Positions 1 to 36,323 of a stretch of DNA of 36,323 bases are shown in pieces. The DNA is from Bacteroidota bacterium (GTDB lineage: Bacteria; Bacteroidota; Bacteroidia; Chitinophagales; Saprospiraceae). The DNA lies in NCBI GenBank assembly GCA_963169325.1, contig CAUJEY010000324.1:1-36323 (forward strand). Direction: 5' to 3'. The translations under genes were made by a program, and so were the position numbers. Below the pieces are notes generated by a model. That model was given only the letters and a program-made list of their open reading frames with translations, ran no database searches and had not been told where the DNA came from. The first letter of the stretch is position 1, and each line of letters begins with the position of its first letter.

Positions 1-1
1 A

Positions 2-124
2 ACCCAATATTTCAATGAACTGATGCTGGAAAGATTTTTTTCAGCGTATGGGCTCAATCCACACCGCGCAAAAAATAATCCAGCCTATAAATCACTATAT
101 GAATTCGGCAAAATTGCCGCTTGA
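2..124 (+). CDS. C-terminal end of an unidentified protein (cut by window edge)
   Basis: An open frame enters from the left edge and stops at TGA 122-124, giving the last 40 residues of a protein. The peptide is rich in aromatic and charged residues (FNELMLERFF, then AYKSLYEFGKIAA) and looks like ordinary coding sequence, but I do not recognise the family. It runs towards pnkp, so the two genes converge across a 168-bp gap that holds a short repeat array. Nothing links it to the RNA-repair operon on the other strand. Confidence 0.5.
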   Translation, partial: TQYFNELMLERFFSAYGLNPHRAKNNPAYKSLYEFGKIAA

Positions 125-141
125 ATCATTACGAACCATTG

Positions 142-208
142 ACATAGGCCACATAGTTTTTTTGATTTTCAAAGGCTTAAAATCTATGTGATCTATGTGC
201 CTATGTGT
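142..208. repeat. Short tandem array with inverted copy, word CTATGTG
   Basis: The word CTATGTG occurs three times head to tail (from 184, 193 and 201; spacing 9 and 8 bp). An inverted pair of the same word lies at 142-156 (ACATAGG then CACATAG). The arms can fold around a loop of about 27 bp. The element sits between the convergent ends of the left-edge gene and pnkp, where a terminator would be expected. It has the same architecture as the arrays near 9826, 14226, 17281 and 26947 but a different word. Confidence 0.7.
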
Positions 209-292
209 TTAAAAATATCAAGTAGTGTGATTCTAGCCTATCAAATATCCATAAACATTGCAATATTTCAAAATTTTCCACGAAACCGCCTC

Positions 293-2851
293 TTACAACC
301 TCGGATCCAACGGCTCACTCTCCAACGCCAGCACCCCAAACACACACGCATGTGTACGCCGCAGCGGCTCGCGCCCTACAAAACGCTCCAGCGCTTCCAT
401 ACCGAGCATAAACTCCCGCATTGCCAGCGAACGTTTGGCTTTGATACCCCGCGATTTCAGCCGCGTCAGGTGTTCCGGCAAGGAGTATTCCGGACCGTAA
501 ATGATGCGCAGGTATTCCTTACCCCGGCATTTTACCGCCGGCTGAAAGATTTCGTGTTCATCGCGGGATACGAAAGACAGGGGTTTGACCACCATGCCTT
601 CACCGCCGGCTGCCGTCATCGTTTCCCACCATTTCGTAGCCGCCGCCTCGCTCGCCGGGTCGTCCAGATGGACCAATTGATGGCGCGTAGCCAGCAGGAG
701 TTCCGGGTTGGCGGCACAAATCGTTTGTATCTGCTCTAAATGCCACAGATGGTCTTTGTCGAAGTACGTTTTCCCCTCGGTCGCCAGCAGGTGAAACGGC
801 GCCAGTTTGTAACCGGCCAGCGACTGTACCGGCCAGCAATACTGGCGGTAAGCCTGTACGAACTGTCCGGCCAACGGCGCGCGCGCCTCAAAACGGGCCA
901 GTAAATCCAGCGCGCCGGGCAGGCGTTCCGCCGTTTGGCGCAAGGCATCTACTGCGGCGCCCAAACCTAAGGTGGCCGCGGCCCCAACCGCCGCATACTG
1001 TTCCTGCAACAACCCCTGCGCTTTTGCCGACCAGGGCATCAGTTCACAATCGAGACAGGCCCAGCCAGTGTTCATTTTTTCCCAAAAATTACTGTCGGTC
1101 AGGGCTTTGGATACCGCTTCCAGGAAGGCTTTTTCCAGAACGGGGTCGTTGAAAAAATTGCGCCCCGTGCGGGTATAACACACCCCGATACCCTCGTTGT
1201 GTACGCCGAAACGCTCGGCTGCCACGTTTTCGTCGCGGCAAACCACCACGATAGCCCGCGAACCCATGTGTTTTTCTTCACAAACGACTTGTTCCTGACC
1301 GCGCTCCCGGTAATAGTTAAAGGCCTCTGCCGGGTGTTCGAGCAAATCCGGCAAAGCGCTGGTTTCACAGGGCGACATAGTAGGCGGCAGGTAAATCAGC
1401 CATTTAGGATTTACCGCGAAGCGGCTCATCACTTCAAAAGCGGCGGCCGACTGCTCCGGACGCACGTGTACGGCACGGCCGAAGCGGGTTTCAATGAAGA
1501 GTTTGCCATGCACATCTTCCATATCAAGCATATCGTCGTACTGCAATTGCAGCGACATCGCCAACGGCAAATCCTTCAACGGACGCACGGGAGCGTAATA
1601 CTCTTCGTGGGCCGCCACGGACACCACTTGCCGCTCCGGATAACGCAGGGCGGTCAGTTTACCACCAAATACGCAACCGGTATCGAGGCAGATGGTGTTG
1701 TTGAACCATTGCGCCTCGGGCGTGGGCGTATGGCCGTACACGACGGCCGCTTTACCGCGGTAGTCGGCAGCCCAGTTGTAGCGTATCGGCAGGCCGAATT
1801 CATCCGTTTCGCCGGTCGATTCACCAAAGAGACAAAACTCGCGGACGCCCCCGGACGTGCGTCCCTGAAAGGCTTCTTTTAATCCCGCATGCGCCACTAC
1901 TAATTTTCCGCCGTCGAGTACATAATGGCTGATCAGGCCGTCGAGAAATTTGCGCACCTGTGCGCGGAATTCCGGCGATTCACCGGCCATCTGTTCGGCC
2001 GTACTTTCCAGGCCGTGCTGGAGTTTTACATTTTTGCCGTCGAGGTATCTGACCAGTTTGATATCGTGGTTGCCGGGCACACAAAGCGCCACGCCGTCCT
2101 GTACCATGCCCATCACCAGCCGCAACACGCCCGGGGAGTCGGGGCCGCGGTCCACGAGATCGCCGACAAAAATGGCCCGGCGGTTTTCCGGGTGCCGCAC
2201 CGTCCAGGAATGCGCTTCCAGGGCGGGCGAAATGAGGTAACCCAGTTTAGACAAAAGTTCGTGCAGTTCCAGCGCGCAACCATGCACGTCGCCGATGATA
2301 TCGAACGGACCCGTTTCGTGTTTGAGATTGTTGAGCAGGCGCGTACGCGTGATGCTTGCGGCATCAATTTCAGCCGTACCGCGCAATACCTCCATAAACC
2401 GGAAACCTTCCTCTTTGAGTTTGCCGATGGAGCGGCGCAGTTGGCGTACATGATTGACCACCACGTGTTTACCCACGTGTTGCCGCTCGGGGCGGGCGGC
2501 ATTGCGCTCGATACAGGTTTCTATTTCTTCGTTCAACACGATCGCCGCGGCAAAAACGTGGTACTCCCGCGCCAGTTCCACAATCCTTTTCCGGTCGTCG
2601 GGATGTATGTTGGTGGCATCGATGACCGTGAGCAGGCCGTTTTTCAGGCGTTTGCGCACGATATAATACAATAGTTCAAAGGCATCGTGACTGGCATCCT
2701 GACGGGTTTCGTCGTCGCATACCCAGGCACGGCAGGCATCGGAACTGATCACTTCCGATGGTTTGAAATGTTTGCGGGCAAAGCTGCTTTTACCGGAGCC
2801 GGTGGAGCCGACAAGCGCCACCAAGCAGAATTCAGGGATTTTTATTTCCAT
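293..2851 (-). CDS. pnkp: Polynucleotide kinase-phosphatase (RNA end-healing and sealing enzyme)
   Basis: This 852-residue protein has the three-module layout of bacterial Pnkp (about 850-870 residues). An N-terminal kinase has a P-loop at residues 15-22 (GSTGSGKS). A central calcineurin-type phosphatase carries GDVHG (187-191), GDLVDRGPDS (230-239), GNHD (260-263) and GHTP (373-376). A C-terminal ligase-type nucleotidyltransferase has the adenylation motif KHMG with candidate Lys527. In the studied family the enzyme phosphorylates 5'-OH ends, removes 2',3'-cyclic phosphates, and with Hen1 reseals cleaved RNA. The start at 2851 is chosen because the kinase domain begins at once and the codon overlaps the end of hen1 by 20 bp. 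A start further upstream at 2941 would add 30 residues lying within hen1 with no family match. All catalytic motifs appear intact. Confidence 0.95.
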   Translation of the reverse strand: MEIKIPEFCLVALVGSTGSGKSSFARKHFKPSEVISSDACRAWVCDDETRQDASHDAFELLYYIVRKRLKNGLLTVIDATNIHPDDRKRIVELAREYHVFAAAIVLNEEIETCIERNAARPERQHVGKHVVVNHVRQLRRSIGKLKEEGFRFMEVLRGTAEIDAASITRTRLLNNLKHETGPFDIIGDVHGCALELHELLSKLGYLISPALEAHSWTVRHPENRRAIFVGDLVDRGPDSPGVLRLVMGMVQDGVALCVPGNHDIKLVRYLDGKNVKLQHGLESTAEQMAGESPEFRAQVRKFLDGLISHYVLDGGKLVVAHAGLKEAFQGRTSGGVREFCLFGESTGETDEFGLPIRYNWAADYRGKAAVVYGHTPTPEAQWFNNTICLDTGCVFGGKLTALRYPERQVVSVAAHEEYYAPVRPLKDLPLAMSLQLQYDDMLDMEDVHGKLFIETRFGRAVHVRPEQSAAAFEVMSRFAVNPKWLIYLPPTMSPCETSALPDLLEHPAEAFNYYRERGQEQVVCEEKHMGSRAIVVVCRDENVAAERFGVHNEGIGVCYTRTGRNFFNDPVLEKAFLEAVSKALTDSNFWEKMNTGWACLDCELMPWSAKAQGLLQEQYAAVGAAATLGLGAAVDALRQTAERLPGALDLLARFEARAPLAGQFVQAYRQYCWPVQSLAGYKLAPFHLLATEGKTYFDKDHLWHLEQIQTICAANPELLLATRHQLVHLDDPASEAAATKWWETMTAAGGEGMVVKPLSFVSRDEHEIFQPAVKCRGKEYLRIIYGPEYSLPEHLTRLKSRGIKAKRSLAMREFMLGMEALERFVGREPLRRTHACVFGVLALESEPLDPRL

Positions 2852-4253
2852 TTTGTTTGGTCTCGTCTTTACGGGTGAATACGGCCATTTGGGAAGGCGC
2901 GCCAAATGCGGCGTCTGTTTCCCCAACGGCCTCTGTTTCAAAAGAATAGCCGAAGCGCTCCCCTACCCCAGCGCACCAGGCGGCGAACTCCGCTTCCGTC
3001 CACTCGAATCGGTGGTCGCTGTGGCGAAAGGCGCCATCGGCGAGCGATTCGTATTTGACATTATAATCGGCGCGCGGTGTGGTGATGATGACCGTGCGTG
3101 GACGGGCAAACCCGAACACGCTGCGTTCCAGCGCCGGCAGCCGGCCCGGATCAACGTGTTCGATCACTTCCACCAGGGCTGCCGCATCGTACCCCTCCAG
3201 CCGGCTGTCGCGGTACGTCAGAGAACCCTGAAAGAGTTCGAAACGGTCTTTTTCCCGTTCCGGCAAACGTTTAAGGTTGAGTTTGTCGGCCGCAATTTCG
3301 AGGCTGCGGATGGATACGTCCATACCCACGATACGTTTGAATTGTTTTTCTTGGGCCAGCAACTTCAACAGTTTGCCTTCGCCGCAGCCCAAGTCCAGCA
3401 CGCTGGTAGCGCCGCTTTGTTGCAAGCGGGCGCAGGCGGTTTGCAGACGCAGCTCATGCAGGCGGATTTTTTCTTCATTTTCCGGCGCAACCACCACCTC
3501 TTCCCCGGGTTCTTCCACCGTTTCTTCCGAAAGTAAGGCATTCATCACGGTTTTGGTCAGGCTACTGCGGTTGTTCAGGTAACGTTTTACAATAAAAGCG
3601 TTTTCCGGGTGCTTTTCGAGCCAGCCGCTGCCTTTGGCCAACAGTTTTTCTACTTCCGGTTTGCCTACATAGTAGTGTTTGTCTTTGTCCATCACCGGCA
3701 ACAACACATATAAGTGGGTGAGCAAATCCTGAAGCCGGCAAGTAGCACTCAGAGAAACCGACAGATAACGGCTCTGGCCCCATTCCGGGAATTTTTCATC
3801 TAAAGGCATCGCTTCGGCCGTTAATTCGTAACCTAAGGGTTCGAATAGTTTGCGCAGCAAAACCTCCCCGCCGCGCACCGACATCACCGGAATATGGACG
3901 ACGAAGGGCCAGGCTTCTTTTGGCATATCCGGTTTGTCGCGGCAATTCCCGTTCATGGCCGAGGTAAAAACACCGGCAATCGCCGTGCTCATCCAGGAAG
4001 AAGTAGCGTAAGGCCGGTCGTTCACATAAGCTTCCAAAGCAAAATCGTTGCCCCGGATTTCCCGGCGGACCAACCCGACCGGGTCAATGTCGAGCAACAA
4101 GGCGGCAGTAGTGTGGTCCTCCGTGGCTTCCGGGTAAAATACATGGGCTTTCCCACCGGGCACGTCGAAGGTTTGAACTTTATCGGGGTGTTTTTGCAAA
4201 AGATATCCCAAGTCGGTGGCGGGATGACGGGTGGTAGAGATGGTCAGAAGCAT
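2832..4253 (-). CDS. hen1: 3'-terminal RNA ribose 2'-O-methyltransferase Hen1
   Basis: This 473-residue protein has the bacterial Hen1 layout. The N-terminal part of about 240 residues corresponds to the module that activates the Pnkp ligase. The C-terminal methyltransferase has a SAM-binding motif LDLGCGEG (286-293), the metal-binding signature EVIEH (362-366) and HSDH (411-414), as in Mn-dependent Hen1 enzymes. In the family it methylates the 2'-OH at the 3' side of a break before sealing, so the repaired junction can no longer be cut by 2'-OH-dependent ribotoxins. It is the first gene of the operon with pnkp and overlaps it by 20 bp, consistent with translational coupling. Roles come from established family knowledge; residues are seen directly. 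Confidence 0.95.
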   Translation of the reverse strand: MLLTISTTRHPATDLGYLLQKHPDKVQTFDVPGGKAHVFYPEATEDHTTAALLLDIDPVGLVRREIRGNDFALEAYVNDRPYATSSWMSTAIAGVFTSAMNGNCRDKPDMPKEAWPFVVHIPVMSVRGGEVLLRKLFEPLGYELTAEAMPLDEKFPEWGQSRYLSVSLSATCRLQDLLTHLYVLLPVMDKDKHYYVGKPEVEKLLAKGSGWLEKHPENAFIVKRYLNNRSSLTKTVMNALLSEETVEEPGEEVVVAPENEEKIRLHELRLQTACARLQQSGATSVLDLGCGEGKLLKLLAQEKQFKRIVGMDVSIRSLEIAADKLNLKRLPEREKDRFELFQGSLTYRDSRLEGYDAAALVEVIEHVDPGRLPALERSVFGFARPRTVIITTPRADYNVKYESLADGAFRHSDHRFEWTEAEFAAWCAGVGERFGYSFETEAVGETDAAFGAPSQMAVFTRKDETKQNGNKNP

Positions 4254-4541
4254 AGGGTGAGTAGTGGAACAGGCGGCCCGCTGGTTATTAGTTTAGCGGG
4301 TGTCCATTTTTACGGTATGTTGGGCGTGAAAATAATCAGGATTTGGAGCAAAACACAAACCGCAGGAAAAATGGTTCCGTATGGCTTCGGCCAAAGCCAA
4401 CTTTCAATTATTTTTGAAAATTTAAAATCAAAATAAAAAACCATTGTCGGGATGATATGTTTGGACTCTTAGAATTTAATTTGGTTCGCCAGAAAAAAGA
4501 GGCGACCAGTCCGGTCAACTGTTCTTGATAATTGTCCTGTC
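4254..4541. other. Divergent intergenic region between hen1 and ndh
   Basis: This 288-bp gap must hold the start signals for both hen1 (minus) and ndh (plus). I see no gene in it. Small hairpins are present: CCCGCT/AGCGGG near 4278-4300, in the hen1 leader, and TCGCC/GGCGA near 4487-4506, in the ndh leader. No box with a full match to TAnnTTTG was found for either gene, unlike many other genes here. A weak candidate for ndh is the TTAATTTG-like stretch near 4475-4484. Confidence 0.5.
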
Positions 4542-5822
4542 ATGAAATTTAATATTCCAGATACTAGTCAAAAACGTGTGGTTATTGTGGGCGGCGGCTT
4601 TGGCGGGCTCACCCTGGCGCGCAAATTGGCCAAATCCGATTTTCAGGTCGTACTGATCGACAAAAACAACTACCACCAATTTCAGCCCCTGTTTTACCAG
4701 GTTGCCATGGCGGGTTTGGAGCCGTCGAGTATCGTTTTTCCGTTCCGGAAGGTTTTTCAAAAAAGTAAAAACGTGTTTGTTCGTGTCACCAAAGTATTGG
4801 CGGTAGCGCCCGAACGAAACGAACTGGAAACCGAAATCGGCAACCTGCGCTACGATTACCTCGTACTGGCCATCGGCGCCGATACCAACTGGTACGGAAA
4901 CGAGCGGGTACGCGCCCATGCAATTCCGATGAAATCGGTGAACGAGGCCCTTTTTCTGCGAAACAGCATTTTTGAAGACTACGAAAACGCGGTGATGGCC
5001 GACGACTACAACCAGCGCCAGCGATACCTCGACATCGTCATCGTAGGTGGCGGCCCAACCGGCGTGGAAGTTGCCGGCTCGTTGGCCGAAATGAAACGGC
5101 ATATTATCCCAAAAGACTATGTCGACTTGAACCGCGATGAGATCAACATCCACCTGGTGCATGGCGACCCGCATGTATTGAACACAATGTCGCCAGGAGC
5201 CTCCGCTGCTGCGGAAAAATTCCTGAAAGAACTCGGCGTCACACTTTGGCTCGACAAAGTAGTGACCGACTACGATGGCGAAACGGTCCAAATCAACGAC
5301 GGCTCCAGTATCCGCGCCGACAAAGTCATTTGGGCGGCCGGTATTACCGGGAATACAATCGAAGGCCTGCCAAAAGAGAGCATAACCCGGGGCAACAGGC
5401 TAAAAACCAATGCCTTTAATCAGGTGGAAGGATTCAATAACATCTTTGCGATTGGTGATATCGCCTGGCAAACAGAGCCGGCATGGCCTGAAGGACATCC
5501 CCAAGTGGCCCAGGTCGCGTTGCAACAGGGCAAATGCTTGGCCGATAATTTGCGCCGGTGGCAAAAAGGGGAAAGTCCGGCCCCGTTCCGCTACCGTGAC
5601 CTGGGCTCAATGGCGACAATTGGCCGCAACCGGGCTGTGGTCGATTTGCCATTCTGGCGTTTTCAGGGTGCTTTTGCCTGGTTGGTTTGGCTTTTTGTCC
5701 ACCTGTTTTCTATTCTGGGGTCAAAAAACAAATTGATTGTTTTCCTCAATTGGGTCTGGAATTACGTCACGTATGATCAGAGTTTGCGCCTGGTAATCAA
5801 ACCCTGGCGCCGGAATTCCTGA
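4542..5822 (+). CDS. ndh: Type II NADH dehydrogenase (NDH-2)
   Basis: This 426-residue flavoprotein has two dinucleotide-binding Rossmann motifs: VGGGFGG for FAD (16-22) and VGGGPTGVE for NADH (168-176). It also has the late FAD motif AIGD (303-306) followed by the quinone-site region. A hydrophobic stretch at 375-405 and a basic tail fit peripheral attachment to the inner membrane. NDH-2 passes electrons from NADH to quinone without pumping protons, feeding the respiratory chain that ends in the cytochrome oxidase encoded further right. The closest alternative is another pyridine-nucleotide disulphide oxidoreductase, but the lack of a redox CxxxxC near the first motif and the C-terminal membrane segment favour NDH-2. 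Confidence 0.93.
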   Translation: MKFNIPDTSQKRVVIVGGGFGGLTLARKLAKSDFQVVLIDKNNYHQFQPLFYQVAMAGLEPSSIVFPFRKVFQKSKNVFVRVTKVLAVAPERNELETEIGNLRYDYLVLAIGADTNWYGNERVRAHAIPMKSVNEALFLRNSIFEDYENAVMADDYNQRQRYLDIVIVGGGPTGVEVAGSLAEMKRHIIPKDYVDLNRDEINIHLVHGDPHVLNTMSPGASAAAEKFLKELGVTLWLDKVVTDYDGETVQINDGSSIRADKVIWAAGITGNTIEGLPKESITRGNRLKTNAFNQVEGFNNIFAIGDIAWQTEPAWPEGHPQVAQVALQQGKCLADNLRRWQKGESPAPFRYRDLGSMATIGRNRAVVDLPFWRFQGAFAWLVWLFVHLFSILGSKNKLIVFLNWVWNYVTYDQSLRLVIKPWRRNS

Positions 5823-5856
5823 CCCGCCATGTTAATTATATGCAAACAAAAAAGGG

Positions 5857-5882
5857 TTGCGTTCCGGGAACACGTACCTTTG
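5857..5882 (+). promoter_or_regulatory. Probable promoter of the DUF1573 gene
   Basis: A perfect -7 box TACCTTTG lies at 5875-5882. A TTG at 5857-5859 is a possible -33 element, although the 15-bp spacer is shorter than the usual 17-23. It is 60 bp upstream of the chosen start at 5943. Confidence 0.5.
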
Positions 5883-5942
5883 CGCCACCTTCCAAACGAT
5901 AATAGTATTATCCATTCTCTCAAACTAATTTCTCGACAAGCA

Positions 5943-6527
5943 ATGGAAAGAAGTAAAAAAATTCAAATCGGTTTATTGGGCGTGCTTGCACTGCTTCTGA
6001 TAGCCAATCTTTTTGGCGGCGGATTCAAAAACTGGTTTAGCCAATTATCATCAAGCCAGTCCGGCCAAGCGGCCGCAACCCTCACCAGCAACGACCGGGT
6101 AAACGCCAGCAGCAGCCATACCAACAACACTGGTAACATTCCCGGCATGAACGTCAACGAAACCCCCGTGCCCACAGGCCCGATCACTTCGATCAAATAC
6201 GACCAAGCCGTTTATGATTTTGGCGTTGCCGACGAAGGTACCGTGGTGAAGCACGTGTACAAGTTCACAAACACCGGCATGGAGCCGCTCATCATCTCCA
6301 ACGCGAAGGGCTCCTGCGGTTGCACCGTTCCGACCTGGCCGAAACAGCCGATTTCTCCGGGTGGTACCGGCGAAATTGCCGTGGAATTCAATACCAAAGG
6401 CAAACCCGGCCGCCAGAGCAAGCAGGTAACGGTTACGGCCAATACCAATCCGACCGATACCCACCTGGAAATTACGGGTGAAGTACGCGGAAAAGATGCT
6501 CCCGCAGCAAAAGGCGGAACGCATTAA
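5943..6527 (+). CDS. DUF1573 domain protein with N-terminal membrane anchor
   Basis: The 194-residue product starts with a basic patch and a hydrophobic helix (residues 8-22, IGLLGVLALLLIANL), so it is probably anchored in the inner membrane facing the periplasm. A Ser/Thr/Asn-rich linker follows. The C-terminal half is a DUF1573 immunoglobulin-like domain with the typical pattern DFG...EG..V.H.Y.F.NTG, then the GSCGCTVP motif and a GKPGRQSK turn. DUF1573 proteins are abundant in Bacteroidota and have no firm function. The start at 5943 was chosen over a start at 5829, because the earlier one would place the promoter box inside the gene and precede the membrane anchor with a non-signal-like segment. 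Confidence 0.88.
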   Translation: MERSKKIQIGLLGVLALLLIANLFGGGFKNWFSQLSSSQSGQAAATLTSNDRVNASSSHTNNTGNIPGMNVNETPVPTGPITSIKYDQAVYDFGVADEGTVVKHVYKFTNTGMEPLIISNAKGSCGCTVPTWPKQPISPGGTGEIAVEFNTKGKPGRQSKQVTVTANTNPTDTHLEITGEVRGKDAPAAKGGTH

Positions 6528-6550
6528 TTACTGGCAGTACTTTATAATAC

Positions 6551-6605
6551 CGAGCGGGGGATAAAACAATGAATGTTGAACATTCGCTGTTTTATCCCCC
6601 GCTCG
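6551..6605. terminator. 55-bp near-perfect palindrome behind the DUF1573 gene
   Basis: Bases 6551-6568 pair perfectly with 6588-6605 (18 bp, starting CGAGCGGGGGATAAAACA), and 6571-6577 pair with 6579-6585. Only the pairs at 6569/6587 and 6570/6586 are imperfect. The centre is at 6578. It is 24 bp after the DUF1573 stop and before the trxA promoter, so a terminator or mRNA 3'-end role is likely. No T tract follows on either strand, so it is not a standard intrinsic terminator. Confidence 0.7.
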
Positions 6606-6663
6606 CAGTAAGTTGCCACTTAAGTCATTTATCAAATGTAACGACCCGGACAATTTTTCAACA

Positions 6664-6700
6664 TTTGGCTGTACGACCAAAGCAAGTACCGTTACCTTTG
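6664..6700 (+). promoter_or_regulatory. Probable trxA promoter
   Basis: A perfect -7 box TACCTTTG is at 6693-6700, with TTTG at 6664-6667 as a possible -33 box. The 25-bp spacer is slightly long. The start codon of trxA is 77 bp downstream, leaving an AT-rich leader of roughly 70 bases. Confidence 0.55.
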
Positions 6701-6776
6701 CAACCAAATTAGTCCAAACGGTGTTTTTACATCAAGTTTTACAAAACGTATTTTTTTCCTTCAAAATTTCTTTATA

Positions 6777-7097
6777 ATGGCACACGAATTCACGGATGCG
6801 AACTTTAAACAGGAAGTGCTTCAAAGCGATAAAGTCACTTTAATCGACCTTTGGGCCGAATGGTGCGGCCCCTGCCGCATGATGACTCCTGTTGTAGAAG
6901 AACTCGCAACAGAATACAAGGGTCGCGTAGTTGTCGGCAAACTGAATGTGGATGATAACCCGGAAGTTCCGACCAATTACAATGTGCGCGGCATTCCTAC
7001 CTTTTTGCTGTTTAAAAACGGCGAATTGAAAGAAAAAATCGTCGGCGCGCAATCGAAAAAATTTCTCCAGGATAAAATTGAATTGCACCTGTCCTGA
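6777..7097 (+). CDS. trxA: Thioredoxin
   Basis: This 106-residue protein is a standard cytoplasmic thioredoxin, with the active site WCGPC at residues 29-33, the buried Asp of the TLIDLWAEW strand, and the cis-proline loop GIPTF. Length and motif spacing are those of the family. It reduces protein disulphides using electrons from thioredoxin reductase, which is not in this window. It has its own promoter and a strong terminator, so it is probably a single-gene transcript. Confidence 0.97.
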   Translation: MAHEFTDANFKQEVLQSDKVTLIDLWAEWCGPCRMMTPVVEELATEYKGRVVVGKLNVDDNPEVPTNYNVRGIPTFLLFKNGELKEKIVGAQSKKFLQDKIELHLS

Positions 7098-7122
7098 TCT
7101 GCGCGCTACTTATATTTGATAG

Positions 7123-7160
7123 TCCGGCGTTCGGGTTTGCCCCCGAACGCCGGATTTTTT
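7123..7160 (+). terminator. trxA intrinsic terminator
   Basis: A perfect 13-bp stem (7123-7135 with 7142-7154, starting TCCGGCGTTCGGG) with a 6-base loop is followed by six Ts at 7155-7160. It ends in the stop codon of the convergent nnr gene. There is no T tract on the other side, so it serves mainly the plus strand. Confidence 0.92.
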
Positions 7161-8670
7161 ATTGGCCTGTGTTCAACTCGATCCAGGCCTGCGGAAGGTA
7201 TCCGGCCAGGTCGCCGGCCGTCATACCGGGCTGACTGAGATCGCCGGCGGCCAAATCGCCGGCCAGCCCGTGCAGGTACACGCCCAACAGGCAGGCTTCA
7301 CGCGCCCCATATCCCTGTGCCAGCAAACCGGTCAGTATCCCCGTCAGTACATCGCCGCTACCGCCGGTTGCCATGCCAGGATTGCCCGTACTGTTGAAAA
7401 AACAAGCGCCATCGGGGCAGGCAACGGTCGTATATGCACCTTTTAAAACAATAAAGACCCCATATTTTTGGGCATTTTCCCGCTGCCTTGTATTCCGTTC
7501 AAACGAATCGGCAGAAGGGCCGAACAAGCGGTCAAACTCTTTCGGATGCGGGGTTAGTATTGTGTTTTTGGGTAAAAACGCCCACCAATCGGGGTGTTGA
7601 GCCAGGAGGTTCAGCCCGTCGGCATCGAGTACAAGAGGCGCTTTAATGCGCCGCAACAGCTGCTCCAGCACGATGGCCGTCTCCGGAGCGGTTCCAATCC
7701 CACAGCCGGCGCCAATGGCCGTAAACGGCGCTAACTCGGGTAGCACCGTCCATATTTCTTCCCGGTCATCCACTATACACATTGCCTCCGGCACCGAATT
7801 TTGCACAATCCCATATCCGCAACGCGGCGTATGTACCGTCAGCAGTCCTACCCCCGCACGCAGGCAAGCCCGGGCGGCTAAAACCGCGGCGCCCATTTTG
7901 CCGAACCCGCCATTGATCAGCAGCGCATGCCCGTAGCTGCCTTTGTGCGAAAACCGCGGCCGTGACTTCACCAGGTTCCGGACTTCCATCTTCGTCAAAA
8001 AATGATACGGCGTTTCTGTTTCCCGGGCGTAGGCTGGATGAAGGCCAATACTGCCGAAGGCCCACTCCCCTACCCGGTCAGCATTTTCCGGAAAAAAGAA
8101 GGCTAACCTGGGCGTTTCAAAACTAAACGTACGGGTAGCGCGGATGCTAGGGCCATGGCTGCGTTCGTCGGCAAAGAGGCCGCTGGGCAGGTCGATGGCG
8201 ATTATTTCCTGGGGTAATTGATTCAGAAATGTAATCATTTTTGCCCATTCCTCCTCCAGCGGGCGCGTAAGCCCGGTTCCGAACAAAGCGTCGATAATCA
8301 GCGTATTGTCCGGCAAGGCCGGTATCTCGCCGGCATTTTTCAGCCAATGCACCGGTATGGCATCGTGTGGGGGCAGGCTGCGTATTTGGGCGTCGAAATC
8401 GGCGCTGTGTTTGTTGCTGAAGTCACAAACCAATACCTTTACCGGGTAAAATTTTTGGTGCAATAAACGCGCAACGGCCACGCCATCGCCGCCGTTGTTG
8501 CCGGTTCCGGCAAAGATGCAAACGGGGCGTTCGGTGTAAGGATAAATGCCGGTGAACCAATCGGTAAAAGCTTGCGCGGCGCGGTTCATCAAATCTACCG
8601 AGACAACCGGCTCGCGCTCAATCGTATAGGCGTCCCAGGCACGTATTTGTCCGGTGGTAAATATTTTCAT
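7159..8670 (-). CDS. nnr: Bifunctional NAD(P)H-hydrate epimerase/dehydratase
   Basis: The 503-residue protein joins a YjeF_N epimerase domain (about 1-215; motif GTGNNGGDG at 55-63) to an ADP/ATP-dependent NAD(P)HX dehydratase of the ribokinase-like fold (about 225-500). The second domain shows KGSYGHALLINGG, VLDADGLNLL, TPHPKEFDRLFG and the anion-hole motif GGSGDVLTG. It repairs damaged (hydrated) NADH and NADPH. The ATG at 8670 is preferred to a GTG one codon upstream. The fused form and length are typical for bacteria. It converges with trxA and shares its terminator region. Confidence 0.96.
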   Translation of the reverse strand: MKIFTTGQIRAWDAYTIEREPVVSVDLMNRAAQAFTDWFTGIYPYTERPVCIFAGTGNNGGDGVAVARLLHQKFYPVKVLVCDFSNKHSADFDAQIRSLPPHDAIPVHWLKNAGEIPALPDNTLIIDALFGTGLTRPLEEEWAKMITFLNQLPQEIIAIDLPSGLFADERSHGPSIRATRTFSFETPRLAFFFPENADRVGEWAFGSIGLHPAYARETETPYHFLTKMEVRNLVKSRPRFSHKGSYGHALLINGGFGKMGAAVLAARACLRAGVGLLTVHTPRCGYGIVQNSVPEAMCIVDDREEIWTVLPELAPFTAIGAGCGIGTAPETAIVLEQLLRRIKAPLVLDADGLNLLAQHPDWWAFLPKNTILTPHPKEFDRLFGPSADSFERNTRQRENAQKYGVFIVLKGAYTTVACPDGACFFNSTGNPGMATGGSGDVLTGILTGLLAQGYGAREACLLGVYLHGLAGDLAAGDLSQPGMTAGDLAGYLPQAWIELNTGQ

Positions 8671-8751
8671 CACAATTATAGTAATTGACCTGAATGATAG
8701 AGACGAAATCTACGAAGAACCGGGGAATAAAACACCCAACTTAACCCAAAG

Positions 8752-9870
8752 ATGATGCAACATGATTTTTTCAAGGGCCTGAAGGTTGTCGAATTCGCTT
8801 CTGTACTGGCCGGCCCGGCCGTGGGGATGTTTTTTGCCGAACTCGGGGCCGAGGTAATTAAAATTGAAAATAAAACCACCGGTGGCGACGTCACCCGCGG
8901 TTGGAAACTGCCATCCGAAGCCCCCGAATCGTCCATTTCTGCCTATTTTTGTAGCGTCAATTGGGGAAAACAACACCTTTTTTTAGATCTTAACGATGCT
9001 GCCGACCGGCATACTGCCCTGGAATTGGCCATCGCGGCCGATGTGGTAATTTCCAATTTTAAACCCAGCGCGGCGCGCCGCATGGGTGTTGATCCCGAAA
9101 GCCTGCGCACCCGGAATCCACGCCTGACCTACGCACAACTCAATGCGTTTGCCGACCCCGAAGATGAAAGTCCGGCATTCGACGTAGTGCTCCAGGCCGA
9201 AGCCGGATTTATGTACATGACCGGAGAACCCGGCCGGCTACCCGTGAAAATGCCCGTAGCCCTGATCGACTTGCTGGCTGCCCACCAACTCAAAGAAGCC
9301 GTTTTACTGGCCCTGCTCCAACGCGAACGCAGTGGCGAAGGCAGCATCGTGTCGGTCTCGCTGCTCGAATGCGCCCTGGCATCGCTGGCCAACCAGGCAA
9401 CCAACTGGCTCATGGCCGATTATATTCCGCAGCGCATGGGCGCCCAACATCCGAATATCGCGCCCTATGGTGATACTTTTCTTTGCTCCGACGGACAATA
9501 TATACTACTTGCCGTTGGAACAGAGCGGCAATTTCAGCAACTTTGCCGCTGTTTGCCGACAGCGCATTTATTACAAAATCCTGATTTTCAAACCAATCGA
9601 ATGCGGGTAAAATACCGGGCGGCATTAAATGAAACCCTGGCTGCCGTTTTGTGTTTAAAAAGCCTCGACGACTGGATGACCCTGTTTAAAACCCAGGGCG
9701 TACCGGCGGCCCGTATCCGGAATATGCAGGCAGTATTTGAAATGCCCGCCGCGCAGGCGATGATCCTGGAAGAAACATTGCCCGATGGGACGATTACACA
9801 GCGGGTAAAAAGCAATGCGTTTAAAATTAATGTGGTCAATGAGATCAATGTGGTCAATTTTCAAATTTAA
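8752..9870 (+). CDS. CaiB/BaiF family (class III) CoA-transferase
   Basis: The 372-residue product has the family N-terminus (LKVVEFASVLAGPAVGMFFAELGAEVIKIE), a D-V-T-R-G segment after it, and the mid-protein region with PVALIDLLAAH, whose Asp is the likely catalytic nucleophile. Class III transferases move CoA between carboxylic acids; the acid pair cannot be told from sequence. The gene could also start at the second ATG (8755). The last 14 residues (INVVNEINVVNFQI) are encoded by a 9-bp repeat array and are not family sequence, so the ancestral C-terminus was probably replaced or extended by the repeat. The enzyme family assignment is firm; the substrate is unknown. Confidence 0.9.
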   Translation: MMQHDFFKGLKVVEFASVLAGPAVGMFFAELGAEVIKIENKTTGGDVTRGWKLPSEAPESSISAYFCSVNWGKQHLFLDLNDAADRHTALELAIAADVVISNFKPSAARRMGVDPESLRTRNPRLTYAQLNAFADPEDESPAFDVVLQAEAGFMYMTGEPGRLPVKMPVALIDLLAAHQLKEAVLLALLQRERSGEGSIVSVSLLECALASLANQATNWLMADYIPQRMGAQHPNIAPYGDTFLCSDGQYILLAVGTERQFQQLCRCLPTAHLLQNPDFQTNRMRVKYRAALNETLAAVLCLKSLDDWMTLFKTQGVPAARIRNMQAVFEMPAAQAMILEETLPDGTITQRVKSNAFKINVVNEINVVNFQI

Positions 9871-9935
9871 CAATTGTTGCAATTAACCACATTGATCTCA
9901 TTGACCACATTGACCACATTGACCACATTAATAAT
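9826..9935. repeat. 9-bp tandem arrays in inverted pair, word TGTGGTCAA
   Basis: The left arm has three 9-bp units, TGTGGTCAA TGAGATCAA TGTGGTCAA (9831-9857). The right arm is their reverse complement with two extra copies: from 9884, TTAACCACA TTGATCTCA and three TTGACCACA units. The variant unit TGAGATCAA is second from the loop in both arms. The left array encodes the C-terminus of the CoA-transferase; the right array ends just before the mrp start codon. Because the unit is 9 bp, gain or loss of a unit keeps the reading frame. Confidence 0.93.
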
Positions 9936-9936
9936 T

Positions 9937-11025
9937 ATGAACAAAGAATCCATACTCAACCTCCTGCGCGCCGTACGCGACCCGCAAACCGGACGGGACA
10001 TCGTGAGCGCCAACATGGTGCAAAACCTGGAAATTGACGGACACAATGTCAATTTTACCCTCCTTATCCCCTCACTGCAAATGCATGGCAAAGCGGAACT
10101 GAATTTTGCCTGTATCGGCGCCATTGCCGAACAATTTCCGCAGGCCAACGTCAATGCGCATTTTATGGCCCGTACGCCGGGTAGCCAGGAAAGCACAAGT
10201 GCCGTGCCGCACATCAAGAACATCATTGCCGTAGCTTCCGGCAAGGGCGGTGTGGGCAAAAGCACGGTGGCGGTCAACCTTGCGTTGGGGCTGAAAAAAC
10301 TCGGTGCCAAGGTCGGACTGATGGATGCCGACGTGTACGGTCCCAGTATTCCGACCATGCTGGGTTTGGTCGGGCAGCGGCCCAAGGTGCAACAAATCAC
10401 CGGGCAGATGAAAATGGTGCCCCTGGAAGCTTACGGTATGCCCACGATCAGTATCGGGAATATCATTGAAGCGGAACAGGCTGTGGTACTGCGCGGTCCC
10501 AGGCTGGCTGCCATCATCAAACAGTTTTTTAACGACGTACTCTGGGATCAACTGGATTTCCTGATCGTCGATCTGCCACCCGGCACCGGCGACGTGCAAC
10601 TCACCCTGGTACAAACTGTACCCGTTACCGGGGTCGTGCTCGTCACCACCCCGCAGGACGTGGCCTTGGCAGATGCTTTGAAAGCGATGAATATGTTCCT
10701 GCTGCCGCAAATTAACGTGCCCATCCTGGGTGTGGTAGAAAACATGGCCTGGTTTACCCCCGAAGAACTACCCGAAAACAAATACTTTATTTTCGGGCAA
10801 GGCGGTGGTAAAAAATTAGCGCTGGCCAGTCATTCGGTGCTGCTTGGCCAGGTGCCGCTGGTACAAGGTATCCGCGAAGGCGGCGACTCCGGCAAACCGG
10901 CGGTATTGCAGGAATCCGGTATCGTAGCCGAGGCATTTCTCACCGTTGCACAAAACACCCTGCGGCAAATAGCCGTGCGGAATGAAACGATGGAACCCAC
11001 TCATGTGGTGAAGATGGCGGAGTAG
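9937..11025 (+). CDS. mrp: Mrp/ApbC-type Fe-S cluster carrier ATPase
   Basis: The 362-residue protein starts with a MIP18/DUF59 domain (about 1-85), followed by a deviant Walker A motif GKGGVGKS (102-109), MDADVYGPSIP, and the Walker B-like region FLIVDLPPGTGD. In the family it receives and transfers Fe-S clusters. The C-terminal region reads VVENMAWFTPEELPENKY where many homologues have a CxxC cluster-binding pair; that pair is absent here. The start at 9937 was chosen because the frame upstream (from 9874) is only repeat array giving a Leu-Thr-Thr peptide. It follows the CoA-transferase by 66 bp. Confidence 0.94.
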   Translation: MNKESILNLLRAVRDPQTGRDIVSANMVQNLEIDGHNVNFTLLIPSLQMHGKAELNFACIGAIAEQFPQANVNAHFMARTPGSQESTSAVPHIKNIIAVASGKGGVGKSTVAVNLALGLKKLGAKVGLMDADVYGPSIPTMLGLVGQRPKVQQITGQMKMVPLEAYGMPTISIGNIIEAEQAVVLRGPRLAAIIKQFFNDVLWDQLDFLIVDLPPGTGDVQLTLVQTVPVTGVVLVTTPQDVALADALKAMNMFLLPQINVPILGVVENMAWFTPEELPENKYFIFGQGGGKKLALASHSVLLGQVPLVQGIREGGDSGKPAVLQESGIVAEAFLTVAQNTLRQIAVRNETMEPTHVVKMAE

Positions 11026-11045
11026 TCCGGATTTATTAGACCTGT

Positions 11046-12434
11046 TTACACCTTCGCAAAACTCAATCCTGCGTTCAGCACCCCCTGCGCCCGGTCGCGG
11101 GTACGGCCGTCCGTGGTGGTGTTGGCGATAGTTTGGCACACCTGCCGCTCATCTATGTTGCGCAGGGCTTCGGCGCTGTGCAGGCGTTGCGGAGCCGCTA
11201 CCGCCACCAACGCCTCTGAAACGATCCGGCTCATGGCGCCGTTACCACGGTTGATGGCAATGGCGATAATGGCCGTGATCAGCGCTTCGGAACTCAGTAT
11301 ATCGCGCAGGCGCGGCACGGCAATTTGAATACCGTTGATGTTCAGGTTGAGGCGGAAATTCAACGCCGGCTGTACGTACAAATCATTAGCCGCACGCAAT
11401 TGCTCCAATACCAGGTCGTGATCGTAACCTGCCTGGATAAAAGCCCCGTACAAAGGCAATGTTTTTTGAATATAGAGCCAGGCGGCGTCGCCGCTGCGTT
11501 TTTGGCCGTTTTCGTCCAGCACCGTAGTTATGCCACCCGCGGTATCGATGCCCACCTGCTGAAAAACCCGGGCAAAACGCGCCGGCGCATTCACTTTCAT
11601 GGCAGCCAGTACGCGATTGAGGCTGCTGCCATGTGCCGCAGCGCCCACAAACTGTATAAACCCGTAGGAGAAAATGCCGCTGTCGTAACTGTTTATCGCA
11701 TCGTATTTGCCTTCGTGGCTGGATACATATTCCAGTGCCGAAGCCTGCTGACGGTTCAACCCGACCGATACAATTTTTTCTATGGGCACATGCACGTTGG
11801 ATTGGCCGCCATATACGACGCCCTCCGGGTAATTCATAAACGCGGAATAGTTCACATTGTCGCGCATGCGGGCAACAACGGACAAGCCGTTCAGCAAGGG
11901 CACACTGAGTTCAAACCGCTGAAAACCGGCATCCGGACGCACCAGCAGGCTGAACTGCCGCCGGGCTGCCAGGTAATCGCCAGGCGCCGGCGCAACCACC
12001 ACCGGGGGCTGCACCACCGGCGTATCCGGCACCGTCGGAACTGGGTTTGAAATCACAGGCGCTTTTCCGGGCAAACGCAATATTTGCCCGATACTTAAAG
12101 CCGTGGACTTCAGGTTGTTCAACCGTATGATATCGTCGGTACTTACACTAAAGCGGCGACTGATAGCGAAAAGGGTATCACCTTTTACAACGGTATATGA
12201 AATAACGGAAACGCCCGCTGTGCCCCCGGAAGATGTAGCCGGCGTGGCCGGTGTCGTGGGTTTGGTTACGGGCGTTGATTGCTGTACCCACACCTTAAGG
12301 GTTTGTCCAATTTTCAGGTTATTATCCTTCAGACCGTTCAGCGATTTCACATCGGCTACGGTCATATTGAATTTTTTGGCAATAGCAAACAGGGTATCGC
12401 CCCTGACAACCTGATAGGTGGAAACAGTCTTCAT
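11046..12434 (-). CDS. Two-LysM protein with lysozyme-like C-terminal domain, no signal peptide
   Basis: The 462-residue product has LysM repeats at about 6-50 and 79-123 (both with VV(R/K)GDTLFAI), a Pro/Thr/Val-rich linker to about 152, and a C-terminal domain of some 300 residues. That domain contains SSHEGKYDAINSYDSGIFSYGFIQF (235-262, shown in part: SHEGKYDAIN), resembling the catalytic Glu neighbourhood of lysozyme-like glycosidases, with Glu241 as candidate. LysM domains bind peptidoglycan or chitin. An in-frame stop lies two codons upstream of the ATG, so a hidden signal peptide is excluded. How it reaches the wall is unclear. It lies 30 bp after holA and is probably cotranscribed with it. 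Enzyme activity is inference. Confidence 0.72.
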   Translation of the reverse strand: MKTVSTYQVVRGDTLFAIAKKFNMTVADVKSLNGLKDNNLKIGQTLKVWVQQSTPVTKPTTPATPATSSGGTAGVSVISYTVVKGDTLFAISRRFSVSTDDIIRLNNLKSTALSIGQILRLPGKAPVISNPVPTVPDTPVVQPPVVVAPAPGDYLAARRQFSLLVRPDAGFQRFELSVPLLNGLSVVARMRDNVNYSAFMNYPEGVVYGGQSNVHVPIEKIVSVGLNRQQASALEYVSSHEGKYDAINSYDSGIFSYGFIQFVGAAAHGSSLNRVLAAMKVNAPARFARVFQQVGIDTAGGITTVLDENGQKRSGDAAWLYIQKTLPLYGAFIQAGYDHDLVLEQLRAANDLYVQPALNFRLNLNINGIQIAVPRLRDILSSEALITAIIAIAINRGNGAMSRIVSEALVAVAAPQRLHSAEALRNIDERQVCQTIANTTTDGRTRDRAQGVLNAGLSFAKV

Positions 12435-12464
12435 TATTTACGTATAGAGATTATTGAACGAATA

Positions 12465-13472
12465 TCAATGCAGCATTTTAAAAAACAATTCTTTCATCAA
12501 CTCCTCTTCGCCCGTATTTGTTGTGTCGGTGTCCACGCCTTTAGAGCGCAGATCATATTCTTTCAATAACTGCAAAATACGTTCCGTTTGCGCGCGGTTG
12601 TATTGGCCTGCGGCGAGTTTGTATTCTTTCAGGAACCAGTCGGAACGCAATTCCAGGGCTTTTACCATATCAGCGTCGCTACTGCCTTTCAGAAAATACA
12701 ACATATACACTTTTGAAAAATAAGCGTACAGGCTGGAAATCGTCACGATAAGCGGGTTTTTACGGATATTGGAAGCAAAATACTGTTCGATTCGGGCGAT
12801 CCTGGGCATATCCCGGGTGGCGAAAGCCCGCTGTAGTTCATACACGTTATAATCCTTGCTGATCCCGATGAACTCCTGGATATGGGTGGTATTAATGGCC
12901 GTGCCGGCGGGCAGGTTCAGGGCCAGTTTTTCCAGCTCGTTGGCGATTTTTGCCAGATCGGCGCCTAAATATTCCGCTAAAAGCACCGCGGCAGGTGTCT
13001 CAATTCCCAATTTTTTACTTTTACAATAACTGGTAATCCAGTCGGGCACCTGATTATCATACAGCTTTTTGCTTTCAAATACGACGCCTTTAGCCGACAT
13101 TGCCTTGGCTAATTTGGAGCGCATGTCGTATTTCTTGTGTTTATGACACACCACAAACACGGTGCTGGGCATCGGGTTTTCGGCGTAGCCGGCGAGGTCG
13201 CCCAGGGTTTTCATTTCCTGCGCTTCGCGCAAAATCACCACCTGCCGCTCGCTCATCATCGGATAGCGCCGCAACTGGTCCAGCAGGCCCAGGTGGTTTA
13301 CATCTTTCCCGTATAAAATAGTCTGGTTAAAACCCTTTTCCGCTTCCGGCAACACATGCCGGTCGATGGCCTCTTCAATTTCATCAATGAAATAGGGTTC
13401 CTCCCCGTGCAGGAAGTAAATGGGCTGAAATTTGCCGGCGCGAATATCCCGGACGATCTCTTCGTAAGTCAT
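12465..13472 (-). CDS. holA: DNA polymerase III delta subunit
   Basis: The 335-residue protein matches HolA in length and layout: an AAA+-like N-terminal domain beginning with YFLHGEEPYFIDE, then RRYPMMSERQVVILREAQ, a central lid region (LAEYLGADLAKIANELEKLAL, positions about 160-185), and a helical collar domain at the C-terminus. It opens the sliding clamp as part of the clamp loader. A candidate promoter box TATCTTCG (one mismatch to TAnnTTTG) lies at 13481-13488 on the minus strand, 9 bp before the start codon, which would give a very short leader. Confidence 0.93.
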   Translation of the reverse strand: MTYEEIVRDIRAGKFQPIYFLHGEEPYFIDEIEEAIDRHVLPEAEKGFNQTILYGKDVNHLGLLDQLRRYPMMSERQVVILREAQEMKTLGDLAGYAENPMPSTVFVVCHKHKKYDMRSKLAKAMSAKGVVFESKKLYDNQVPDWITSYCKSKKLGIETPAAVLLAEYLGADLAKIANELEKLALNLPAGTAINTTHIQEFIGISKDYNVYELQRAFATRDMPRIARIEQYFASNIRKNPLIVTISSLYAYFSKVYMLYFLKGSSDADMVKALELRSDWFLKEYKLAAGQYNRAQTERILQLLKEYDLRSKGVDTDTTNTGEEELMKELFFKMLH

Positions 13473-13623
13473 GACAGGGGCGAAGATAGGCGTAATTTAG
13501 TCTAAAAGCGGGTCGTTCACACGCCAAAACAACCCACTCAAACAATCTTCTTTTTAAAATGCACTTTACTTAACAATAAGTTGTTAAATATTCGTTAGCA
13601 CCATATACTTACCTTGCTGCTCT

Positions 13624-14214
13624 ATGTTTTCTCCAAATTTTATCCAAACGACAGTCGGACTTATCTTCGGCGTATTTACCCTGTTAAAAGGACAATCGCC
13701 CTGCGCTGATGCTTGCCGGCATACCGCTCCGCCAGCCGATTCCGCGGCGGCAGCAACAACGGTCGCATCCGAAATGATCTCCCCTTCCGGTAAAAGCCGT
13801 TTTTGGGAGCACCTCGAGTTTACGGGTGGTCAACTGACCCTGCCATTCAAAATTCGCCCAAAAGCCGAAACAGAATCGTTCCGGCTGACTACGGATGTCA
13901 CGGTAGGCGGATTTATAGGCATGACCAAACGGCTCTCCAGTGTCAAAGAAATTTTCCTGACCATTCCCCTGGCAGCGGGACTTACCTTCATCAACCTGAA
14001 CAACGACAACACGTTTTTAGACAAGTCGGTACAGGAAGCCGAAGTGGTGCCCGGTATTACCTGGAGTACAGGGCTCATTTTACAGTTGGAAAAATACAGC
14101 CTGGGGTTCATGTTCGGCAAAGACTATGCCAGCGAGGTCGGCAACCAATGGAAATACCACGGCCGGATGTGGTGGTCGTTCGGGATCGGGTTTACGTTTG
14201 TACGCGAAGAATGA
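13624..14214 (+). CDS. Predicted secreted beta-barrel-like protein
   Basis: This 196-residue protein begins with a hydrophobic stretch (about residues 8-23) that could be a signal peptide, followed by a Cys/Ala-rich low-complexity region. From about residue 60 it shows alternating polar/hydrophobic strands (for example TVGGFIGMTKR, TIPLAAGLTFINL, GLILQLEKYSLGFMFG) and ends in a strand with terminal aromatics (IGFTFV). This pattern suggests a small outer-membrane barrel. I do not recognise a named family. It converges with the hydroxyacyl-CoA dehydrogenase gene across an inverted 8-bp array. Confidence 0.65.
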   Translation: MFSPNFIQTTVGLIFGVFTLLKGQSPCADACRHTAPPADSAAAATTVASEMISPSGKSRFWEHLEFTGGQLTLPFKIRPKAETESFRLTTDVTVGGFIGMTKRLSSVKEIFLTIPLAAGLTFINLNNDNTFLDKSVQEAEVVPGITWSTGLILQLEKYSLGFMFGKDYASEVGNQWKYHGRMWWSFGIGFTFVREE

Positions 14215-14225
14215 ATGAATTGTTA

Positions 14226-14337
14226 GTGTTTACGTGTTATAGTGTTTTGGTGTTTTCGTGCCTCAGTGTTTTCGTGCTCTACGAGCGTACTAAAAACTGA
14301 AGCACTAGAACACGAAAACACAAAAACACTAAAACAC
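14226..14337. repeat. 8-bp tandem arrays in inverted pair, word GTGTTTTN
   Basis: The left arm (14226-14281) is seven 8-bp units: GTGTTTAC, GTGTTATA, GTGTTTTG, GTGTTTTC, GTGCCTCA, GTGTTTTC, GTGCTCTA. The right arm (14290-14337) is six 8-bp units in reverse complement: CTAAAAAC, TGAAGCAC, TAGAACAC, GAAAACAC, AAAAACAC, TAAAACAC. The odd unit GTGCCTCA/GTGCTTCA (TGAAGCAC) is fifth from the outside in both arms. GCTC/GAGC near 14276-14286 closes the loop. The array lies between two convergent gene ends and touches the stop codon of the minus-strand gene. Confidence 0.93.
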
Positions 14338-14338
14338 A

Positions 14339-15226
14339 TCATTTAAACCGCTCGGCCACTACTAAATCCTTACTTCCCGGTGTGTACAAGTAGAATCCTT
14401 CGCCCGATTTGGCGCCCAACTTCCCGGCAGTCACCATATTTACCAGCAAGGGACAAGGCGCATATTTCGGGTTGCCAAATCCGTCGTGCAAAACACGCAA
14501 AATAGCCAGGCATACATCGAGCCCGATAAAATCGGCCAGTTGAAGCGGCCCCATCGGGTGGGCCATGCCGAGTTTCATCACCGTGTCGATTTCTTCCACG
14601 CCGCTGACACCTTCGTAAAGCGTATAAACCGCCTCGTTGATCATGGGCATCAGGATCCGATTGGCCACGAAGCCGGGGTAGTCGTTCACTTCTACCGGCA
14701 CTTTACCCAATTGGCGGGAAAGTGCCATAATGATTTGCGTGACCTCGCCGGTGGTCGCATAGCCACGAATGACCTCAACCAGTTTCATCACCGGTACCGG
14801 GTTCATGAAGTGCATACCGATAACCTGGGCAGGGCGTTTTGTGACTGCTGCAATTTTGGTGATGCTGATGCTGCTGGTATTCGTGGCCAGGATAGCGCCG
14901 GCGGGAGCATACTTGTCCATGTCGGCAAAAATCTGGAGTTTCAACGCCACATTTTCGGTGGCAGCCTCCACGACGAGGTCGGCATTGGCCACACCGGACG
15001 GCAGGTCGGTCATGGGGTGAATGCGGTTCAAGATGGCCGCTTTATCTGCTTCCGTGAGCGTGCCTTTACTGATCTGGCGATCGAGGTTTTTCCCGATAGT
15101 GGCCAGCGCTTTGTCCAGCACCGCCGAAACCACATCAACTAAGGTGACTTCGAAGCCGTTTTGGGCAAATACATGCGCGATTCCATTGCCCATGGTGCCG
15201 CCGCCGATAATGGTGATATTTTTCAT
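14339..15226 (-). CDS. 3-hydroxyacyl-CoA (3-hydroxybutyryl-CoA) dehydrogenase
   Basis: The 295-residue protein has the N-terminal NAD-binding motif GGGTMGNGIAHVFAQNG (8-24), the family signature around the catalytic His (GMHFMNPVPVMKLVEVIRG), and the C-terminal dimer domain with MAHPMGPLQLADFIGLDV. It oxidises (S)-3-hydroxyacyl-CoA with NAD, or runs in reverse, in fatty-acid or butanoate metabolism. Length (about 285-300) fits the single-domain Hbd/PaaH group. It is the last gene of a probable operon with the upstream PorQ-like gene (35-bp gap). Confidence 0.95.
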   Translation of the reverse strand: MKNITIIGGGTMGNGIAHVFAQNGFEVTLVDVVSAVLDKALATIGKNLDRQISKGTLTEADKAAILNRIHPMTDLPSGVANADLVVEAATENVALKLQIFADMDKYAPAGAILATNTSSISITKIAAVTKRPAQVIGMHFMNPVPVMKLVEVIRGYATTGEVTQIIMALSRQLGKVPVEVNDYPGFVANRILMPMINEAVYTLYEGVSGVEEIDTVMKLGMAHPMGPLQLADFIGLDVCLAILRVLHDGFGNPKYAPCPLLVNMVTAGKLGAKSGEGFYLYTPGSKDLVVAERFK

Positions 15227-15261
15227 ATTAGTAACGATTGAAGTAATTCCATTTTTCTATG

Positions 15262-16068
15262 CTATTTCCTCCACACCAACATGGCCGTCGGCGTCATCCC
15301 CAACGTAGGGTGCCACTCGGCCCCGGTGTCGAACGCCAAGCCATTTTTTAAACGAATACCGGCGCCGAAGCCAAAACGGGCGGGTTCCGTGCGATAACCG
15401 GCCCGAAACACCAGGATGGACATCGGTTGATATTCAATTCCGGCTTTAACCTGTACCCGGCGATCGAGGTCCTTTTCGGTTTCGGCCAACAGGATCAGGG
15501 TGTTGGAGGCTTTCCAGGCGGCGCCGATGCGCAATACTGCGGGTATTGTTTCGTCACCCAGTTCGATCTGTAACGGATTGTATACGCGCGCGCCGATCCA
15601 GAGACCGGGAAGTGGATTAGCCAGGATACTCAGTCCAAAGGTAAAAGCGGTGGCATTGCCGTATTCCTGCGCCGTAACCCGTAAAACATCGGCGCTGCCG
15701 CCCAGCAGAAATTTTTCACCCAGCCGCCGGCCGTATTGTGCGCGAAAACGTTGTTCCCCGTAGACTTCAATGGCCGAATGTAATACCTCCAGTCCGAAGC
15801 CGTCGTTTGCAGACACCCGCTTAAAGCCCTGGAAGTGCGCCGTTTGCCAGCCACCTATTCCATAAGGAAGGGCCGAGCCCAGAAACACACCGAATTTTTC
15901 GCCGAAACCGGGCAGGGCGTCATTGCTCAGGCCCACACCGGGCCCGGGATAGGCTATCACCGCGCCGCCCAGGGCGAGCGCAGCAGAATTATCAAAAGGC
16001 CGCATAAAAACCTGTCCGGAAGCGGCATTTGACAGCCATAAAAAAACCAAGCAAAGGCAAAAACGCAT
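15262..16068 (-). CDS. PorQ/PorV-like outer-membrane beta-barrel protein
   Basis: The 268-residue product has a signal peptide (MRFCLCLVFLWLSNAASGQ). The mature N-terminus has ALALGGAVIAYPGPGVGLSNDALPG, resembling the GA.GGA......D..A...NPAGL start of PorV/PorQ-type and FadL-like barrels. Repeated strands with Gly turns run to the C-terminus. The ATG at 16068 is preferred to an upstream TTG. PorV/PorQ relatives are part of, or attached to, type IX secretion, but this protein is too divergent to be named as a component. It lies between the GH1 gene (27 bp upstream) and the dehydrogenase. Confidence 0.72.
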   Translation of the reverse strand: MRFCLCLVFLWLSNAASGQVFMRPFDNSAALALGGAVIAYPGPGVGLSNDALPGFGEKFGVFLGSALPYGIGGWQTAHFQGFKRVSANDGFGLEVLHSAIEVYGEQRFRAQYGRRLGEKFLLGGSADVLRVTAQEYGNATAFTFGLSILANPLPGLWIGARVYNPLQIELGDETIPAVLRIGAAWKASNTLILLAETEKDLDRRVQVKAGIEYQPMSILVFRAGYRTEPARFGFGAGIRLKNGLAFDTGAEWHPTLGMTPTAMLVWRK

Positions 16069-16095
16069 GATCAAAGTTTTGGCGAAAGTACGGTA

Positions 16096-17277
16096 TCAAA
16101 CCGTCAGGCCGTTTTGCTGCGCAACTTTTTCATAAAAAAGTCCGGCATCCGTCATGGAACGGTCCATCGTTTCGAGATTGACCCGCACCAACCCGAAACG
16201 GTATGTAGGCCCCAGGTTCCATTCGAAGTTGTCCCAGGTGCTCCAATGGATATAACCGCGCAGGTCCACGCCGTCGCGGATGGCCTCGTGGCATACTTTC
16301 AGGTAGTCCTGTAATGCCCTGATCCGCTGCTGATTGTCCTCCGTGCAGATACCGTTCTCCGTGATAATGATCGGTTTCTGATATTTTTTCCAAAACCGGC
16401 GCAGCAACTTGCCAAGACCATCGGGGCGGTAAATCCACATCTTGTCGTGCGGCAACTGGCGCTTTCGTACCGCATCTGGCCGGTTGATATAATCGATCGG
16501 AAAAGGATCAAATAACAGGCAGGCGTAATAACTGAGCCCCCAGAAATCGCATTTTTGGAAAGGTTTTGCGGCCCGGTCGAGAAACCACCAGCGGGCAAAT
16601 GCCGCCGGCAACACCCCGAGTCGGTTGGCGGGTTTGAAAAGGGCTGTGTTCAGCGATATACCAACGGGCGCGTCTTTAAATTTTTCCCGGATGAGCGTCA
16701 GCGCAATCAGGTGGGCTTTTCCCATGTTGTCCAGCACCCGGTTGGCCATAAAATACCGCCGTTTTTGGTACGGCGGAAAGTCGCCCGAAAAGAAGGCGTT
16801 GTATGCGTACACATTGGGTTCGTTAAACGTGTTCCAGTAACTTGCAAATTCGCCGAAATGTTTGATGCATTGCTGCGTGTAATGGACAAAGAACGGAATG
16901 TTATCCTCCTTCGTCCAACCGCCTTGCGCTTCAAACCAGTTGGGATGGCAGAAATGATGCAGTACGAACATCAACTTTACCCCCTTTGCTTTCAACAATT
17001 TAAAAAAGGCACGGTATTCCTCAACGACCTCCGGCTCGAATTTAGCCATCGGCTCCAGTTGCAACCGCGACCAATCGACCCCGCAGCGGTATATCGATCC
17101 GAATCGGGCGATGTACCCGGCGTCTTCCTCGCGGCGCAGTTCATGGTCGGTCGTTCGCTCAAAACGATAGCCGTCTTTTGCTACCAAACCCCGCCAGGGA
17201 TGGTCGCCGGCGGTTTCCACCTGCGCCGCAGCCGTTGAGGTGCCCCAAAAAAAGTGATCTGGAAAGGGAAGAAACAT
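16096..17277 (-). CDS. Glycoside hydrolase family 1 (beta-glucosidase-like)
   Basis: This 393-residue enzyme carries both GH1 catalytic motifs: acid/base TFNEP (Glu153) and nucleophile TENG (Glu307). It starts at the usual place with FPDHFFWGTSTAAAQVE, and the substrate-site residues of the QVE segment and W-x-x-Y-N regions are present. At 393 residues it is shorter than the usual 440-480, mainly in the loops, as in a subgroup of bacterial GH1 enzymes. No signal peptide, so it is probably cytoplasmic. Likely activity is on beta-glucosides or beta-galactosides; the exact sugar cannot be read. It is the first gene of a probable three-gene operon. Confidence 0.93.
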   Translation of the reverse strand: MFLPFPDHFFWGTSTAAAQVETAGDHPWRGLVAKDGYRFERTTDHELRREEDAGYIARFGSIYRCGVDWSRLQLEPMAKFEPEVVEEYRAFFKLLKAKGVKLMFVLHHFCHPNWFEAQGGWTKEDNIPFFVHYTQQCIKHFGEFASYWNTFNEPNVYAYNAFFSGDFPPYQKRRYFMANRVLDNMGKAHLIALTLIREKFKDAPVGISLNTALFKPANRLGVLPAAFARWWFLDRAAKPFQKCDFWGLSYYACLLFDPFPIDYINRPDAVRKRQLPHDKMWIYRPDGLGKLLRRFWKKYQKPIIITENGICTEDNQQRIRALQDYLKVCHEAIRDGVDLRGYIHWSTWDNFEWNLGPTYRFGLVRVNLETMDRSMTDAGLFYEKVAQQNGLTV

Positions 17278-17280
17278 GAT

Positions 17281-17389
17281 TCGTTATTTCGTCATTTCGT
17301 CATTAGGTCATTTCGTCATTGGGTCATTTCGTCATTGTAGTAATGACCCAATGACGAAATGCCCCAATGACGAAATGACCTAATGACTA
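17281..17389. repeat. 8-bp tandem arrays in inverted pair, word TCGTCATT
   Basis: The left arm has seven 8-bp units from 17281: TCGTTATT, TCGTCATT twice, AGGTCATT, TCGTCATT, GGGTCATT, TCGTCATT. The right arm from 17342 has AATGACCC, AATGACGA, AATGCCCC, AATGACGA, AATGACCT, AATGACTA. Bases 17305-17336 pair with 17350-17381 at 31 of 32 positions, loop 13 bases, so the order of variant units is mirrored. It starts 3 bp before the GH1 start codon, on the leader side, and directly follows the terminator of the small-RNA candidate to its right. Confidence 0.95.
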
Positions 17390-17404
17390 AGCAATGACAT
17401 AAAT

Positions 17405-17441
17405 AAAAAAAGCCCCTCACCGCGAGCCAAACCGGAGGGGC
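17405..17441 (-). terminator. Terminator of the 17405-17645 small-RNA candidate
   Basis: Read on the minus strand, GCCCCTC pairs with GAGGGGC (17435-17441 with 17412-17418) and is followed by seven Ts (17411-17405). The loop is GC-rich. Confidence 0.85.
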
Positions 17442-17645
17442 AACCATGAGATTATAATGGTACAATCAGTGAACCAGAAGAAACGGTGCATACGCAAAAC
17501 GTATACATTCATCTGCTACGAATTGTAGCCAATTACGGGTCGTGTGGTTCGGATTAAAGCAAAGAATACTTTAAAATCGGGAATAAAAGCGGTTGGGAGA
17601 GCTTAAACTAAAAACTACGGATTAGGAAGAAAATGCCGCTTTGGG
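17405..17645 (-). ncRNA. Candidate structured small RNA (class not recognised)
   Basis: A minus-strand transcription unit of about 240 nt is framed by a strong promoter (17651-17680) and an intrinsic terminator (17405-17441). Between them are potential hairpins: AAAGCGG/CCGCTTT (17636-17642 with 17586-17592), GCTAC/GTAGC (near 17515-17528) and GTATACG/CGTATGC with a TTTTG loop (17489-17507). A 31-codon reading frame (17417-17512, minus) rich in aromatic residues (RFFWFTD) ends inside the terminator hairpin, so a leader peptide of an attenuator is an alternative. The next gene downstream on this strand is the GH1 enzyme, about 130 bp beyond the terminator. Neither a tRNA nor another RNA class I know fits by eye. 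Confidence 0.6.
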
Positions 17646-17650
17646 CAGGA

Positions 17651-17680
17651 CAAATATACGGCGACCCACCATGGTAGCAA
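17651..17680 (-). promoter_or_regulatory. Promoter of the 17405-17645 small-RNA candidate
   Basis: On the minus strand, TTG (17680-17678) is followed after exactly 19 bp by TATATTTG (17658-17651), matching the Bacteroidota consensus TTTG-N19-TAnnTTTG. No protein gene starts within 300 bp downstream. Confidence 0.8.
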
Positions 17681-17690
17681 CGAAATGTGC

Positions 17691-17728
17691 AAAAAAAATC
17701 CTGAAACGCAGAAAATCTGCGTTTCAGG
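17691..17728 (-). terminator. Terminator of the PorV-like gene
   Basis: A perfect 13-bp stem (17716-17728 with 17700-17712, CCTGAAACGCAGA on the minus strand), a 3-base loop and a run of eight Ts make a textbook intrinsic terminator on the minus strand. It lies about 60 bp after the stop codon of the gene at 17791-18900. Confidence 0.95.
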
Positions 17729-17790
17729 CATCTGCAACAGGGTTAACACATTGCTACAATTGGTATAAAGATTGGTAACGGCGCCCTTTT

Positions 17791-18900
17791 TCACAGGTTG
17801 GAACCGGAATCGCCGCTTCTTTTACGTTCTTTAAAATTGATGCGCAGGGAAAAAATGTGGGAATACAGTACCTGCGAAACATTGCCAATATCGGTCAGTG
17901 CGTAGTCTACTTGCACGCGGCCGAGCCTTAGCCCTACTCCGAAATTGGGTTGCAGCGTCAGTACTTCTTTATCCGGGTTGAAATCGTCTTTCACGCGTTG
18001 AAAATTTCCGATGCCGGCACGCAATTGTACAAACCCGCTGTAATCTACTTCGATGCCGATTCTGGGATCAAGGTTAAACGATTTGGAGCTGACCAGCACA
18101 TTACGTTGTCCGTCGGTGGTCCATTCCAGATCGATCGCCGGGAGCAGGGTGGTTTTTTCGCCAATTTTGGTGCGGTAAGCGGCGCCGAAAATAAAACGCG
18201 GACGAGTTATTTCGGTGCTGCTGACAGGGATTTCGTTGTTGGTGCGGCTGAATTCCGCCTTTTCTTTTTCCGTCAAATCAAAAGACCAGGCGTTGAAGGT
18301 AGTTGTCAGGTCGCGCCCCTGTATGCCGAACATCCACTTGCCTTTCCGGTATTGAGCGCCCAGGTCAGCGCCGAAACCCCAGGCCCCGGCAAAAGAACCG
18401 ATGACCCGGCGAATCACCTTCACCGAACCGCCGACAGCGATGGCCGGGTTGCGCAGTTTGCGCGCATAGCTGCCCATCAGCGCATAATCGGCCGCAGAAA
18501 AGGATGACAGGTTATCATAGTTAACCGTTCCATCTTCATTAATCAGGTTAATCGTGTAGGGAATATTGTCAATGCCGAGCCGGATCAGCGAAAAAGCCAG
18601 GTAGCCGTTGTGCTCCCGGTTCAACGTTTTGCCGAAACTCAGGTAGTCGTATTGCGTTACTCCGACAAACCATTCGGCATGCATAGCGCCCACTTGAAAC
18701 GGCGCCGTTATTTCAGACAGCCCCGCAGGATTCCAGTAACCCGCCGTAATATCATCGACCAGGGCGGTTTGCGCCCCCGACATGCCATGGCCCCTAGCCC
18801 CGACGCCGATGGCCAGGAACTCGTTGCTGTACTTTTGCGCGGTAAGCGCGGATATGCTCAGAAGGAGCAGAAGGCCCACAAAAGGCGCCGGTCTTTTCAT
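17791..18900 (-). CDS. PorV/PorQ family outer-membrane protein
   Basis: The 369-residue product has a signal peptide (hydrophobic at about 5-20, cut near SALTAQ). Its mature N-terminus is GVGARGHGMSGAQTALVDDITAGYWNPAGLSEI, which is the hallmark of PorV/PorQ and FadL-like barrels in Bacteroidota. About fourteen amphipathic strands follow, with the end SLRINFKERK. PorV shuttles cargo to the T9SS attachment complex; whether this is PorV itself or a paralogue cannot be decided without alignment. Two T9SS cargo proteins are encoded within 7 kb. It has its own promoter and terminator. Confidence 0.85.
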   Translation of the reverse strand: MKRPAPFVGLLLLLSISALTAQKYSNEFLAIGVGARGHGMSGAQTALVDDITAGYWNPAGLSEITAPFQVGAMHAEWFVGVTQYDYLSFGKTLNREHNGYLAFSLIRLGIDNIPYTINLINEDGTVNYDNLSSFSAADYALMGSYARKLRNPAIAVGGSVKVIRRVIGSFAGAWGFGADLGAQYRKGKWMFGIQGRDLTTTFNAWSFDLTEKEKAEFSRTNNEIPVSSTEITRPRFIFGAAYRTKIGEKTTLLPAIDLEWTTDGQRNVLVSSKSFNLDPRIGIEVDYSGFVQLRAGIGNFQRVKDDFNPDKEVLTLQPNFGVGLRLGRVQVDYALTDIGNVSQVLYSHIFSLRINFKERKRSGDSGSNL

Positions 18901-18983
18901 ATTGCTCTAATTTTGCAGCGGTTTTAACGTTACGGAATGGCTTACTGACGCTTCCTTCCCGGTCCCGGTTGCCTTTGAGCGGG

Positions 18984-19011
18984 CAAAATTAATGGAAGCG
19001 GCCGGGTTCAA
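18984..19011 (-). promoter_or_regulatory. Promoter of the PorV-like gene
   Basis: On the minus strand TTG (19011-19009), a 17-bp spacer and TAATTTTG (18991-18984) match the Bacteroidota consensus. The start codon is about 84 bp downstream. Confidence 0.65.
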
Positions 19012-19048
19012 CTACACTATTATTTCAAGGACTACGCAATTAACGGTT

Positions 19049-20428
19049 ATGCTGAAAATATTTACCATATTGGTTTGTGTCACCTTGGGTGCAAACACCA
19101 TCGCCCAATCGCCCTACAACCTGGTGCGACTGGCCCAATGGGACGACGATTCCCTACCCGTCGCTTCGCCGGGCAACCTGAACGTACAATACAGCGGCTG
19201 CTGGGGCTTAGCCGTCAACAACCGCGAATACGCCATCCTGGGCGGCGCCAGGCACGTATTGATTTTTGACGTTACAAAACCCGCCCAACCCGAACTGGTG
19301 GGTAAATTTGAAGGAGCAAGCAATACCGTATGGCGGGAATTCAAATCTTACAAAAACCGGGTGTATGGCGTCTCCGACGCTACACAGGAAGGACTGATGA
19401 TTTTCGATTTCAGCCAGGCGCCCGATACCATCCGGCGCAGCTACTGGAGTAATGAGTTTTTCACCAGCGCTCACACCCTTGCGCTCGACACGGTTTCCGG
19501 ACGCATTTATCTGAACGGCAGCAATGTCGCACAGCAGGGACTGCTGGTGCTCGATGTCAGCCAAAATCCGGATCAGCCGTCCGTGCTGGCTTCCGGCAAT
19601 TTGCCTGGCGGGTATATCCACGACTCGTATGTTCGTGGCGACACGGTGTATGCATCGTCGGGATTCAGCGGCTATTACGTATATGATTTTACGGATGCCG
19701 CAAACCCCAAAATATTAGCCAGTTTGTCCGCTACGGTCGGTTATCATCACAACAGCTGGCTTAGCGGCGATGGGCGTTTTGCCTATTGCACCGAAGAGAT
19801 CCCTTCCGGCCGGCCGGTGCAGATTGTTGATTTGCGTGAATTAGCCAACAACAATATCGAGGTAATCGGCAGCTTTTTGGATCCGCAGCTGCCGGCAGGT
19901 ACTTACAACGCCATTCCGCACAATGTGTACATCAAAGGTAACCTGTTGTTCGTATCGCAATACGAAGACGGCCTGTTGGTGTACGACATCAGTAACCCGA
20001 CCAAGCCGCTCCTGATCGGGCATTACGATACACATCCGGAAAATACGAAATACAATACCTACTATGGTTGTTGGGGCAATTACCCGTGGCTGCCCTCCGG
20101 CACTATCATTGCCGGAGATATGCAAAACGGCCTGCAACTGTTGGGCTGGGAGGTGCAAGAAGTGCTTCCAGTTGAATCGGCAGAAATTTTCCCCAATCCC
20201 ACGCATGAATCACTCACCATACGGCGCCTCAATTATTCGCCTGTTTTTGCAGAAGACTGCCTGTTTCGCCTGTTGACTTTGACCGGACAACATCTGCTGG
20301 AAACGGTCATTCCCGCAGATGCCGTAGAAAAAACGATTCACCTGGGCAGGCTTTCACCCGGGGTTTATTTGGCAGAATTACGATTTGGCGGTAGGCAGCG
20401 GCTGATTGAGAAGATCATTGTACATTAA
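19049..20428 (+). CDS. LVIVD-repeat (choice-of-anchor B) protein with T9SS sorting domain
   Basis: The 459-residue product has a signal peptide (MLKIFTILVCVTLGANTIAQ), then a beta-propeller-like body with LVIVD-type repeats such as HVLIFDVTKPAQPELVG, LLVLDVSQNPDQPSVLA and LLVYDISNPTKPLLIG. The opening YSGCWGLAVNNREYAILGG is typical of the choice-of-anchor B family, which attaches different export or anchoring tails to the same body. Here the tail is a T9SS type A sorting domain (from about 382: AEIFPNPTHESLTI ... GVYLAELRFGG). It should be exported to the surface or medium. The start at 19049 is chosen for the signal peptide; upstream in-frame sequence from 18992 has none. The function of the body is not known. 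Confidence 0.88.
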   Translation: MLKIFTILVCVTLGANTIAQSPYNLVRLAQWDDDSLPVASPGNLNVQYSGCWGLAVNNREYAILGGARHVLIFDVTKPAQPELVGKFEGASNTVWREFKSYKNRVYGVSDATQEGLMIFDFSQAPDTIRRSYWSNEFFTSAHTLALDTVSGRIYLNGSNVAQQGLLVLDVSQNPDQPSVLASGNLPGGYIHDSYVRGDTVYASSGFSGYYVYDFTDAANPKILASLSATVGYHHNSWLSGDGRFAYCTEEIPSGRPVQIVDLRELANNNIEVIGSFLDPQLPAGTYNAIPHNVYIKGNLLFVSQYEDGLLVYDISNPTKPLLIGHYDTHPENTKYNTYYGCWGNYPWLPSGTIIAGDMQNGLQLLGWEVQEVLPVESAEIFPNPTHESLTIRRLNYSPVFAEDCLFRLLTLTGQHLLETVIPADAVEKTIHLGRLSPGVYLAELRFGGRQRLIEKIIVH

Positions 20429-20453
20429 AACCTACGCCAAAATTTATCGTATT

Positions 20454-20494
20454 AAAAAACAAAAGCCAGTCATGCAGAGGGCGCATAACCGGCT
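20454..20494 (-). terminator. Second, distal terminator of the RNA candidate
   Basis: On the minus strand AGCCGGTTATGC pairs with GCATGACTGGCT (20494-20483 with 20475-20464) using two G-U pairs, followed by TTTTGTTTTTT. On the plus strand the same positions would be A-C mismatches, so this signal belongs to the minus strand, not to the LVIVD gene that ends at 20428. Confidence 0.75.
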
Positions 20495-20550
20495 GGTTGC
20501 TTTCTAACAGTATGTCGGTAAGAAGTATGTTTTTCTTTACGGAAAGGCTG

Positions 20551-20596
20551 AAAAAAACAGCCCTCCGCCCTTTCTCATTCGAAAGGGCCGGAGGGC
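20551..20596 (-). terminator. First terminator of the RNA candidate
   Basis: A 15-bp stem with one bulged base (20581-20596 with 20560-20574; GCCCTCCGGCCCTTTC on the minus strand), a six-base loop and TGTTTTTTT. It is strong and GC-rich. Confidence 0.9.
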
Positions 20597-20903
20597 CCCC
20601 GCCTTCGGTTTACTTATCCCGGTACGCCTTGTGGCCCCCGGCTTATATCTTGTTGTTGAACCTTTGTTCAACTTTATTTTTTCGTTCTCGCACTTGAGCA
20701 GGTATTCTAAAACACCATTTCAATCTTTTATTCGAGTCAATTTTGCCGGTAACCGGCTCAAAGTGCTTTGGATAGCAAAGTTTAATCAGTATGCTACCAA
20801 GGTTTTCTGGTATTGAGATCCACCTTCATCAGATTGGGAAACGGGTGAAGGTTTTCCGGGCTTAATATTGTTATGGTTTTTATGTCGGTCGTAAATGATG
20901 ATG

Positions 20904-20933
20904 CAAATATATGGTAAATTTTCCACTTGCAAA
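20904..20933 (-). promoter_or_regulatory. Promoter of the RNA candidate
   Basis: On the minus strand TTTG (20933-20930), an 18-bp spacer and TATATTTG (20911-20904) match both boxes of the Bacteroidota consensus perfectly. The expected start point is near 20897. Confidence 0.85.
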
Positions 20934-21155
20934 CTTTTTTCCGCCGTATTCTCAAAAAAAACGCCGTTCCCTCATTTTTATTTTATCTATCCCCCCAAAT
21001 CATATTAACAAAAAGGCAAAATTATCCCACTACACTTGACATTTTTTTGATATTTAAACATTTTACATGCAAAATATTAAAAAAATACTGCTTTTTTAAA
21101 AATTTCGGAATTAAGACGAGGAGGAAAAAAAAAGTCACCGAAGGGCAAAAAAAAA
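20934..21155. other. AT-rich gap behind the GT9 gene
   Basis: This stretch follows the stop of the minus-strand glycosyltransferase gene and precedes the RNA promoter. It is very AT-rich with several A/T homopolymer runs on both strands. I see no gene and no convincing hairpin terminator, only a weak one (GCCCTTCGGTGAC followed by a T run, minus strand, near 21132-21150). Confidence 0.5.
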
Positions 21156-22151
21156 TTAATCCGGTAGTTGAAATTGGTACCCGGTGATGGTTTCTGCACA
21201 GGCAAAATGGCCTTTCGGGCAGCAAGAGCGGCCGTGCAAACCACAGGGCCGGCAAGATAAAGGCACTTGGGTTTCGATTATCCGGCTTTGTTTCGAGAGG
21301 GGAGTAAATCCAAAAATTGGTACGGTAGAGCAGAAAACGGCCGTTACCGGCGCGTTTACGGCGGAAGCCAGGTGCATCGGCGCCGAATCATTGACGTAGT
21401 TCATCGCAGCGCCCTGCATCAGAGCGGCAGATTCGAGAAAACTCAATTGGCCGGCTACGTTTTGAATATTCTGTCGCCCAGATGCAGCAACGATGGTAGC
21501 ACAGGCGCCGGAATCTTCCGGGCCGCCTAATATATATATGGTGTAGTCGGCCGGTAGCAGGGCAATCAATTCCACCCATTTATGTGCCGGGTATTGTTTG
21601 GTAAACCACACGGAAGTAGGTGCAATACAAACATATCGGCCGCCCTCGCCCCCGAATGCCCGCACCCGGGCAAAATCGGCGGGTGAAGGGTACAATCGGG
21701 GCATTTCGAAAGATGTATCCGTCAGATGTTCGATCAAGGCTAAGTTTCGTTCCACTTCATGTACCGGACGCTCCCGTGTACCGAACAGGTGGGGGACGCG
21801 CCGGTTAAACAAAAAGGAGAACGGGTTTTTCCGAAAACCGGTGGTGCGCTGTGCGCCCGAAAATGCTGTGAGCAAGCCGGCAGCCGCGAAACGCTGGCAA
21901 TTGAACACTTCGTCGTATCGCTCGTCGCGCAACTGCCGACACATTTTCAGGAGTCCCCGATATTTTGCCGTCTTTTTATCCCATACCCACACCCGGCGAA
22001 TATGCGGATGCCCGGCAAGCAGTTTTTCGTTGCCTTTCCGGAGCAGAAAGTCGATGTGCGCACCGGGATAAAAACGTATTAATTTTTCTACCAGCGGCGT
22101 CGCCAGCACCACGTCGCCAATAAAAGCCGTTTGGATCACGAGAAATTTCAT
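21156..22151 (-). CDS. Glycosyltransferase family 9 (heptosyltransferase-like)
   Basis: The 331-residue protein has the GT9 start (KFLVIQTAFIGDVVLATPLVEKL) with the Gly-Asp of the acceptor-site loop, a middle linker, and the C-terminal donor-binding half with IAPTSVWFTKQYPAHKWVEL, IYILGGPED and NDSAPMHLASAVNAPVTAVFCST. Family members add heptose or related sugars to the lipopolysaccharide core at the inner face of the inner membrane. A cluster of Cys near the C-terminus (SCRPCGLHGRSCCPKGHFAC) is common in this family. The sugar transferred is not readable. It lies 37 bp after the kinase-like gene and is probably cotranscribed. Confidence 0.93.
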   Translation of the reverse strand: MKFLVIQTAFIGDVVLATPLVEKLIRFYPGAHIDFLLRKGNEKLLAGHPHIRRVWVWDKKTAKYRGLLKMCRQLRDERYDEVFNCQRFAAAGLLTAFSGAQRTTGFRKNPFSFLFNRRVPHLFGTRERPVHEVERNLALIEHLTDTSFEMPRLYPSPADFARVRAFGGEGGRYVCIAPTSVWFTKQYPAHKWVELIALLPADYTIYILGGPEDSGACATIVAASGRQNIQNVAGQLSFLESAALMQGAAMNYVNDSAPMHLASAVNAPVTAVFCSTVPIFGFTPLSKQSRIIETQVPLSCRPCGLHGRSCCPKGHFACAETITGYQFQLPD

Positions 22152-22188
22152 CGCGCTAAGTTCCGGATCGGGAAAAACTTCCTGCGGT

Positions 22189-23208
22189 TTATTTTTTAAC
22201 TCTTTCCATCCGGTTCGGAATATCGGGACTTTGCGCCAACAAGGAAAAAAACTGGTCCAAAAATTGAGTTAATTCAAGGGAGGCTTCCACAGATAGTTGC
22301 CGGTTTTCACAACACTTCATCAGCGTTGATTTGGCCGTCAAAATGGTTTCTTTCGCTTTTAGTAGCGCCTCTTGGTCCATCCCATTAGCCATCAGAAAAC
22401 GGTCTTTAACATGAGTCAGCCCACTTGTCGAATTCGGAGTAGCATAAGGCGCGCTAACTAATCCGGAAAAATCAAAATCAAACGGTACCGCCACCATTTT
22501 TCCTTTATCTTCGGGTTGCAATACCAACACATTTCGACAGGCCTCCAAATCCCAATCCGTATTACCGATCATGTATTGAAAAAGTACCATCAATGCCACC
22601 TGCTCCGCGTGGAACCGGTCCTGTGCAATACCCCATTCCTGTACCGGTGCCGCTTGCAAACGCGCGGCGATTTCTTCTTCATGCTCCACCAGCATCGCCA
22701 ACATTTTTTGGGGGCGTTTCTTTTTGTTGTTTTTTAGTTCCAGTCGTATCAGTCGCGCGCGGGCACTAAAAGGGCTAAGGCTTTCAAACATACGATAGGC
22801 TAAGTATTCCCGCACGATCAATTCCTCGCCGGCCGGCGTTGCAGTGCAAGGCAGCACCAATTTGATTTCATTAAAAGTATCCAGTTGGTGCGACTGGAGT
22901 TCTGTTTTTTGAAATTTGAACTTAACCGGGGGTATCTCGCAACTCCTGCGACGATATTTCCCCCGCGTACGTACTTCTAATTTGTAAACCTGCCCGTCAG
23001 GGCCTGTGAGGGCCGCCGGCAGGTAGTCAGGCTTCCTGCGATTGTTTAGTAAAGCGTCTAAATCGAGTTCAAGGTGTATTTTGGCTTCATCCTCCCGGGT
23101 CAGATATTCAAAGACAGAGGCCATCCGGGCGTCCGGTTGGCTGGAGGCCGGCAGGATAAAAGAAAACAGGAGCAGGGTACTGAAACAGTAAATCGTAATA
23201 ATTCGCAT
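22189..23208 (-). CDS. Predicted secreted CotH/HipA-like kinase
   Basis: The 339-residue product has a signal peptide (hydrophobic about 5-20, cut near ASSQ). A segment VRTRGKYRRRSCEIPPVKFKF (79-99, partly shown: RTRGKYRRRS) resembles the nucleotide-binding strand region of CotH-type kinases. Later comes IGNTDWDLEACRNVLVL, with a D-x5-N pattern (Asp220, Asn226), and PFDFDFSG (Asp244, Asp246), which together look like the catalytic loop and metal-binding motif of HipA/CotH/Fam20-type atypical kinases. A phosphotransferase acting on an exported protein or glycan is my inference; I do not know a named family. It precedes the GT9 gene in a probable operon. Confidence 0.65.
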   Translation of the reverse strand: MRIITIYCFSTLLLFSFILPASSQPDARMASVFEYLTREDEAKIHLELDLDALLNNRRKPDYLPAALTGPDGQVYKLEVRTRGKYRRRSCEIPPVKFKFQKTELQSHQLDTFNEIKLVLPCTATPAGEELIVREYLAYRMFESLSPFSARARLIRLELKNNKKKRPQKMLAMLVEHEEEIAARLQAAPVQEWGIAQDRFHAEQVALMVLFQYMIGNTDWDLEACRNVLVLQPEDKGKMVAVPFDFDFSGLVSAPYATPNSTSGLTHVKDRFLMANGMDQEALLKAKETILTAKSTLMKCCENRQLSVEASLELTQFLDQFFSLLAQSPDIPNRMERVKK

Positions 23209-23297
23209 AGCAGACAGTCGGTTTATAGCAGCTAATCTAACCTAAAAGCCCCTTTTGTGCATTGTTTAAAAAAAAATACTGCCTATGACAAAAAAAC

Positions 23298-23328
23298 TTT
23301 GGTAGTTTTCAAACGACTTCTATCTTTG
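23298..23328 (+). promoter_or_regulatory. Promoter of tRNA-Leu
   Basis: TTTG (23298-23301), a 19-bp spacer and TATCTTTG (23321-23328) form the ideal Bacteroidota promoter. The mature tRNA starts 37 bp downstream of the box. Confidence 0.9.
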
Positions 23329-23365
23329 CACCCGCTTTGAAATAGTGAATACATGACTACTACCT

Positions 23366-23449
23366 GCGGGAATGGCGGAATTGGTAGACGCATACGTTTC
23401 AGGGGCGTACGCCCGTAAGGGTGTGGGGGTTCGACTCCCCCTTCCCGCA
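23366..23449 (+). tRNA. tRNA-Leu (anticodon CAG)
   Basis: An 84-nt cloverleaf: acceptor stem GCGGGAA/TTCCCGC with discriminator A73, D arm GCG...CGC, anticodon stem TACGT/GCGTA with loop TTCAGGG (anticodon CAG at 23400-23402), a long variable arm CGCCCGTAAGGGTGT, and T arm GGGGG-TTCGACT-CCCCC. The long variable arm and A73 mark class II tRNA-Leu. CCA is not encoded. It reads CUG codons. Confidence 0.97.
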
Positions 23450-23453
23450 CTCG

Positions 23454-23483
23454 AAAAGCGATCCAAATTGGATCGCTTTTTTA
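23454..23483 (+). terminator. tRNA-Leu terminator
   Basis: AAAAGCGATCCAA pairs with TTGGATCGCTTTT, which runs on into further Ts. It starts five bases after the tRNA. Confidence 0.92.
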
Positions 23484-23573
23484 TTTCCCCCTGGAGTGCA
23501 AGAGTGTGAATCCTGTAACTTATTTCAAAGATTATGTAAAATTTCAAGGTGTGCAGGCACCCACCTTTACACC

Positions 23574-24179
23574 ATGAAAATTCTTATTGTTTTTGCAGCA
23601 CTTTGTATCGCAGTTGGCGCACAAGCGCAAGTCAACTCGATCGGCCCCACCTTGGGCTATAACCATGCCTGGTTGTCGGATATCGACAATGGCAGCGCCC
23701 GTCCTTCTTTTAATGGCGGCATCACGTTCAATCACAGTATCCTGCAAAGTGCCGGAATCGGCATTGAGGTGCGCTATTCGCAGGAAGGCGCTAAAACGAA
23801 GATTGGCGGCCAAACCTTCACGAGCGAACTGAATTACCTCCGTATACCGCTCAAATTTGTTTATTATTTCGGAAAACTGGAAGACAACTTCCGACCCAAA
23901 ATTTTTGCCGGCCCGTCGTTCGCTTTTTTAATCGGAGGGAAGTCGCAAACTCAAGTTGGAGGAACTACCATCTCGGTCAACTCCAAAGACAACTTCGAGT
24001 CTTTCGACTTCGGTCTTCAAGCCGGCACCGGCTTCAATTACCGTCTGGCTGAGTTGGTATGGCTTAATTTCGACGTTGCATATACCCATGGCTTCCTTAA
24101 CCTCACTGGAGACAGGAATCCTGTTGAATCAAAGAATCGTTTGGTGAATGCCAACCTCGGTGTCGCATTCGGTTTCTAA
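23574..24179 (+). CDS. PorT-type outer-membrane beta-barrel protein
   Basis: The 201-residue product has a signal peptide (MKILIVFAALCIAVGAQAQ) and eight or so amphipathic strands with typical phrases for this barrel group: GPTLGYNHAWLSD, GIGIEVRYSQEGAKTKIGG, YLRIPLKFVYYFG, FAGPSFAFLIGG, and the end NLGVAFGF with a C-terminal Phe. This matches the outer membrane beta-barrel/PorT-like family of Bacteroidota. Role unknown. The start is set at 23574 by the signal peptide; a longer frame beginning inside the tRNA gene is an artefact. A strong terminator follows. Confidence 0.85.
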   Translation: MKILIVFAALCIAVGAQAQVNSIGPTLGYNHAWLSDIDNGSARPSFNGGITFNHSILQSAGIGIEVRYSQEGAKTKIGGQTFTSELNYLRIPLKFVYYFGKLEDNFRPKIFAGPSFAFLIGGKSQTQVGGTTISVNSKDNFESFDFGLQAGTGFNYRLAELVWLNFDVAYTHGFLNLTGDRNPVESKNRLVNANLGVAFGF

Positions 24180-24200
24180 ATACAACCCATCGTATAGGAC

Positions 24201-24229
24201 CGCTCTCCCGCTTCGGGAGGGCGTTTTTT
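24201..24229 (+). terminator. Terminator of the PorT-like gene
   Basis: CGCTCTCCCG pairs with CGGGAGGGCG (one T-G pair) with a CTT-type loop, followed by six Ts. It also lies just behind the convergent T9SS cargo gene. Confidence 0.9.
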
Positions 24230-24240
24230 ATAATAAAAAA

Positions 24241-25419
24241 TTACTGAACATCCACCTTTACCACCTTTCTTACAATATTCTGCCCGTCGATCTGACATTT
24301 CACAAAGTACACGCCGGCGGGCACATTCGGGATATCTACCCGCAAAGGGCCGGCCGTCACGATCTGACGCCGGAAAGGTGTGGCCACAATGGACCCGGAC
24401 TCGTTGGTCAGTTCTACGGAAACGACTGATGTGCGGGGCAGGTCAAGATCGAGTACGGCTTTATCAATATATGGGTTCGGATAAAGTTTCAGATCAACCG
24501 CAGCTGCCTTGGGTTTGTTGCCTCCACCAGTATACAACACCTCTTCACTACGTTTGACCGTGCGCGAGGTCCAATTGCGTTCATTGACCGTTGAAACTGC
24601 GGCAACCGGCTCAGGTGCCGGGGGCGTTTTTACCGGGGGCGCCAGCCAGCGCAGCGTGTTTTCCAAAATTCGGGTGGATACGACCTCGTCAAAGTAGTAT
24701 TCAAAGCCCAGGTATACCACTTTGCCTTCACCCAGCACTTTATATCCCATAGTAGGGCAGTCCTGAATGTCGGCGAGCGTCACAAATTTAGGGTCGGAAA
24801 TATCGAGCGGGTATGTATAATTGGTCATGGAGAACTGTGCCGGCGTACCTTTAAGTACCGGATGGTCGGCGGTAGTTTCATGTACTTCCAGGTCGGAGCA
24901 AAAATATCCAAAGTCCAGATCGATCAGACCGAACTGCTGTAGCATACCGAACTGGTTGGTTCCACTGAACACCACTGCCCCACCCTGCCGAACAAATTGC
25001 TCCAATACGTTACCATAAGCCCGTACCTGTTTTTTTACGCCGTTCGCCGGATAGGTAACCACCACAATCTGGTTTTCGGCCAGGGCCTCCTTCAGTTCGT
25101 CGGTCGTTCCATCCCAGAAATCAGTAATAGTACAACCCGGTAAACGTTTGTTTATCAGGTAGCGGACTTTCGCCACGTACATGCTGTCGTAAGCGGTGTA
25201 ATTCAGCATTAGGATATGCAAATCGTTCCCAAGAGGATCGGGGTCTGCGAGGATATCCAAATCGCCGCCAGACGGACGCTCAAAGGGCAGGGAAAAATGG
25301 GAAACGGTGGAATTGAAAGGCAAAGGCCGTTCAGCGAACTTCAGACCTCCGGGCTGATGGTATGCCCCCAAGCTGAGTAAGCCGGACACCAACACGGTTA
25401 AAGAAGCAACACGAAACAT
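24241..25419 (-). CDS. Secreted protein with glutamine amidotransferase-like fold and T9SS sorting domain
   Basis: The 392-residue product starts with a signal-like segment (MFRVASLTVLVSGLLSLGAYHQ). The middle part (about 60-265) looks like a ThuA/GATase1-like alpha/beta fold: LHILMLNYTAYDSMYVAKVRYLI, QIVVVTYPANGVKKQV, FVRQGGAVVFSGTNQFG, GKVVYLGFEYYF, but without an obvious Cys-His-Glu triad. A Pro-rich linker leads to a T9SS type A sorting domain (LKLYPNPYIDKAVLDLDL ... GVYFVKCQIDGQNIVRKVVKV). It is therefore exported. An ATG at 25452 would add 11 residues. Function of the body is unknown. Confidence 0.8.
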   Translation of the reverse strand: MFRVASLTVLVSGLLSLGAYHQPGGLKFAERPLPFNSTVSHFSLPFERPSGGDLDILADPDPLGNDLHILMLNYTAYDSMYVAKVRYLINKRLPGCTITDFWDGTTDELKEALAENQIVVVTYPANGVKKQVRAYGNVLEQFVRQGGAVVFSGTNQFGMLQQFGLIDLDFGYFCSDLEVHETTADHPVLKGTPAQFSMTNYTYPLDISDPKFVTLADIQDCPTMGYKVLGEGKVVYLGFEYYFDEVVSTRILENTLRWLAPPVKTPPAPEPVAAVSTVNERNWTSRTVKRSEEVLYTGGGNKPKAAAVDLKLYPNPYIDKAVLDLDLPRTSVVSVELTNESGSIVATPFRRQIVTAGPLRVDIPNVPAGVYFVKCQIDGQNIVRKVVKVDVQ

Positions 25420-25528
25420 GGGAGAGTATATTTTGATCGATAAAATTTGCATTTTTTTCAAAACGCTAAAATCGCTCCAAATCGTACAATTAGCGCGCCA
25501 TTTTGGAAAAGTAAATCAAAACGGAAGG

Positions 25529-25562
25529 CAAAGATACGCATTGATACCGGGTTTCACCGCAA
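25529..25562 (-). promoter_or_regulatory. Promoter of the T9SS cargo gene
   Basis: On the minus strand TTG (25562-25560), a 23-bp spacer and TATCTTTG (25536-25529). The spacer is at the long end of the accepted range. The start codon at 25419 is about 110 bp downstream. Confidence 0.6.
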
Positions 25563-25579
25563 TTGGATAAAACCAGTTT

Positions 25580-25624
25580 TTGCTAAAAACGATACGGCCC
25601 GGCAGAGAAACGCTGCCGGGCCGT
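25580..25624 (-). terminator. yceI terminator
   Basis: A perfect 12-bp stem ACGGCCCGGCAG/CTGCCGGGCCGT (25613-25624 with 25594-25605), followed on the minus strand by ATCGTTTTT. It is 22 bp after the yceI stop codon. Confidence 0.85.
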
Positions 25625-25645
25625 ACTTAAATCCTTGATTCTCTT

Positions 25646-26227
25646 TTATTTCTTTGCAACCAGGGTCACATTCAGATCGAATTCGTCGTAGATCGTTTTA
25701 TCGCCCAGATTATCAAAAAATGAGCCCGAGCCAAAACGAACATCATATTCCGAACGGTCGATGGTTATTTTGCCGGTAGCCGTTACAACACCGTTGCTTT
25801 CCGTCATATTGACCGGAAATTTGATTTCTTTCGTTGTTTCCTTGATCTTCAGGTTACCGATGATCTTGTAGTTGCCTTTCGTATCCTGCGGAATAGCGCG
25901 GGTAATGACGAACTTGGCCGTCGGGAATTTTGCAGCGCTAAAGAAATCATCACTTTTAAGGTGGCCGACCAATTTGCCGGCGTATTCGCTGTCCAGATCA
26001 GTACAGGTGATGGAATTCATATCCACGTCAAAAGAACCGCCACTCAATTGGTTGTTGGTGAAAAGCAGGTTGCCGTTTTTCACTTTTACGGTACCGGTGT
26101 GTTCGCCGGTCACTTTGTAACCTTTCCAGATGATGTTGCTGGAGGTCACATCTACATTGTAGGTATTTTGGTTGATGGCAGACATGGCCAGAACGGCTAA
26201 AAACGGAAGGATAAGTAGTTTCTTCAT
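25646..26227 (-). CDS. YceI family periplasmic protein
   Basis: The 193-residue product has a signal peptide (MKKLLILPFLAVLAMSAINQ) and the YceI lipocalin-like barrel: the N-terminal NTYNVDVTSSNIIWKGYKVTGEHTGTVKV, then SFDVDMNSITCTDLDSEYAGKLVGHLKSDDFFSAAKFPTAKFVI, typical of the family. YceI proteins bind polyisoprenoid-type lipids in a hydrophobic cavity; their role is poorly known. The start at 26227 is chosen for the signal peptide. Confidence 0.94.
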   Translation of the reverse strand: MKKLLILPFLAVLAMSAINQNTYNVDVTSSNIIWKGYKVTGEHTGTVKVKNGNLLFTNNQLSGGSFDVDMNSITCTDLDSEYAGKLVGHLKSDDFFSAAKFPTAKFVITRAIPQDTKGNYKIIGNLKIKETTKEIKFPVNMTESNGVVTATGKITIDRSEYDVRFGSGSFFDNLGDKTIYDEFDLNVTLVAKK

Positions 26228-26278
26228 GAAAAATTTAATTTTAGAACGGTTAATGATGCGTGCTTTTAAAACGAGACA

Positions 26279-26307
26279 CAAAGGTAAGATATTTAAGTGT
26301 TATAAAA
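26279..26307 (-). promoter_or_regulatory. yceI promoter
   Basis: On the minus strand TACCTTTG (26286-26279) with TTTT (26307-26304) 17 bp upstream in place of TTTG. It lies about 50 bp before the start codon. Confidence 0.65.
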
Positions 26308-26431
26308 ACAGATGTAGCAACATTTAACATCGTATTAAGTTTTTTACAAGTCAAAAATTTTCGCAGGCGTACTTGTTTTTGCTGATACAGGTCTGATTCA
26401 CAGCAGGCCAAATAAAATTTTCCAACAAAAC

Positions 26432-26462
26432 TTTTTTTTACCTGTTCGGACACTTACCTTTG
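26432..26462 (+). promoter_or_regulatory. rplS promoter
   Basis: A perfect -7 box TACCTTTG (26455-26462) lies behind a run of eight Ts (26432-26439), which can supply the -33 element at a spacing of 15-19 bp. The start codon is 40 bp downstream. Confidence 0.65.
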
Positions 26463-26501
26463 CGCCTCGAATTTTTGAAGGTACCATAATAAAGAAATAA
26501 C

Positions 26502-26879
26502 ATGAAAGAATTGGAAGCCATCCAGTTTGTACACGACCAACTGCTGAAAACGCCTGGGTTCCCGGATTTCAAAACCGGTGATACGATCGTGGTAACATAC
26601 AAAATCGTTGAAGGAGACAAAACCCGCGAACAGGATTTCCGCGGCGACGTGATCCAGATTAAAGGTCATGGGCTCACGCGTACGTTCACTGTTCGCAAAA
26701 TGTCACACGGTGTGGGCGTGGAGCGGATTTTTTCCTTTTCCAACCCAAACATCGCCGCAATCGCAGTGGTAAAACGCGGTAAAGTGCGTCGTGCACGGCT
26801 TTATTACCTGCGTGGTTTGGTCGGCAAGAAGGCCAGGATCAAGGAATTGAAATTTTTCAATACGACCAGCAAGAACTAG
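26502..26879 (+). CDS. rplS: 50S ribosomal protein L19
   Basis: The 125-residue protein has the L19 core: FKTGDTIVVTYKIVEGDKTREQDFRGDVIQIKG, TFTVRKMSHGVGVERIFSFSNPNI and KRGKVRRARLYYLRGLVGKKARIKE. L19 sits at the interface of the ribosomal subunits. It is slightly longer than the usual 115 or so residues at the C-terminus. Here it stands alone, with its own promoter and terminator, not in a trmD operon within this window. Confidence 0.98.
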   Translation: MKELEAIQFVHDQLLKTPGFPDFKTGDTIVVTYKIVEGDKTREQDFRGDVIQIKGHGLTRTFTVRKMSHGVGVERIFSFSNPNIAAIAVVKRGKVRRARLYYLRGLVGKKARIKELKFFNTTSKN

Positions 26880-26902
26880 TTTTTTCTTGCCCCTCCTCTA
26901 GC

Positions 26903-26943
26903 AAAGCGGCTGACCGGTTTCTACCGGTCTGCCGCTTTATTTT
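26903..26943 (+). terminator. rplS terminator
   Basis: A 15-bp stem with one mismatch (26903-26917 with 26924-26938, AAAGCGGCTGACCGG) and a TTTCTA loop, then ATTTT. It is directly followed by a 7-bp repeat array. Confidence 0.88.
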
Positions 26944-26946
26944 AAA

Positions 26947-27009
26947 GTCAAAATGTAAAAGTGGGCGCGTAGCCTATTACATTTTGACTTTTGACTTTTA
27001 CATTTTGAC
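26947..27009. repeat. 7-bp tandem arrays in inverted pair, word TTTTGAC
   Basis: The right part is five 7-bp units from 26975: TATTACA, TTTTGAC, TTTTGAC, TTTTACA, TTTTGAC. The left part is the inverted pair GTCAAAA TGTAAAA (26947-26960). The segments AAAGTCAAAATGTAA (26944-26958) and TTACATTTTGACTTT (26978-26992) pair perfectly over 15 bp; the outermost right units offer a second pairing partner. It lies between the convergent ends of rplS and pruA. Confidence 0.9.
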
Positions 27010-27017
27010 TTCCCTCT

Positions 27018-28649
27018 TTACCCTTCCATCAAAAATGGATAACGGTAATCAACCGGCGGTACAAAATTTTCCTTTATCGTACGCGCAGATACCCAACGAT
27101 AGAGGTTTAGTACAGAGCCGGCTTTGTCGTTCGTTCCCGAGGCACGTGCGCCACCAAACGGTTGTTGGCCTACCACGGCGCCGGTCGGCTTGTCGTTGAT
27201 ATAATAGTTGCCGGCAGCATGCCGCAGTTTCCGGTCAGCCAGATCGAGTGCAGCGCGATCGCGGGCAAACACGGCGCCGGTGAGGGCATACGGCGAAGTC
27301 CCATTGAGGAGATCGAGGGTTTGTTCGTACTTTTTATCGTCGTACACATAAACAGTCAGCACCGGGCCAAAAATCTCTTCACACATCGTGATATACTGCG
27401 GATCGGAGGATTCGATGATCGTCGGTTCGATAAAATACCCTTTCGACTTGTCGTAATCGCCACCTGCGATGACTTTTACCTGTTTTGACTTCTTGGCATG
27501 AGAAATGTAAGCTGATATCTTATTAAAAGCCTTTTCATCGATCACGGCATTGATAAAGTTGGTAAAATCTTCGGGGGACCCCATTTTCATACTCTTAAGG
27601 TCGGCCACCATTTGTTCTTTAACAACCGGCCACAAGCTCTTCGGGATATATGCCCTCGAAGCGGCGGAACATTTCTGCCCCTGGTACTCGAAGGCGCCAC
27701 GAACCAGCCCGGTAGCCAAAGATTTTGGATCGGCGGAAGCGTGTGCCATCACAAAATCTTTGCCGCCCGTTTCTCCCACAATGCGGGGATAGGATTTATA
27801 AATTTCGATATTTTCACCAATCGTTCTCCAAATGCGTTGAAACACGCCTGTGCTACCGGTGAAGTGTATGCCGGCAAAATCGGGATGTTTGAACACCACG
27901 TCGCCCATAGTCGGGCCGTCCACATAAACCAAATTGACTACTCCAGCCGGCAACCCGGCTTCTTCCAGGATTTCCATGATCAGGGCCGCAGAATAAATCT
28001 GCGACTCGGCCGGCTTCCATACGACGACATTACCCAACATGGCCGGAGCCGTCGGCAAATTACCTGCAATAGCCGTGAAATTGAACGGCGTAAGTGCAAA
28101 AACAAAACCTTCCAGCGGTCGCCAATCGGTGCGGTTCCAGATGTTTCGGGAACTGATGGGTTGCTGCCGGTAGATTTCCTGCATAAAATACACATTATAG
28201 CGCCAGAAATCAGCCAGTTCGCAGATGCAGTCGATTTCCGCCTGATAGGCATTTTTGCTTTGACAAAGCATGGTAGCGGCGCTCATTCGGGCCCGATAAG
28301 GGCCGGTGAGCAGGTCGGCAGCCCGCAGGAAAATAGCAGCCCGCTCCTGCCAAGGCATGGCTTCCCAGGCCGGTTTTGCCGCGAGGGCAGCCTGGATAGC
28401 CGCTTTTACATGGCTTGAATTGCCCTTCGAATAGTGGCCTAACGTATGGGCACGTTCATGCGGCGGATGTATGCCAACTTTATCTTCGGAAAAAACGGGT
28501 TTACCGCCGATAAACATGGGTACGTCCTTTTGAACGGCCCTGGCTTCTGCCAAAGCATTTTTGAGGGCGATCTTTTCAGGAGAGCCGGGGGCATAATTCC
28601 AAACCGGTTCATTTACGGGTACGGGTACGGAAAAAATGGCGTCGGGCAT
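27018..28649 (-). CDS. pruA: 1-pyrroline-5-carboxylate dehydrogenase
   Basis: The 543-residue enzyme belongs to the aldehyde dehydrogenase superfamily. The key motifs are VGETGGKDFVMAHASADP (general-base Glu region) and EYQGQKCSAASRAYIPK (nucleophilic Cys), with the C-terminal NDKPTGAVVGQQPFGGARASGTNDKAG that marks P5C dehydrogenases. Its length and the N-terminal extension fit the group with about 540 residues found in Bacteroidota and eukaryotes. It oxidises glutamate semialdehyde to glutamate in proline breakdown. A proline dehydrogenase gene is not in the window. It lies 118 bp behind coaD, a gap filled by a repeat array. Confidence 0.96.
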   Translation of the reverse strand: MPDAIFSVPVPVNEPVWNYAPGSPEKIALKNALAEARAVQKDVPMFIGGKPVFSEDKVGIHPPHERAHTLGHYSKGNSSHVKAAIQAALAAKPAWEAMPWQERAAIFLRAADLLTGPYRARMSAATMLCQSKNAYQAEIDCICELADFWRYNVYFMQEIYRQQPISSRNIWNRTDWRPLEGFVFALTPFNFTAIAGNLPTAPAMLGNVVVWKPAESQIYSAALIMEILEEAGLPAGVVNLVYVDGPTMGDVVFKHPDFAGIHFTGSTGVFQRIWRTIGENIEIYKSYPRIVGETGGKDFVMAHASADPKSLATGLVRGAFEYQGQKCSAASRAYIPKSLWPVVKEQMVADLKSMKMGSPEDFTNFINAVIDEKAFNKISAYISHAKKSKQVKVIAGGDYDKSKGYFIEPTIIESSDPQYITMCEEIFGPVLTVYVYDDKKYEQTLDLLNGTSPYALTGAVFARDRAALDLADRKLRHAAGNYYINDKPTGAVVGQQPFGGARASGTNDKAGSVLNLYRWVSARTIKENFVPPVDYRYPFLMEG

Positions 28650-28655
28650 ATCTTT

Positions 28656-28762
28656 AATGATGAATTATAAATGATGAATGATGAATTTCTAATGGCGATC
28701 AATGACGAAATGACGATCAATGACGATCAATGACGATCAATGTCGAAATGACGATCAGTGAC
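28656..28762. repeat. Mixed 7-, 8- and 10-bp tandem array, words AATGATG and AATGACGATC
   Basis: The whole gap between coaD and pruA is one array. It has five 7-bp units (AATGATG, AATTATA, AATGATG, AATGATG, AATTTCT; 28656-28690), then AATGGCGATC, AATGACGA, three AATGACGATC, AATGTCGA, AATGACGATC and a final AGTGAC. All units begin with AAT or AGT. There is no inverted arm here. The word AATGACGA is shared with the array at 17281-17389. Confidence 0.92.
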
Positions 28763-28767
28763 AAACT

Positions 28768-29229
28768 TCATGCAATAATCTGGATTTCTTTGGGAATAAA
28801 AGGAGCAGCGTCGCCACCTCCGACGATGATTTCGCGCACGATTGTGCTGCTGATATGGGAGAATTCGGGTTGAGCGATGAGAAAAACCGTCTCGATACCG
28901 CCTCCAACAATATGATTCAACTGAGAAATCGTTTTTTCATAGTCAAAATCAGATCCGTTGCGAAGGCCCCGAAGCAGATACCGCGCCCCGATGCGCAGGC
29001 AGTAGTGCGCCGTCAGTTTCTCGAAGTAGTCCACTTTTACGCTAGGATATTCAGCAAAAACCTGGCGCAGCCATTCCAATCGTTGCTCCAGCGAAAATAA
29101 ATTTTTTTTGGTCGAATTGACACCTACGGCCACTACTATCTCGTCAAACAGCGGCAACGCCCTTTTAACCATGTCCACATGACCAATGGTGATGGGATCA
29201 AAAGATCCAGGGAAAACGGCTATTTTCAT
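28768..29229 (-). CDS. coaD: Phosphopantetheine adenylyltransferase
   Basis: The 153-residue protein is a standard CoaD, with the nucleotidyltransferase motif GSFDPITIGH (8-17) and the C-terminal ISSTIVREI signature. It makes dephospho-CoA from phosphopantetheine and ATP, the fourth step of CoA synthesis. Length matches the family (about 155-165). It diverges from the barrel gene at 29281 across a 51-bp gap. Confidence 0.97.
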   Translation of the reverse strand: MKIAVFPGSFDPITIGHVDMVKRALPLFDEIVVAVGVNSTKKNLFSLEQRLEWLRQVFAEYPSVKVDYFEKLTAHYCLRIGARYLLRGLRNGSDFDYEKTISQLNHIVGGGIETVFLIAQPEFSHISSTIVREIIVGGGDAAPFIPKEIQIIA

Positions 29230-29252
29230 AAAGTCAAAAATGAGTAGATTTG
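29223..29252 (+). promoter_or_regulatory. Promoter of the barrel gene at 29281
   Basis: TAGATTTG at 29245-29252 matches TAnnTTTG, with TTTT (29223-29226) 18 bp upstream. The -33 element overlaps the start codon region of coaD. The leader would be only about 20 bases. Confidence 0.65.
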
Positions 29253-29280
29253 CGGCACAAACAATCTAAAATCGGAAAAC

Positions 29281-29778
29281 ATGCGTACAAAAAAATTACT
29301 GCTTACCCTCACTCTGGTACTTGGCTGCTTTATTGCCGCCTATTCCCAATCCACCTACAAATCGGCTATCGGATTACGACTTGGTTTGCCGACATCAGTT
29401 TCCTTTAAACATTTTATCAGCGAGCCCGGGGCAATTGAAGCCTTTGCAGGTTATCGGGGTTATACCGGTTATGGCTGGGCTACTGTTGGCGCTACGTATC
29501 AACACCACTTCCCAATTGGCTCTATTGAAGGCTTTAAATGGTACATTGGAGGCGGTGCGGCATTTTACTTTTGGAACTACGATATTAATAATGATTATGC
29601 TTCAACCTCGCTGGGCATATTGGCCGTAGGTGGAGTGGATTATAAATTTGCAAGTATTCCACTTAATCTATCTGCAGACATAATGCCAACGATCTTTGTG
29701 GGTAGCAATTTTTACAATGGATATTCCAGATTCCAAGGCGGTCTTGGTGCCTTTAGCGCCCGTTATACCTTCAGGTAA
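29281..29778 (+). CDS. Small secreted outer-membrane beta-barrel-like protein
   Basis: The 165-residue product has a signal peptide (KKLLLTLTLVLGCFIAAYSQ). The rest consists of short amphipathic strands rich in Gly and Tyr (SAIGLRLGLPTSVSFKHF, AGYRGYTGYGWATVGATYQHHF, WYIGGGAAFYFWNY, GGLGAFSARYTFR). This fits an eight-stranded outer-membrane barrel ending in a strand with aromatic and basic residues. No named family is recognised. It has its own promoter and terminator. Confidence 0.75.
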   Translation: MRTKKLLLTLTLVLGCFIAAYSQSTYKSAIGLRLGLPTSVSFKHFISEPGAIEAFAGYRGYTGYGWATVGATYQHHFPIGSIEGFKWYIGGGAAFYFWNYDINNDYASTSLGILAVGGVDYKFASIPLNLSADIMPTIFVGSNFYNGYSRFQGGLGAFSARYTFR

Positions 29779-29794
29779 TAAGAATCTAAATATT

Positions 29795-29839
29795 AAAAAA
29801 AGCGCCATCCGCAGTATTTAAGGGGATGGCGCTTTTTTT
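29795..29839. terminator. Bidirectional terminator between barrel gene and oxidase cluster
   Basis: Seven As and GCGCCATCC (29795-29810) pair with GGATGGCGC and seven Ts (29824-29839). The stem with A and T tracts works on both strands and serves the two convergent genes. Confidence 0.93.
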
Positions 29840-29849
29840 ATAAGTTTTC

Positions 29850-30113
29850 TCAAGCAGTACCTTTCATGTCTTCCGCCTGATTTTTGCGGTTACGCCACCA
29901 CCAAAATCCGATGGTTGCCACCAGCAGGTACGGCAGGAACAACATGTAAAGTATACCGGTATTCAACCCACGCCCGTCGGTACCGCCGTTGGCCATGTTC
30001 GATTCGGCCGACATCCTACACATCGGACATTGCGCAGAAAGATCGGACGTAATAAAGCAAAATAACAGCGTCAATATCGCCAGTGCCAAACCCGTTTTAA
30101 ATATCTTTTTCAT
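29850..30113 (-). CDS. Small membrane protein with CPMC motif at the end of the oxidase cluster
   Basis: The 87-residue protein has a hydrophobic N-terminal helix (about 8-26, possibly a cleaved signal, ...LSAQ), then CPMCRMSAESNMANGG with a CxxC pair, and a second membrane helix (about 53-71) followed by a basic tail. The CxxC would lie on the outside of the inner membrane. Its place behind the DUF420 gene suggests a role in cytochrome oxidase assembly, for example thiol or metal handling; this is inference. The stop is 10 bp from a bidirectional terminator. Confidence 0.7.
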   Translation of the reverse strand: MKKIFKTGLALAILTLLFCFITSDLSAQCPMCRMSAESNMANGGTDGRGLNTGILYMLFLPYLLVATIGFWWWRNRKNQAEDMKGTA

Positions 30114-30137
30114 ATTATACAGATTTATAACTTTCTT

Positions 30138-30695
30138 CTAATAATAAGGCTTGAGCATCAGATAACATATCGGACCCGTAATCGCTACATATAACCATAC
30201 AGGGAAGACCCAACGGGCCATTTTACGGTGCCGGGCATATTGGCCGGTGTAAGCCCTGTTAAAGGTAAGTAAGATGAACGGCAGGATTACGGCCGCCAGT
30301 ACAACATGCGTTATCAGCAAAAAGAAATATGCGTACCGAACTGAGCCTTCACCCCCGAAACGGGTTTCTGCAGTAGTGAAGTGATACAACACATACGAAA
30401 CCAAAAACAATGCGGAACAAACGAATGCGGCATAAATAGACCGGCGATGCGCTTCCACATTTTTATTCCGGATAAAATAGTAGGCCAGCAGCAGAAAAAC
30501 GGCTGCCACGGCATTCAGACTTGCATGAACCGGGGGTAAAAAACTAAAGTCGATACCCAAGTCGATTTTTATCCGGCGCATCAAAACCACCAGGGCCAGC
30601 ACCACTACCGACACGATATAGGCTACGATATTGAGTCGTTTTTCCAGCTTCCTGCTTTCATCAGTGGAGTTGTCGCTCCTTTCTTGCACACTCAT
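30138..30695 (-). CDS. DUF420 membrane protein (oxidase assembly, CtaM-like)
   Basis: The 185-residue protein has about five membrane helices (from 25, 50, 85, 120 and 160) and the conserved histidine-containing phrases FLPPVHASLNAVAAVFLLLAYYFIRN, AHRRSIYAAF and LITHVVLAAVILPFILLTFNRAY. These are typical of DUF420. Relatives in Gram-positive bacteria (CtaM/YozB) are needed for haem-copper oxidase maturation. The position next to a Sco-like gene and the oxidase genes supports such a role. It starts 9 bp after the Sco-like stop codon. Confidence 0.88.
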   Translation of the reverse strand: MSVQERSDNSTDESRKLEKRLNIVAYIVSVVVLALVVLMRRIKIDLGIDFSFLPPVHASLNAVAAVFLLLAYYFIRNKNVEAHRRSIYAAFVCSALFLVSYVLYHFTTAETRFGGEGSVRYAYFFLLITHVVLAAVILPFILLTFNRAYTGQYARHRKMARWVFPVWLYVAITGPICYLMLKPYY

Positions 30696-30704
30696 AATTC
30701 GTGT

Positions 30705-31334
30705 TTACTTATTGGGCAACAATAAAGCAATATGTTCTACCATACGGCCGATCTCTTTTTCATCCAGGGCATTGTAGAAACGGCGTATAGTGCCGGATGT
30801 ATCGGAGAGTGCAAAATATTCCGCAGAAGGCTGAATGCCGTTTTTCTGGCAATAGGCATCGTAACCATTGACCAGAATAGTGCGCCAGGAACCCATACCA
30901 CCGGTCCACACCCAGTTGACTAAATTGGCAGTAGGTAATGTTTGTGCAAGGGTTTTGAATTCAGCCGTCCCGCCTTCGGCAATCATTACTAACCGGAAAA
31001 AGTTTTCCTCATTGCCGCCTTTATATCCAAATTGTTGCACTAATCGCTCCCCTGTTTGTAAAATAGCACGGTTCTCCAATGTCAGGTCGGGGTTTGGTCC
31101 AAAAAAATGCAGCACACAAATTTTCTCTTTGAGCAGATTTTCTTTGGTACCATCCGCATAAATAATGGACGCACTCCTGATTTTTCCATAATCCTGCAAC
31201 TCAGCCTGTGCTGCTTTACGCCAGTTAAGTCCACCCCGAAGATAAAACCAAGAACCCGCCGGCAACACAACTAATATCACGAACAGAACGACAAAAATGA
31301 ATGCTTTGCGTTTGTCCGACACTTTTTCACTCAT
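30705..31334 (-). CDS. Sco-like thioredoxin-fold protein lacking copper ligands
   Basis: The 209-residue protein has one N-terminal membrane anchor (about 11-31) and a periplasmic thioredoxin-like domain. In Sco proteins the strand after the start is followed by CPDxC; here the aligned segment is FFGPNPDLTLEN, with Asn81 and Thr85 in place of the two cysteines. The later conserved His is also not visible (YFALSDTSGTIRRFYN). It therefore cannot bind copper as classical Sco does. The Sco assignment rests on fold-like pattern and on its neighbours (DUF420, oxidase genes). It may be a regulatory or degenerate paralogue of a true Sco encoded elsewhere. Confidence 0.7.
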   Translation of the reverse strand: MSEKVSDKRKAFIFVVLFVILVVLPAGSWFYLRGGLNWRKAAQAELQDYGKIRSASIIYADGTKENLLKEKICVLHFFGPNPDLTLENRAILQTGERLVQQFGYKGGNEENFFRLVMIAEGGTAEFKTLAQTLPTANLVNWVWTGGMGSWRTILVNGYDAYCQKNGIQPSAEYFALSDTSGTIRRFYNALDEKEIGRMVEHIALLLPNK

Positions 31335-31366
31335 AGTAAAAACACATTAGATTATTGACGCTCAAC

Positions 31367-31394
31367 AAAAAAGGCGGGGTTTTGTTGCCCCGCC
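31367..31394 (-). terminator. Internal terminator between cox4 and the Sco-like gene
   Basis: On the minus strand GGCGGGG pairs with CCCCGCC (31394-31388 with 31379-31373), then six Ts (31372-31367). It is 10 bp after the subunit IV stop codon and 33 bp before the Sco-like start codon. Confidence 0.85.
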
Positions 31395-31403
31395 TCCGAT
31401 ATT

Positions 31404-31841
31404 TTACCCTTTGTTTTGTTCGGTGATGCCGGGCAGCCAATAACCTTGCGGTTGACTTGCCGGGACTGGTTTGATAATCTCTTCATTTTTTTCTTTGATC
31501 AGTTCCCTGCGAGCGCCCCAAGAACTACCTTCCTGGAAAAAGGCAATGATAGCCCATACCAACAGCCCTGTAGGTAGCAACACACTCATGGCCAATCCGC
31601 GCACTTCATAAGCCATGTGCATAAAGAAAAAGATAATAAAGTACGCTTTGTACAGTGAAAAGCCAATCATAAGCAACATATACAGGTAATGCCCGAAGCC
31701 TTCGGAGAACTTAATACCATGTACCAGATGCCCTTTAGCTAACAAGGCAACTAAAACTTCTACTATTGTGATGGCGCCGAGCAGCTTCAAGCCATAAAAG
31801 ACAAGCGCTTTTTGCTCTTCATAAGTTTGATGTCCAGCCAT
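31404..31841 (-). CDS. Cytochrome c oxidase subunit IV (prokaryotic type)
   Basis: The 145-residue protein has three membrane helices (about 17-35, 52-75 and 82-102) and the family phrases GLKLLGAITIVEVLVALL and SLYKAYFIIFFFMHMAYEVRGL, in which the KAY..IFFFMHM helix is characteristic of prokaryotic COX4. It stabilises the oxidase complex and has no cofactor. The C-terminal 40 residues are polar. It is the last gene before the internal terminator. Confidence 0.9.
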   Translation of the reverse strand: MAGHQTYEEQKALVFYGLKLLGAITIVEVLVALLAKGHLVHGIKFSEGFGHYLYMLLMIGFSLYKAYFIIFFFMHMAYEVRGLAMSVLLPTGLLVWAIIAFFQEGSSWGARRELIKEKNEEIIKPVPASQPQGYWLPGITEQNKG

Positions 31842-31878
31842 TTTTTAAAACAGTAAGATTGGTGAGACAGTTAAATTT

Positions 31879-32814
31879 TTATAACAAGTAAAAAACCAGG
31901 AACACGAACACCCAAACCAAGTCCACAAAGTGCCAGTATAGTCCAATTTTTTCCACCATCTCATAACCGTTTCTCCGGGCCGCATACACGCCGCCGGCAG
32001 CATTGATCATGATAATTGTCAGAAACAACACACCGGAAAATACGTGAAAACCGTGAAAGCCGGTAATAAAGAAGAACAGAGCACCGAAAGCTTTCGGTCC
32101 CATTTCTGCTTCCCGTACCTGTCCGGCATAAGCGCCCGTGGTATATTTTATTTTGGTTCCCTCATGCTGGACCATCTTTTCACCCCGCTGTGAAGCATCG
32201 TGAAAAACCAGGCCGGTAGGGTGGCCGTCATGAATATGCATGAGATAACTTTCACCCTTATGAAACTCCAGGGGTGAACCATCGGGCTTTTTAGCCTCGG
32301 AACCATTTTCATTCAGGTATACGCCATCGGCGATATGCCGGCCAAACGGATTTTGGCTCAAGCTCATGTTTTCCTTAACGATCAACGTCGTCCATTCGTA
32401 GGCTTGAGATCCCAGGAAGGTAGCCCCACCCAAAATGGTCAGCAGCATCCAGAAAACAACCCCTTTTTGGTTTTCGCGGTGCCCTTCCTGCACGGCGCGT
32501 ACCATCGTAACCGAACTGAAAATCAGGACGAAGGTCATAAAGGTTACAAAGATCAACGGCCAGTGTGCCTGCACGAAAGGAAGTGAACCGAATACAAAGT
32601 CCGGTTCCGGCCAGGTCGGCATACTGAAACGAAGGGCGCCATAGGCAATCAAAAATCCGGCGAACGTAAACGCATCGGACAGTAGGAAATACCACATCAT
32701 TAGTTTGCCGTAACTCGCCTTAAACGGCTCTTTCGCGCCTTCCCAGAGTTGTGCTTCCTCCGAGTGATCGTGTTCGTGCATTTCGTGTGCGTGTGTAACA
32801 GATGTTTCTGCCAT
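31879..32814 (-). CDS. Cytochrome c oxidase subunit III, with large hydrophilic insert
   Basis: The 311-residue protein has the subunit III core: MMWYFLLSDAFTFAGFLIAYGALRF, a long second helix region, and the conserved end FFITGFHGFHVFSGVLFL ... YWHFVDLVWVFVFLVFYLL. Two features are unusual. A His-rich N-terminus (HAHEMHEHDH) precedes the first helix, and a hydrophilic insert of about 95 residues (roughly 140-235) separates two helices where subunit III normally has a short loop. The subunit stabilises the binuclear centre in subunit I. The ATG at 32814 is preferred to a TTG two codons upstream. Confidence 0.92.
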   Translation of the reverse strand: MAETSVTHAHEMHEHDHSEEAQLWEGAKEPFKASYGKLMMWYFLLSDAFTFAGFLIAYGALRFSMPTWPEPDFVFGSLPFVQAHWPLIFVTFMTFVLIFSSVTMVRAVQEGHRENQKGVVFWMLLTILGGATFLGSQAYEWTTLIVKENMSLSQNPFGRHIADGVYLNENGSEAKKPDGSPLEFHKGESYLMHIHDGHPTGLVFHDASQRGEKMVQHEGTKIKYTTGAYAGQVREAEMGPKAFGALFFFITGFHGFHVFSGVLFLTIIMINAAGGVYAARRNGYEMVEKIGLYWHFVDLVWVFVFLVFYLL

Positions 32815-32862
32815 AATCAACAGTTATTGATAGGTAGTAGGATCGTTAAGTGTTTCCGTTTT

Positions 32863-33438
32863 TCAGGATTGAATCATAAAAAATACGACTAAATATACCC
32901 AAAGTATATCTACAAAATGCCAGTATTGAACCACCAGGTCAAATCGCAATTTGCGACGGGCTGTTGGTTTGAACGGCAGATAAAACGCATGAACCATAGC
33001 CACTATCAATGCGGCAACGCCTCCCAGCACGTGCGCAGCATGTAATCCGGAGATCACAAAAACAAATGAACTGGATGGGTTAACCGTAAAAGTGGCGCCC
33101 ATTGCATTCATGGCTTTCCACCCCTGATATTGGAGTATGACGAATGCCAGACCGAGCACAAAAGTGGTCAGGAGCAATACCTTGTAGCGGGTTTCCATTC
33201 CCTTTACAAAAGACCGGTACGACCAGTGGAGCGTTACGCTACTGGCCAGAATGACCAAAGTATTCAGAAAAAATATATCCGGCAGTTTAAATTCATACCA
33301 GTTGCCGGCTGCCCGGCGAACAATATAAGCGCTGGTGAACGCCCCGAACATCATAATGATCGTAGCGATACCCACCCACAGCGCAAGTTTGTGCTGGTGA
33401 ATTTTATTTTGATTGTATTCAGAAACAACTGCACCCAT
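32863..33438 (-). CDS. Cytochrome c oxidase subunit III, short form
   Basis: The 191-residue protein has five predicted membrane helices and the subunit III signatures AFTSAYIVRRAAGNWYEFKLP, FVISGLHAAHVLGGVAALIVAMVHAFYLP and the end VQYWHFVDILWVYLVVFFMI. Two subunit III-type genes in tandem are usual in Bacteroidota caa3 clusters; the two are paralogues with different lengths. It lies 48 bp upstream of the long form. Confidence 0.92.
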   Translation of the reverse strand: MGAVVSEYNQNKIHQHKLALWVGIATIIMMFGAFTSAYIVRRAAGNWYEFKLPDIFFLNTLVILASSVTLHWSYRSFVKGMETRYKVLLLTTFVLGLAFVILQYQGWKAMNAMGATFTVNPSSSFVFVISGLHAAHVLGGVAALIVAMVHAFYLPFKPTARRKLRFDLVVQYWHFVDILWVYLVVFFMIQS

Positions 33439-33457
33439 AAGATTGTGCTTATTTTTC

Positions 33458-34357
33458 TTAAATTTTATCCAATAACAATACGATTAACGACAACGGCAAG
33501 TGCAAAAAAGAAGCAAACATTTGCCGCCTCGCCGCCTCGCGTGTGCAGGTCCGGTACAATTGCCAACTCCTCCAAGCAAAAAAGGCATTCAGAGCAAGCA
33601 AAGCAAGCGTGGCGATAAACCCGCTAAAACCAAGCCAGTATCCCAGCAAAGCATTGACCAGCATCGCAATACAAAACAAAAACGACAGGAACCCCGTAGT
33701 GGAGTTCTTCTCCCCATTGCGCGACGGAAGCATAAAAAATCCGGCGCGTTTATAATCTTCGTCAGCCAACCAGGCAATAGACCAATAATGCGGAAACTGC
33801 CAGAGAAACTGAATCGTAAACAACATCAGTGCCGTGTTCGTCAGCACACCATCCCAAGCAGTGCATCCGATAACCAGCGGTAGCGCTCCGGGAACCGCAC
33901 CAACTGCTACAGCCAGTGGGGACGAACGTTTCAAAGGCGTGTAAATGAACGCATAGCTAATCAGCGACAGCATCCCCAAAAAGCCGGTCAGCGGATTGAA
34001 TAGCGATAATATAGATACACCAAAAAGCGCCATCAGGCCTGCAAGCAATACCGCGTTGGACACACTCATTCGGCCTGTAGCCACGGGACGATTGGCCGTT
34101 CGCGGCATCAAGCGGTCATAATCGCGTTCCAAAACCTCGTTCAAAGCATTTGAAGCACCGGTCACTAAAAACCCTCCGATAGCAAGGAGCGTGAACCCGA
34201 CCCAATTTGCTTGTCCTGCCCCGGCAATAGCATAAGCCATAAGGGCAGAAAAAAGTACCATGATGGACAACTTAAACTTCACCAGCAAGCCAAAATCAGC
34301 CATTGCCTGCGTCAAATTCGCCCAAATCGAAAGTTGTTGTGCCGGATTGCGCTCCAT
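33458..34357 (-). CDS. ctaB: Protohaem IX farnesyltransferase (haem O synthase)
   Basis: The 299-residue protein is a UbiA-type prenyltransferase with the haem O synthase motif ASNALNEVLERDYDRLMPRTANRPV (N-x3-D-x2-D type, with D around residues 80-85) and about nine membrane helices. It attaches farnesyl to protohaem for haem O, the precursor of haem A used by the oxidase. It lies 58 bp after coxA; the gap has degenerate TTATAAAC repeats. Confidence 0.96.
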   Translation of the reverse strand: MERNPAQQLSIWANLTQAMADFGLLVKFKLSIMVLFSALMAYAIAGAGQANWVGFTLLAIGGFLVTGASNALNEVLERDYDRLMPRTANRPVATGRMSVSNAVLLAGLMALFGVSILSLFNPLTGFLGMLSLISYAFIYTPLKRSSPLAVAVGAVPGALPLVIGCTAWDGVLTNTALMLFTIQFLWQFPHYWSIAWLADEDYKRAGFFMLPSRNGEKNSTTGFLSFLFCIAMLVNALLGYWLGFSGFIATLALLALNAFFAWRSWQLYRTCTREAARRQMFASFLHLPLSLIVLLLDKI

Positions 34358-34359
34358 TG

Positions 34360-34410
34360 TTATAAACCTGCTCTAAACCTTTATAAACGCTTATAAAACT
34401 TTTTTAAACC
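34360..34410. repeat. Degenerate direct repeats, word TTATAAACC
   Basis: The gap between coxA and ctaB holds TTATAAACC (34360-34368), TCTAAACC (34372-34379), TTATAAACG (34381-34389), TTATAAAAC (34391-34399) and TTTTAAACC (34402-34410), with irregular spacing of 9-12 bp. It is less regular than the other arrays in the window and has no inverted arm. Confidence 0.55.
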
Positions 34411-34415
34411 AATGT

Positions 34416-36272
34416 CTAATGGCCGTGATCGTGTTCCCCTTCTTTCAGTGGTATATACTGTGGAATAAACTCCTCGCCACCTTTACCATAATCATACGCC
34501 CAGCGCTGAGTCGTGGGAATATTACCGGGCCAGTTACCGTGTCCGGTCTTAATCGGCGTCGTCCATTCCAATGTATTTGCGCCCCATGGGTTTTTCTCCG
34601 TCAGTTTACGTCCGCTGAAAATGGAATAGAAGAAATTGATCACAAAAATGATCTGGAGAAAGAACACGATGATAGCAGCTACCGTAATAAACTTGTTCAG
34701 ATCGTCGAAGTGACGGAAAGCATCGAAAGAAGCGCCACCGTCGTAATAACGCCGCGGTACGCCCGCCATACCCGTGTAGTGCATGGGCCAGAAAATGGCA
34801 TACGCGCCGATCATAGTACCCCAGAAGTGAATTTTGCCCAGGGTTTCATTCATAAAACGACTGAACATTTTCGGGAACCAATGGTAGATACCGGCAAACA
34901 TTCCAAAAAACGCCGCAATACCCATAACAATATGGAAGTGTGCCACCACGAAGTAGGTATCGTGCAATTGAATGTCGATAGCAGAGTTGCCGAGAAAGAT
35001 ACCCGTTAAACCACCGGAAATAAACATCGATACAAAACCCAATGCAAATAAACTAGCCGAATTGAACCTGAAATTAGAACCGTACACGGTTGAAATCCAG
35101 TTGAATACTTTTACGGCAGAGGGTACGGCAATAATCAGGGTAAAGACGACAAAAAAGTTACTGATAAATGGATTCACGCCGGACATAAACATGTGGTGCG
35201 CCCAAACGATAAACGAAAGGAAAGCAATGGCGAGAATGGACAGCACCATAGCGCGATAGCCAAAAATAGGTTTCCGGGCATTCACAGAAAGCACTTCGGA
35301 TACAATACCCATTGCCGGCAGGATGATGATGTACACCTCCGGGTGTCCCAGGAACCAAAACAGGTGTTGGAACAAAATGGGACTACCGCCGACACGATCC
35401 AGTATCTGGCCCCCAACGACTATCTCACTCAGGTAAAACGAAGTGCCCATACTCCTGTCGAACATCAGCAACAACACCCCGGAAAAAAGCACGGGAAAGG
35501 ATAATACGCCCAAGATGGCCGTAATAAAGAATGCCCATATTGTAAGCGGCATCCGCCACATGTTCATGCCTTTGGTACGCAAGTTCAGTACTGTCGTGAC
35601 GTAGTTGATCCCGCCCAATAAAGCAGAAACAATAAACATCGCCATGGCAACAATCCACATGGTCATACCCCCCGCAGAACCGTCAGAGGCCTGCGGCAAC
35701 GCGCTTAAAGGCGGGTAAGCCGTCCAGCCACCGGAAAACGGCCCGGTGCTCAGGAAAAGCGAGAGAAACATCACCACACTGGCTAAGAAGAAAAACCAGT
35801 ACGAGAAAGCATTCAATAGTGGAGAAGCCATGTCGCGGGCGCCAATCTGTAGCGGAATAAGCAGATTGGAAAAGGTGCCGCTCAACCCGGCCGTCAACAC
35901 GAAGAACACCAGGACGGTACCGTGTATCGTTACCAAAGAGTAATAAAACTCTGGATCAAGTTTGCCGATACCCGCATCATTCACCATGATCCATTTGCCC
36001 AGAATCGGCCGCAGCCAAGCCATGTCAGCTTCCGGAAAACCCAATTGCAGGCGGAAAATTATGGACATACCGGCGCCCATGAGCGCCCAGAATATACCAG
36101 TCATCAAAAATTGCCGGCCGATAATCTTGTGGTCGGTACTAAAAATATAAGTGGTCAAAAAGTTCGACTGGAACTTATCACCATGATGATGCTCGTGAAA
36201 CTGATCATCATAACCCAATTCCTGGGTAAGTTTGTTTTCCAACGTTTCAGCGGCAGATACTACGTGAGCCAT
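34416..36272 (-). CDS. coxA: Cytochrome c oxidase subunit I
   Basis: The 618-residue protein has the haem and copper ligands of haem-copper oxidases: His117 (TIHGT, low-spin haem), HPEVY (His310-Tyr314, Cu-B His and the cross-linked Tyr), His359-His360, and VAHFHIVMG (His445, His447). Twelve or more helices fit the A-type family. It reduces O2 to water and pumps protons. Subunit II (coxB) is not in the window and is expected upstream, beyond the right edge. Its His-rich N-terminus (FHEHHHGD, 25-32) is a lineage feature. It heads the gene cluster coxA-ctaB-subunits III-IV. Confidence 0.98.
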   Translation of the reverse strand: MAHVVSAAETLENKLTQELGYDDQFHEHHHGDKFQSNFLTTYIFSTDHKIIGRQFLMTGIFWALMGAGMSIIFRLQLGFPEADMAWLRPILGKWIMVNDAGIGKLDPEFYYSLVTIHGTVLVFFVLTAGLSGTFSNLLIPLQIGARDMASPLLNAFSYWFFFLASVVMFLSLFLSTGPFSGGWTAYPPLSALPQASDGSAGGMTMWIVAMAMFIVSALLGGINYVTTVLNLRTKGMNMWRMPLTIWAFFITAILGVLSFPVLFSGVLLLMFDRSMGTSFYLSEIVVGGQILDRVGGSPILFQHLFWFLGHPEVYIIILPAMGIVSEVLSVNARKPIFGYRAMVLSILAIAFLSFIVWAHHMFMSGVNPFISNFFVVFTLIIAVPSAVKVFNWISTVYGSNFRFNSASLFALGFVSMFISGGLTGIFLGNSAIDIQLHDTYFVVAHFHIVMGIAAFFGMFAGIYHWFPKMFSRFMNETLGKIHFWGTMIGAYAIFWPMHYTGMAGVPRRYYDGGASFDAFRHFDDLNKFITVAAIIVFFLQIIFVINFFYSIFSGRKLTEKNPWGANTLEWTTPIKTGHGNWPGNIPTTQRWAYDYGKGGEEFIPQYIPLKEGEHDHGH

Positions 36273-36323
36273 AGCCAGAGTTTTGTATAGTGGTAAATCT
36301 TTCGTTGGGTTCGATGTTTCGAT
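36273..36323. other. Leader of coxA at the window edge
   Basis: These 51 bases lie upstream of coxA. No gene or clear promoter box is visible; the end of the preceding gene is outside the window. Confidence 0.4.

Follow-up and report, generated by a model that had tools for sequence, protein, structure and literature searches.

Mirrored short-word tandem arrays in intergenic gaps of a Saprospiraceae genome belong to genome-wide word families

Short tandem words, often set as two inverted arms, occupy many intergenic gaps of a Saprospiraceae genome, and their words are families shared across the genome rather than private to single loci; element dispersal, not independent local birth, is therefore the main fact. 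The arrays were examined in a window of 36,323 nucleotides (the whole of the stretch analyzed, contig CAUJEY010000324.1 of assembly GCA_963169325.1), in a larger sample of the same genome and in related genomes. Their abundance, word families, inverted arms and position bias, together with two clean empty sites, point to dispersed non-coding elements that were probably inserted whole, altered by slippage and mostly single-arm mutation, and tolerated where they are least harmful.

Results

Abundance and word families

Tandem arrays (TRF score at least 50) were present in 58 of 377 gaps in 734 kb of the genome, against a mean of 0.6 and a maximum of 2 in 10 shuffles, with genes called by an in-house codon-usage script rather than a standard gene finder, by which small genes may be missed. 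The excess over shuffled gaps anticipated by the initial annotation was thus borne out. Hairpins scoring at least 36 were found in 90 of the 377 gaps (shuffles: mean 0.9, maximum 2), and 37 of the 90 had arms that were at least half tandem repeat. Within the first 341 kb, 38 arrays lay in gaps and 7 mainly in coding sequence, although coding sequence makes up 87%; extrapolation gives about 640 array gaps genome-wide. An inverted partner (score at least 24, same gap) accompanied 47 of the 81 arrays with TRF scores of at least 50 in three genomes.

Grouping of 92 array gaps (TRF at least 40) gave 28 word clusters, with 76 of the 92 in 12 multi-locus clusters; the clustering, by single linkage on shared 6-mers, lumps some loosely related words. 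Three tandem copies of GTGTTTTN occurred in 5 of 295 genomes of the class (81 occurrences in the window's own genome, 1–4 in each of the other four), and three copies of AATGACNN in 7 of 295 (102 in the own genome, 58 in G170 from another family, 1–9 in the rest); among 20 regions fetched from these matches, some were mirrored and many were not. The arrays had been taken to use a word each and hence to be no copies of one mobile repeat, a claim that does not hold as argued, since every confirmed array has word relatives elsewhere in the genome or in congeners.

Arrays of the window

The initial annotation described seven intergenic arrays, named here by their given starts, five of them as mirrored hairpins. 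Six arrays and all five hairpins (142, 9826, 14226, 17281 and 26947) stood up to TRF and to a fold test with RNA parameters (z against 200 dinucleotide shuffles). None of the 200 shuffles folded as well as the mirrored arrays at 138–212 (z −3.9), 9826–9934 (z −8.9), 14224–14340 (z −8.6), 17280–17406 (z −14.4) and 26942–27014 (z −6.0). The sixth (28652–28766) is a true tandem array, in which two adjoining direct arrays, AATGATG then AATGACGATC, fill the whole gap with no mirror and no folding (z +2.1). The seventh, 34360, was not confirmed: 34358–34412 gave no TRF row at score 30 and a z of −1.0, and it is crossed by single matches to G020 and G022, while the match to G047 breaks there. The location between genes also held for all but the left arm of 9826, which falls inside the 3′ end of ORF 8752–9870. 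At the gathering score, an Rfam 15 scan of the window matched only a tRNA at 23366–23449, and no known structured RNA at the arrays.

Filled and empty sites

Two arrays correspond to clean empty sites in G050. For the 9826 array (9830–9934; word ATTGACCAC, odd unit ATTGATCTC), matches to G050 stop at 9829 and restart at 9935 with 2 bases between, and the array parts two genes that, in G050, overlap by stop and start. At 14226 (14224–14340; word GTGTTTTN, loop GTGCTCTACGAGCGTAC), G050 has 10 bases between window positions 14212 and 14342, and the array is absent from G047 too. Copies of about 115 bp lie on six own-genome contigs (C76, C234, C132, C95, C318 and C333), one of which, C76, shares the loop CTCTACGAGCGTACT. 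Both arrays are clean insertions relative to G050; their precise loss in G050 is a less likely alternative, the flanks in that species being about 73–85% alike. No consistent target-site duplication of the kind that marks MITEs was found at these sites (AATTA, a possible duplication, is present on both sides of the 9826 array with no matching single site seen in G050, and none is clear at 14226), and the outer ends of the elements are not conserved.

Two further arrays adjoin conserved hairpins. The 17281 array (17284–17406; words TTCGTCAT/TGGGTCAT) lies between the start codon of ORF 16096–17277 (minus strand) and a separate hairpin with a T-run (GCCCCTCCGG...GAGGGGC; 17405–17440, minus strand), 3′ of a PorV2-like gene; the hairpin is kept and the array absent in syntenic L062 and L063 and in G047. 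The array has 113 own-genome matches, both strands and overlapping places counted. Likewise, the 26947 array (26944–27012; words TTTTGAC/TTTTACA) adjoins a separate terminator-like hairpin (AAAGCGGCTGACCGG...; 26903–26939) that recurs in G047 (L159) without any array, and its words reappear at L045:1008–1101, L058:17412–17503, L240:3514–3598 and L247:6582–6676. Absence of both arrays where the neighboring hairpin is kept fits insertion.

Similarity to C432 of G050 ends exactly at the start of the 142 array (142–208; word CTATGTG/CACATAG, left arm about 142–156, right arm about 184–208), and matches to 142–218 sit elsewhere in G050 and G022. The gap orthologous to 28656 measures 6–540 bp in 18 congeners and is array-free or holds arrays built on different words; about two AATGATG units persist in G053.

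Position relative to genes

In the own-genome sample, a TRF score of at least 50 or an array hairpin was found in 5 of 75 divergent gaps versus 63 of 302 others (p 0.004); G005 and G007 together had arrays in 0 of 46 divergent gaps versus 25 of 177 others (p 0.003). Array hairpins occurred in 14 of 56 convergent versus 22 of 246 co-directional gaps (p 0.002), and in 1 of 75 divergent gaps.

Change of the two arms

Arms were compared in two species pairs, G007/G009 (flanks 96.4% identical, 109 orthologous gaps) and G046/G043 (87%, 36 gaps), with every hairpin counted from both species' sides and the window's own species in neither pair. Arms of G007/G009 vary mostly independently: the 318 pair-observations in array stems included 28 single-arm changes and 1 paired change, and at L289:1234 the species are about a dozen units apart in one arm, with the length of its partner unchanged. 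Where at least one of the two species had an array in an orthologous gap (11 gaps), both had it in 8. G046/G043 show some joint change: among 482 pair-observations in array stems, 41 changes were single, 14 were paired and complementary, and 7 were paired but non-complementary, where independence predicts about 1.2 paired-complementary changes. Independent drift does not account for this excess, which could reflect arm copying, compensatory selection or element replacement; plain stems also show a paired excess (5 vs 1.4 expected in G046/G043; 3 vs 0.3 in G007/G009). Independent variation of the two arms, the outcome that the initial annotation had named as refuting arm-from-arm copying, was accordingly seen in one pair but not fully in the other, a split result.

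Odd units had been noted to follow an equal order in the two arms of 9826, 14226 and 17281; visible by eye, this equal order passed a permutation test at 17281 only (p 0.031/0.035 with 8-bp units, 0.17/0.16 with 16-bp units), with no support at 9826 (p 0.51/0.68) or 14226 (p 0.56/0.26). As a general rule, equal unit order was rejected by permutation over the 81 arrays, with p<0.05 in 8 of the 47 partnered arrays, against a chance expectation of 2.4.

Discussion

Dispersed elements and their rivals

In the favored scenario, runs of a 7–10 bp word, often as two inverted arms, would reach intergenic gaps as whole units, each insertion being a copy of an element from elsewhere, as the loop shared by the own-genome copies 14226 and C76 suggests. 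Such elements would be non-autonomous, with an enzyme or a replication accident as a hypothetical mover. After arrival, arrays would lengthen or shorten, presumably by slippage, and arms would mutate mostly one by one until the element is lost. Their scarcity in gaps common to two promoters suggests that they persist, perhaps near neutrality, where they are least harmful.

Template switching at stalled forks (quasi-palindrome correction) would instead keep arms alike, with the mirrored order made and renewed in place. We regard this as possible but doubtful. The paired changes in G046/G043 speak for it, as do partner ranks: among GTGTTTT arms 13 of 38, and among AATGAC arms 15 of 42, have their own partner at the top (rank up to 1.5), where about 1 is expected, and the 17281 arms rank 1 and 1. 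Four-way scoring of 7 G046/G043 gaps put both within-species arm scores above both between-species scores in 4 (L346:1277, classed plain by threshold; 16913; 19402; and L347:12393, whose two versions look unrelated), but these scores and the AATGAC set favor within-locus likeness because arms were chosen for complementarity. In the other three gaps (L346:2128, L352:4074 and L352:6706), a between-species score exceeded a within-species one. As partners, the 14226 arms reach ranks of only 23 and 30.5 out of 37, and the single-arm and one-sided length changes of G007/G009, with the scarcity of equal unit order, weigh further against in-place renewal.

Movement of REPIN/MITE-type elements by a Y1 (RAYT-like) or other transposase recognizing a GTAG-tagged core is rather unlikely. 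An inner core, CGTAGAGTRYACC, is common to different word families, with 215 matches in G043, 182 in G046, 54 in G006, 50 in G016, 21 in G048 and 19 in the own genome (reversed-pattern control: 0 each). CTCTACG is denser in gaps of the own sample (22; 0.254 per kb) than in coding sequence (30; 0.046 per kb), and Y1 (PF01797) matches occur in 34 of 42 genomes of the genus, with 3 in the own genome. However, the core is absent from 9826, 17281 and 28656, the GTAG or CGTC tag of a REPIN palindrome being present, as a GTAG-bearing core, in part of the elements, and 19 matches are few against the estimated 640 array gaps. Y1 counts are unlinked to core counts (2 each in G043 and G046; 9 in G020, which has 2 core matches). 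Dependence on RAYT was rejected on the survey of the 42 genomes: G047 and G053, both 96% complete, have no PF01797 match, yet the 9826 family occupies eight or more loci in G047, and the 8 kb sampled from G053 contained 2 array gaps (congeners were sampled at 3–17 kb each for array density, which was used for presence only).

It is also unlikely that one putative mover across these Saprospiraceae recognizes shape and copies any hairpin-forming word array into gaps, in which case dozens of unrelated word families would spread side by side, a GTAGAGTRYAC core would be favored in one branch, and arms would be partly re-copied from each other.

Least probable, and by a wide measure improbable, is that the hairpins are selected RNA structures (terminators, 3′-end protectors or leader switches): they fold strongly, are enriched in convergent and rare in divergent gaps, and show paired changes in G046/G043, but the conserved terminator-like hairpins beside 17281 and 26947 are separate and stay when the array is absent, orthologous gaps are array-free or carry other words, 17281 sits at a start codon rather than a 3′ end, and co-directional array hairpins of three genomes lack a G-U excess (G-U 53, A-C 59, p 0.64; plain hairpins: G-U 127, A-C 95, p 0.037). 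A T-run of the kind expected of intrinsic terminators at gene 3′ ends follows 5 of 33 co-directional array hairpins and is missing from 28, a test that discriminates little because plain hairpins have one in only 7 of 64 (57 without). Transcription termination, offered earlier as a function, is accordingly unsupported.

At the sampled frequency, roughly every sixth or seventh gap of the genome is remodeled by such elements, with many words in one genome. Comparing congeners in which a given gap is filled or empty allows the birth, growth and arm-to-arm behavior of short-word hairpins to be traced site by site.

Comparison with known repeats

The arrays look like repeats already known in Xanthomonas and cyanobacteria. 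STRRs of cyanobacteria are short tandem repeats between genes, comparable to the arrays here, which fall within the STRR/LSSR definition (unit 5–11 bp) with a tandem unit of about 7–10 bp, above chance and mainly intergenic. A literature search in which subscription journals were thinly covered returned no description of mirrored word arrays in Saprospiraceae.

Dispersed intergenic inverted pairs that form hairpins also characterize REP/REPIN sequences (Di Nocera 2013, PMC3733652; Bertels and Rainey 2011, PMC3116915), as these sources portray them, and part of the elements here have a GTAG-bearing core; unlike REP/REPIN, the arms here are tandem words, sequences are unrelated between families, there is no fixed 20–40 bp unit, and arrays also occur in genomes in which no Y1 transposase was detected. 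The direct TAACTGA repeats described from Beggiatoaceae, cyanobacteria and five Bacteroidetes (MacGregor 2015, PMC4679880) are likewise tandem heptamers between genes, patchy across phyla and in some cases missing at the same place in close relatives. By that account, however, they involve one word, are direct (1 inverted vs 169 direct sets in BOGUAY) and lie mostly just upstream of start codons. The P6b stem-loop of the Nostoc trnL intron, as described by Kaasalainen 2015 (PMC4476775), has a comparable stem of seven-base repeat motifs with whole-repeat indels on one or both sides, but sits inside one intron RNA and is not dispersed.

For the Xanthomonas/Nostoc heptamers GGGAATC and GGGGA(C/T)T, Rehm 2015 (PMC4692102) counts 186 repeat patterns in Xcc, with 70 inverted pairs among them, and 183 in Xac, with 75. 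The Xanthomonas arrays are described there as intergenic, capable of forming stem-loops, rare between divergent genes, variable in length between close species and with no function found. The arrays here share the intergenic short words, the inverted word in the same gap (47/81), the capacity to fold, the varying length between close species and the rarity in divergent gaps (5/75 vs 63/302). Unlike those systems as presented there, with one word per genome and G-quadruplex potential, the Saprospiraceae arrays comprise many word clusters, need no G-tracts and have clean empty sites.

Abundance and position of the arrays

Hairpin-forming arrays of short tandem words constitute a real and abundant population in this genome (8.07 Mb in 349 contigs, the window being contig 324) and in many of its congeners, 41 of which served for comparison. 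From the own genome, 734 kb was sampled (the window and 40 further stretches), giving 377 intergenic gaps with 79 kb of gap sequence. Arrays (unit 6–20 bp, tandem-repeat (TRF) score of at least 50) occupied 58 of the 377 gaps, whereas ten dinucleotide shuffles averaged 0.6, and hairpins (score of at least 36) occupied 90 gaps versus 0.9 in shuffles, with arms at least half tandem repeat in 37 of the 90. The intergenic placement reported in the initial annotation was confirmed: coding sequence makes up 87% of the first 341 kb, yet 7 arrays fell mainly within it and 38 between genes. Two congeners, G007 and G005, carried arrays in 8/127 and 16/96 gaps, respectively. Eight congeners with assemblies of 3.2–4.3 Mb (G001, G002, G011, G013, G018, G019, G054, G055) had 0 arrays in the 36 kb examined, but genome size and the smallness of the samples confound this absence; PF01797, a Y1 (RAYT-like) transposase profile, is absent from six of these. 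Arrays are present in two other small assemblies, G015 and G049, only 76–77% complete.

Six of the seven arrays initially annotated in the window are real. All five claimed mirrored hairpins, built of two inverted arms, fold beyond dinucleotide shuffles: 138–212 (z −3.9), 9826–9934 (z −8.9), 14224–14340 (z −8.6), 17280–17406 (z −14.4) and 26942–27014 (z −6.0). The array at 28652–28766 is tandem without a mirror (z +2.1), and 34358–34412, the proposed seventh, is neither tandem array nor hairpin (z −1.0). An Rfam search of the window returned a tRNA as its sole match. Window proteins include type IX secretion parts, namely PorV2 and a sorting tail; among named records, the closest relatives of the ORF at 16096–17277 come from Saprospiraceae or Bacteroidetes MAGs.

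Arrays avoid divergent gaps, both in the own sample (5/75 vs 63/302 others, p = 0.004) and in G005 and G007 pooled (0/46 vs 25/177, p = 0.003), a pattern that purifying selection near promoters would leave; array hairpins are most frequent in convergent gaps (14/56). The suggested role in termination or RNA function is disfavoured by the lack of a G-U excess in co-directional array hairpins (G-U vs A-C mismatches 53 vs 59; plain hairpins, 127 vs 95) and by the presence of separate terminator-like hairpins. T-runs followed 5/33 array and 7/64 plain hairpins, a comparison that discriminates little.

Dispersed word families and empty sites

Each array had been thought to use its own word and hence not to be a mobile repeat; this inference fails because the words recur as dispersed families, genome-wide and in congeners. 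The 17281 element has 113 own-genome matches (both strands and overlapping places counted). Copies of the 14226 element (~115 bp) occur on six own contigs and in congeners G005, G048, G044, G046 and G006; among 18 copies inspected, 12 of them from congeners, one own copy (contig 76) had the loop CTCTACGAGCGTACT in common with the window element, the remaining loops being apparently unrelated. Words of 9826, 28656, 26947 and 142 were found again in G050, G047, G022 or G020. Loose, single-linkage clustering placed 92 sampled array gaps (TRF score of at least 40) into 28 word clusters, with 76/92 in the 12 multi-locus clusters. The arrays are thus many dispersed word families, not local inventions. 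Outside the family but within the same class, the word AATGACNN is also arrayed in stretches L324–L338 (G170, G287, G336), some mirrored and others direct only, with 58 pattern matches in G170.

Comparison with empty sites suggests that array elements arrive as whole-element insertions. At the 14226 site, G050 retains an intact junction with 10 bases between aligned flanks versus 129 in the window; at the 9826 site, its match ends at window position 9829 and restarts at 9935, the two parts being 2 bases apart in G050. In G050 the stop of the upstream gene overlaps the ATG of the downstream gene; in the window (8752–9936) the element parts the two genes, turning this overlap into a gap, and the upstream protein ends in an array-coded tail, NVVNEINVVNFQI. 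Other sites hold alternatives. At 17281, other sequence replaces the array in L062, L063 and G047 (L062 and G047 are probably the same genome), with a GAGGGGC hairpin kept in place; the hairpin at 17405–17465, 3′ of the PorV2-like gene, is 93% identical in G022 and also present in L062 and L063. At 26947, the array is absent from G047, which retains a terminator-like hairpin, and from G024, G042 and G002, which carry different hairpins. The 28656 gap ranges from 6 to 540 bp across 19 genomes including that of the window, with unrelated words in some, one common to G016 and G006 and another to G043 and G046. Separately, a non-coding segment in a convergent gap (20498–20612) is 97% identical to G022 over 60 bp and 84% to G020 over 110 bp, exceeding most coding matches to these genomes there, and has no Rfam match.

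Evolution of the arms

The initial annotation held that odd units follow the same order in both arms of the three clearest hairpins (9826, 14226 and 17281). Permutation supported this at 17281 with 8-bp units (p = 0.03; 16-bp units, p = 0.17) and not at 9826 or 14226; overall, equal order was supported in 8/47 partnered arrays. In partner ranking, the 17281 arms came first among 41, and the 14226 arms 23 and 30.5 of 37.

Whether the arms change together differed between the species pairs. Between G007 and G009 (109 orthologous gaps, 96.4% flank identity; arrays in both for 8 gaps, in one only for 3), array stems showed 28 single changes and 1 paired change in 318 pair-observations, and plain stems 36 single, 3 paired-complementary and 2 paired-non-complementary changes in 551. 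At L289:1234, the length of one arm is constant, and its partner differs by about a dozen units. Between G046 and G043 (36 gaps, 87% identity), array stems showed 41 single, 14 paired-complementary (~1.2 expected) and 7 paired-non-complementary changes in 482 pair-observations, and plain stems 38, 5 (1.4 expected) and 5 in 203; since both species contribute a count for every hairpin, independent events number about half and Poisson odds are overstated. In 4/7 gaps scored four ways, both within-species arm scores exceeded both between-species scores; the other 3 lacked this excess. Thus, slippage and single-arm mutation predominate in the close pair, and the wider pair, G046/G043, shows some joint change, which could stem from arm copying, element replacement or selection. 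One orthologous gap of this pair (L183:1163–1504/L186) contains a very large hairpin (stem scores 139 and 325) and differs by ~300 bases.

Relation to known repeats

Different word families have a common inner motif. Read inward, arms in G043 and G046 often present tandem words and then CGTAGAGTACAC. Matches to CGTAGAGTRYACC number 215 in G043, 182 in G046, 54 in G006, 50 in G016, 21 in G048 and 19 in the own genome, and 0–5 in each of the remaining 36 congeners. In high-copy palindromes with this core, mirrored tandem words extend the arms outward (e.g., L346:2128, 16913, 19402). The core CGTAGAGTRYACC is reminiscent of GTAG-tagged REPs (PMC3733652). The PF01797 profile had 0 matches in G047 and G053, both array carriers, and REP membership therefore fails on that feature, although the behaviour of the arrays still resembles that of REPs. 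Avoidance of divergent gaps is common to the arrays here and to those of Xanthomonas, for which the same bias is reported (PMC4692102). The arrays are a variant of known short-word intergenic repeats, comprising more words than those of the compared literature and with empty sites shown.
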